DNA of 47,400 bases from the NCBI GenBank assembly GCA_030148775.1, contig JASBST010000067.1:1-47400 (forward strand), given 5' to 3'. Below the pieces are notes generated by a model, which did no database searches, was not told where the DNA came from, and saw only the letters and a program-made list of their open reading frames with translations. Both the position numbers and the translations under genes were made by a program. Of this stretch, positions 1 to 47,400 are shown in pieces; within the stretch, counting starts at the first letter, position 1; every line of letters begins with the position of its first letter. This DNA is from Thiogranum sp. GTDB lineage: Bacteria > Pseudomonadota > Gammaproteobacteria > DSM-19610.

Positions 1-809
1 AGATCGGCCCAGGGATCCTGGCCCAGTTGCTTCAGGCCGAGCGAGACGCGGTTGCGTTCGCGGTCGAACTTCAGCACCTTGACCTCGATCTCCTGTCCGA
101 CTTCGACAATCTCCGAAGGATGCTTGACGCGCTTCCAGGCCATATCGGTGATGTGCAACAGACCATCGATACCGCCCAGGTCGACGAACACACCGTAATC
201 GGTAAGGTTCTTGACGATGCCTTTGACGGTGGCGCCTTCCTGCAGACCTTCCAGCAACTGCTCGCGCTCGGCGCTGTATTCGGATTCGACCACCGCGCGA
301 CGCGAAACCACCACATTGTTGCGACGCTGATCCAGTTTGATGACTTTGAATTCGAGTTCCTTGCCTTCCAGATAGGTCGTATCGCGCACCGGACGTACAT
401 CGACCAATGAGCCGGGCAGGAATGCGCGTATATCGTCGATATCCACGGTGAAGCCGCCTTTGACCTTGCCGCTGATCACGCCCTTGACGATCTCGGAGTC
501 CTCGAACGCCTGCTCCAGGCGTTTCCAGACCTGCGCGCGTTTGGCTTTTTCGCGCGACAGACGCGTGGCACCGAAGCCATCCTCGACAGCGTCGAGCGAT
601 ACCTCGATGGCATCACCCACGGCGACTTCGATCTCGCCCTGGGTATTGTAAAACTGTTCTATAGGGATAATGCCTTCGGACTTGAGGCCGGCGTTGACGA
701 TCACAGCATCGGACTGGATATCGACAACGGTACCGGTGACTATCGTGCCGGGACGCATTTCCTTATTGACCAGGCTTTGTTCGAAGAGCTCAGCAAAACT
801 TTCAGACAT
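1..809 (-). CDS. rpsA: 30S ribosomal protein S1 (N-terminal 269 residues; gene runs off the window)
   Basis: S1 is the mRNA-binding protein of the small ribosomal subunit and recruits leaders with weak Shine-Dalgarno sequences. The visible part begins [13 protein letters not shown] and shows three successive S1/OB-fold repeats: [11 protein letters not shown] near residue 21, [17 protein letters not shown] near 108, and [19 protein letters not shown] near 193. The first two are the divergent ribosome-docking repeats of this family and the third is a canonical RNA-binding repeat. The remaining repeats lie beyond position 1. The ATG at 809 is preceded by GGAAGGA about 10 bases upstream. The gene follows cmk, as in many gammaproteobacteria, and has its own promoter candidate at 935-940. 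Confidence 0.97.
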
Positions 810-959
810 GGGTGAGAAATCCTTCCGTTGCTTGACGCAACGGCATACAAAATCGCCCGTCCGGCAGCGTCACCCGACGGCGGGTTGCAGTTGAAAAAAC
901 CGGCGTCCACCGACACCGGGCCACGTAACCGCTGATTATAAACGCTTATTCTTTGGGAT
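810..959 (-). promoter_or_regulatory. rpsA leader with perfect -10 element
   Basis: Between cmk and rpsA the minus strand carries TATAAT (plus coordinates 935-940) with only a weak -35 candidate (GTGAAT, 17 bases upstream). This would give a leader of roughly 120 nt before the rpsA ATG. In E. coli, S1 represses its own synthesis through a structured rpsA leader; a similar role here is inference only. Confidence 0.5.
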
Positions 960-1640
960 TCACGGATTTAGACGTTTTTTTAACAAATCCCGCACGCACT
1001 GAAATGTGGCGTCGATGGTCTGCCCGCTGGTATCCAGCACCACCGCATCCTCGGCCGGTGTCAGGGGCGCCACGCTACGCTGGCTGTCACGCGCGTCGCG
1101 CGCTTGTATCTCCTGTAAAATCGCTTCATAACCCGAATTTATATTCTTTTCTTTCAATTGATTAAAGCGTCTTCTTGCACGTTCTTCTGAACTTGCGGTC
1201 AGAAATACCTTGAGCCGCGCATCGGGAAACACCACGGTGCCCATATCACGGCCGTCGGCCACCAGCCCCGGCTCGCGACGGAAATTTCGTTGCTGCTGCA
1301 GCAGCGCGCGACGTACCTCGGGCAGGGCCGCGACCCGCGAAGCGCCGGCGCCGGCCGCCTCGGTACGTATCCGATCGCCCACCGGCTCGCCGTCGAGCAG
1401 CACCTGCTCGCCGTCGGCCGGGAAGCGGATATCCAGATCCCCGCTCAGGCGAACCAGGCTGTCGCAGTCGGCCAGATCGATGCCGTGCCGATCGGCGGCG
1501 TAGGCCAACAGACGGTAGAGCGCGCCGCTGTCGAGAAAATGGAAACCCAGTTCGCGCGCCAGTAGGCGGCTGATGGTGCCTTTACCCGAACCGCTCGGGC
1601 CGTCAATGGTGATGACCGGAACCGACTTGGTGGTATTCAT
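960..1640 (-). CDS. cmk: Cytidylate kinase
   Basis: Cmk phosphorylates CMP and dCMP with ATP in the cytoplasm and recycles CMP from RNA and lipid turnover. The 226-residue product has the normal bacterial length. The Walker A loop GPSGSGKGT is at residues 14-22, followed by the nucleoside-binding region FLDSGALYR and the conserved VADGRDMGT motif that contacts the substrate phosphate. The ATG at 1640 lies 6 bases after the aroA stop, so the two are almost certainly on one transcript. No strong ribosome binding site is visible, which suggests translational coupling to aroA. Nothing is unusual. Confidence 0.97.
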
Positions 1641-1646
1641 CGCAAC

Positions 1647-2963
1647 TCAACCCACGCCAATGGACAGGCCGGCATCCGCCGCCAGCTCGACGAATCCGGG
1701 AAACGAAGTGGCGACGTTGGCACAATCGGTGATCTTAAGTGGACCCGAGGCGCGCAGCCCCGCCATGGCGAACGCCATGGCGATACGGTGATCGCCCTGA
1801 CTGTTCACGCTGCCGCCGTTCAAGCCCCCGCCCTGGATGATCATACCGTCGGTCGTCGGTTGCGCGTCCACGCCCAGTACCTGCAAACCATCGGCCATCA
1901 CCTGAATGCGATCGCTCTCCTTGACCCGCAATTCCGCCGCGCCGGAAAGACGGGTCCGCCCTTCGGCGCAGGCGGCGGCGATAAACAGCACCGGAAATTC
2001 GTCGATCGCCAACGGCACCTGCGCCTGTGGGATGTCGATGCCGCGCAACGCCGCGCCGCGCACCCGCAGATCGGCGACCGGCTCACCGCCGACCTCGCGG
2101 CGCTCGCGCACCTCGATGTCGGCCCCCATCAGACGCAGGATCTCCAGCACCCCCGTACGGGTGGGGTTGATGCCGACATGGCGCAACAACAGATCCGAAC
2201 CCGGAGTGATACTCGCGCCCACCAGAAAAAACGCCGCCGACGAAATATCCGCCGGAACGTCGATGACCGAAGCTTGCAACTGGCCGCCGCCGGTCAGGCA
2301 GGCGCGGCCGCCGCCGTCCTCGACAGCATAGCCCATGCCGCGCAGCATGCGTTCGGTGTGATCCCGGGTCGGTGCCGGTTCCCGCACGCAGGTGCGCCCC
2401 GCGGCGTACAGCCCCGCCAGCAGCAAGCAGGATTTCACCTGCGCACTGGCCACGGGCAAGGCGTAATCGATCGCGCGCAGCTGGCGGCCACCGCGGATCT
2501 TGAGTGGCGCGGTCCCGTCGTCGCCGCTGCTTATCAGCGCGCCCATCCGCGCCAGCGGCTCGGTGACCCGGCGCATCGGTCGGCGCATCAGCGAGCTGTC
2601 GCCGACCAACTCGGTGTCAAACGCCTGGCCGGCCAGCAGCCCTGACAGCAGACGCATGGAGGTGCCGGAATTGCCCAGATCCAGCGGCCCCACCGGTGCC
2701 CGCAGCCCGCGCAGACCGACGCCGCGGATCGCCACCCGTCCCTGCGTGGGCCCGACTATCTCGACCCCCATCGCCTGGAACGCCTTGAGCGTGGCAAGGC
2801 TGTCCTCGCCTTCGAGGAATCCGCTGATCTCCGTGCGCCCCTCGGCGATGGCGCCGAGCATGATGGCGCGGTGGGAAATCGATTTGTCGCCGGGCACCCG
2901 TAGCTGCCCACTCAGTGAGCCGCCGGGTTGCACATGGAATGTCACATCGTTTGAATCGCTCAT
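1647..2963 (-). CDS. aroA: 3-phosphoshikimate 1-carboxyvinyltransferase (EPSP synthase), class II-like
   Basis: This enzyme joins shikimate-3-phosphate and phosphoenolpyruvate to make EPSP, the sixth shikimate step. The ATG at 2963 gives MSDSNDVTFHVQPGGSLSG and a 438-residue protein of usual length. The open frame continues upstream to 3161 but that part overlaps tyrA and is not expected to be coding. The four motifs used to define class II EPSP synthases are present: GDKS, RDHTE, SAQVK and NPTR. The loop LGNSGTSMR keeps glycine where the glyphosate-tolerant Agrobacterium CP4 enzyme has alanine. The gene starts 32 bases after the tyrA stop. In Pseudomonas tyrA and aroA are fused; here they are separate and in different frames. 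Confidence 0.96.
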   Translation of the reverse strand: MSDSNDVTFHVQPGGSLSGQLRVPGDKSISHRAIMLGAIAEGRTEISGFLEGEDSLATLKAFQAMGVEIVGPTQGRVAIRGVGLRGLRAPVGPLDLGNSGTSMRLLSGLLAGQAFDTELVGDSSLMRRPMRRVTEPLARMGALISSGDDGTAPLKIRGGRQLRAIDYALPVASAQVKSCLLLAGLYAAGRTCVREPAPTRDHTERMLRGMGYAVEDGGGRACLTGGGQLQASVIDVPADISSAAFFLVGASITPGSDLLLRHVGINPTRTGVLEILRLMGADIEVRERREVGGEPVADLRVRGAALRGIDIPQAQVPLAIDEFPVLFIAAACAEGRTRLSGAAELRVKESDRIQVMADGLQVLGVDAQPTTDGMIIQGGGLNGGSVNSQGDHRIAMAFAMAGLRASGPLKITDCANVATSFPGFVELAADAGLSIGVG

Positions 2964-2995
2964 CGGAAAGCTTGTTTTAAATGTCCGCTCAGAGG

Positions 2996-3853
2996 TTAAC
3001 CGGTAAAGGCGTCGCGGGCCGCTTTGGCGTCGCGGAATAGCGCCAGCAGCCGCTCGCCGTCGCCCGCCTCGATTGCCCGCGCCAGGCTCGCCACGTCCTG
3101 CCCGAACCGGTCGATCATGCTGAGTATCGCAGGACCGTTGGCCAGACAGATATCGCGCCACATCACCGGATCGCCGGAGGCTATGCGGGTGAAGTCAGCG
3201 AAGCCGCCGGCGGCATAAGCGAAAATCTCCCGCTGCTCGTCCATGCGCGCCAGGCTTTCGACCAGCGCAAAGGCCAGCACGTGCGGCAGATGGCTAGTCG
3301 CCGCCAGCACTTCGTCGTGGTGCGCCACCGCCATCTCGTTGACCGTCGCACCGGCCATCTCCCACATCTCCCGCACCCGCCGCACCGCCGCCGCGGATGT
3401 TTCCGCCAAGGGCGTCAAAATGACGCGGCGATCCCGGTAAAGCGCGGCGAAGGAGGCCTCCACGCCGCTGCGTTCGGTACCGGCGATCGGGTGTCCCGGC
3501 ACGAACCAGGCGGGCGTCGAACCCACGGCATCGATCAGATCGGCCACCACGCGACCCTTGGCGCTACCGCCGTCGGTCACCACCGCGCCGTCGTCGAGCA
3601 CGGGCGCGATCGCGGCGAACAACGCGCGCATGGCGCCCAGCGGCACCGCGACAAACACCATGTCGGCGCCGCGCACCGCCTTTGCCGCATCGGTCTCGAA
3701 ACGATCGATCACGCCCAGATCGACCGCGCGCTGCAAGTGTGCCGCGTCGCGGCTGCAACCGACAATTTCGCCGACCGCGCTGGCCTGGCGCAGCGCACGT
3801 GCCAGCGAGCCGCCGATCAGCCCCACGCCGATGATACACAGACGCGCGATCAT
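2996..3853 (-). CDS. tyrA: Prephenate dehydrogenase
   Basis: TyrA oxidatively decarboxylates prephenate (or arogenate) for tyrosine synthesis. The start chosen is the ATG at 3853 (MIARLCIIGVGLIGGSL), giving 285 residues. It places the Rossmann motif GVGLIGGS near the N-terminus and creates a 4-base ATGA overlap with the ancestral end of hisC. An upstream start at 3886 would add 11 low-complexity residues. The region around PGHPIAGTERSGVE matches the conserved active-site segment of the family, and the helical C-terminal domain is complete. No chorismate mutase or ACT domain is fused to it. NAD versus NADP preference cannot be told from the sequence. Confidence 0.95.
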   Translation of the reverse strand: MIARLCIIGVGLIGGSLARALRQASAVGEIVGCSRDAAHLQRAVDLGVIDRFETDAAKAVRGADMVFVAVPLGAMRALFAAIAPVLDDGAVVTDGGSAKGRVVADLIDAVGSTPAWFVPGHPIAGTERSGVEASFAALYRDRRVILTPLAETSAAAVRRVREMWEMAGATVNEMAVAHHDEVLAATSHLPHVLAFALVESLARMDEQREIFAYAAGGFADFTRIASGDPVMWRDICLANGPAILSMIDRFGQDVASLARAIEAGDGERLLALFRDAKAARDAFTG

Positions 3854-4968
3854 GCCGCCAGCACCCGGGCCAGCGCCGCCAGACAACGCTCGTTCTCCTG
3901 CGGCAACCCGACACTGATGCGCAGAAAACCGGGCAGGTCATAGTTGGCCACCGGGCGCACGATGACGCATTAGCGCAGCAATGCCGTGTAGACCTCGCCG
4001 GCGTCGCGTCCCGTGTCCACACTGATGAAATTCCCCGCCGAGGGGATGAACACCAGGCCCAACCCGCTCAAACCCTGTTCCAACTGGCGCATACCCTGAC
4101 GATTGATCTCGACGCCCCGCTGCAGATGGTCCGCGTCCTGCAAGGCGGCCGCCGCCGCGGCCTGGGCCAGGCTGTTGACGTTGAAGGGCTGACGCACCCG
4201 ATTGAGTATCCCGGCGAGTTCGGGTTGCGAAACGCCATAACCGACACGCAACCCCGCCAGCCCGTAGGCCTTGGAGAAGGTGCGCGTGACCAGCAGATTG
4301 GGAAACGCGTCGATCCAGGTCAGGGCGTTCGGATAATCCGCGGCGTCCACGTACTCGAAATAGGCCTCGTCGATCACCACCACCACGTGCGCCGGCACCT
4401 GCTCCAGAAAACCCCGCAACTCGGCGGCCGGCGCCCAGGTTCCGGTGGGATTGTTCGGGTTGGCGATGAACACCACCCGCGTGTCCGCTTCGATCGCCGC
4501 CAACATGGCGGCAAGATCGTGCCCATAGCGCGGACCGTTGCTGCCGTCGTGGGCGGGCACCTGTCGGGCGCGCGCGCCGGCGGCCCGCGTGACCAGCGGA
4601 TACACCGCGAAGGCGTGCGCCGAAAACACCGCCGAGCGGTCCGGATTCAGAAAGGCGCGGGCCACCAGCTCCAGCACATCGTTGGAACCGTTGCCCAGGG
4701 TGAGACAGTCGGCCGGCACCTGCAGGTGCGCCGACAAAGCCGCTTTGAGCGCAAACCCGTTGCCGTCGGGATAACGTCCGAGCTGGCCGACTTGTTCGCG
4801 CAGAATCTGTTGCACCCGCGCACTGGGGCCGAGCGGATTCTCGTTGGAAGCCAGCTTGACCGCCTGACGGATACCGAATTCGCGCTCGAGTTCATCGAGC
4901 GGTTTGCCCGGTGCGTAAGGCTGCAGCGCCTGCACGCCATCCACCGCCTGGTCCAGTAACGAACTCAT
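3850..4968 (-). pseudogene. hisC: Histidinol-phosphate/aromatic aminotransferase, interrupted by in-frame TAA
   Basis: A PLP-dependent fold-type I aminotransferase of the HisC family. In this context (pheA-hisC-tyrA) it is likely the second HisC copy, acting on imidazole acetol phosphate and/or aromatic keto acids. ASNENPLGPS, FIANPNNPTGT, VVIDEAYFEY and the PLP-lysine motif TRTFSKAYGLAGLRVGYG are intact. At codon 333 (3970-3972) the frame hits TAA right after YTALLR. It then continues in the same frame as CVIVRPVANYDLPGFLRISVG to a TGA at 3850-3852 that overlaps the tyrA ATG. The usual sequence here is LLR-x-GVIVRPV, so the lesion is a stop plus a Gly to Cys change. The lost tail carries the conserved substrate-carboxylate Arg (LRISVG), so a product ending at 3970 should be inactive. 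Confidence 0.9.
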
Positions 4969-4987
4969 GCGCGCCGACCGCCGCTGC

Positions 4988-6067
4988 TCATAGCTCGCAT
5001 CGCGGAAACGATCCCAGCACCTTCAACGACACCGCCTCGCCGCGCAGCTCGTCGAGCATGGCCGCCACCCTGGCGTCGTCGACATGTCCTTCCACGTCGA
5101 CAAAAAACACGTAATCCCATTTGCTCACCCGCGAGGGGCGCGATTCGATTCGCGTCATACTGACCCCGTGACGCGCAATCGGGCCCAGTAGCGCGTACAG
5201 CGCGCCGGCCTTGTTGTGCACCGTGACCATCAACGACGTCTTGTCCTTGCCGCTTGGACCGGGTTGCTGCGAACCGATCACCAGAAAGCGGGTGGTGTTG
5301 GCGGGGTCGTCCTCGATATTCGTCGCCAGGGTGTTCAGTCCGTACACGGCGGCCGCGGCATCGCTGGCGATGGCCGACGCCCGCGCGTCCGCGCGCGCCA
5401 GGCGCGCCGCTTCGGCGTTGCTGCTCACCGCCACGCGTTCGGCCGTCGGCAGATTCGCATCCAACCATTCGCGACATTGCGCCAGCGACTGTTGATGCGC
5501 GCAGACCCGCTCAATCGAACCGACATCGCTCGCCTGCGACAGCAACTGATGATGGATACGCATTTCCACGTCGCCGCAGATTTTCAGCGGCGAGCGCATG
5601 AACATGTCCAGCGTGTGATTGACAGTGCCTTCGGTCGAGTTTTCCACCGGTACCACGCCGAAATCCGCGCTCCCGGCCTCGACGTCGCGGAAAACCTCGT
5701 CGATCGCGCGCAGCGGGCGCAGCCCCACCGAATGACCGAAATGCTTTTGCGCCGCCTCCTGGGTGTAGGTTCCCTCGGGCCCCAGATAGGCCACCCGCAG
5801 CGGCTGCTCCAGGGCCAGACAGGCCGACATGATCTCGCGAAACAGCCGCACGATTTCGTCGTCCGACAGCGGACCGCGGTTGCGCGCGCGCGCCGCGCGC
5901 AGCACTTCCGCCTCGCGCTCGGGCCGGTAAAACACCTCGTCACCGCGCGCGCGCTTGTGCTCGGCCACCGCCTGCGCACACGCCGCGCGCTCGCTCAGCA
6001 GCGCCTGGATCTGCTCATCCAGGGTATCGATACGCCGGCGCAACTTGTCGAGTTCGTTCTCGCTCAT
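4988..6067 (-). CDS. pheA: Bifunctional chorismate mutase/prephenate dehydratase (P-protein)
   Basis: Converts chorismate to prephenate and then to phenylpyruvate for phenylalanine synthesis. The 359-residue chain has an AroQ chorismate mutase domain at about 1-90 (LRRRIDTLDEQIQALLSER). A prephenate dehydratase domain at about 93-270 starts at YLGPEGTYTQEAA and includes NHTLD and TTRFLVIG. A C-terminal ACT domain carries the ESRPSR phenylalanine-binding motif, which implies feedback inhibition by phenylalanine. It lies 21 bases after serA and 19 bases before hisC on the same strand. Length and domain order are those of the proteobacterial P-protein. Confidence 0.97.
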   Translation of the reverse strand: MSENELDKLRRRIDTLDEQIQALLSERAACAQAVAEHKRARGDEVFYRPEREAEVLRAARARNRGPLSDDEIVRLFREIMSACLALEQPLRVAYLGPEGTYTQEAAQKHFGHSVGLRPLRAIDEVFRDVEAGSADFGVVPVENSTEGTVNHTLDMFMRSPLKICGDVEMRIHHQLLSQASDVGSIERVCAHQQSLAQCREWLDANLPTAERVAVSSNAEAARLARADARASAIASDAAAAVYGLNTLATNIEDDPANTTRFLVIGSQQPGPSGKDKTSLMVTVHNKAGALYALLGPIARHGVSMTRIESRPSRVSKWDYVFFVDVEGHVDDARVAAMLDELRGEAVSLKVLGSFPRCEL

Positions 6068-6088
6068 GGGCTTGCGCGGCCGCCCTCC

Positions 6089-7255
6089 TCAGTCCAGAAC
6101 CCGCACCGACAGAACGCCTTTCACCGCGGCGATCTTATCGATGCATGGCTGGCCGATAACGCTGTCGACGTCGACCAGCGTATAGGCCAGCTGGCCACGC
6201 GATTTATTGATCATGTCGACAATATTGTGGCCGGCATCGGCCAGGGTGGTGGAAATCTGGCCCAACATATTAGGCACATTGGCGTTGGCGACGCACAGGC
6301 GGTAGCCTTCGTAGCGCTTCATGTACACCTTGGGGAAATTCACCGCGTTGCGGATGTTGCCGTTTTCCAGGTAATCGCGCACTTCATCGGCCACCATCAC
6401 CGCGCAGTTCTCCTCGGCTTCCCGGGTAGAGGCGCCCAGGTGCGGCAGCGTGATCACACGCGGATGATTCTTGAGCAGATTACCGGGGAAATCGCAGACG
6501 TAGGCGTACACTTTTCCCTGCGCCATTGCCGCCACCACGGCTTCATCGTCGATGATCCCGTTGCGGGCGAAATTCAGCAGCACCACGTTATCCTTCATGG
6601 TACGCAGCCGCTCGGCATTGATCATATGCCGCGTGCCCTCCACCAACGGCACGTGAAAGGTGACGAAATCCACCTGCGAAAGCAGATCGTCGACGCTGCT
6701 CGCCTGCTCGACGTCGGCGGTCAACTGCCAGGCGCTCTGCACCGTGATGTCCGGGTCGTAACCGATAACCTTCATTCCCAGCGCGTGCGCCGCATTGGCC
6801 ACCAGGACGCCGATCGCGCCAAGTCCGATTACACCCAGCGTACGCCCGGGCAACTCCATCCCCGCGAACTGTTTCTTGCCGGCCTCCACCTGCCGGCTGA
6901 TTTCGGTGTCGTCGCCGCTGAGATTGTGGGCAAACTCCCAGCCCTGCACCAGATTACGCGCCGCCATCAACATGCCGGCCAGCACCAGCTCCTTGACCGC
7001 GTTGGCATTGGCGCCGGGCGCGTTGAATACCGGTACGCCGCGTTGACTCAGCTTGTCCACCGGTATGTTGTTCACACCGGCTCCGGCGCGACCGACCGCC
7101 TTCACCGACGCCGGAATCTCCATGTCGTGCATATTGAACGAACGCAGCAAAATGGCATCGGGGCGGTCGATTGCATCGCCCACGGCGTACTTGTCAGCGG
7201 GCAATCGTTCCAGACCCGCGGTGGAAATATTGTTCAGCGTAAGAATTCGGTACAT
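6089..7255 (-). CDS. serA: D-3-phosphoglycerate dehydrogenase with ACT domain
   Basis: First enzyme of serine synthesis: NAD-dependent oxidation of 3-phosphoglycerate to phosphohydroxypyruvate. The 388 residues contain the nucleotide-binding motif GVIGLGAIGVLVANAA near 147. The catalytic Arg is in LLNFARNGIID, and the Glu/His pair is in LPHLGASTREAEENC. The C-terminal part (about 318-388, from YRLCVANANVPNMLGQI) is an ACT domain, so serine or a related effector probably regulates it. It belongs to the short form lacking the large intervening domain. It sits between serC and pheA, so the first two serine steps and the aromatic genes are in one block. SerC, immediately upstream, uses its product. 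Confidence 0.95.
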   Translation of the reverse strand: MYRILTLNNISTAGLERLPADKYAVGDAIDRPDAILLRSFNMHDMEIPASVKAVGRAGAGVNNIPVDKLSQRGVPVFNAPGANANAVKELVLAGMLMAARNLVQGWEFAHNLSGDDTEISRQVEAGKKQFAGMELPGRTLGVIGLGAIGVLVANAAHALGMKVIGYDPDITVQSAWQLTADVEQASSVDDLLSQVDFVTFHVPLVEGTRHMINAERLRTMKDNVVLLNFARNGIIDDEAVVAAMAQGKVYAYVCDFPGNLLKNHPRVITLPHLGASTREAEENCAVMVADEVRDYLENGNIRNAVNFPKVYMKRYEGYRLCVANANVPNMLGQISTTLADAGHNIVDMINKSRGQLAYTLVDVDSVIGQPCIDKIAAVKGVLSVRVLD

Positions 7256-7333
7256 AACTGTCAGCCTAAAAATGGCCGCGCGGCTCCGAAGCCTTTTGTT
7301 CGACAGGCTTTCCTCGCGCGGGTTTGCGCAGGA

Positions 7334-8413
7334 TCAGCCTCGACGGCGCTCAAAATCCTGCATGAAGTCCACCAATGCCTGCACCCCTTCCTCGGGCATT
7401 GCATTGTAGATGCTCGCGCGCATGCCACCGACCGAACGGTGGCCCTTGAGCGATACCAGCCCGGCCTGGCCGGCTTCATCCAAAAAGGTGCCATCAAGGC
7501 CTGGATCGGCCAGTGTAAAGGGGATATTCATCCAGGAACGGTTGTTGACGTCCACCGGATTGCGATAAAAACCGGAGCCGTCGATGCATTCGTAGAGCGA
7601 GCGCGCCTTGCGGTGGTTGATCAGCGAAATCGCTTCCAGACCGCCCTTTTCCTTGAGCCATTTGAAGACCAGTCCTGCCAGGTACCAGGCATAGGTCGGC
7701 GGCGTGTTGTACATAGAATCGTTGTTCGCGTGAGTGGCATAGTCGAACATCGCCGGCTGACCTTCGAGCGGCCGGCCGATCAGATCCTCGCGCAAGATCA
7801 CCACGGTCAGGCCGGCCGGACCGATGTTTTTCTGCGCGCCGGCGTAGATCACGCCGAAGCGGCTGACATCCACCGGCCGGGACAGGATGGTCGAAGACAT
7901 ATCGGCCACCAGCGGCACATCACCGACATCGGGAATCCAGTGGAACTCCACGCCGCCGATAGTTTCGTTGGGCGTGTAGTGCACATAGGCGGCATCGGGA
8001 TCCAGCCGCCAGCCGGAGCGCTCGGGGATACTGTTGAAACCGTCAGCTTCGGAACTCGCGGCGACATTGACGCGGGCATAGCGCTTGCCTTCGGCGATCG
8101 CTTTCTTGCCCCAGGCACCGGTCCAGATATAGTCGGCAGCGGTTTTTCCGCGCAGCAGATTGATCGGCACCATCGCAAACTGACTGGACGCGCCGCCCTG
8201 CAGAAACAGCACCTTGTAGTCGGCGGGAATTTTCATCAGCTCCCGCAGGTCGGCCTCGGCCTCGGCGGCGATCTGCATGAACTCCTTGCCGCGGTGACTC
8301 ATCTCCATCACCGACATCCCGCTTCCGTGCCAGTCGAGCAGTTCCTCCCGCGCCTGGTCAAGCACCGCCGCCGGCAGTACCGCCGGGCCGGCGCTGAAAT
8401 TGTAAACCTTCAT
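7334..8413 (-). CDS. serC: Phosphoserine/phosphohydroxythreonine aminotransferase
   Basis: PLP enzyme converting 3-phosphohydroxypyruvate and glutamate to phosphoserine; it also serves pyridoxine synthesis in gammaproteobacteria. The 359-residue protein starts [14 protein letters not shown], the hallmark N-terminus. It has [11 protein letters not shown] for PLP-phosphate contact and the Schiff-base lysine in [13 protein letters not shown]. The C-terminal [14 protein letters not shown] segment is complete. It lies 51 bases downstream of gyrA and 78 bases upstream of serA on the same strand, the gyrA-serC order seen in Pseudomonas. Confidence 0.97.
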
Positions 8414-8464
8414 GTGCTACTCACTCCAACGATGTATTCATTGTTTCGGACCGCACTTGGAGGA

Positions 8465-11017
8465 TCACTCCGCCGCGTCCTCGGCGTCCTCGTCCTGTTC
8501 ATCGATCACCCGCTCCACGCCCACCAGGTGCTCCTCATTGTGCAGATTGATCAGGCGCACACCCTGGGTATTACGTCCCATGGAGGAGATTTCGTTGACG
8601 CGGGTACGCACCAGCGTGCCGCCGTTGCTGATCAGCATGATTTCGTCTTCGTCGCGCACCAGCACCGCGCCGACCACCTCGCCATTGCGCTCCGATCCCT
8701 GAATGGAGATCACGCCCTGGCCACCGCGCCCATGCAACGGATAATCCGACATCGGCGTGCGCTTGCCGTAGCCGTTGGCGGTCGCGGTCAGCACGGAGCC
8801 TTCGTCGACTATGATCAATGCGATCACCTTTTGACCGGCCCCCAGACGGATGCCGCGCACGCCGCAGGCGGTACGCCCCATCGGCCGGACATCGGCCTCT
8901 TTGAAACGGATGGCCTTGCCGCCGTTACTGAACAGCATCACGTTCTGATTGCCATCGGTGATCTGCACATTGACCAGATAGTCGTCGTCGCGCAGATCGA
9001 CGGCGATGATACCGTTGCTGCGCGGACGCGAGAAATCCGCCAACGCGGTCTTCTTCACCGTACCCTGGGCCGTGGCCATGAAGACGAACTGGTTTTCGCT
9101 GTAATCGCGCACCGGCAGCACGGCGTTGATACGCTCACCCTCTTCCAGCGGCAACAGGTTGACAATGGGCTTGCCGCGCGCCGTGCGCCCGGCTTGCGGC
9201 AACTGATAGACCTTGAGCCAGTACGCCTTGCCGCGCGAACTGAAACACAAAATGGTGTCATGGGTGCTGGCGATGAACAGCTTGTCGACGAAATCCTCTT
9301 CCTTGACGCGCGTGGCCGCCTTGCCGCGGCCACCGCGGCGCTGGGCGCGGTAATCCGACAAGGGCTGCGACTTGGCATAGCCGGAATGCGACAGCGTCAC
9401 CACCACGTCTTCCTCGGTGATCAGATCCTCCATGGTCAGATCGAGCTGATCCACCAGAATCTCGGTGCGCCGGTTATCGCCGTATTGTTCGCGCACTTCG
9501 ACCAGTTCGTCACGGATGACCTGCATCAGCCGATCCGGGTTGTTGAGAATGTCCAGCAAGTCATCGATACGCTCGATCACCTCGCGGTATTCATCGACAA
9601 TCTTGGTCTGCTCCAGCCCGGTCAGCTGGTGCAGGCGCAGATCAAGTATGGCCTGCGCCTGGGTCTCGGACAGGCGATAGATCTCGCCATGATAGCCATA
9701 GGTTGCATCCAGGCCGTCGGGGCGGGACGCCTCGCTGCCCGAACGCTGCAATAATTCGGTGACAATACCGGGTTGCCATTCACGCCGCACCAACTCCTCG
9801 CGCGCCTCGGCTCGACTCTTGGACGCCTTGATCAACGCGATCACTTCGTCGATATTGGCCAGGGCGACGGCCAGACCTTCCAAAATGTGCGCGCGTTCGC
9901 GTGCCTTGCGCAGGTCGAACACCGTACGCCGGGTGACCACCTCGCGGCGATGGCGCACAAAGGCCTGCAACACTTCCTTGAGGTTGAGTAAACGCGGCTG
10001 ACCGTCGACCAGCGCCACCATATTGATGCCGAACACGCTCTGCAACTGGGTGTGCTGATACAGATTGTTGAGCACCACCTCGGCGACTTCGCCGCGTTTC
10101 AACTCGATCACCATGCGCATGCCGTCCTTGTCGGACTCGTCGCGCAACTGGCTGATACCGTCGATCTTCTTGTCCTTGACCAGTTCGGCGATCTTTTCCA
10201 GCAAACGGGCCTTGTTCACCTGATAGGGCAGTTCGGTGACCACAATCGTCTGGCGCGCGCCCTCCTCGCCCTCGATATGCGAGCGGGCGCGGATATACAC
10301 ACGCCCGCGACCGGTGGCATAGGCTTCGTGGATACCACGCACGCCGTTGATGAACGCGGCGGTGGGGAAATCCGGACCGGGTATGTACTCGATCAACTCC
10401 TTGAGCGAGAGTTCAGGATTGTCGATCAGCGCGATACAGCCATCGACGACCTCGGTGAGGTTGTGCTGCGGAATATTGGTCGCCATACCCACGGCGATGC
10501 CGGCTGATCCATTGACCAGCAGATTGGGAATGCGCGTCGGGAACACCGACGGTTCGGATTCCGACTCGTCATAGTTGGGTACGAAGTCGACGGTTTCGCG
10601 ATCGAGATCCGCCAGCAGCTCGTGGGCGATCCTGGCCATGCGCACTTCGGTGTAGCGCATCGCCGCCGGCGAATCGCCGTCCACCGAACCGAAGTTGCCC
10701 TGCCCGTCGACCAGCATGTAGCGCAGCGAGAACGGCTGCGCCATGCACACGATGGTGTCGTAGACCGCGGTGTCCCCATGTGGATGGTATTTACCGATCA
10801 CGTCACCGACCACGCGGGCGGATTTCTTATAGGGTTTGTTCCAGTCGTTACCAAACTCGCTCATGGCGAAGAGCACGCGGCGATGCACCGGCTTGAGGCC
10901 GTCGCGGACGTCCGGGAGCGCGCGGCCCACGATCACGCTCATGGCGTAATCGAGGTAGGACTGCCGCATTTCGTCTTCCAGGTTGACGGGAACAACTTCT
11001 TTGGCGAAATCAGCCAT
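8465..11017 (-). CDS. gyrA: DNA gyrase subunit A
   Basis: Breakage-reunion subunit of DNA gyrase (A2B2), introducing negative supercoils. The 850-residue chain begins [28 protein letters not shown] in the family manner. The active-site tyrosine is in [10 protein letters not shown]. The quinolone-region segment is [10 protein letters not shown]: threonine at the position of E. coli Ser83 and aspartate at Asp87. Threonine here is normal in pseudomonads and is not by itself a resistance change. The DNA-wrapping C-terminal domain keeps the GyrA box QRRGGRGK, which separates it from ParC, and ends in an acidic tail ([12 protein letters not shown]). It leads the downstream serC-serA-pheA block. Confidence 0.98.
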
Positions 11018-11177
11018 GCTTATCCAATGTCAGGTTCAGTGGAGCACGTAGTTGGCGCCAATTAATCTGGGCGCGTAAAAGCGGCATAATAGCATAGGCC
11101 TGGGGGGTACTGCATTAAGACAAAGGCGGCTGAAATCGGCTCAGATTCGCTCTAAGCGGCATGCTGTCAATTTTCTG

Positions 11178-12218
11178 TCAGCTCATCAGCGCGGCCATTT
11201 TTTCCGTGTCCGGCCGCTGGACCACGCCCCGTTCGGTGACGATGACCTCGATCAGGGCCGCGGGCGTAACGTCGAAAGCGGGGTTCCAGGCGCCGGCGCC
11301 GCTGGCGGCGACCGGGGCGCCGGCCAACTGCAGCACCTCGGCCGCAGAGCGCTGCTCGATGGGAATGTCGGCGCCGCAGGGAGTACGCAGGTCCACGGTC
11401 GACGCCGGTGCGACCACCATGACTTTGATCCCGTAGTGATGCGCAACCACCGCCGCCGTGCAGGTTCCGATCTTGTTGGCGACGTCGCCGTTGGCCGCGA
11501 TGCGGTCGGAGCCGACAATCAGCCATTGCACCCGACCCGACTGCATCAGGTGGGCCACGGCGCCGTCGACCACCAGCTGCACGGGAATGGCGTCGCGCAC
11601 CAGCTCCCAGGCGGTCAAGCGCGCCCCCTGCAACCAGGGGCGGGTCTCGTCGGCGAACACCGCGTTCAGTTTCCCGTGACGCCAGGCGCTGCGGATCACG
11701 CCCAGCGCGGTGCCGTAGCCCCCGGTGGCGAGCGACCCGGTATTGCAATGTGTAAGCACGCCGCTGCCCGCGCCGATCAGCGCCGCCCCCAGTTCCCCCA
11801 TGCGGCGGTTGGCGGCGACATCCTGTTGGTGGATCTCCTGTGCCAGCGCCAGCAGCGCCGCTTCCGGATCGCCTTGCAAACCCCCCAGACTCGCGTTCAC
11901 ATGCTCCAGCGCCCAGGCCAGGTTCACGGCCGTCGGGCGCGCCTGACGCAGCATTTCCAGGTCGCGCCGCAATGGATCACGCCAGTTGCCGGGATCAACA
12001 CGGTAGCGTTCGCGGGCCGCCAGCACCGCGCCATAGGCGGCGGCGATACCGATGGCCGGCGCCCCACGCACCACCATATCGCGTATCGCCGCTGCGACCG
12101 AGCGGCAATCGGGCGGAGTCAACCAGTGTTCCTCGGCGGGCAGACGTCGCTGGTCGAGTAAATGCAGGGCATCGTCGCTCCAATATACGGCGCGCACGGA
12201 ATCGTGTTGATCATCCAT
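11178..12218 (-). CDS. mtnA: S-methyl-5-thioribose-1-phosphate isomerase
   Basis: MtnA isomerises methylthioribose-1-phosphate to methylthioribulose-1-phosphate in methionine salvage. The 346-residue protein shows [15 protein letters not shown], the catalytic-cysteine segment [35 protein letters not shown], and the catalytic-aspartate segment [17 protein letters not shown]. These separate it from eIF-2B alpha-like paralogues. It is divergent from mscS and near the MTA deaminase, which feeds the same salvage route. The 160 bases between it and gyrA may hold a gyrA promoter (TATTAT-like on the minus strand near 11087-11094), but no clear -35 is visible. Confidence 0.95.
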
Positions 12219-12319
12219 GCGCGCGATTGTACCGCAGCGGCGGCCGCTACTTGCAAGCGAAACCGATTCACGTTTTACTCGCAGGCGTTGCCCAATATCC
12301 GCGAGGAGTTCTTTTTATC

Positions 12320-13159
12320 ATGGAAGCGCTAACCGCCGTCGACTGGACCGATCCAGCCATTGTCGAATCATTGCTGATCCCATGGGGCCTACGCATCGTT
12401 GTGGCCATCCTCATCTTCCTGGTCGGTCGCTGGATCGCGAAATGGCTCACCGGCCTGTCGCGACGGATGATGACGCGCGGGCGTCTCGATGAAATGCTGA
12501 TCAACTTTCTCGCCAATATCGTCTATCTGGTGTTACTGGTGGCGGTGGTACTCGCCACCTTGGACCATATCGGGATTCAGACCACCTCGCTGCTGGCCAT
12601 TTTCGGCGCCGCCGGTCTGGCGGTGGGCCTGGCGCTGAAAGACTCGCTGGCGAACTTCTCCTCCGGCGTGATGATTATCCTTTTCCGTCCCTTCAAAGCG
12701 GGCGATTACATCGAGGCCGGCGGCACGGCCGGCGTCGTCGAAGAAGTGCGCATGTTCGCCACTATGCTGCGCACCGGCGACAACCGCGCGGTGATCGTCC
12801 CCAACAGCCAGATCTACGACGGCACCATCACCAATTATTCGACCAAACCGACGCGGCGCATCGACCTGGTGTTCGGTATCGGCTATGACGACGACATCGC
12901 CAAAGCCAAGCAGATCATGGCGGACATCCTGCAACAGGACGAACGCATCCTGGATGATCCGCCGCCGGCCATCGCCATGGCCGAACTGGGCGACAGCAGC
13001 GTGAATTTCAACGTCCGTCCCTGGGTCAACAGCGGCGACTACTGGCCGGTGCGCGCCGATCTGCTGGAGAAGATCAAGCTGGCGTTCGACGCCAACGGTA
13101 TCAGCATTCCCTATCCGCAGCGCGACGTGCACCTCTATCAGATCGAGCAAACCGATTGA
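12320..13159 (+). CDS. mscS: Small-conductance mechanosensitive channel, MscS type
   Basis: An inner-membrane channel that opens under membrane tension and releases solutes on osmotic downshock. The ATG at 12320 follows GCGAGGAG and gives 279 residues, close to the 286 of E. coli MscS. Three membrane helices are predictable: about 20-42 (GLRIVVAILIFLVGRWIA), 62-84, and the pore-lining TM3 at about 90-125. TM3 has the classical Gly/Ala pattern GAAGLAVGLALKDSLANF. The beta domain begins FRPFKAGDYIEAGG and the alpha/beta vestibule follows. It is divergent from mtnA and 57 bases before the deaminase. Confidence 0.94.
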   Translation: MEALTAVDWTDPAIVESLLIPWGLRIVVAILIFLVGRWIAKWLTGLSRRMMTRGRLDEMLINFLANIVYLVLLVAVVLATLDHIGIQTTSLLAIFGAAGLAVGLALKDSLANFSSGVMIILFRPFKAGDYIEAGGTAGVVEEVRMFATMLRTGDNRAVIVPNSQIYDGTITNYSTKPTRRIDLVFGIGYDDDIAKAKQIMADILQQDERILDDPPPAIAMAELGDSSVNFNVRPWVNSGDYWPVRADLLEKIKLAFDANGISIPYPQRDVHLYQIEQTD

Positions 13160-13216
13160 GCAGGTCCGCGCCGACTTGTTCCCCCGCGCCCGCGCCGACG
13201 ACTATACTGGCGGACC

Positions 13217-14554
13217 ATGAGACAGGTTGACACACTGTTGCACGCCCGCTGGGTGATTCCTGTCGAACCGCGCGGCGCGGTGCTCGATCATCACAGCCTG
13301 GCCATCGACGAAGGTCGCATCGTGGCCTTGATCGCGCGTGCCGAAGCGCGCCGCAGTTTCCAGGCCCGCAACGAGGTGGCGCTGGAGCGCCACGCGCTGA
13401 TTCCCGGACTCGTCAACGCACACACGCACGCGGCGATGAACCTGTTGCGCGGCATCGCCGACGATCTGCCGCTGATGGAGTGGCTGCAAGGGCACATCTG
13501 GCCGGCCGAGCGGCAATGGGTCGGCGAACAATTCGTCCACGACGGCACCCAACTGGCGATCGCGGAAATGCTGCGCGGCGGCACCACCTGCTTCAATGAC
13601 ATGTATTTTTTCCCCGAGGTCAGCGCCCGCGTCGCCGCCGGTGCTGGCGTGCGCCTGTGCGCCGGAATGATCCTGATCGACTTTCCCACGGCCTACGCCG
13701 GCGGCGCCGACGAATACTTCGAAAAAGGGCTGGCGCTGCATGACGAGTACAAACACCATCCGCTGGTGCGCTGCTGTTTCGCGCCGCACGCGCCGTACAC
13801 CGTCTCCGACGAGCCTTTGCGCCGCGTGCAGGTGCTGGCCGACGAGCTCGATCTGCCCCTGCACATGCACGTGCACGAAACCGGCGGCGAAATCAACGAC
13901 AGCATACAGAGCTTCGGCAAGCGGCCACTGCAACGCCTGCACGAACTGGGGCTGCTCTCGCCCTCGTTGCTGGCGGTGCACATGACCCACGTCGACGATA
14001 ACGAGCGCCGGTTGGTCGCCGACAGCGGCACCACCATCGTGCACTGTCCGGAATCCAATCTCAAACTGGCCAGCGGCTTCTGCCAGGTCCAGAAATGCCT
14101 GGACGCCGGTATCAACGTTGCGCTCGGCACCGATGGCGCGGCCAGCAACAACGACCTGGATATGCTCGGCGAAATGCGCACGGCCGCGCTGCTGGCCAAA
14201 GCCGTCCACGGCGACGCCAGCGCCCTGCCCGCCTGTGATGTGCTGGCCATGGCGACGCTGAACGGCGCCCGCGCCCTGGGGCTCGGCGACGCCATCGGCT
14301 CGTTGCGACCCTGCAAATGGGCCGATGTCACCGCGCTCGACCTCGGCGCCCTGGAAACCCGACCGCTGTACGACCCGATTTCACAGCTGGTCTATGCCGC
14401 CGGACGCGAACAGGTCAGCGATGTCTGGGTGGCGGGGCAACGGCTGCTGAAAGACCGTCAGCTCACACAGCTCGATCTGACCGAAATCCTGCAACGTGCC
14501 GACGCCTGGCAGGCGCGTATCGCCGCTGCCGACGCGGCCCGCGGTCCGGTCTGA
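13217..14554 (+). CDS. mtaD: 5-methylthioadenosine/S-adenosylhomocysteine deaminase (TRZ/ATZ amidohydrolase)
   Basis: A metal-dependent amidohydrolase of 445 residues. Metal and catalytic motifs are in place: [30 protein letters not shown], and [12 protein letters not shown] containing the terminal metal-binding Asp. The chorohydrolase/deaminase group acts on MTA, SAH or triazines. The Pseudomonas aeruginosa gene in the same position (PA3170) is an MTA deaminase. With mtnA 1 kb away, conversion of MTA to methylthioinosine in methionine salvage is the best reading. The substrate is inferred from context. The gene is followed by ubiG 43 bases later on the same strand. Confidence 0.85.
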
Positions 14555-14597
14555 AGACGTCCTTGCCGAGCGCCGGCGCCCCCGGTATCTTGTCAGC

Positions 14598-15308
14598 ATG
14601 AAACAGCATAGCGGCAACGTCGATCAGACCGAGGTCAGCAAGTTCGAGGAACTGGCCTCGCGCTGGTGGGATCCCGGCAGTGAGTTCAAACCGCTGCACG
14701 ATATCAATCCCTTGCGCCTGAACTACATCAGCTCCAGGGTGTCGTTGGAAGGACAACGGGTCATCGACGTCGGTTGCGGCGGCGGTCTGCTTTCCGAGGG
14801 CATGGCGGCGCTCGGCGCCGACGTCACCGGCATCGACATGGGAGAAGCGCCCTTGACGGTGGCCCGCCTGCACCAGCACGAATCCGGTCTCGCGCTCGAC
14901 TATCAGCTCAAGACCGCCGAGCAGATGGCGGCCGAGCAGCCCGCGGGTTATACCGTGTGCACCTGCCTGGAAATGCTCGAGCATGTCCCCGATCCGGCCT
15001 CGGTGATCCGCGCCTGTGCCGAGCTGGTGCCCCCCGGCGGCGATGTCTTCTTCTCCACCATCAACCGCAACCCCAAGGCCTATCTGCTGGCGATCATCGG
15101 CGCCGAATATCTACTGCGCATGCTGCCCCGAGGCACCCATGAGTACGCGCGTTTCATCCGTCCCTCGGAACTGGAACGCTGGGCGCGCGCGGCCGGCCTG
15201 CGCCTGCAGGACCTGACCGGAATGAGCTACAACCCGCTTACGGCGCGCTACCGGCTGGAGCGGAATGTCGACGTCAACTACCTCGCCTGGTTCAAGAAAG
15301 CTGACTGA
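14598..15308 (+). CDS. ubiG: Ubiquinone biosynthesis O-methyltransferase
   Basis: SAM-dependent enzyme performing both O-methylations in ubiquinone synthesis, peripherally membrane-associated. The ATG at 14598 gives a 236-residue protein beginning [23 protein letters not shown] motif I is [19 protein letters not shown], followed by [11 protein letters not shown] and the post-motif [10 protein letters not shown]. The middle segment [15 protein letters not shown] is characteristic of UbiG and its lipid contact. An in-frame upstream extension to 14496 overlaps the previous gene and lacks family similarity. Its 3' end overlaps the chosen start of the next gene by 44 bases. Confidence 0.96.
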
Positions 15309-15963
15309 TTCCCGCTATACGACGGTTCTGTTCGACCTGGACGGCACGCTGCTCGACACCGCGGCGGATCTGGCCGCCGCCCTGAATGCCGTGATCGTGG
15401 CCAGCGGCGCCAAGGCGCTGCCGTTCGAGTTGATTCGCCCGGTGGTGTCCCACGGCGGCAACGCACTGATCGAACTCGGCTTCGGCATCAAACCCGGAGA
15501 GCCGGACTTTGAACCGCTGCGGCAACAGTTCCTGGAATATTACGCCAACAACATCGCCCGGCAGACCAGCCTGTTCCCCGGCATGGCGGCGCTGCTCGGC
15601 GAGATCGAACAGCGTGGGTTGCGCTGGGGTATCGTTACCAACAAGCCCACCTGGTTGACCGAACCCCTGTTGCGGGCGCTGCACCTGCAACAGCGGGTCG
15701 CGGTGGTGGTCTGCGGCGATACCATCGCTCAGCGCAAGCCGCACCCGGCGCCGTTGCTGCATGCCTGTCGGCAGATCCGGGCGCTGCCGCGGGAATGCCT
15801 GTATATCGGCGACGCCGAGCGCGACATTCGCGCCGGCCGCGACGCCGGCATGACCACCCTGGTGGCGCTGTTCGGCTATCTGCTGGAAGACGATCGCCCG
15901 GAAACCTGGGGCGCCAGCGCCATGATCCGCGAACCCGGCGAAGTCCTCGCCTGGTTGTCATAA
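15265..15963 (+). CDS. mupP: HAD phosphatase, MupP-like (N-acetylmuramic acid 6-phosphate phosphatase)
   Basis: HAD-superfamily hydrolase with the nucleophile motif [10 protein letters not shown], motif II ITN-like in GIVTNKPTW, the lysine in RKPHPAPLL, and motif [18 protein letters not shown]. It resembles phosphoglycolate phosphatases. The position after mtaD-ubiG and the shared synteny with P. aeruginosa PA3172 favour MupP, which dephosphorylates MurNAc-6-P in peptidoglycan recycling. Gph remains the alternative. The ATG at 15265 lies 4 bases after GGAG but adds about 12 residues compared with relatives. A CTG at 15301, just inside the ubiG end, would give the shorter form. Confidence 0.8.
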
Positions 15964-15965
15964 AC

Positions 15966-15994
15966 AGTTCACGAAATCTACACGTAACAGTCAC
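15966..15994 (+). promoter_or_regulatory. Pho-box-like 11-bp repeats before the glycosyltransferase gene
   Basis: Three 7-mers start exactly 11 bases apart: AGTTCAC (15966), TCTACAC (15977) and CAGTCAC (15988). PhoB sites are 7-bp repeats related to CTGTCAT/C with 11-bp spacing. The third unit matches 6 of 7 positions, but the first two match poorly. The site ends 47 bases before the GTG start of the glycosyltransferase. No good -10 was found. Treat as a candidate only. Confidence 0.35.
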
Positions 15995-16041
15995 ACCCAG
16001 CGCCGACACTGACGGCGGTAACAGCGCTACAGGCGTTTGCT

Positions 16042-17178
16042 GTGCGACATATCGCTTTTGTGACCGAGACCTACGCGCCTGAAGTCAACGGCGTAGCGAT
16101 GACGCTGGGAAAACTGGTCGACGGCCTGCTGCAACGGGGATGGACCGTGGATCTGTTCCGCCCGCGCCAGCGCCACGACGAGCAGCCAAGGCTCAATGGC
16201 CATTACACGGAACACCTCTGCGCGGGCATGCAACTGCCCATGTATCGCGATCTGCGTTTCGGTTTTCCCGCCGGCGGCACCTTGCACCGAATCTGGCAGG
16301 CGAATCCTCCGGACGCGGTTTATGTCGCCACCGAAGGGCCGCTGGGCTGGTCCGCCACCCGGGTCGCCGAGCGACTCGGCATTCGCACGCTGAGCGGTTT
16401 CCACACCAATTTTCATACCTACAGCCGGCATTACCGGCTGAGCCTGCTCGAACCCCTGATCCTGGCCTATCTGAGACGCCTGCACCGGCGCAGCGGCTGC
16501 ACCCTGGTGCCCACCGGGACACTGGCGGCACAATTGCGCGCGCTCGATTTCGGCCGCGTGGAGGTGCTGCCGCGCGGTGTCGACAGCCGGCTGTTCCACC
16601 CCGGCCAGCGCAACCCGGCCCTGCGCCGGCAATGGCGGGCCGGCGAGGCGGACCTGGTGTGCCTGTACGTCGGGCGCATCGCGGCGGAAAAAAACATCCA
16701 CACCGTGGTGGCCGCGTTCCGCGCCATCGAAAAACGGGTACCCGGCGCCAGACTGGTGCTGGTGGGCGACGGGCCGCTGCGCGCCAGTCTCGCGCGCGAC
16801 AATCCCGATATCCTCTTTTGCGGCACGCAGCGCGGCGTCGAACTGGCCCGCCACTACGCCAGCGCCGATCTGTTCCTATTTCCCAGCCGCAGCGAAACCT
16901 TCGGCAATGTGGTCACCGAAGCCATGGCCTCCGGGCTCGCGGTGACCGCCTACAATCTGGCCGCGGCCGCTGAACATCTGCGCGACGCAAACACCGGCAT
17001 TCTGGTCACCGCAGAAGACGAGACCGCCTTTGTCGCCGCCGCCGAGGCGGCGTGCGACGACATCGGCCGGGTGCGCCGAATCGGCGCCAACGCCGCCGCG
17101 CATGCCCATACGCTGAGCTGGGACGGTATCGTGGAGCGATTCGAGCGGCTACTGGAAGCACCGCGGGAGGCACTGTGA
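16042..17178 (+). CDS. GT4-family glycosyltransferase, MgtA/SqdX-like
   Basis: A GT-B fold glycosyltransferase of 378 residues. The N-terminal domain starts IAFVTETYAPEVNGVAMTL and the C-terminal domain has the nucleotide-sugar segments LYVGRIAAEKNIHTVV, LVLVGDGPLR and the E-x7-E region PSRSETFGNVVTEAMASGLA. This pattern belongs to the GT4 branch that includes lipid-directed mannosyl-, glucosyl- and sulfoquinovosyl-transferases. Donor and acceptor cannot be read here. It starts at GTG 16042 with a weak ribosome site. Its stop overlaps the ATG of the PAP2 gene (TGATG), so the two are translationally coupled. That pairing suggests a glycolipid or polyprenyl-linked role. Confidence 0.85.
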   Translation: MRHIAFVTETYAPEVNGVAMTLGKLVDGLLQRGWTVDLFRPRQRHDEQPRLNGHYTEHLCAGMQLPMYRDLRFGFPAGGTLHRIWQANPPDAVYVATEGPLGWSATRVAERLGIRTLSGFHTNFHTYSRHYRLSLLEPLILAYLRRLHRRSGCTLVPTGTLAAQLRALDFGRVEVLPRGVDSRLFHPGQRNPALRRQWRAGEADLVCLYVGRIAAEKNIHTVVAAFRAIEKRVPGARLVLVGDGPLRASLARDNPDILFCGTQRGVELARHYASADLFLFPSRSETFGNVVTEAMASGLAVTAYNLAAAAEHLRDANTGILVTAEDETAFVAAAEAACDDIGRVRRIGANAAAHAHTLSWDGIVERFERLLEAPREAL

Positions 17179-17699
17179 TGAACCGCTTGTACCAGCTGGA
17201 TCTCAACCTCTGTATTCACTGCAACCGTATCAGCACTCATCGGGCCCCGGAATGGTTTTTCCGCGCCGTCAGTCGTCTTGGCAACGGGGTGTTCTGGTAC
17301 AGCCTGATGTTGCTGTTACCGGCGTTCTATGGCAACCCGGGGCTGCAGGCCAGTCTGCATATGCTCCTGGCCGGCATTCCGGCCCTGCTGATTTACAAAG
17401 TCCTCAAAAAAACCACTTCGCGACAGCGTCCATGCAACATCCATCCGCGCGTGAACCAAAAGACCGCCAGCCTCGACCATTTCAGTTTTCCCTCCGGGCA
17501 TACGCTGCACGCGGTCAACTTCACCTTGATCTGCAGCGCCTACGTGCCGCAGCTGGCCGCCGCGCTGGCGCTGTTCTCGGTGCTGATCGGTCTGTCGCGG
17601 CCGGTGCTGGGCCTGCACTACCCCAGCGACGTCCTGGCCGGCGCGGCCATCGGCTGCCTGGTGGCATTGACGGTATTGGAAATCCCCCTGTTCGGCTGA
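17178..17699 (+). CDS. PAP2-family membrane phosphatase
   Basis: A 173-residue integral membrane phosphatase of the PAP2 family. All three catalytic motifs are present: KKTTSRQRP (motif 1), FSFPSGH (motif 2) and SRPVLGLHYPSDV (motif 3, with the nucleophilic His). Hydrophobic stretches at about 37-52, 60-75, 112-135 and 145-170 predict several membrane helices. Members act on phosphatidate, phosphatidylglycerol phosphate or undecaprenyl diphosphate; the substrate here is unknown. It overlaps the glycosyltransferase stop by one base and precedes rmuC by 35 bases. Confidence 0.9.
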   Translation: MNRLYQLDLNLCIHCNRISTHRAPEWFFRAVSRLGNGVFWYSLMLLLPAFYGNPGLQASLHMLLAGIPALLIYKVLKKTTSRQRPCNIHPRVNQKTASLDHFSFPSGHTLHAVNFTLICSAYVPQLAAALALFSVLIGLSRPVLGLHYPSDVLAGAAIGCLVALTVLEIPLFG

Positions 17700-17734
17700 G
17701 CGCCGCCGCGCGGGATTCGGTATGATGGGACGCC

Positions 17735-19018
17735 ATGGACCCCGTCTACTGGATACTGTTGCTCGCCGCGCCGCCGCTGGCCGCCCTGATCGGCTGGCTG
17801 CTGGCGCATCAGCGCGCGCAGCGCGAACTCGCCCGGCTGCGCGAGGACAACGTCCGTCTCGACAGTCAATTGGCGGCGCAACGCCAGGCCATGGAAGAAA
17901 AAGTGCAAAGTTTCGAGCAGGCGCGGGCGCGGTTCGAAAGCACCTTCAAGTCGTTGGCCAGCGATGTCCTCAAGGCCAACAGCAGCGAATTCCTCAAGCT
18001 GGCGGAAAGCAATTTCAACACCCTGCACACCCGCGCCAACGGTGCGCTCGAACAGCGCGAAAAAGCCGTCGAAAGCATGGTCAAGCCGATACGCGAAGCG
18101 TTGGAAAAAACCGATCAGCAGATCCGGCAGATGGAAAAGGACCGCGAAGCGGCGTTCGGCTCGCTCACCCAGCATCTGAAATTCATGGCCCTGGCGCAGG
18201 AACAGCTACAGGGCGAGACCCGCAATCTGGTCAAAGCGCTGCGCCGTCCCGAAGTGCGCGGTCAATGGGGCGAGCTGACACTGAAGCGTCTGGCGGAATT
18301 GGCCGGCATGGTGCAGCACTGTGATTTTGACCAGCAGCACAGTGTCGACACCGAATCCGGCAAACAGCGCCCGGATATGATCGTACGCATGCCCGGCGGC
18401 CGCGAAATCATTGTCGACGCCAAAGCGCCCATGGACGCGTATCTGGGGGCGGTCGAGGCCGGCGATGACGCGGCTCGGATGCTGGAAATCCAGCGCCACG
18501 CGCGCAACGTCCGCGACCGCGTGCGCGAGTTGGCCAGCAAAAGCTATTGGCAACAGTTCCCGCAATCGCCCGATTTCGTCGTTCTGTTCATTCCCGGCGA
18601 CCAGTTTCTCAGCGCCGCGCTGGAAATCGACGCCCGCCTGCTCGAAGACGCCATGGCCGACAAGGTGGTACTGGCCACGCCTTCCAGCCTGGTGGCGCTG
18701 CTGCGCGCCGTGGCTTACGGCTGGCGCCAGGAGTCGCTGGCCGAAAACGCCGAACAGATCCGCACGCTGGGCGAAGAGTTATACGATCGCCTGAGCACCT
18801 TTTCCGACCATCTGGGCAAACTCGGCAACCACCTGCGCCGCAGTGTCGACAGCTACAACAGTGCGGTGGGGTCGTTCGACGGCCGCGTACTCACCGGCGC
18901 GCGCAAATTCGGCGAAATGGGCATCCGCCGCAAGAAGGACATTCCCGAGCCGGCGCCGGTGGAACGTCTGCCCCGCCCGGTGCAGGGCGACCCCGACCCA
19001 CCCGGCGATGTCCATTGA
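17735..19018 (+). CDS. rmuC: DNA recombination protein RmuC
   Basis: RmuC limits inversions at short inverted repeats in E. coli and has a PD-(D/E)xK-like nuclease fold. The 427-residue product has an N-terminal membrane helix (residues 5-24, YWILLLAAPPLAALIGWLLA) and a long coiled coil at about 27-140. The RmuC core starts at EVRGQWGELTLKRLAELAGM and includes RPDMIVRMPGGREIIVDAKAP and DFVVLFIPGDQFLSAALE. The C-terminus is proline-rich. It overlaps the hpnC start by 11 bases, so it is transcribed with squalene genes it has no known link to. Confidence 0.95.
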   Translation: MDPVYWILLLAAPPLAALIGWLLAHQRAQRELARLREDNVRLDSQLAAQRQAMEEKVQSFEQARARFESTFKSLASDVLKANSSEFLKLAESNFNTLHTRANGALEQREKAVESMVKPIREALEKTDQQIRQMEKDREAAFGSLTQHLKFMALAQEQLQGETRNLVKALRRPEVRGQWGELTLKRLAELAGMVQHCDFDQQHSVDTESGKQRPDMIVRMPGGREIIVDAKAPMDAYLGAVEAGDDAARMLEIQRHARNVRDRVRELASKSYWQQFPQSPDFVVLFIPGDQFLSAALEIDARLLEDAMADKVVLATPSSLVALLRAVAYGWRQESLAENAEQIRTLGEELYDRLSTFSDHLGKLGNHLRRSVDSYNSAVGSFDGRVLTGARKFGEMGIRRKKDIPEPAPVERLPRPVQGDPDPPGDVH

Positions 19019-19874
19019 TCGAGCGGCGGCACACGCCGGCTATCGGTGGTGCCGGCATCTGGCCCGCGGCCACTACGAAAATTTTCCCGTCGCCTCCTGG
19101 CTGTTGCCGCCGGCCCTGCGCAATCCGGTCGCTGCGATTTACGCATTTGCGCGCAGTGCCGACGACCTCGCCGATGAACACCAAATCGCCGCCGACACGC
19201 GTCTGCGACGACTCGAAGCGATGGGCGACGCGCTCGACGCGCTGGCCGAGGGTCGCCCGCCCGCCGTTCCGCTCTATCAGGCGCTGGCCGACACGGTCGC
19301 GCGTCACCGACTGCCGCTGCAGCCTTTCCACGATCTGTTGAGCGCCTTTCGCCAGGACGTGACCCAGTCCCGCTATCGCGATTTTGGCGAACTCATGGAC
19401 TACTGCCGACGCTCGGCCAACCCGGTCGGCCGGTTGCTGCTGCATCTCCAGGGATACCACGACGCACGCGATCTCGCCCACGCCGACGCCATCTGCAGCG
19501 CCCTGCAGTTGATCAATTTTCTCCAGGACATCGCGCCGGATTACCGGCAGCGCGGACGCATCTACCTGCCGGCCGACGAAATGGCGCGCTTCGGCGTGGG
19601 TGAAGCCGATATCGCCGAGTGCCGCAACAGCGCCGCAGTACAGGCGTTGATACGCTTTCAGATCCAGCGTTGTGCGCGGCTGTTGCGCGCCGGCAGCCCG
19701 CTGGGCACCCGTCTCAACGGGCGCTTCGCGCTGGAACTGCGCGCCATTGTTCTCGGCGGCTCACGCATACTGGAAAAGCTCTATCGACAGGAGGATGTCT
19801 ACAGCCGTCCCCGCCTCGACAGGCGCGACCGACTGGCCATCGCGTGGGGAGCGCTGCGCCAGGGTTTCGCCTGA
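19008..19874 (+). CDS. hpnC: Hydroxysqualene synthase HpnC
   Basis: A trans-isoprenyl diphosphate synthase family protein of 288 residues. In the bacterial three-enzyme route HpnD joins two farnesyl diphosphates to presqualene diphosphate, HpnC converts that to hydroxysqualene, and HpnE reduces it to squalene. The first aspartate-rich motif is ARSADDLADE and the second is INFLQDIAPDYRQRGRIYLP. The N-terminus HYENFPVASWLLP is typical of HpnC and differs from HpnD. The start at 19008 lies inside the end of rmuC. HpnD follows 49 bases later. The assignment as HpnC rests on order and on the differences from the next gene. Confidence 0.92.
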   Translation: MSIDRAAAHAGYRWCRHLARGHYENFPVASWLLPPALRNPVAAIYAFARSADDLADEHQIAADTRLRRLEAMGDALDALAEGRPPAVPLYQALADTVARHRLPLQPFHDLLSAFRQDVTQSRYRDFGELMDYCRRSANPVGRLLLHLQGYHDARDLAHADAICSALQLINFLQDIAPDYRQRGRIYLPADEMARFGVGEADIAECRNSAAVQALIRFQIQRCARLLRAGSPLGTRLNGRFALELRAIVLGGSRILEKLYRQEDVYSRPRLDRRDRLAIAWGALRQGFA

Positions 19875-19923
19875 GGCGGCAGAAACGCTAGAATCGGCTG
19901 GTGTCTCCCAGTCCGGACCCCCG

Positions 19924-20781
19924 ATGTCCCCCGACCAGTACTGCCAGAATAAAACTGCGGCGAGTGGTTCCAGTTTTTATTACAGCTTTCTCTTTCTGCC
20001 CACGGAGCAGCGCCGGGCGATCACCGCGCTGTACGCGTTTTGCCGCGAGGTCGACGATTGCGTGGACAATTGCAGCGACCTGTCCATCGCCACGAACAAA
20101 CTCGACTGGTGGCGCGGCGAAATCGACGCCTGTTTCGCCGAGCGTCCCAGCCACCCGGTGACGCGGGCGCTGCTGCCGTCCCTGGCCCGTTACAATCTGC
20201 CGGCGGAACATTTCCACGAAATCATCGACGGCATGCGCATGGACCTGCACCAGCATCGCTACGCCAACTTCAGCGAACTGGCGCTGTACTGCCACCGTGT
20301 CGCCGGCGTGGTCGGTCTGCTGTCGGCGGAAATCTTCGGCTACCGGCATCGCCAGACGCTGAAATACGCCGAAACCCTGGGGACCGCGATGCAATTGACC
20401 AACATCATCCGCGACGTGCGCGAGGACGCCGAACGCGGCCGTGTCTATCTGCCGGCCGATGAATTACGCGACCATGGCATCGACGCCGAGAGTGTTTTAC
20501 AGGCCGGCGAGGCACTCAAGGGGCTGCTCGCGGTACAGGCACGGCGCGCGCGCGACTATTACCAACGCGCGCTTTCCTACCTGCCGGACGAGGACCGTTA
20601 CCCGCAGAGGGCCGGTCTGATCATGGCGGCAATCTATCAGGCACTGTTGCAGGAGATTGCCGCCGACGGCTACAACGTGGTGCAACGCCGCCTGAGCCTC
20701 ACACCGGTGCGGAAATTATGGATTGCCTGGCGCACCGCGCGGCGCGAACGGCGGCGGCAGCGACGCTACGCCCATGGCTGA
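19924..20781 (+). CDS. hpnD: Presqualene diphosphate synthase HpnD
   Basis: A squalene/phytoene synthase family protein of 285 residues catalysing head-to-head condensation of two farnesyl diphosphates. The signature motifs are YAFCREVDDCVDN and LTNIIRDVREDAERGRVYLP, with YCHRVAGVVGLLSAEIFGY between them. The start MSPDQYCQNKTAASGSSFYY gives the normal family N-terminus. The last 8 bases overlap the start of hpnE. Phytoene synthases look similar, but the neighbouring HpnC and HpnE make squalene the likely product. Confidence 0.94.
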   Translation: MSPDQYCQNKTAASGSSFYYSFLFLPTEQRRAITALYAFCREVDDCVDNCSDLSIATNKLDWWRGEIDACFAERPSHPVTRALLPSLARYNLPAEHFHEIIDGMRMDLHQHRYANFSELALYCHRVAGVVGLLSAEIFGYRHRQTLKYAETLGTAMQLTNIIRDVREDAERGRVYLPADELRDHGIDAESVLQAGEALKGLLAVQARRARDYYQRALSYLPDEDRYPQRAGLIMAAIYQALLQEIAADGYNVVQRRLSLTPVRKLWIAWRTARRERRRQRRYAHG

Positions 20782-22123
20782 GGCGACACCAGCGACGGCA
20801 CCGGTACTGGTGGTGGGTGGCGGTTGGGCGGGCCTGTCGGCGGCATTGACCCTGTGCCGTCACAAGGTGCCGGTGGTACTGGTGGAATCGGCGCGCCAGC
20901 TGGGCGGCCGTGCCCGCAGCGTGCGCAGCGACAAGCGCATTCTGGATAACGGCCAGCACCTGGTGATCGGCGCTTATCAATCGTTGCTGACGCTGATGCA
21001 ACAGATTGGCGTCGACATAGACGCCGTCTTCGAGCGCCTGCCGTTGACGCTGCAGCTCTATCGCAACAATAAACTCAGTCTGAAATTCAAGGCGCCGGTG
21101 CTGCCGGCGCCTTTTCACTTGCTGGGCGCGCTCGGCAGCGCCCGCGGCCTCTCCCCCCGGGAGCGCCTGCAGGCCCTGCGCTTCAGCCGCAACGTCATCC
21201 ATCTGAATGTCACCGCCGCCGAGGACTTCTCCGTGCAGACGCTGCTACAGGATCACGGTCAACCGCCGGGACTGGTCCGCAAGCTCTGGGAACCCTTGTG
21301 CCTGGCCAGTCTGAACACGCCCATTGACCTGGCCTCGGCGCGTCTGTTCACCCGCGTTTTGCAGACATTGTTCGCGGGTTCCCGGCCGGACTCCGACCTG
21401 CTGATTCCCTGCCAGGAGCTCAACGCCCTGTTGCCGCGTCCGGCGTGCGAATTCCTCGAAAGCCGGGGCGCCGGCGTCGAGCTGGGGCAACGCGTCACCG
21501 GTCTGGATATCGACGCGCAAGGTATTCGCGGCGCCATCCTGGGCGAACGCCGCGTTGCGGCCACGCAGGTGATTCTCGCCACGCCGCACAGCGTCACCCG
21601 CCGGCTGCTGTCACGACACCCCGCGCTACAACCGCTGGCGGCGAAACTCGGCGAACTGGGTCATGAACCGATCGCCACGCTCTATCTTCAATACCCAGCC
21701 TAGGTCGCGCTCGATCCGGTCATGGTCGGACTCGAATCGGGACTGGCGCAATGGATATTCGACCGCCGGTGTTGCGGACAACCGGGACTGATGGCGGTCG
21801 TCATCAGCGGCCGCGGCGAACACCAGCGTCTGACGGCAGCGGCGCTGGTCGACGCTGTGATCACCGAATTGAAGACACATTTTCCGCACTGGCCGGCACC
21901 AATGGACAGCCGGCTTATCCGCGACAAACGCGCCACCTTCTGTGCCAAGGTCGGCGTCGATACCTGGCGTCCGCACAACCGCACCCCGATCGCCGGGCTC
22001 TGGCTGGCTGGCGACTATACCGCCACCGATCTGCCGGCGACACTAGAAGGCGCGGTGCAAAGCGGCAACCAGTGCGCCAAGCAGGTCATGCAATCGTTGC
22101 GCGGACCAAACGTGGTAAACTGA
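20774..22123 (+). pseudogene. hpnE: Hydroxysqualene reductase HpnE, interrupted by in-frame TAG
   Basis: An FAD-dependent amine-oxidase/desaturase-type protein that reduces hydroxysqualene to squalene. The dinucleotide motif VLVVGGGWAGLSAALTL is at residues 11-27. The frame runs to codon 310 (21701-21703), where TAG follows ATLYLQYPA. The same frame then continues to 22123 with family-like sequence, including the conserved C-terminal FAD motif GLWLAGDYTATDLPATLEGA. The total would be 449 residues, normal for HpnE. The expected codon at the lesion is probably CAG (LQYPAQV), a single C to T change. Without the tail the FAD site is incomplete and squalene synthesis should fail. It overlaps hpnD by 8 bases and ends 4 bases before the yciK-like gene. 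Confidence 0.9.
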
Positions 22124-22127
22124 ACGG

Positions 22128-22895
22128 ATGTACATTCCTGATACCTGGTCGCCCGCCGACGCCTGCCTGAGCAACCGTACCATCCTCATCACCGGCGCCG
22201 GCGACGGTATCGGCGCGGAGGTCGCCTGTGCCTGCGCCGCGCACGGCGCCACCGTGATCCTGCTGGACAAGGTCGTGCGCAACCTGGAATCGGTCTACGA
22301 CCGCATTGAAGCCGCCGGTGGTCCCCAACCGGCGATCTACCCGTTGGATCTGGAAGGCGCAAGTGAAAAGGACTACTTCGATCTGGCCGCCACCGTCGAC
22401 AAGGAATTCGGCCGACTCGACGGCTTGTTGCACAATGCCGCCATGCTGGGCGCACTGATCCCGCTGGCGCATTTCGAGTCCGAGCTGTGGTGCCGGATCA
22501 TGCAGGTCAATATCAACGCCCCTTTCATGCTTACCCGCGCCTGCCTGGCGTCTCTGATGAACAGCGAAGACGCGTCGATCCTGTTTTGCTCGGACGGCAG
22601 CGGCCGTCACGGCAAAGCCTATTGGGGGGCGTATGCCGCCAGCAAAGCGGCCGGGGAGAATCTCATGCAGACGCTGGCCGACGAACTCGAGACCAATACC
22701 CGGGTGCGCGTCAACAGCATCGATCCGGGGCCGGTGGCCACCAACTTACGCGCCCTGGCCTATCCAGCCGAAAACCCGCAGCGGCGCGCCAAACCGGCGG
22801 ATGTCGTTCTGCCCTTCGTCTATCTGCTGAGCGGCGACAGCCGGGGCATCACAGGAGAACAATTCGAGGTCCAGCGGCCTATTCCATCAAATTAA
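22128..22895 (+). CDS. yciK: Short-chain dehydrogenase/reductase, YciK-like
   Basis: A 255-residue classical SDR. The cofactor motif is LITGAGDGIGAE at residues 20-31, and the NNAG-equivalent is LLHNAAMLG. The catalytic tyrosine and lysine are in YAASKAAGE, and the post-catalytic segment is NSIDPGPVATNLR. The family is conserved beside mupP in Pseudomonas (PA3173), but its physiological substrate is not established. It starts 4 bases after hpnE. Its 3' end overlaps the convergent thioredoxin-like gene by 17 bases. Confidence 0.88.
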   Translation: MYIPDTWSPADACLSNRTILITGAGDGIGAEVACACAAHGATVILLDKVVRNLESVYDRIEAAGGPQPAIYPLDLEGASEKDYFDLAATVDKEFGRLDGLLHNAAMLGALIPLAHFESELWCRIMQVNINAPFMLTRACLASLMNSEDASILFCSDGSGRHGKAYWGAYAASKAAGENLMQTLADELETNTRVRVNSIDPGPVATNLRALAYPAENPQRRAKPADVVLPFVYLLSGDSRGITGEQFEVQRPIPSN

Positions 22896-23910
22896 TGTGC
22901 ACACCCTGCGCTTCCAGAGCCTCCGCGCGCTTCTGGATGTAACGCTGGAAGCTCGGTTGTGAGCGATAGGCGCCGGACAGCACATAGTCCAGCGAGGACT
23001 GGATATGGAACGCCTTCAGATAGGCCTCGGTGCGGAATGCCTCGCTGCCCTGGTCGAACATGATCAGGGTGGGCGCATACTGCACATTCAACGCACGCGA
23101 CCATTCGGCTACGGTGGTTTCCCGGCCCGACGGGGTCTGCACCGGCGTATCGGCCCACATATCGAGCAGTGCGACGTCAAATTGCCGCAGCAATTCGCGA
23201 CTCTCCGGCCGCTTCAGGATGTCCTCGTGCAGCTCGTCGCAGGGGCCACAATCCTTTTGTTCGAACATGACCAGCAGCGGTTTCGTCTGTTCACGCTCGG
23301 CGAAACGGTAGGGGGGCCGCAGGTAGCTTGCGTCCTGGTGCAATTCGCCCTTCGCCGCCACCGGTTCATTAGCGGCCAGAAAGGTCCGAAAATCCATTTC
23401 ACGCTCTTTTTTCTGCCCCACGTAATCCATAACCGCGGAGAATTTATGCGGCGGGTAGTATCCGTTTAACCGTACCACTACGTTGCCCTGTTCGTCGAGA
23501 AACAGCAGCGTCGGTGTGAACATGACCTTGAGACCGGCAGCGAAACTCTTCTCCGAGACCGACTTGCCGGTGAAATCCACCACTTCGCGATCGCCCCACA
23601 TATTGATGGCGATGACGTCGAAAAAGCGCCGCGTTCGTTCGACGATATCGCGCTGACTGAAATTTGTCTCCAGCAGTTTTTTGCAATAGGGACAACCGTC
23701 CTGGTAGAAATACAACATGACGCGCCGACCGTTTTCGGCGGCCTCGGCAACGTCTTCGCGAATATCCAGAAACGATTGTTTGAACCAGGCGGGTTGTTCA
23801 TGGTAGCCCGGGTTGACCATACCGGGGGACAGAACCGCCGTGCCCGGTTCTGCTGAAACAGCTACCGTCGACACCACCAGCAGTAACAGACAAAAAACAT
23901 GACGGGCCAT
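22879..23910 (-). CDS. Exported protein with two thioredoxin-like domains
   Basis: A 343-residue protein with a signal peptide (MARHVFCLLLLVVSTVAVSA, cleavage expected near AEP), so it acts in the periplasm. The first thioredoxin-like domain, about residues 45-180, has CPYC in YFYQDGCPYCKKLLE and the cis-proline region KVMFTPTLLFLD. The second, about 205-320, has CGPC in FEQKDCGPCDELHED and NVQYAPTLIMFD. Both active sites keep two cysteines, so both could do dithiol chemistry. Partners are unknown; SoxW-like or cytochrome-maturation roles are possible. The start at 23910 was chosen because it begins the signal peptide; an open extension to 23979 would precede it. Confidence 0.8.
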   Translation of the reverse strand: MARHVFCLLLLVVSTVAVSAEPGTAVLSPGMVNPGYHEQPAWFKQSFLDIREDVAEAAENGRRVMLYFYQDGCPYCKKLLETNFSQRDIVERTRRFFDVIAINMWGDREVVDFTGKSVSEKSFAAGLKVMFTPTLLFLDEQGNVVVRLNGYYPPHKFSAVMDYVGQKKEREMDFRTFLAANEPVAAKGELHQDASYLRPPYRFAEREQTKPLLVMFEQKDCGPCDELHEDILKRPESRELLRQFDVALLDMWADTPVQTPSGRETTVAEWSRALNVQYAPTLIMFDQGSEAFRTEAYLKAFHIQSSLDYVLSGAYRSQPSFQRYIQKRAEALEAQGVHINLME

Positions 23911-24122
23911 AGCGACGGGCACTCCAAATACAAATGTTAATAATAGGTGAATGGTGTGCGCTCCGCTGCGTGGACGCAAGCACCGGGGGCGGAAAATCGT
24001 CGCCGGCCGGCAGTCATACGGTCGCCGTCATCACGTCATTAGTTTGACGATCTCCGTCTATGTGCGCTTAGACGCATTTATTACTTATTGTTTTTACTAG
24101 CTTTGTAAATTTTTCACAGCTC

Positions 24123-24138
24123 TGGCACAAAATTCGCA
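24123..24138 (+). promoter_or_regulatory. Sigma-54-like -24/-12 element before the GAF-GGDEF gene
   Basis: TGGCACAAAATTCGCA matches the sigma-54 consensus TGGCACG-N4-TTGCW except for A for G at the seventh base and C for T in the -12 half. GG and GC are 12 bases apart, as required. It lies 37 bases before the ATG at 24176, giving a short leader. The 60 bases upstream are AT-rich. No enhancer site was recognised. Confidence 0.45.
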
Positions 24139-24175
24139 TTGATTTTGTTGCAAATTTCATTCTTGGTGCAATGTT

Positions 24176-25087
24176 ATGAACAAACCGCTGCACGACATCC
24201 TACAAGCCGTGGCCGAAACGCCGGCCATCCGTGGCCCGGCGCGGCAGGAAGTGGCGGCCTACCAGACGCTGGAGATGGTCAGGTGTTTGCAGACCAGCCT
24301 GGACCCCACCAGGCTGATGGAATTGTTCAGCCAGGAGGTCGGCCATCTGGTGCCCCACCAGGGTATCCGCTACCGCAACGACGATCTCGAGCTGGAGGTC
24401 AAGCTGGGCACACAGTCACGCCATAGCTGCTCCTATAAGCTGCATATCGGTGACGAACCGCTGGGCAAACTGTCGTTCCGGCGCAGCGAGAAATTCAGCG
24501 AACGGGACACTGAAGTTCTCGAACGACTGCTGTGCAATTTGCTGTATCCGCTGCGCAATGCCCTGCTTTATCAGGATGCGCTGCAGTTGGCGCAAAAGGA
24601 CCCCCTGACCGGTGTCAGCAATCGCGCGGCACTCGACGAAATGCTGCGCCGCGAACTCAGTCATGCACGGCGGCAACAGGCCGATTGCGCGATGCTGGTT
24701 CTGGATATCGATCATTTCAAGGCCATTAACGACCGCTATGGCCATATTATCGGCGACTGCGCGCTCAAGGCGATCGCGCAAAAAGCCGACGCCTGCAAGC
24801 GCGACGGCGACTTGCTGTTTCGTTACGGTGGCGAGGAGTTTATCGTACTGATGCGCGACACGGACAGGGACGGTGCGTTGCTGCTGGCCGAACGCATCCG
24901 CAGCCATATCGCCGGGAACCCGTGCCGCTGCTCCGGAGCCGAGCTTGCCATGACGGTGAGCATCGGTGTCAGCATGCTGGCCGACAGCGACACCCCCGAA
25001 TCACTGTTCGCACGCGCCGATCAGGCGCTGTACCGGGCGAAGGACAACGGCCGCAACCGGGTCTGCGTGATCGACCCACAGGCTTGA
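24176..25087 (+). CDS. GAF-GGDEF diguanylate cyclase
   Basis: Makes cyclic di-GMP from two GTP. In the 303-residue protein, residues about 25-135 form a GAF-like sensor region without membrane helices. The GGDEF domain from about 140 starts DPLTGVSNRAALDEML, carries the active-site loop RYGGEEFIVLM, and ends ADQALYRAKDNGRN. RDGD sits five residues before GGEEF, the correct place for an RxxD inhibitory site, so product inhibition is expected. The ATG at 24176 has no obvious Shine-Dalgarno sequence. It is convergent with the FMN reductase gene, with 13 bases between them. Confidence 0.93.
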   Translation: MNKPLHDILQAVAETPAIRGPARQEVAAYQTLEMVRCLQTSLDPTRLMELFSQEVGHLVPHQGIRYRNDDLELEVKLGTQSRHSCSYKLHIGDEPLGKLSFRRSEKFSERDTEVLERLLCNLLYPLRNALLYQDALQLAQKDPLTGVSNRAALDEMLRRELSHARRQQADCAMLVLDIDHFKAINDRYGHIIGDCALKAIAQKADACKRDGDLLFRYGGEEFIVLMRDTDRDGALLLAERIRSHIAGNPCRCSGAELAMTVSIGVSMLADSDTPESLFARADQALYRAKDNGRNRVCVIDPQA

Positions 25088-25100
25088 CCGTACGGGCGGC

Positions 25101-25715
25101 TCACATACCGTTTTTAAACATCGTGGTTTCGGTCGCCCCGCTGGCGCGCACCTGGCGCAGCGCCAGGGCATATTCCTTCAGAATGCTCAACGCATACGCG
25201 AAACGGGCGCGGAAATACTGATCGGCCTCGGGGTTGTTGTCCGCTTCACGCTCGTTGAGAACGCTTTCGACATTGCGCACGATGACGTGTTCGGGAATGT
25301 AACAAAGGCGGTTGTTCTTATAGCTGCTCATGCGTAACTCGGCCACCGGGTAGGCGCCCCCGTCGGCGGACGACACCGTGACAATCAGCGCGGGCTTGTG
25401 TCCCACCTCCTGCCTTCCACACAAGAGAAAAAAATTCTTCAACCCGGCGGGCACCTGGCCATGCCACTCGGGGGCTACGACGATGAGCGCATCGCTCGAC
25501 TTCAGCGCTTGTGAGATCGGCTGCATGCGATCCCGCCATGCCTCGGCGCCTTCCCATATGCTTTCATCCCATAACGGCAAGGGATTGTTCGCCAGCGTGA
25601 ACAACCAGGTTTCCTCGCACAGCTTCGTTTCTTCGAGCGTGCGCTGAAGATAGCGCGCGACCTTCTCGCTCTGGGAGTTTTCGCGATGACTACCGCTGAT
25701 AATGCTGAATTTCAT
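25101..25715 (-). CDS. NADPH-dependent FMN reductase family protein
   Basis: A flavodoxin-like NAD(P)H:FMN reductase of 204 residues. The FMN-phosphate loop is ISGSHRENSQSEKVARYL at the N-terminus, and VAPEWHGQVPAGLKNFF and VTVSSADGGAYPVAELR form the flavin and dimer contacts of the family. Possible roles are supply of reduced flavin, or quinone or azo reduction; the sequence does not decide. It has a modest ribosome site (GGAAACGAG). It is a single gene between two diguanylate cyclase genes. Confidence 0.85.
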   Translation of the reverse strand: MKFSIISGSHRENSQSEKVARYLQRTLEETKLCEETWLFTLANNPLPLWDESIWEGAEAWRDRMQPISQALKSSDALIVVAPEWHGQVPAGLKNFFLLCGRQEVGHKPALIVTVSSADGGAYPVAELRMSSYKNNRLCYIPEHVIVRNVESVLNEREADNNPEADQYFRARFAYALSILKEYALALRQVRASGATETTMFKNGM

Positions 25716-25845
25716 ATCTCGTTTCCGTCCCGGCTGAGTCCAACTTGAAAATCACATGGTAACTGCATCCTGCCGCCGGACTCCAGCCCATGGACAAAAC
25801 CCCCGCGGCGTTCCGGTGTAGCCCGCCGATCCGATTCGGAGGAAT

Positions 25846-26886
25846 TTATTGGCCGGGAAAATTCTTGACCTGGTTGCGTCCGCTCTGTTTGGCCCGATAC
25901 AGCGCCTTGTCGGCTCTGTCCAGCACATCCGCCGCGCTATCACCGTCGCGCAGATAGTCATAGCCGATACTGACGGTGACACTTCCCAACGGCTGGCCGG
26001 TGTCGGTGCGTTTGAGTTGACTTGCTTCGACCTGGCGGCGGACGGGCTCCGCCACATGTTCGACGCCGTCGCGCGCGGCCGTGTCCACGATTACCGCAAA
26101 TTCATCCCCACCAAAGCGGGCCACCACGTCCTTGCCTGTGAAATTCTTGCGCAACACCGAAGCGACAAACTGCAGGATCTTGTCGCCGATCTGATGACCG
26201 TGGCGGTCATTGATCGTTTTGAAATGATCGATGTCGATCATCATCAAACAGATGGCCTGCATTTGTCGCAAGCTGGTTTCGAGCGACTCCGCCAGCTTGT
26301 CGTCGAAAGCGCGGCAGTTGGCCAGCCCGGTCAACGGGTCCTTGACGGCCTCCTGGCGCACCCGCTCGAGTTCGTTGCGCAGCAGATCGATTTCGCTCGC
26401 GCGCTCCTGCAGGGCGCCGGCGATTTGACTGTTGGAGGCAGCCACCGCGTGGGTGTCCTCGACAATCGCCTGCACCAGCTTGCGCAAATCGCGCAGGTCC
26501 TCGCAGCTTTCCAGGCGTTTACTGCAACTGCCCAACACAGCGCTATAGCGTGTGAGTTCCAGACCGGCGTCGACGATAATCTGCACGATATCGGCCAACA
26601 GGCTGCGCACTTCGCCCTCGACCCGCTGCAGCGCGCTCAGATCCCCCCCCGCGACATGGCGCTTGTAGAGTGTACAGGCCTGTTCGTAATCATAAGCCAC
26701 CTCACCCGATTCGATTCTGGCCAGGGCCTGGACCAGCTCCGGCGTGCGCTCGAGACGGTATTCGTACCACAAGGCGTAGTTGATCGGTGTCACGGGTATG
26801 CCGAGGCGGGTCATGAGCGGAAACACCAGCCGGGCAATCTCCTGGGCGCGCGCGCTGTCGCAGGGGTACTCCATCATCGGTTCCAT
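25846..26886 (-). CDS. GGDEF diguanylate cyclase with N-terminal helical domain
   Basis: A 346-residue cytoplasmic diguanylate cyclase. Residues 1-175 are helical, with PINYALWYEYRLERTPEL near the start and a coiled-coil linker (ALQERASEIDLLRNELERVRQ split over two heptads). The catalytic domain begins DPLTGLANCRAFDDKL and has the loop RFGGDEFAVIV. The inhibitory site is lost (TGKD instead of RxxD), unlike the neighbouring cyclase at 24176. The ATG at 26886 was preferred over the GTG at 26889 because of GAGG just upstream. It follows the thioredoxin gene by 29 bases and is likely co-transcribed with it. Confidence 0.92.
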   Translation of the reverse strand: MEPMMEYPCDSARAQEIARLVFPLMTRLGIPVTPINYALWYEYRLERTPELVQALARIESGEVAYDYEQACTLYKRHVAGGDLSALQRVEGEVRSLLADIVQIIVDAGLELTRYSAVLGSCSKRLESCEDLRDLRKLVQAIVEDTHAVAASNSQIAGALQERASEIDLLRNELERVRQEAVKDPLTGLANCRAFDDKLAESLETSLRQMQAICLMMIDIDHFKTINDRHGHQIGDKILQFVASVLRKNFTGKDVVARFGGDEFAVIVDTAARDGVEHVAEPVRRQVEASQLKRTDTGQPLGSVTVSIGYDYLRDGDSAADVLDRADKALYRAKQSGRNQVKNFPGQ

Positions 26887-26915
26887 CACCTCGCCAATGA
26901 AAAGGGAAACAGGTA

Positions 26916-27266
26916 TCAGGGCGTATAGTCGTCGTCCAACTGCTTGCGCAAAAACTCCACAATCCCGGCTTTAGACCTGGCTCCGCTGAAACGCCCCCGC
27001 TCTTCGCGGCGATAAAACAGAATAACGGTGGGAAAGCCCCGCAGCCGATAACGTCCGGCCAGTTTCATATTCTCGCCCTGGTCGACCTCCACCTTGACGA
27101 TACGTAAACGTCCCTGCCACTGCTCCGCCAATTGGTCCAGGATCGGCGCGATCACGAGGCAGGGCGCGCACCACCCGGCCCAGAAGTCCACCAGCACCGG
27201 TAGCGCATCGGAGGCCGTCATCACCTCCGCCTCGAAACCCTCCAAACTGGTATGCACCACAGCCAT
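26916..27266 (-). CDS. Thioredoxin
   Basis: A single-domain cytoplasmic thioredoxin of 116 residues. The active site is FWAGWCAPCLVIAPIL, with WCAPC instead of the commoner WCGPC; both are known in thioredoxins. The cis-proline segment RGFPTVILFYR and the VKVEVDQGENMKLAGRY region complete the fold. There is no signal peptide. The gene lies upstream of a diguanylate cyclase on the same strand and is divergent from the porin gene, sharing the 259-base intergenic region with its Pho box. Confidence 0.92.
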   Translation of the reverse strand: MAVVHTSLEGFEAEVMTASDALPVLVDFWAGWCAPCLVIAPILDQLAEQWQGRLRIVKVEVDQGENMKLAGRYRLRGFPTVILFYRREERGRFSGARSKAGIVEFLRKQLDDDYTP

Positions 27267-27444
27267 ATAAATTTAACGTAAAGCCAGCAGGTGAGTACCG
27301 CGGCACGAAATGCCTGGTAGGACAGCCATGCGGGAATTGTTATTGCTATTTGCTGCTTAGATATTAGTAGTTTAGATTTTACTTATTCTAGGCCGCATGG
27401 GCAAGCCGCGTCTGCGCCCAGCCCGTAACAAAAACTTAACCCTA

Positions 27445-27462
27445 TCGTCATATTATAGTCAT
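27445..27462 (+). promoter_or_regulatory. Pho box upstream of the porin
   Basis: TCGTCAT-ATTA-TAGTCAT is two 7-bp direct repeats separated by an AT-rich 4-mer, the exact layout of a PhoB site (consensus CTGTCAT-N4-CTGTCAC). It lies 63 bases before the porin ATG. Together with the downstream OprO/OprP-type porin, this supports induction by phosphate starvation. The site also lies upstream of the divergent thioredoxin gene. Confidence 0.7.
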
Positions 27463-27525
27463 ACATCCGCAATACGCTGCACGCTCTTTTGATCAAACTC
27501 ATTAAAACATTAGGAGAGCGTGTCA

Positions 27526-28653
27526 ATGCCAAACATCGCTATTCGCCGGGCCGTGGCCGGCGTGTTGGGCCTCGCAACTTTAGTACCGGCTCATGCCGGC
27601 GTCACTGTCTATGAAAATGGCGAAAAATCGGTGAAATTGGGTGGACGCATCCAGTTGCAGTACCTGCGCACCGACCCCGACAGCGGTCCGGCGACCGATG
27701 AGATGTTTTTCCGCCGCCTGCGCCCCTATATCGAAGGGACACTGCACAAAGACTGGAAGGGAAAATTCCAGATGGACTTCGGCAAAGCCGAGGACGACAA
27801 CGAAGTCGCGGTCAAGGATGCCTACATGCAGTATTCCGGTTTCGAGGGGATGAAGGTCAAACTGGGCAACGCCAATTTTCCATTTTCCCGCGAATTCCTG
27901 ACCTCGTCCAAATATCAGCAGTTCGTTGAACGCACATTCGTCGGCGACCACAACTACGGCACGCCGGACCGCAACCTGGGTCTGCACTTGAGCGGACATA
28001 ACGGCAGCAAGCAATTAACCTGGGGCGCCTCGGTGGCACAGGCTTCCATCGACCCTAATGCCAACCGCGTAGACTTCGACACGCCGGTGAACGCCAACTC
28101 CGATTTCAACGAAGGTTGGATATACGGCGGTCGCGTCGATTACCATCCGTTTGGAAAACTGAAGTTTTCACAGGGGGATTTTTCCGGCGACACCAAGGCG
28201 ACCATCGGCGTGGCCGCGTTCCAGTGGTCTAACGACGGTGACAATGAAGTCAATCCCGCCAGTCTGGATAAAGTGACCGGTTATGAAGTCAGTGGCGCTT
28301 TGCGCAGTCACGGTTTTTCTGTCGACGCCGAATACAATCTGTTCCAGGTGGATACGACCGACGGCACCTTCACCGGCGGTCTTTACCAGAACGGCGAAAC
28401 CGAATTGACCAACTGGTCGGTGGAAGGCGGATATATGCTGATCGCGGACCAGTTGGAACTGGTGGCCGGTTACTCCGAGCAGGACGCCGACAACTACGCC
28501 GACGTCTGGGGTCGCACCACCTTCGGCGCCAATTGATTTATTCACAAACACGACGTCAAACTGCAGGCGACCTATCAGATCAACAGCAGCGAATCCGGGG
28601 TCAAGGGCAACGACGCCAACGAGCTGTTCGTACAGGCCCAGTACGTCTTCTAG
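27526..28653 (+). pseudogene. Phosphate-selective porin O/P family protein, interrupted by in-frame TGA
   Basis: An outer-membrane beta-barrel of the OprO/OprP family that passes phosphate or polyphosphate anions. The ATG at 27526 follows AGGAGAG and starts a signal peptide ending VPAHA. The mature N-terminus VTVYENGEKSVKLGGRIQL and the RRLRPYIEGTLHKDWKGKF strand pair are typical. At codon 337 (28534-28536) TGA follows TTFGAN. The frame then continues FIHKHDVKLQATYQ to the proper porin end ELFVQAQYVF and a TAG at 28651. A barrel needs its last strand and C-terminal Phe, so the shorter product should not assemble. TGG (GANWF) is the likely ancestral codon. The final TAG overlaps the nasA stop (CTAG). 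Confidence 0.88.
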
Positions 28654-31379
28654 ACCTCTGTCGGGGAGACGGCGATGTTCGGGCGGGCAGGGATGCCCGC
28701 TACTGTCTCCGTTTCACGGCTTTCCCTCAGCAACGCTTCAAGCTCGGGTACGCAGGAGCCACAGTTAGTCCCCGCTTGCAGACATTCCCCGATCTCTTGC
28801 GTACTGCACAAAGCGCGGGTCCGAATGGCATCGCGCAGCGTATTCACGCCAACGGAGAAACAGGCGCACACGGTGCGACCGCCGTCCTCCATATCCGATG
28901 CCGGTTTACCGCTGAGCAGACCGGAACGCTCGGCTTCGTCCAGCTGCTGTCGAGCGAACATGTGCGCCAGCCAGTCCCGCGCGGGTAATGTCGGCTGCGG
29001 ATCGACGAACAAACAACTTTCCAGTCTGCCGTCGACCACCCTGGCGGCTCGATAACGTCCGGCCGCGGCATCGTGATATTCCACCCATTGCGCCGGTCCG
29101 CCCTCGCCGCACAGCCACTGGCGCGCGTGAACCGTCCAGTCCGCCGGAACCTCGTCAGCGGCGATCTCGTAGCGCCAAAGGCCGTCACCACGGGCGCATG
29201 CCCAGTACGTCAGTGGACCCGGATCGAGTCGTCGTCGCGACATCATAAAACCGTGCCAGGCCGGTGTGTAAACGGATAAGCTTACCGGCGTATGCTTGAA
29301 CTCCGGCTGACCGGAGACCGGGTCGGTGGCCGGATTAACCAGACAGTCGACGCCGGGACTGCTGGAGAACTGCCGGTTCCAGTGCATGGGGATAAAAACG
29401 CTGCCGATTCGCTGCTCGGCGCTTATCTGCGCCCGCACAATGAGCTCGCCCCAACGACTGGCGACCCTGACCAGACCCTGCGGTTCTATGCCGGCGGCCG
29501 TCGCGTCCTGCGGATGAACCTGCGCGTAAGGCTCCACCACATGGCTCGACAGTCGCGGCGACGTTCCCGTGCGGGTCATGGTATGCCAGTGATCGCGCAC
29601 CCGGCCGCTGTTCAACACCAGCGGGTAAGCAGCGCTCACCGGGTTCGCCGGTCGGCGCGCGCCGACGGCGATAAAGCGCGCCTTGCGTTCGGGCGTGAAA
29701 AAAACACCATCGGCGAACAACCGTGCAGTGCCTCGCGCCGCCGAAGTCAGCGGCCACTGCACCGGCTGCAACTGGGCGTAGTCGCTGTCACTGAGCCGGG
29801 CCAGGGGACTGATATCGAAATCACGCCCGCCGCCATTCTCGAACCCCGACAGGGCGGCGTGCTCGCGCCAGATGTCGGCGCTGTTGCGGTAGCTGAAGCC
29901 GGCGGCGTAACCCATGCGTTGCGCTACTTGCGCAATAATCCACCAATCAGGTCGGGCCTCGCCGCGTGGCGGAAGAAAAGCGCGTTGGCGCGAAATACGG
30001 CGCTCGGAATTGGTGACAGTGCCTTCTTTCTCACCCCAGCCCTGAGCCGGCAGCAACACGTGGGCATATTGGTTGGTGTCGGTACGCTCGACGCAATCGG
30101 AAACGACCACCAGATCACAGCCAGCCAACGCGCGCCGCACACGGTTGCTGTCGGGAAGGCTGACGGCGGGATTGGTCGCCATGATCCATACGGCTTTGAC
30201 ATCGCCCGACTCGATGGCACGAAACAGGTCGAACGCCTTGAGCCCCTCGCGCGCAGCGATTCGGGGTGACTGCCAGAAACGCTGCACCCGTTGCCGGTCT
30301 GAGCTGTTGGCGATCTCCATATGCGCCGCCAGCTGATTGGCCAGTCCTCCGACCTCGCGTCCGCCCATTGCATTGGGCTGCCCGGTGAGCGAGAACGGCC
30401 CCATACCGGGGCGACCGATGCGGCCGGTCAGCAAATGGCAGTTGATCAGGCTGTTGACTTTATCGGTGCCGTAAGACGATTGGTTCACCCCCTGGGAGAA
30501 GACACTGACGACCCTTTCGGTGCGTGCAAACAGGCGGTAGAACTCCAGCAGTCGATCCTCGTCGAGGCCGCAGCGCGCGGCCACGGAGATGGCATCCGCC
30601 CCGCTCTCGCGCGCCTGATCTAGCGCGTCCTCCAGGCCCTGTGTACAGTTGGCGACGAACTGCTCGTGGGTTTCACCGTTGTCGCGCAGATAGAGCAGAA
30701 GGCCATTGAACAAATCGGTATCGCTACCTGGGGCTATCGGCAAATGCAGATCGGCAATATCGCAACTCGGGGTGATCCGCGGATCTATCACTACGACGCG
30801 CATGTCGGGATGCGTTTGTTTGGCATTACGGATACGCTGGAACAACACCGGGTGGCACCAGGCGGTGTTGGAACCCGCGAGCACAATCAGTTTGGCCCTT
30901 TCCAGATCCTCATAGCAGCAGGGCACCGAGTCGGCGCCGAAAGCCCGCTTGTAACCGGCCACGGCCGAAGACATGCACAATCTGGAGTTGGTGTCGATAT
31001 TGGCCGCGCCGATGTAGCCCTTCATCAGCTTGTTGGCGACGTAATAATCCTCGGTCAGCAGTTGACCCGAGACATAAAAAGCGACCGCCTCCGGGCCATG
31101 CCGCTCGATAATACGGCTGAATTCAGTGGCGACGTGATCGAGCGCGCGCGTCCAATCGACCGTCTCGCCACCCACCCGCGGCCGGAGCAGCCGATTGTCG
31201 TCGTCCAGCGTTTCGGCCAGCGCCGCGCCCTTGGAGCACAAACGACCGAAATTGGCGGGATGGTCGGGGTCACCGCGCACCGTGACCTGCGCCTGAGGGT
31301 CGACACCGACCAGCACACCGCAACCGACGCCGCAATACGGGCAGGTGGTTTTGACTTCGCGGCTGGCGTTGACTGACAT
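28650..31379 (-). CDS. nasA: Assimilatory nitrate reductase, catalytic subunit
   Basis: Cytoplasmic molybdopterin enzyme that reduces nitrate to nitrite. The 909-residue chain has the [4Fe-4S] site C13, C16, C20, C48 (TTCPYCGVGC ... RLCSKG). The molybdopterin oxidoreductase domain includes SRLCMSSAVAGYKRAFGAD, with the likely Mo-ligand cysteine, and VFSQGVNQSSYGTDK. The C-terminal molydopterin-binding domain starts near LVLNSGRVRDHWHTMTRTG. A final BFD-like [2Fe-2S] domain at about 830-885 has CACFSVG and NCGSC, as in Klebsiella NasA. No NasB-type reductase subunit or nitrate transporter is in the window. It is third in the nirB-nirD-nasA order. Confidence 0.95.
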   Translation of the reverse strand: MSVNASREVKTTCPYCGVGCGVLVGVDPQAQVTVRGDPDHPANFGRLCSKGAALAETLDDDNRLLRPRVGGETVDWTRALDHVATEFSRIIERHGPEAVAFYVSGQLLTEDYYVANKLMKGYIGAANIDTNSRLCMSSAVAGYKRAFGADSVPCCYEDLERAKLIVLAGSNTAWCHPVLFQRIRNAKQTHPDMRVVVIDPRITPSCDIADLHLPIAPGSDTDLFNGLLLYLRDNGETHEQFVANCTQGLEDALDQARESGADAISVAARCGLDEDRLLEFYRLFARTERVVSVFSQGVNQSSYGTDKVNSLINCHLLTGRIGRPGMGPFSLTGQPNAMGGREVGGLANQLAAHMEIANSSDRQRVQRFWQSPRIAAREGLKAFDLFRAIESGDVKAVWIMATNPAVSLPDSNRVRRALAGCDLVVVSDCVERTDTNQYAHVLLPAQGWGEKEGTVTNSERRISRQRAFLPPRGEARPDWWIIAQVAQRMGYAAGFSYRNSADIWREHAALSGFENGGGRDFDISPLARLSDSDYAQLQPVQWPLTSAARGTARLFADGVFFTPERKARFIAVGARRPANPVSAAYPLVLNSGRVRDHWHTMTRTGTSPRLSSHVVEPYAQVHPQDATAAGIEPQGLVRVASRWGELIVRAQISAEQRIGSVFIPMHWNRQFSSSPGVDCLVNPATDPVSGQPEFKHTPVSLSVYTPAWHGFMMSRRRLDPGPLTYWACARGDGLWRYEIAADEVPADWTVHARQWLCGEGGPAQWVEYHDAAAGRYRAARVVDGRLESCLFVDPQPTLPARDWLAHMFARQQLDEAERSGLLSGKPASDMEDGGRTVCACFSVGVNTLRDAIRTRALCSTQEIGECLQAGTNCGSCVPELEALLRESRETETVAGIPARPNIAVSPTEV

Positions 31380-31479
31380 GCTTGTCTTCTACACAACTGG
31401 ACGGCTTAGAATATCACCGCGGGCCACGGCGGGCCGCGCAGACGACGCTACGTTTTGGCGCGACTGCGCGCACCGATCC

Positions 31480-31517
31480 GCGGCGTACCGGGTCATCTGT
31501 TAGCACCGGTACGCCGC
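31480..31517 (-). repeat. Perfect 12-bp inverted repeat between nirD and nasA
   Basis: GCGGCGTACCGG (31480-31491) and CCGGTACGCCGC (31506-31517) are perfect inverse complements with a 14-base loop. The hairpin begins 17 bases after the nirD stop in the direction of transcription. No T-run follows, so it is not a standard intrinsic terminator. An mRNA processing or stability element, a partial attenuator or a protein-binding site are possible. Confidence 0.75.
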
Positions 31518-31533
31518 GCGACCCCGGCGGGGA

Positions 31534-31899
31534 TCACCGATCCGGACAGCCCTCATCGGCGGCCAGCGACAAGTGAACCACGCCGTCGTCCACTTTGACC
31601 GGAAAGCGCGCCGCGCAACCCTCATCGGGTGCGACGGCAAGCCCGGTGTCCAGATGAATTTTCCAGTCGTGCAAGGGACAGGTGACGCGGCGGCCATGCA
31701 CAATGCCCTGTGACAAGGGCCCGCCCTTGTGCGGGCATTTGTCGCGTAAGGCGAAGATTTCGTCGTCGGCGTTACGAAACACCGCGATATCGCCCGCGGG
31801 CGTTCGCACCACGCGGGCCCCCAGGGATGGAATTTCCTCGATTCGGCCCACTTCGAGCCAGCCTTCGGTATCGGTCACCCGTTGTTGTGCTTGATTCAT
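31534..31899 (-). CDS. nirD: Nitrite reductase small subunit
   Basis: Rieske-fold partner of NirB in the NADH-dependent siroheme nitrite reductase. The 121-residue chain keeps both metal-ligand motifs, DKCPHKGGPLSQG and TCPLHDWKIHLDTG, with the Cys-His pairs of a [2Fe-2S] Rieske centre. Some NirD proteins (for example from E. coli) lack these ligands, so this is the cluster-bearing type. It starts 19 bases after the nirB stop and is followed by the 12-bp hairpin before nasA. Confidence 0.95.
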   Translation of the reverse strand: MNQAQQRVTDTEGWLEVGRIEEIPSLGARVVRTPAGDIAVFRNADDEIFALRDKCPHKGGPLSQGIVHGRRVTCPLHDWKIHLDTGLAVAPDEGCAARFPVKVDDGVVHLSLAADEGCPDR

Positions 31900-31918
31900 G
31901 ATAAAACGTTATATCCCT

Positions 31919-34354
31919 TTAGCTGACTTGCTTGATCGGCACGAATTCATGCGCTTCGGCGCCTTTCGCCCGCGCCGCCCAGGGGTCGTCCTGGGCAAAC
32001 TGCTGCGCATAGTGGAAACGTTGCGTCAGCGCCTCGCGACTGGCGCTGTCTTCCACGATCTTGGCTTTGACGTAACTGAGACCGACCCGTTCGATCCAGG
32101 GGGCGGTACGTTCCAGATAGTGCGCCTCCTCCCGATACAGCTGCATGAACGCGGCACAGTAATCGAGTACCTGCTGGGGCGTTTCCACGTGGCACAACAG
32201 ATCGGTGGCGCGTACTTTCACGCCGCCGTTGCCGCCTACGTGCAGCTCGTAGCCCGAATCCACGCAGACGACGCCGAAATCCTTGATCGTGGCCTCGGCG
32301 CAGTTGCGCGGACAACCCGAGGCCGCCATTTTGAATTTGTGCGGTGTCCACGACCCCCAGGTCATCTTTTCCAGATCGATCCCCAGCGCTGTAGAGTCCT
32401 GGGTTCCAAAACGGCACCACTCGCGACCGACGCAGGTTTTCACCGTGCGCAACGCCTTGCCATAGGCGTGCCCGGAGACCAGGCCGGCCTGAGTCAGGTC
32501 TCCCCAGATCTGCGGCAGCTGTTCCTTGGTCAGGCCGTAGAGCGCCAGTCGCTGGCCACCGGTGACATGTACCATGCGCACGCTGTATTTTTCCGCCACG
32601 TCGGCGATAGCGCGCAACTCCTGCGGTGTCGTCCCGCCGCCCCACATCCTCGGAATCACCGAATAGGTGGCGTCTTTCTGGATATTGGCATGAGCACGCT
32701 CATTGATGAATCGCGACTGGCTGTCGTCCTGGTACTCGCCCGGCCACTGACAGAGCAGATAGTAGTTCAGTGCCGGCCGGCACTTGGAGCAGCCATCGGG
32801 CGTTTTCCACTCGAAGTAAGTCCGCACTGCGGACATGTGCTTGAGTTCGTGGTCGCGAATGCCGGTACGGATTTCGTCGTGCGTGAAATCGGTGCAAGGA
32901 CAAAGCGGCTTTTTTGCCGGCGATTGCGAATAGTCTCCGCCGACGGTATGCGCAAGCAATGCTTCCACCAACCCGGTGCAGGAACCACAGGAACTCGATG
33001 CCTTGGTATGCGCGCGCACGTCGTCGAGCGTGAACAGATTCTTTTGCGTGATCGCTTCAACGATCTCGCCCTTGCACACGCCGTTGCAGCCACAAATTTC
33101 GGACGAATCGGCCATCGCCGCGACACGGTTGTCATCGCCGTGTCCGGAATCCCCCAAGTGGGCCTGGCCGAACAGCAGGCTGTCGCGAAAATCGGAGATA
33201 TCGGTGCGGTCGCGCATCAACTCGAAGTACCAGGTCCCGTCGATGGTGTCGCCGTACATCACCGCGCCCTGGATGCGGTTATCCTTGAGCACCACTTTCT
33301 TGTACAACCCGCGGCCCGGATCCTGCAATACCAACGATTCGGTGTGTTCATCGCCGATAAAATCGCCGGCGGAAAACAGATCGATTCCGGTCACCTTGAG
33401 TTTGGTCGACGTCACCGAGCCCTCATAGCGGGCGATGCCGATGTGCGCGAGGTGGTTGGCACAGACCTTGGCCTGTTCGAACAACGGCGCCACCAGACCA
33501 TAGGTCTGCCCGCGGTGCTGAACGCATTCGCCGACAGCATAGATGCGCGGATCGAACGTCTGCATGGTGTCGTTCACCACGACCCCGCGTTCGCAGTGCA
33601 AGCCGATTTTTTCAGCCAGCTGAAAATTGGCGCGTATACCCACCGCCATCACCACCAGCTCGGCGGGCACTTCCAATCCGTCTTTAAAACGCACGCCCTG
33701 GACCTGTCCGGCGCCCAGAATCGCCTCGGTCTGAGCCTGCATGAGAAATTTAAGACCCTTGGCCTCCAACGACGTCCGTAGCAACTCAGCCGCGGGCTTA
33801 TCCAACTGCCGCTCCATGAGACTGTCCATCAGATGCACCACGGTCACATCCATGCCCTGCTTGTTCAGGCCGTTGGCGGCCTCCAGTCCCAGCAAACCGC
33901 CACCGATGACAACCGCACGGCCGCCGGGCCGGCCGGCCGCGTGCAACATGGCGTCAACATCGGCGATATCGCGAAAGCTGATGACACCTTTGAGTTCGCT
34001 GCCGGGAACGGGTATCACAAACGGGTAGGAGCCTGTGGCGATAATCAGGCGGTCGTAGTGTGCGGAAACATCGCCGGCATGCACGACGCGGCGCGCCCGA
34101 TCCACCGTTTCCACCCATTTGCCTTTGTGCAGTGTGACGCCGTTGTCCGCGTACCACTGATCATCGTTCAACATGATCTGATCGATGGTTTTTTCACCGG
34201 CCAGTACCGGGGAAAGCATGATCCGGTTGTAGTTGCTGTAGGGTTCGCCACCGAACACGGTGATGTCGTACTGCTCCGGCGCCAGTTTCAGCAGCTCTTC
34301 CAGCGTACGCACCCCCGCCATTCCATTTCCGATCAAAACGAGCTTTTCTTTCAT
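31919..34354 (-). CDS. nirB: NADH-dependent nitrite reductase large subunit
   Basis: Reduces nitrite to ammonium in the cytoplasm with electrons from NADH through FAD, Fe-S and siroheme. The start at 34354 (MKEKLVLIGNGMAGVRTLE) gives 811 residues and is preceded by GGAAGAAG. An upstream ATG at 34396 would lie inside the predicted promoter. FAD motif: LIGNGMAG; NAD motif: VVIGGGLLGLEAANGL. The BFD-like [2Fe-2S] site has CGCNGVCKG and SSCGSCTGLVEALL. Siroheme/[4Fe-4S] ligands are CVGREWC and GCPRNCAEA. The set is complete. It heads the nirB-nirD-nasA operon. Confidence 0.97.
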   Translation of the reverse strand: MKEKLVLIGNGMAGVRTLEELLKLAPEQYDITVFGGEPYSNYNRIMLSPVLAGEKTIDQIMLNDDQWYADNGVTLHKGKWVETVDRARRVVHAGDVSAHYDRLIIATGSYPFVIPVPGSELKGVISFRDIADVDAMLHAAGRPGGRAVVIGGGLLGLEAANGLNKQGMDVTVVHLMDSLMERQLDKPAAELLRTSLEAKGLKFLMQAQTEAILGAGQVQGVRFKDGLEVPAELVVMAVGIRANFQLAEKIGLHCERGVVVNDTMQTFDPRIYAVGECVQHRGQTYGLVAPLFEQAKVCANHLAHIGIARYEGSVTSTKLKVTGIDLFSAGDFIGDEHTESLVLQDPGRGLYKKVVLKDNRIQGAVMYGDTIDGTWYFELMRDRTDISDFRDSLLFGQAHLGDSGHGDDNRVAAMADSSEICGCNGVCKGEIVEAITQKNLFTLDDVRAHTKASSSCGSCTGLVEALLAHTVGGDYSQSPAKKPLCPCTDFTHDEIRTGIRDHELKHMSAVRTYFEWKTPDGCSKCRPALNYYLLCQWPGEYQDDSQSRFINERAHANIQKDATYSVIPRMWGGGTTPQELRAIADVAEKYSVRMVHVTGGQRLALYGLTKEQLPQIWGDLTQAGLVSGHAYGKALRTVKTCVGREWCRFGTQDSTALGIDLEKMTWGSWTPHKFKMAASGCPRNCAEATIKDFGVVCVDSGYELHVGGNGGVKVRATDLLCHVETPQQVLDYCAAFMQLYREEAHYLERTAPWIERVGLSYVKAKIVEDSASREALTQRFHYAQQFAQDDPWAARAKGAEAHEFVPIKQVS

Positions 34355-34390
34355 GACTTCTTCCGTTCCATTACCTGCATGCAGGGGGGG

Positions 34391-34407
34391 AAGCAACGAA
34401 TATGCCA
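34391..34407 (-). promoter_or_regulatory. Sigma-54 promoter of nirBD-nasA
   Basis: On the minus strand TGGCATATTCGTTGCT matches TGGCACG-N4-TTGCW with perfect -24/-12 spacing and an intact TTGCT. Transcription would start near 34381, about 27 bases before the nirB ATG. A 12-bp palindrome (CCTGCATGCAGG, 34374-34385) overlaps the predicted start point; its role is unknown. Confidence 0.7.
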
Positions 34408-34468
34408 GACACTCTAGAACTTTATTTCCACTTTATTTACATAAAGTTGCAGCAAAGCCGGACGACTA

Positions 34469-34509
34469 CGCACCAAACCGGGACACGCTTTACGCACATG
34501 CACAGTGCA
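34469..34509 (-). promoter_or_regulatory. Two NtrC-type enhancer sites upstream of nirB
   Basis: The proximal site at 34469-34485 is GCACC-N5-GGGAC, a good left half and a partial right half. The distal site at 34493-34509 contains GCAC-N7-GTGC, the core of the NtrC consensus TGCACC-N5-GGTGCA. They lie about 90 to 130 bases upstream of the predicted start, the usual distance for sigma-54 activators. This suggests activation by NtrC under nitrogen limitation. Confidence 0.55.
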
Positions 34510-34823
34510 ACGCCCCCCTGACCCTGGGCAAAAAAAGGGCGAGCGCCTCCCCGCGCCATCGAATTGCACCACCGGCAGACGGCGAAGCACCGGCTCACGG
34601 CGCGCCGGCGGCCGTTGCTCGCACGAGCGCGTGCGCCAGCGGTCGGATGGCGCCGAACGACCAGGTGTCGCGGTGAGAAACGAACTACAACGGTGCCGGC
34701 CCGGCCGCGAACAGCCAAAATAGCGCAGCTTTCAGCCGCGCCCGGTTGCAGATTCCAGCCTCCTGAGACACACTAGACGCGCGGCGCGCAGGTTTCGCGA
34801 CGGGTTGCATCCGGATCGAACGC
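34510..34823. other. Intergenic region between the nir promoter and the second mscS gene
   Basis: The whole gene-free stretch is 34355-34823. Its left part holds the sigma-54 promoter and the NtrC-like sites. In this right part I see no conserved coding frame, RNA gene or convincing promoter for the downstream channel gene. A TTGCAG at about 34745 followed 17 bases later by CACACT is only a weak possibility. Confidence 0.5.
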
Positions 34824-35921
34824 ATGATTGATTGGATCACAGGTTTTTTCAGCGAATATCTTCACCTGGAACTGACCGGCAAGGCGATAGAGCTGTGGCT
34901 GCTGGCGGCTGTCATCAGCGTGGTCGTCTTTTTTGTCGCCAGGCTGGTGATCAGCGTCGTGTGGCGACGCCTGGACAAACTCGCCGAGCGGACCACCACC
35001 CAGATTGACGACGCGGTCGTCTGTTTGCTGAAGCAAACGAAGTGGTGGGCACTGGCGGCGATCGCGCTGGCGGCTGGCAGTCAGGTAGTGGAGCTTTCAG
35101 ACCGCGTCCGCGGGCTCGTCCATACCGCGGTGGTCGTCATACTGCTGCTGCAACTCGGGGTGTGGGCGAACGCCCTGCTCAAATTCACCCTGGAGCACTA
35201 CCGCCAACGTAAAATCAAGCAGGACCCAGGCAGCGTCACCGCCCTGAACGCCATTGGGCTGCTCGCCAGTTCGATGCTGTGGCTCGGTGTCCTGCTGCTC
35301 GCGCTGGATAACCTGGGCTTCAATATCACCGCGCTGATCGCCGGACTGGGCGTCGGCGGTGTCGCCGTGGCACTGGCGGTACAGAACATTCTCGGCGATC
35401 AGTTCGCCTCACTGTCGATTCTCATCGACAAGCCGTTCGTGGTGGGGGACTTTGTCATCGTCGATACTTATATGGGAAGTGTCGAACACGTCGGGTTGAA
35501 AACCACGCGGGTACGCGCCCTGTCCGGCGAACAGTTGGTGTTCTCCAATTCCGACCTGCTGAAGAGCCGCCTGCAGAACTACGGTCGCATGTATGAACGG
35601 CGCGTCGTGATGCAAATCGGCGTGACCTACGATACTTCCAGGGAAAATCTGAAGCGGATCCCCGGCATCCTGAAAGCGGCAATCGAGGCCCAGACGCATA
35701 CCCGTTTCGATCGTTCACACTTCGCCAAGTACGGCGATTTCTCTCTGAACTTCGAAACGGTGTATTACGTCCTGGGCCCGGACTACAACCTTTATATGGA
35801 TATCCAGCAGGCGATCAACCTGTATCTCCACGAACAGTTCGAACAAGCCGGCGTGGAATTCGCCTACCCGACCCAAACCCTGATCCTACACCGCGGACAA
35901 CCGGTGGAATCCAGCGCCTGA
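34824..35921 (+). CDS. MscS-family mechanosensitive channel (larger type)
   Basis: A 365-residue membrane channel. Hydrophobic helices are at about 24-48 (LWLLAAVISVVVFFVARLVI), 73-92, 100-120 and 145-165. The pore helix and beta-domain entry is GLGVGGVAVALAVQNILGD, then FASLSILIDKPFVVGDFVIV. It has extra N-terminal helices compared with the gene at 12320 and a slightly different pore pattern (QNILGD), as in YbdG/YnaI-like channels. The two channels are therefore not recent duplicates. It is divergent from the nirB operon and convergent with the OmpA-domain gene. Confidence 0.92.
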   Translation: MIDWITGFFSEYLHLELTGKAIELWLLAAVISVVVFFVARLVISVVWRRLDKLAERTTTQIDDAVVCLLKQTKWWALAAIALAAGSQVVELSDRVRGLVHTAVVVILLLQLGVWANALLKFTLEHYRQRKIKQDPGSVTALNAIGLLASSMLWLGVLLLALDNLGFNITALIAGLGVGGVAVALAVQNILGDQFASLSILIDKPFVVGDFVIVDTYMGSVEHVGLKTTRVRALSGEQLVFSNSDLLKSRLQNYGRMYERRVVMQIGVTYDTSRENLKRIPGILKAAIEAQTHTRFDRSHFAKYGDFSLNFETVYYVLGPDYNLYMDIQQAINLYLHEQFEQAGVEFAYPTQTLILHRGQPVESSA

Positions 35922-35941
35922 CCGGAAACGAAACGCGGCGA

Positions 35942-36586
35942 TCAACGCTGACGCGCACCTTCTATCTTGATTTCGACCCGCCGGTTCTGGGCGCGGCCCT
36001 CGCGCGTGGCGTTGCTGGCGACCGGGCGCTCTTCGCCCATGCCCAGCGTCGACATGACCATGGGCGAGATACCCTGATCCAGCAGATAGTTCTTCACCGC
36101 GTTCGCCCGCCGCTGCGAAAGCACCTGATTGTACGATGCCGCGCCGGTACTGTCCGTATGGCCGACGATTTTCACGCTTTGAATTTCCTGCAATCCCTTG
36201 ATGCGCGTCGCCAGCGCGGACAACTCCTGCTTGCCGGCATCCTTCAGCTTGTCGCTGTTGACGTCGAAAAGCGCCCCGGCCGACAGTGCCACCGACTCGG
36301 ACACCGCAACCGGCTCGGGCATGGCGGCGGGCTGAGCCGTGGGAGCCGGCTCCGGTGCGGCCACGGCGGTCTTTTTGGGCTCCGCCCCGCAATCCACCAA
36401 GTCGAGATCCTTCTTCCATTCACCGGTTTTGAGGCAATCGCCGGCGCCGTCCGAAACCAGATGACCACTGGAATCGACCACGAATCCGTCATTCCCCTTA
36501 CCCACACCATGCGCCGATACGCTCTGCTGCACCAGTGCACCTGCCATCGAGACTGCCGCGATCAGTGCCACTTTTTTATCCATCAT
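35942..36586 (-). CDS. OmpA-family C-terminal domain protein
   Basis: A 214-residue exported protein. The signal peptide ends near QSVSAHG. Residues about 27-65 contain the short motif GFVVDSSGHLVSDGAGDCLKTGEW with a cysteine pair. A Pro/Ala-rich linker at about 70-95 leads to an OmpA-like peptidoglycan-binding domain: SAGALFDVNSDKLKDAG, VKIVGHTDSTGAASYNQ and LSQRRANAVKNYL. There is no N-terminal beta-barrel, so it is probably periplasmic or membrane-tethered by partners. AAGGAG stands 8 bases before the ATG at 36586. Confidence 0.9.
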   Translation of the reverse strand: MMDKKVALIAAVSMAGALVQQSVSAHGVGKGNDGFVVDSSGHLVSDGAGDCLKTGEWKKDLDLVDCGAEPKKTAVAAPEPAPTAQPAAMPEPVAVSESVALSAGALFDVNSDKLKDAGKQELSALATRIKGLQEIQSVKIVGHTDSTGAASYNQVLSQRRANAVKNYLLDQGISPMVMSTLGMGEERPVASNATREGRAQNRRVEIKIEGARQR

Positions 36587-36856
36587 TCTGTTATCTCCTT
36601 CCAGGCGAGAACACCTGTCTTTTCACTTCTGTTTGAAATTTCTCCCAGTCCGGCTAAGGCGAACGCCTTTGCCGATCCCAGTGTAGCATCCGGCCGGCTG
36701 TAGCCATACTGTTGGCGTGGATAAAAGGGCGACACAGGGGCACCCTGAGCACAATTACCCTAACCAGGCCGGATCTGGTACATTGTGCAAAAGTAAAAAT
36801 CCACACCGTGAGAAGGTGCTGGAAACGCCGGCCCGGCAGTCGAATAGGAGTTCCGC

Positions 36857-37612
36857 ATGCAGGCAGCAACGACCATCGCGCTCGTGACCACGCTGGGGAT
36901 CGGCCTTCTGGCCAGCCCGACGCTCAACGCGGACTGGGGCGAATGGTATAAAAAAATCGAGCGCAAACTGCCGGGCGCCTCGTCCGCAGACGACGTCCAA
37001 TCCCTGAGTTCGAATGAAATTGTCGCCGGACTGCGACAGGCGTTGAGCGTTGGTACGGAGCGGGCGACCCAACTGTTGAGCCACCGCGGCGGTTTTCTGA
37101 ACGATCCATCGGTCAAGATCAGCATGCCCGATTCGCTGCGTAAAATCAGCGACGGCCTGAGGCTGGTCGGCCAGGAAAAGCTGGCCGACGAGTTTGTCGC
37201 CTCCATGAACCACGCCGCCGAAAAGGCGATACCGGCAACGGCCGACATTCTCAAGAACAGTATCGAGTCGATGTCGCTGGAGGACGCGCGCGGTATTCTC
37301 AATGGACCGGACGACGCCGCCACCGAGTATTTCCGTCGCAACAATTCCGACCAATTGACAGACGCCATTCTACCGATTGTTCGGGACACCACCGCGCAAG
37401 CCGGCGTGACCGCATCCTACAAGAAAATGACGGACAAACTGGGACTGCTCACGCCATTTGCCGGCAGCGCGGAAAATCTCGATCTGGATCGATACATCGC
37501 CGACAAGACGCTCGACGGACTGTTCCTCAAACTGGCCGACGAGGAAAAACGCATCCGTGAGGAGCCCCTGGCGCGCACCACTGAACTACTGAAGAAAGTC
37601 TTCGCCCGCTAA
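36857..37612 (+). CDS. DUF4197 family exported protein
   Basis: A 251-residue protein of unknown function. It has a signal-like N-terminus (MQAATTIALVTTLGIGLLAS, cleavage possibly after LNA). The mature, mostly helical body follows the DUF4197 pattern: LSSNEIVAGLRQALSVGTER, GGFLNDPSVKISMPDSL, then DILKNSIESMSLEDARGIL and YFRRNNSDQLTDAILPIV. The C-terminus IREEPLARTTELLKKVF is also typical. AGGAG lies 6 bases before the ATG. It is divergent from the OmpA-domain gene. No partner suggests a role. Confidence 0.88.
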   Translation: MQAATTIALVTTLGIGLLASPTLNADWGEWYKKIERKLPGASSADDVQSLSSNEIVAGLRQALSVGTERATQLLSHRGGFLNDPSVKISMPDSLRKISDGLRLVGQEKLADEFVASMNHAAEKAIPATADILKNSIESMSLEDARGILNGPDDAATEYFRRNNSDQLTDAILPIVRDTTAQAGVTASYKKMTDKLGLLTPFAGSAENLDLDRYIADKTLDGLFLKLADEEKRIREEPLARTTELLKKVFAR

Positions 37613-37641
37613 GCGCTTGCGCGGCCGGTAACCGACGCGGC

Positions 37642-37667
37642 CTCGCGGGGCTTCAGAACCCCGCGAG
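37642..37667. repeat. Hairpin between convergent genes
   Basis: CTCGCGGGG (37642-37650) and CCCCGCGAG (37659-37667) form a perfect 9-bp stem with an 8-base loop, between the DUF4197 stop and the old yellow enzyme stop. No T-run follows on either strand, so intrinsic termination is uncertain. Confidence 0.5.
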
Positions 37668-37757
37668 CCCGGAGTGGGGGCGCAGGCAGCGACACCCCTG
37701 TCCGGCTGCACCAGCCGGCCAGACGTGCGCGAGACAAAGGCCGATATGCGCTGCTGA

Positions 37758-38870
37758 TTACGCGCTGGCGCTTCGCCGCTGCTGCATCAGCGTGGGGTAG
37801 TCGGTGTAGCCGTGCGCGTCGCCGCCATAAAACGTATCCGGATCCTGTTCGTTGAGTTCGGCATCCTGGGCAAAACGCTGCGGCAGATCCGGGTTGGCGA
37901 TGAACAGCCGACCGATCGCCACCAGATCCGCCGCACCTGTCTTCAGCGCCTGTTCGGCACGTGCCCTGGTATAACCATTGTTGGCCATGTACACGCCGCC
38001 GAAACGCCGTTTGATCTCGGCATAATCCAGATGGCTCTCACCGCTCATCATATCGCCCTCGACCAGGTGCAGATACGCCAGACGATAACGACTCAGCATA
38101 TCGACCACGGCGCCGAAGGTGCCCTGGGGATCGGAATCGCGAATGTCGTTGAAACTGTTCTCCGGCGACAATCGAACGCCGACGCGCTGTGACGGCCAGA
38201 TCCCGCGAACGGCTTCGACGACTTCCTGCAACAGGCGCATACGGTTTTCCACGCTACCACCGTAGGCGTCGTCGCGGCTGTTGGTGCCGTCGCGCAGAAA
38301 CTGATCGAGCAGGTAACCGTTGGCCGCGTGAATCTCGATACCGTCGAAACCCGCTTCGCGGGCGCGACGCGCCGCGGCGGCGTAATCGGCGACAATGCCG
38401 GGAAGTTCATCGGTCGACAACGCGCGCGGTGTCTCGAACGCTTTCTTGCCCTCATAGGTGACCGCCTCCCCTTGCGGGCGGATCGCCGACGGCGCCACCG
38501 GCAGCGCGTTGTCAGGTTGCAGGGAAGAGTGGGAGATCCTTCCCACGTGCCAGAGCTGTAAAAAGATCAGCCCGTGCGCGGCGTGCACCGCATCGGTCAC
38601 TCGACGCCAGCCTTCCACCTGTTCGGCCGTATGGATGCCCGGCGTGGCGGGATAGCCGACGCCTTGCGGGGAAATCTGGGTGGCTTCGGTGAGGATGAGC
38701 CCGGCGCTCGCGCGCTGGGCGTAATACTCCGCATTCAGCGCCTTCGGCACATTGCCATCACCGGCCCGGTTGCGCGTCAACGGTGCCATTACCAGGCGAT
38801 TTCGCAATTCCAGGTCGCCCATCGAAAAGGGCTCGAACAGATCGGGCTTCGAGGCAGTATTCACAGACAT
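37758..38870 (-). CDS. nemA: Old yellow enzyme, NemA/XenB-type alkene reductase
   Basis: FMN-dependent ene-reductase of 370 residues using NAD(P)H to reduce electrophilic alkenes, N-ethylmaleimide or nitro esters. Family motifs: RNRLVMAPLTRNRA at the N-terminus, FLQLWHVGRISH, the His/Asn pair in GFDGIEIHAANGYLLDQFL (substrate anchoring), RDDAYGGSVENRMRLL, and MANNGYTRARAEQAL with GAADLVAIGRLFIANPDL for FMN phosphate. It is divergent from a LysR gene that probably controls it. The substrate is not known. Confidence 0.93.
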   Translation of the reverse strand: MSVNTASKPDLFEPFSMGDLELRNRLVMAPLTRNRAGDGNVPKALNAEYYAQRASAGLILTEATQISPQGVGYPATPGIHTAEQVEGWRRVTDAVHAAHGLIFLQLWHVGRISHSSLQPDNALPVAPSAIRPQGEAVTYEGKKAFETPRALSTDELPGIVADYAAAARRAREAGFDGIEIHAANGYLLDQFLRDGTNSRDDAYGGSVENRMRLLQEVVEAVRGIWPSQRVGVRLSPENSFNDIRDSDPQGTFGAVVDMLSRYRLAYLHLVEGDMMSGESHLDYAEIKRRFGGVYMANNGYTRARAEQALKTGAADLVAIGRLFIANPDLPQRFAQDAELNEQDPDTFYGGDAHGYTDYPTLMQQRRSASA

Positions 38871-38956
38871 GCATCTCTCCTGGTCAGGTGGAAACTACGT
38901 GAATGCATTCTAGGTCGCGCATAATCTTCCCAACAGCGTCAGATTGACGTATATAT

Positions 38957-38973
38957 GTTTCCATATTGGAAAC
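38957..38973. promoter_or_regulatory. Palindromic operator between nemA-like gene and lysR
   Basis: GTTTCC-ATATT-GGAAAC is a perfect 6-bp inverted repeat with an AT-rich 5-base centre. It contains a T-N11-A core, the usual LysR-type binding motif. It ends 12 bases before the LysR-gene ATG and 87 bases before the reductase start, so one site could control both genes. Confidence 0.6.
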
Positions 38974-38985
38974 AAAGGAAGGCTG

Positions 38986-39915
38986 ATGGACACGGCCAGT
39001 CGCCTGATACTGTTCGCCGACGTCATCGACAGCGGCAATTTCAGCAAAGCCGCCGAGCGTCGCGCTGTCAATCGCTCCTATGTCAGCAAGCAGCTGGCGA
39101 AACTCGAAGAACAGCTGGGCGTACGCCTGCTCAATCGCACCACCCGTAGTCTGAGTCTTACGGAAGCCGGGGACGCGATCTATCAACACGCCTGTTCGTT
39201 GCGCGAACAGCTCATGGAGACCGACGCGCTGGTCGCCTCCTTGCGCCAGGAAGTCTCGGGTGAATTGCGTATCTCCAGCACCACACAGTTCGGCCGTCTT
39301 CATGTTCTCCCGGTGATCGAGGCCCTGGCGGCCGACTATCCTCGCCTCAACGTCGAGCTGCGGCTGGAGGATCGGTACGTCGACATTGTCGGCGAACGTT
39401 ACGATGTCGCCATCCGTGTCACCGAGCCGAACGATTCCACGCTGGTGGCGCGCAAGCTGGCCGACAACCCGTTTGTCATGGTGGCCTCGCCCGCCTATCT
39501 GGAGCGTCATGGAACACCGGCGACACTGACCGATCTGGCCGCGCACCGCTTCGTGGTCTACTCGGGGGACTATGGCGTCAACGACAGCTGGAGCTACCGC
39601 GACGGCAGCACTATCAAGACATTCGCCGTCAATCCGCGGATCAAAGTCAACGACGGATACGCGCTGCTGAAGGCCGCCGAGGACGGCCTGGGCATTGCCC
39701 TGATGGCGACCTTCGTCAGCCGCGAAGCGCTGCGACGTGGCACACTGCTGCGGGTGTTGCCGGAACTGCCGCTGGTGCCCTACTCACCCATCTATATCAT
39801 GTATCCCAGCCGCAGTTATCTGCCGAAAAAGACCCGCCTGTTCATCGATCGCCTGGTCGAATACGTCGGGCAACCGCCTTTTTGGGACGGCGACGGCGAG
39901 GCCACCACGCGGTAG
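38986..39915 (+). CDS. LysR-family transcriptional regulator
   Basis: A 309-residue regulator. The N-terminal winged helix-turn-helix at about 1-60 includes FADVIDSGNFSKAAERRAVNRSYVSKQLAK read in two parts, with LGVRLLNRTTRSLSLTEAG following. The C-terminal effector domain spans about 90-295. The start at 38986 lies 6 bases after AAGGAAGG; an upstream in-frame start at 38944 would run through the operator. Divergent orientation with the old yellow enzyme suggests it senses a reactive alkene or oxidant and activates that gene. The effector is inferred, not shown. Confidence 0.92.
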   Translation: MDTASRLILFADVIDSGNFSKAAERRAVNRSYVSKQLAKLEEQLGVRLLNRTTRSLSLTEAGDAIYQHACSLREQLMETDALVASLRQEVSGELRISSTTQFGRLHVLPVIEALAADYPRLNVELRLEDRYVDIVGERYDVAIRVTEPNDSTLVARKLADNPFVMVASPAYLERHGTPATLTDLAAHRFVVYSGDYGVNDSWSYRDGSTIKTFAVNPRIKVNDGYALLKAAEDGLGIALMATFVSREALRRGTLLRVLPELPLVPYSPIYIMYPSRSYLPKKTRLFIDRLVEYVGQPPFWDGDGEATTR

Positions 39916-40095
39916 CAAAGGCGGCGGTCGGACGCCTCTTACGCCGAGGCCGGGCAGCGGCTTATCCACAGCGTCCCGTGACAACCCTAGAATCCTTGTC
40001 CATGCCGGACCCGGCGTGTTTGCGCAACCGCACACCCCCGGGAAGGCGCCCTCTTGCAGGGGTTTACATTGGCACTGGATCTTAAGGAGAAAACC

Positions 40096-40485
40096 GTGAA
40101 AAACCTCGATCTGTCACTCGAAGCCTCGTCTGACAATTTTTTCAATGCCCTCCGTGCGGCAGCCGACCGGGCGCGCGAGCGCTTTTCAGAACCGGTGATC
40201 ATCGCCTGGAAAGACGACCAGACCGGCCTGTTCGGCCCCGAGGTCCCCGCTGCCGGCGATGATCGCTGGCATGCTTACGGTGAAAACAACAATGGCTTGC
40301 TGCAGGTGAATGTCGACGGCAAATACCATTTCATTTTCACCGAGTCGGAAGAATTCGCGCAGTCCGACAACCACGTAGAAACCCTGGCCGAGGACGGCGA
40401 CAGCGGCATCCTGTGTCTGCGCGACGCCTGTACCGAAGAGGACAAACGCAAGCTGGGCAGTTTTGCCGGCAGCGTGGGCGGTTGA
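40096..40485 (+). CDS. Small acidic protein, possibly AF1514/DUF5619-like
   Basis: A 129-residue soluble acidic protein starting at GTG 40096, 6 bases after AAGGAG (MKNLDLSLEASSDNFFNALR). A helix containing AADRARERFSEPVIIAWKDD is followed by a beta-rich part (LLQVNVDGKYHFIFTESEEF). The layout recalls the AF1514/DUF5619 family, but I am not sure of it. There is no signal peptide or metal motif; two cysteines lie near the C-terminus (LCLRDACTEED). It is convergent with the DUF2325 gene. Function unknown. Confidence 0.7.
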   Translation: MKNLDLSLEASSDNFFNALRAAADRARERFSEPVIIAWKDDQTGLFGPEVPAAGDDRWHAYGENNNGLLQVNVDGKYHFIFTESEEFAQSDNHVETLAEDGDSGILCLRDACTEEDKRKLGSFAGSVGG

Positions 40486-40578
40486 GGGATTTTGCTGCGG
40501 CAACCACACGGCGGGGGAACCCGCGTGTGGACCGACGCCCCCCCGGTGCCGGGCAGGCGCACCGAATGCCGGCCACAA

Positions 40579-41775
40579 TCAGGCCGTCAACTCGCTCAGG
40601 CCACGCGCGAACGCGGCCAGACTGGCGCGTGGCAGCAGTATCAGCTTTTTCCCGTGTCGTTTGCAGAATTCCCGCACCCGGCGACTGGCGTCGTGGCTGA
40701 CGCAATCGAGCGGACAAAGCACTGCGTCGGCGCGCGGCAACAACGATCCGAGACGCAGACGCCCCTCATGCAATCCGCCGTCGTGGTGCAGAAAACGGCC
40801 GTTGTTGCACTCCACCAGTTCGCGGAAACGAGCACACTGACGATCTCTGCCACCCACGTACAGAATACAGCGCCCGCACAGATTGACCCCGGATGCTTCG
40901 TCCCGCGCGACTGCGCCAACCTGCTCCGTCGCCGTCACACGTTTTTCCATAACGTGTTCCAGAGCGTCGCGCTCGGTCCGCGCCTCGATCAGGCACTGTT
41001 CCATGCGCAACAGGCGGTCCCCCTGTTTTACCGCCATCTGTTTCCACTGCCGGGCATCGGCCGCGGCGGTTTCCGCCCGCAGGCGCGCATCGGCCAGTCT
41101 GGCGGCATAGTCCTCGACCTGCGCGCGCAGGCCGGAAATTACCGACAGGTCATCGGTCGTTGCCGAACGGCGCCGGCCCTCGGCGTGCTGTTGCAGTTGC
41201 GCGCGCGCCCGGGCCAGGCGCTCTTGTGTCCGCCTGAGGAGCTGTTCGCGCTGCGAATCGCGCGCTCTTGCCCGCGCCTGCGCGGCCAGCTGTTGTTTTC
41301 TCAAAGCCTCGGCTTTGCGGCGCAGGCGCTGGCTTTCGTCCTTGTCCACCCGTGCCGCCGCGCCAGCCAGATGCGACAGCATATGAATTTCGCCGTAGGC
41401 CCGCTCCACGAGCGCGGCCGGCGCTCCGGCATCGGTAGCGAGCGCCCAGTAAACGCCGGCGGGATCCCGCGAGGCCAACGACGCGCGCCAGTGGGCTTGC
41501 AGCTCCTCGGCGGGCACCGCGTTGAGACAGCGGATCTCGTGTCGGTATTTGCGGTCCAGAAACTTGTGCAGACGACGGGCGGCATAACTGTCCTCAGCGG
41601 CCACCGCCACAAATGACCGGTGCAGCTCGTAGTCGCTGAGCCGCGCGGTGGCGACAGGTTGCAACTTGCGGCACAACATGCGCAACTCGTCCAACGACAG
41701 GCAGGTCCCGATCAGGCTGCAGTGGAATGAACGCTCCAGTTCCCAGATTTTCCTGCGGCGTCGGCCCCGCGGCAT
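40579..41775 (-). CDS. DUF2325 domain protein with long coiled coil, behind Fur boxes
   Basis: A 398-residue cytoplasmic protein of unknown function. The N-terminal part begins RRRRKIWELERSFHCSLIGT, as in other DUF2325 proteins. Residues about 140-285 are Arg/Ala/Gln-rich and form a long coiled coil. The C-terminal DUF2325 domain (about 300-395) starts LCGRCILYVGGRDRQ and contains HHDGGLHEG and ADAVLCPLDCVSHD, with several cysteines that could bind metal. ATG 41775 was chosen; AAGGAGG lies about 15 bases upstream, further than ideal, and GTG 41820 is the alternative. Two overlapping Fur boxes stand 68-98 bases upstream. Confidence 0.85.
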   Translation of the reverse strand: MPRGRRRRKIWELERSFHCSLIGTCLSLDELRMLCRKLQPVATARLSDYELHRSFVAVAAEDSYAARRLHKFLDRKYRHEIRCLNAVPAEELQAHWRASLASRDPAGVYWALATDAGAPAALVERAYGEIHMLSHLAGAAARVDKDESQRLRRKAEALRKQQLAAQARARARDSQREQLLRRTQERLARARAQLQQHAEGRRRSATTDDLSVISGLRAQVEDYAARLADARLRAETAAADARQWKQMAVKQGDRLLRMEQCLIEARTERDALEHVMEKRVTATEQVGAVARDEASGVNLCGRCILYVGGRDRQCARFRELVECNNGRFLHHDGGLHEGRLRLGSLLPRADAVLCPLDCVSHDASRRVREFCKRHGKKLILLPRASLAAFARGLSELTA

Positions 41776-41842
41776 AGCCGCGGGTTTCCGCTCCTCCTTA
41801 ACTTCGCTGTCGCCGCACACGTTCGAACCCTGATAGCGTCTC

Positions 41843-41873
41843 GTTATCGTTAATGATAACGATTCTCATTATC
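41843..41873. promoter_or_regulatory. Two overlapping Fur boxes
   Basis: GATAACGATTCTCATTATC (41855-41873) matches 16 of 19 bases of the Fur consensus GATAATGATAATCATTATC. The overlapping GTTATCGTTAATGATAAC (41843-41860) has perfect 6-bp inverted ends. Overlapping sites of this kind are typical of strong Fur repression. They lie directly upstream of the DUF2325 gene and downstream of the histidine kinase stop, so the DUF2325 gene is the expected target. Confidence 0.8.
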
Positions 41874-41917
41874 ATGTCAAGGGTGTAGAAGACCGCCGTG
41901 CCACCGCCCAACCAGGA

Positions 41918-44788
41918 TCAGTGGCGTGCTTGCAGACGTGTGAAAAGGCGTTTCAGTTCGGCCTGACTGACAGGCTTGGTGACATGTTCGTCGAAGCCGG
42001 CCCGCAACGTGCGGGTAATGTCCTCCGGCGAGGCGTATCCCGTGAGCGCCACCAGATAACCGGTGCTGGGGGGCGAGAGGTGGCGCAGCGCCGCGGCTAT
42101 CTCAAAACCATTCATGCCCCCGGGCAGGCCGAGATCGCACAGGATCAGATCCGGTGACAGGCGTTGCGCGAGCGCGAGCGCCTGCTCACCGCCGTAGGCC
42201 ACCGCTACCGTATGACCCTCCCGGCGCAGCAATTCGCTCAGCATCTCCGCCGCGTCCTCATTGTCCTCGACAATCAATACTTGACGCGCCTCGGTAGCCT
42301 CGGCTTCCGGGGTGCGCGTCTTGGACCGGTTGGTGCCATCCAATGGCAGCGTGACCCGCACCTCGCAGCCCTTTCCCGCACCTTCGCTGGTCACGCTTAA
42401 ACGGCACTGGTGCATTTCCACCAGCCCTTTGACCAGCGTCAGCCCCAGCCCGAGCCCGCCGGAGCTGCGCGCGAGGTCCTGACCGCCCTGCTGGAAAGGC
42501 TCGAAGATATGCGGCAGTAACTCCGGGTCGATGCCGGCACCGTTGTCTTTTACCGTCAACAGGGCCTGGTCGTCGGCCGTAGCAGTCAGGGATACGTTGA
42601 TCGTGCCGCCGGCCTGACTGAACTTCACCGCATTGACCAGGATGTTTTCGAGGACCTGCATCAGACGGACACGATCGGCGCGTACACTCAACGGGGCGGC
42701 GGCGAAGCAGGTCGTCAGCGTGAGTTTTTGCCGTTCCATCTGGTCGCGCCGGTCGTCCAGCGCCTCGCGCAACAATGCCGTGAGGTCCACTTCGGCGATT
42801 TCGAGGTTGATCTTGCCCCATACGATACGCGACACATCGAGCAGATCGTCGATCAGCTTCGACATATGCCCGGTCTGGCGTGACAGCACCTTCTGCGTGC
42901 GCACGACGATCTCCGGACTCAGATGGGGAAGCCCAAGCAGTTCGGCCGCCGTGTGTATGGCCGCCAGGGGATTACGCAGTTCGTGTCCCAACATGGCGAT
43001 GAACTGATCCTTGGCGCGACCGGCGCTTTCCGCCCGTGCCCGTTGTCGTTCAGCCTCGTCATACAATCGGGCCCGTTCCAGCGCCAGACTCACCTGCTTG
43101 CAGGCATCCTCCAGAAAAGCCCGTTGGGAGGAGTCGAAGACCTGCGCCGTGGGATAGGCGAAACCGGCGACCCCGAGGCGGCGGCCGTGAAGTGTGAGCG
43201 GAAGACAGGCGAAGGCGCCGGCACTGTCCCCAAAGCATGGCAGCTGGGCCGCAATTTCCTCCTCGCTGGCCAGCCACAACGGCTGAGCGGATTGGAACAC
43301 GGTGCTGGTTGCCGCCGTCGGATCTTCCGGGGACGCCAGACACTCGCCGATCGCTTGGTCGACCGCGCCGGTCCATGCCAGCGAGCGCAAACGCCCATGC
43401 CGGTCGGGCATCGACAGAAAGGCGCAGTTGGCATCCAACAGCGTTCTGATTTCGCCGCAGACGACCTCGGCGACATCCTGCGCGGTCACCGCTTCGGACA
43501 ATGCCGATGTGATGCCCTGCAATTGGGACAGACGCAGGTTGGTTCCCCGCTCCAGCTGCAACAGTCGCGAGCGCTCGTTTTCATACAGGCGCCGTAGCGA
43601 AATCTCGTCGACCAGAGCACGGGCGAAAAGCTGTTGATCTTCGCCGGGCGCATCGATCTGCACGTCACCATGACAGCCGCATACCGCCGCACAGGCCTGG
43701 GCGTCCCCGGCACTGAAATGTTCCAGGCTGTAGCCGCACCATAGCGAAAAATCGTGCTGGCGCAGCAGAGCGTTCCACACCTGTTCGAGCGCCACCGCCG
43801 AGGCCTTATCCCCGGATTGACTGAGCACGTCAACCAGCTCGCCGTAGATATGGGTTTTTTGTCCGCTACGGGTCGCCGCCAGAACGACGTTTTCCACCGC
43901 CTCGCTGAGAGCGGCGATCAACCCATCCCGGCCGGAGGCCTCGCGCATGATCTCGCCCGTGTCATACATCGCCACGCCTGCAGGATCTGTTCCCTGGCGC
44001 CGCAGCGCGGTGCTCAGCACAGCCAGATGCGGCGCCGGCGCGACAATCGCCGCGCAGCCATACGCCGCCCGGGAGAGAAATTCGGCGATAGCGGCACCGG
44101 GATAGTCGTCCTTGCTGAAAAAACGCACCGAATGCTCGACATGCGACGCCGGTCCGCGATTGTTGATGGCCGACAACAGCTGCGTGCCGTTGCGTACCGC
44201 TTCCCACACACCGCCCTGGCAAATGAGAGAAAATTCGTGATTACGCTGCACTTCCAGCACGGCGTCGGCGTTACAGCTTTCCAGCGGATAGCTGCATAAG
44301 GCCACGATACGGCGCTGGTGGAAGGCCGCGTGCACATCCGCCTCGTAGGCGGTGAAAGCATCCCAATCGGCGGGTTCCAGCCAGGAAGTATTGCCGGTGA
44401 GACGCAAGCCTTTGAAGCCCGCATCGAGTGCCCGCTGTTCCCGCAGCAACCAGTTTTCCACCACCTGAGCGCTGGCAAGCTCGCCGTCGCTGACGTACCA
44501 ATCCTGGAAATCGATGATACAAAGCTGGCCGCTGTGTTCGTAATCGTCGAGATTCGGCACCACTCGCGCGAGCGCGGCACGGGCCTCGGTCGACAACAGC
44601 GGAGCCGAGGTGATCCAAAGACACAGCTCGCCGTTATCCAGACCGGCGCGAAAAAATTCCACCAGCGGTTCGCAAAGCTCCTGGGTGGAGCGATAGAAAT
44701 GGCACATGTGCGTACCCCAGGGTACCGGGCCTACGCCCGGTAGTCCGCTGGGCACCTGTTCCTGCATTAGGCTGGCGGATACTGACAT
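41918..44788 (-). CDS. Hybrid histidine kinase with two MEDS domains, GAF, HisKA, HATPase and receiver
   Basis: A 956-residue cytoplasmic hybrid sensor kinase. Residues about 22-190 form a MEDS domain (GTHMCHFYRSTQEL ... IVALCSYPLESCNADAVLEV). A second, diverged MEDS copy follows at about 215-385 (EHSVRFFSKDDYP ... LWCGYSLEHFSAGDAQA). MEDS is the sensory domain of DcmR from methanogens and methylotrophs. A GAF domain lies at about 420-585. The kinase core has the phospho-His in MLGHELRNPLAAI, the N box LENILVNAVKFS and the G boxes DNGAGIDP and GGLGLGLTLVKG. A receiver from about 840 has the phospho-Asp in LILCDLGLPGG. No output domain and no cognate regulator are in the window. It lies upstream of the DUF2325 gene. 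Confidence 0.92.
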   Translation of the reverse strand: MSVSASLMQEQVPSGLPGVGPVPWGTHMCHFYRSTQELCEPLVEFFRAGLDNGELCLWITSAPLLSTEARAALARVVPNLDDYEHSGQLCIIDFQDWYVSDGELASAQVVENWLLREQRALDAGFKGLRLTGNTSWLEPADWDAFTAYEADVHAAFHQRRIVALCSYPLESCNADAVLEVQRNHEFSLICQGGVWEAVRNGTQLLSAINNRGPASHVEHSVRFFSKDDYPGAAIAEFLSRAAYGCAAIVAPAPHLAVLSTALRRQGTDPAGVAMYDTGEIMREASGRDGLIAALSEAVENVVLAATRSGQKTHIYGELVDVLSQSGDKASAVALEQVWNALLRQHDFSLWCGYSLEHFSAGDAQACAAVCGCHGDVQIDAPGEDQQLFARALVDEISLRRLYENERSRLLQLERGTNLRLSQLQGITSALSEAVTAQDVAEVVCGEIRTLLDANCAFLSMPDRHGRLRSLAWTGAVDQAIGECLASPEDPTAATSTVFQSAQPLWLASEEEIAAQLPCFGDSAGAFACLPLTLHGRRLGVAGFAYPTAQVFDSSQRAFLEDACKQVSLALERARLYDEAERQRARAESAGRAKDQFIAMLGHELRNPLAAIHTAAELLGLPHLSPEIVVRTQKVLSRQTGHMSKLIDDLLDVSRIVWGKINLEIAEVDLTALLREALDDRRDQMERQKLTLTTCFAAAPLSVRADRVRLMQVLENILVNAVKFSQAGGTINVSLTATADDQALLTVKDNGAGIDPELLPHIFEPFQQGGQDLARSSGGLGLGLTLVKGLVEMHQCRLSVTSEGAGKGCEVRVTLPLDGTNRSKTRTPEAEATEARQVLIVEDNEDAAEMLSELLRREGHTVAVAYGGEQALALAQRLSPDLILCDLGLPGGMNGFEIAAALRHLSPPSTGYLVALTGYASPEDITRTLRAGFDEHVTKPVSQAELKRLFTRLQARH

Positions 44789-45164
44789 GATCCTAGTCTA
44801 GTTTTTGTCGCCCGGCTCTTCCAGCATTATCGTGCGGCAATTTGTGTTTCGGCCGAATCAAGCGCCGTTTCTTCATACTTAAAAACTCGGGAATAGCGAG
44901 CCTGGCAGGTTCATCATGTAGGAGAACACCACCCGTCCGGGCGCTGGGCACCTGGAGTGACGTTGGAGCATGGCGCCGCCGTTTCAACCCGGAAAGGGAC
45001 CCCGGCGGAAGTCGCCGGAGGCGCGGATGGCACCCAGGCCAGGCTTTAGTTGAAAAAAATATTCAAAGTACCGCGGCCCCTAAAGGCCCGGTCGAAAAAG
45101 TCGATATTCAAACGGAATTCAGTCTTATCTCTTATCAACAACCGTGAAAAAGAAGGAAGCATTT
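44789..45164. other. Gene-free region with possible RNA structure at 44944-45042
   Basis: No coding frame with protein-like sequence is visible between the divergent kinase and barrel genes. A folded element is possible on either strand. CTGG-GCA-CCTGG (44944-44955) can pair with CCAGG-CCAG (45034-45042). Inside it GCGCC (44973-44977) pairs with GGCGC (45020-45024), and CCGGCG/CGCCGG (45002-45018) forms a 6-bp hairpin. It does not match a riboswitch class I know. The stretch 45050-45066 holds an AT-rich inverted repeat (TTGAA-N7-TTCAA). Confidence 0.4.
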
Positions 45165-45677
45165 ATGCCTGCTAAAAAAATCTGGGTCGCATCGATACTG
45201 TTGGCACTGAGTGGCGGCGCACAGGCCGAAGGTCTTTATATCGGCGCCAAAACCGGTCTGGTGACTGTTGACGACAGCGCCTTCGACGATGCGCTCAACG
45301 CCGGTGTGCTCGTCGGCTACGAAGTACCGGCCGAAGGCAGCTTGAGCTGGGCGATCGAAGCCGAGCTGACCACCAGCGTATCGGATGGCGACTTTGAGGC
45401 CTTTGGCGTCAAGGGCGACTGGAACATCGACACCCAGGCGCTCTATGGCGTGATGAAATTCGGCGATTCCCTGTACGGCAAGATCAAGCTTGGCGTATTG
45501 CGCGAAGACGTCTCCGCCAGCGCGGGCGGTGTCTCGGCCGATGCATCCGACTCCGGCCTGGCCTGGGGACTGGGCGGCGGTTTCCGCGCCACCGACTACC
45601 TGGACGTGGAAGCGGAGTATTCGCAGATCGAATCGGACGCGGCCTTTATCAGCGTTGGCGTGAATTATCACTTCTGA
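45165..45677 (+). CDS. Small outer-membrane beta-barrel protein
   Basis: A 170-residue protein. The signal peptide MPAKKIWVASILLALSGGAQA is followed by EGLYIGAKTGLVTVDDSAFD. Alternating hydrophobic strands and acidic loops follow, and the chain ends GVNYHF, with the C-terminal aromatic residue of outer-membrane barrels. This is the OmpX/OmpA-like eight-strand barrel pattern. AAGGAAG stands just before the ATG at 45165; a GTG at 45144 would add seven lysine-rich residues and is less likely. The function is unknown. It is divergent from the kinase and has a strong terminator after it. Confidence 0.85.
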   Translation: MPAKKIWVASILLALSGGAQAEGLYIGAKTGLVTVDDSAFDDALNAGVLVGYEVPAEGSLSWAIEAELTTSVSDGDFEAFGVKGDWNIDTQALYGVMKFGDSLYGKIKLGVLREDVSASAGGVSADASDSGLAWGLGGGFRATDYLDVEAEYSQIESDAAFISVGVNYHF

Positions 45678-45691
45678 AGTGATGGCAACGG

Positions 45692-45718
45692 AAAAAGGGG
45701 CCTAAGGCCCCTTTTTTC
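45692..45718. terminator. Bidirectional intrinsic terminator
   Basis: GGGGCC-TAA-GGCCCC forms a perfect 6-bp GC stem, preceded by AAAAA and followed by TTTTTT. With A and T runs on both sides it can stop transcription of the barrel gene (plus) and of dnaE2 (minus), which converge here. Confidence 0.9.
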
Positions 45719-45739
45719 TTTAAGTGACCGATACGCGGG

Positions 45740-47400
45740 TCAGCGAAAATCCCGGGATGTCGATTTAAGCCCGCCCAGCAAGGCACTTTCGTCAAAAAGA
45801 CGTTGTGCGATCACATGCACAACCCCGGCTTCGTTCTGTACCTCACCCACAACCCCCAGCAAACGCGCGTGCAATAATTCACGCCGCTGCCGCGCGCCCA
45901 ACTTGGGCCAGACGATAATATTGGTCTGACCGCTTTCGTCCTCGACCGTGACAAAAGTGACCCCCGAGGCCGAACCCGGGTGCTGACGGCAGACGACCAG
46001 TCCCGCCGTATGCACCGCACTGCCACTGTCCAGCTCGCGCACCGCCGCGGCGCTGAGATAACGGCGACGGCGTAGCAGATGAGCGCGCAGCAATGCCAGC
46101 GGGTGACGGCCCAGAGTCAATCCCAGGCTCGCATAGTCGGCGACGATATCCTCGCCCTCTGTCGGTCGCCGCAGCAGCGGCGAGGCCTCGCACGGCTGCG
46201 CCTGTTCCAGCAAGGGCAGAGGCGTCTCGACCCCGGCCACCGCCCAGCGGGCCCGGTGGCGATGGCCGCTTAACCGTTTCAACGCCCCGGCCGAGGCCAG
46301 CGCTTCAAGATCGTTGCGCTGCAAACCGGCGCGTCGGGTGAGATCCGCCACATCGGAAAAAGGCCGCTGAACGCGCACCTGCACGATGCGCTCGGCGGCC
46401 GCCTGACGCAGGCCCTGCACCTGGTGCAGACCCAGGCGGACCGCCGGCGACCCGTCCGTGCGCCGCTCCAGGGTGGATTCCCAATCGCTGGTACACACCT
46501 CCACCGCCCGCACTTCAACCTGATGCCGGCGCGCATCCTGCACCAGTTGCGCCGGTGCATAAAAACCCATCGGCTGACTGTTGAGCAGCGCACAGAGAAA
46601 CGCCGCCGGCTCGTGACACTTGAGCCAGGCGGAGAGATAAACCAACAGCGCGAAGCTGGCTGCATGCGACTCGGGGAAACCATATTCGCCAAAACCCTGT
46701 ATCTGGGCATAGATCTGGCGCGCGAAAGTCTCGCTGTAACCGCGCTGGGACATGCCATCGATCAAACGCTGCTCGAATTGTTCGAGCGCACCGCTGCGGC
46801 GCCAGGCCGCCATGCTGCGGCGCAGTTGATCGGCCTCCCCGGCCGAAAACCCGGCCGCGACCACCGCGAGCTGCATGACCTGCTCCTGGAAAATCGGCAC
46901 GCCGAGCGTACGCTGCAGCACGTCGCGCACCTCGTCACTCGGGTACTCGACCGCCTCCTCGCCGCTGCGCCGCCGGAGGTAAGGGTGCACCATGTCGCCC
47001 TGGATGGGCCCGGGCCGGATGATCGCCACCTCGATGACGAGGTCGTAATAACAGCGCGGCTTCAGTCGCGGCAGCATGGCCATCTGCGCACGCGATTCGA
47101 TCTGGAACACACCCATCGTATCGCCGTCGCAGATCATGTCATAGACGACCGGATCCTCGGCCGGCACCGTGGCGAGCGTGTAGTGTCGCCCGTCGAACTT
47201 TTCGATCAGGTCGAAGCTGCGACGAATCGCCGTCAGCATGCCAAGTCCCAGCACGTCGACCTTCAGGAGCCCCAGGTCTTCCAGGTCGTTCTTCTCCCAC
47301 TGGATCACGGTACGCTCTTCCATCGCTGCATTCTCGATGGGCACGAGTTCCGATATCGGGCCATTCGAAATGACGAAACCGCCGACGTGCTGCGACAGGT
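45740..47400 (-). CDS. dnaE2: Error-prone DNA polymerase DnaE2/ImuC (C-terminal 553 residues; gene runs off the window)
   Basis: A C-family polymerase used in damage-induced mutagenesis with ImuA and ImuB. The visible part starts inside the polymerase domain ([19 protein letters not shown]) and includes the third catalytic aspartate in [12 protein letters not shown]. It continues with [38 protein letters not shown] and [18 protein letters not shown]. It ends with an OB-fold region ([19 protein letters not shown]) and the family C-terminus SRDFR. The SRAQM segment and short C-terminus separate DnaE2 from the replicative DnaE1. imuA and imuB, if linked, would lie beyond 47400. Confidence 0.95.

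Follow-up and report, generated by a model that had tools for sequence, protein, structure and literature searches.

In-frame stop codons in hisC, hpnE and a porin gene of a draft bacterial genome are most likely substitution errors of the consensus

The window analysed here, a stretch of 47,400 bases, is one whole contig (C16) of a 3.1-Mb draft genome that is split into 111 contigs and 86.7% complete, and whose make-up suggests an assembly of the metagenome type. The best named matches of its HisC are to metagenome genomes of uncultured Thiogranum and Thiohalobacter (70% each), and on these grounds the host is probably a sulfur-oxidising gammaproteobacterium. The main comparison throughout is with a genus-mate, G005, with which the window shares five collinear blocks at 76-83% DNA identity. 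Three genes of the window are interrupted by in-frame stops, and they and their sites are as follows (the gene names yciK, msrP and mtnC are our assumptions).

3850..4968, minus strand: hisC (histidinol-phosphate transaminase), one in-frame stop, after which the frame resumes and runs into the overlap with the next gene
3970..3972, minus strand: internal stop of hisC, TAA, codon 333
3967..3969, minus strand: hisC codon following the stop, TGC (Cys), a private change adjoining the stop
20774..22123, plus strand: hpnE (hydroxysqualene dehydroxylase), one in-frame stop; the gene probably extends further, into an overlap with yciK
21701..21703, plus strand: internal stop of hpnE, TAG, codon 310
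22121..22123, plus strand: TGA at the hpnE end first proposed, a probable fourth stop
27520..28653, plus strand: phosphate-selective porin O/P gene, one in-frame stop near the C-terminus
28534..28536, plus strand: internal stop of the porin gene, TGA

A sequence-only reading of this DNA had reported one in-frame stop each in hisC (TAA), hpnE (TAG) and the porin gene (TGA), and both the codons themselves and gapless alignments to the G005 proteins bear this out, with the alignments running through the stop over 371 amino acids in hisC (85% identity), 454 in hpnE (80%) and 377 in the porin (95%). The Pfam domain Aminotran_1_2 crosses the hisC stop (residues 36-364) and PF01593 crosses that of hpnE (residues 19-439); the porin gene matches Porin_O_P, with the Pfam match ending upstream of the stop and the G005 alignment continuing through it. 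The piece before the stop on its own clears the NCBIfam cut-off for hisC, and the equivalent piece of hpnE has HpnE as its top NCBIfam match at 274.6 bits, the cut-off for the whole protein being slightly higher (283.05). The codons of relatives, which the reading had suggested comparing, are sense codons at all three sites: no stop is found among the homologues that cover the site, be it in hisC (97 of 99), hpnE (14 of 15) or the porin (7 of 7). The codon beside the hisC stop, Cys in our sequence, encodes Gly in 96 of these 97 homologues and Ala in one. An Rfam scan of the window at gathering scores gave no matches.

The same reading held that conserved sequence resumes after each stop and ends at the natural place. 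The resumption is seen in all three genes; the proposed end of hpnE is probably wrong, as the frame in the three closest relatives (G005, G003 and G001) ends six codons beyond it. After the TGA at 22121-22123, the window encodes a similar tail, TDVHS, and then a stop. Given the longer frame of the relatives and this tail, hpnE probably does not end where first read, and the TGA would be a further internal stop, the fourth of the window; it was left out of the 21 accepted stops discussed below.

We aligned G005 proteins to the DNA of four contigs carrying 223 called genes (37 on C16, 92 on C108, 37 on C39 and 57 on C85) and accepted 11 interior stops, all in genes with 80-95% identity to G005. 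Acceptance was by eye with no preset rule, for stops with a single frame on both sides, in a plausible gene and outside its start and end regions. Three of the 37 called genes on C16 have such a stop, as do three of 37 on C39 (pheT, a phospholipase D-like gene and uvrB), four of 57 on C85 (an RND efflux permease gene, rnfC, rnfD and a small gene) and one of 92 on C108 (a small gene of no clear family). No frameshift was accepted among the 223 genes. In the reverse test, with our proteins placed on G005 DNA (230 called genes; 39, 95, 37 and 59), there was no accepted interior stop: the flagged stops fall near gene starts, within the final 25 columns (one of them, at column 504 of 529, where the G005 gene simply ends) or inside two multi-frame matches, C39 2438_3739 and C85 30019_31182.

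Several candidates were set aside in this comparison. Flags lying no more than ~30 columns from a called start, or only a few codons from the end, were put down to start-site miscalls or terminal variation in both genomes, and multi-frame matches of our own sequence on C108 and C39, tried as frameshifts, were traced to a miscalled start or to paralogues. The flagged parts of the G005 ORFs 36195_37400 and 43813_45534 on C16 (coordinates of the joined stretch) are out of frame or antisense. C108 42702_43451 (65% identity) and C39 30591_31046 (70%) are probably non-genic; the stops of C108 100036_101712 lie upstream of the likely start, and the first stop of C85 24743_26773 lies upstream of rnfC. 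C85 51694_52833 (68% identity) was not counted, and codon 22 of C85 14380_15366 was likewise left uncounted.

These counts bear on the possibility that the stops are real nonsense mutations, present in the sampled cells or in part of the population (through strain mixture, a recent mutation load or hypermutation), with the assembler having chosen the mutant base. Indels normally make up a sizeable part of real gene loss, and at an assumed indel share of 30%, the absence of frameshifts from the 11 lesions in 223 genes has a probability of 0.02. Moreover, G005 under the same treatment shows no accepted stop.

A codon-model scan, covering 797,504 bases of our sequence and 246,629 bases of G005, extends the picture. 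It returned 54 candidates in our sequence, 19 of which were accepted (nine also found by the G005 comparison and ten new), and it recovered nine of the ten G005-comparison stops within the scanned stretches, missing that of hpnE. The new stops are in purD, a GGDEF gene, an Elm1-family gene, a molybdopterin oxidoreductase gene, purC, a HAD hydrolase gene, prfB, a CxxCxxCC-domain gene, ccoN and an msrP-like gene. Twelve scan candidates were run against Pfam, and a single match crosses the stop in nine of the ten new cases; in the msrP-like gene, the stop is beyond the domain. The remaining 35 candidates, judged by eye and by where such genes usually start, were dropped as places where one gene naturally gives way to the next, seven of them (three on C2, two on C53 and one each on C77 and C108) being inspected without Pfam. 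The scan of G005 gave 11 candidates, none of them accepted and all dropped by eye as natural borders; one piece of C53 has no G005 match.

Together, there are 21 accepted internal stops in ~849 kb, ~27% of the genome. The count of similar breaks elsewhere that the sequence-only reading had proposed thus finds them over the part covered, and the stops of the window are not a local peculiarity: its statement that there is no other decay agrees with what was seen in the window, and the same lesion occurs elsewhere in the genome. Its view that three stops in about 25 kb are unusual does not hold up, as the rate from the 21 stops gives 1.2 expected per 47.4 kb and a probability of 0.11 for three or more. 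C108 has far fewer stops than C16, C39 and C85, a heterogeneity that is not significant (p = 0.11). The extrapolated genome-wide load of ~77 stops is a rough figure because the scan can miss stops and ended short of the final 51 kb of C85.

The accepted stops are spread over genes of varied function, some of them essential or core genes (pheT, prfB, purC, purD, uvrB and ccoN). When the pieces before and after the stop were searched apart, they matched adjoining parts of one NCBIfam model in pheT (1-520 and 529-798), uvrB (1-183 and 186-658) and prfB (16-205 and 207-353), and purC, purD and ccoN were each named by one piece. NCBIfam names from stop-free pieces were likewise obtained for hisC, HpnE and the RND permease, and rnfC and rnfD were named by Pfam families. 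In prfB, the gene for release factor 2 (RF2), the internal TAG occupies a position at which two aligned RF2 chains have Ser, immediately after residues that include the stop-reading motif of RF2; prfA, the gene for RF1, has no internal stop. The pheT gene is essential, the loss of either pheT or prfB is lethal, and doing without purC, purD and ccoN too would cripple a cell. Such a set of genes is not one that a living cell can lose together.

Stops in hisC, hpnE and the porin gene alone could be tolerated by a population, which is a point in favour of real mutations. The wider set argues against them: a free-living cell needs pheT and prfB, and the losses of purC, purD and ccoN would add further damage. 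We therefore regard real nonsense mutations as unlikely. At the seven sites tested, out of the 21 accepted stops, no relative has a stop in common with our genome (covering homologues: 97 for hisC, 14 for hpnE, 7 for the porin, 19 for pheT, 28 for uvrB, 6 for rnfC and 7 for rnfD); judged from their sequences, the genes carrying the tested stops are intact in the relatives. Since stops are found in essential genes elsewhere and are absent from the compared relatives, single-letter errors of the draft are the most likely source.

The types of the stops point the same way. The 21 comprise 13 TAG, 6 TAA and 2 TGA, which fits the shares expected from random substitution of the genome's codons (0.55, 0.30 and 0.15 for TAG, TAA and TGA; p = 0.73). 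The 473 called natural terminators, among which a few internal stops may be hidden, are TGA in 277 cases, TAA in 102 and TAG in 94, and their shares (0.20, 0.22 and 0.59 for TAG, TAA and TGA) do not match those of the internal stops (p = 9e-7). The predominance of TAG, the commonest internal stop at 13 of 21, might be read as a change in the genetic code by which a stop codon was reassigned to an amino acid. However, TAG, TAA and TGA all occur internally, TAG terminates its 94 genes (again with the reservation that a few may be internal stops), and its share among the internal stops is the one that random substitution predicts. With the RF1 gene present and free of internal stops and no matching tRNA among the 26 tRNA genes found (an incomplete set), reassignment is so improbable as to be nearly negligible.

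General readthrough, through weak termination or broad suppressors, would let internal stops be tolerated, and it has in its favour that all three window stops lie within otherwise well-conserved genes and that one internal TAG is in the gene for RF2 itself. Against this, no relative shares a stop at any of the seven sites, the 26 tRNA genes (several amino acids being missing from the set) include none with a stop anticodon, and the gene for RF1 is uninterrupted. Terminator use is like that of G005, the mix of stop types is what random substitution gives, and the prfB stop falls on the position that is Ser in both aligned RF2 chains. We hold readthrough to be very improbable. It would mean that leaky termination lets the cell live with dozens of private nonsense codons of all three kinds, its RF2 gene carrying one of them, and with ~77 broken genes genome-wide by extrapolation, a scenario to which we give hardly any credence.

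If the stops are miscalled bases, they should be accompanied by a larger number of private missense or silent changes, and the Cys codon next to the hisC stop would be one of these. On a random-error model, ~3% of coding substitutions create a stop, i.e., ~33 changes per stop, which implies 0.3 changes per kb for C108 and 2.1-2.7 for each of C16, C39 and C85. We polarised private changes by G003 on C16 (26 genes, 9,754 codons) and C85 (31 genes, 10,123 codons). At codon positions 1 and 2, our genome has 1332 private changes against 1217 in G005; the difference, 115 ± 50 (2.3 sigma), compares with 93 predicted from the stops; at position 3, there is no excess (2590 and 2599). Our genome drifts towards A+T at position 3, and this drift could account for part of the substitution excess. 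Among 4,853 amino-acid columns of C16 that are identical in at least two outgroups, our sequence has 79 private changes and G005 50 (one-sided p = 0.007). Gain of Cys, taken as a marker of error, is present on C16, C39 and C85 and absent from C108. The stop types match random one-step substitution and the implied load matches loosely.

Two further observations concern the state of the interrupted genes. Private changes at near-invariant columns number 0 of 78 in hisC, 1 of 309 in pheT and 1 of 329 in uvrB, where ~4 would be expected by hand calculation at 2.65 errors per kb, a shortfall that is not significant. Such conservation would also be expected of very recent real lesions; true pseudogenes would be expected to be broken by frameshifts and deletions as well as stops and to evolve under relaxed selection, a pattern that these counts do not display. 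The stop sites are slightly more variable than average (mean percentile 0.63, n = 7 without prfB, not significant), a lean in the direction expected from selection on real sequences.

Private G to T changes at codon positions 1 and 2 are in excess in our genome (48 vs. 21, p = 0.0008), as would also be expected from a repair defect in a cell accumulating real mutations. An oxidation-type cause was considered for them and not adopted: position 3 leans likewise (96 vs. 72), and the direct contrast with positions 1 and 2 gives p = 0.08, so that oxidation is a hint only.

Accordingly, among the options that the sequence-only reading had left side by side (real mutation, sequence error and readthrough), the evidence favours error and makes the other two less likely. 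On the comparisons made here, the stops are very likely base-substitution errors in a draft consensus of the metagenome type and not features of the living organism, in which the interrupted genes are very probably intact. The miscalled bases would fall roughly at random, at ~2-3 per kb on three contigs and ~0.3 on the fourth, and their cause would be technical, such as low coverage, low quality or damaged template. This is a warning against concluding from the draft genome that the synthesis of histidine or hopanoids or the uptake of phosphate has been lost, and it illustrates how the error load of an assembly can be gauged from internal stops when reads are missing. Were the stops real, they would amount to a broad tolerance of stop codons in a free-living bacterium, which would be remarkable.

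Two published lines of work provide the closest comparisons. Belinky et al. 2021 (PMC7918605) propose that bacterial genes can stay functional through readthrough of in-frame stops, on the evidence of stops that more than one species has in common, retaining only those at the same place in at least two genomes so as to exclude sequencing errors. Our cases resemble theirs in being single in-frame stops of all three kinds in otherwise conserved genes, and differ in that none is common to a relative at the seven sites tested. Cooley and Wright 2024 (PMC11017572) report that, in bacterial assemblies, reads of low quality give rise mainly to internal stops and not to frameshifts, that many internal stops are a sign of poor assembly and that their count tracks consensus quality. 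Those authors reassembled genomes from real and simulated reads, whereas ours is a consensus-only draft of 111 contigs. Nevertheless, the lesions described here are like the spurious pseudogenes of that study, i.e., internal stops without frameshifts, in core genes included and unmatched in relatives, and on this comparison they would be an artefact of a known kind, which is the simplest account of them.

Sequence comparison places the hpnE stop of the three closest relatives six codons beyond the apparent terminator of this gene in the window:

22121-22123: apparent hpnE terminator, likely a premature stop

Since a tail resembling the relatives' hpnE end is also kept in the window past this triplet, we consider the stop to be itself probably premature, rather than the true end of hpnE.

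The highest density of accepted internal stops seen, three per 20 kb, is found on another contig of the sampled genome:

C85, 1-20000: three accepted internal stops, in the RND efflux permease, rnfC and rnfD

Cysteines were gained more often in the sampled genome than in its sister, G005, across genes of C16, i.e., the window (25 vs. 17), C39 (16 vs. 9) and C85 (9 vs. 2, polarised), but not C108, whose genes show no such surplus (15 vs. 23). For positions 40001-44000 of C53, no match was found in G005, and G010, G003 and G002 offer only short, scattered ones; by these comparisons, either the piece is specific to the strain or its contig may be misplaced.

A further internal stop lies in the RF2 gene:

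C76, about 72,742, minus strand: internal TAG in prfB

Upstream in the prfB region, an in-frame TGA closes another frame, which is what the programmed frameshift of this gene would give.
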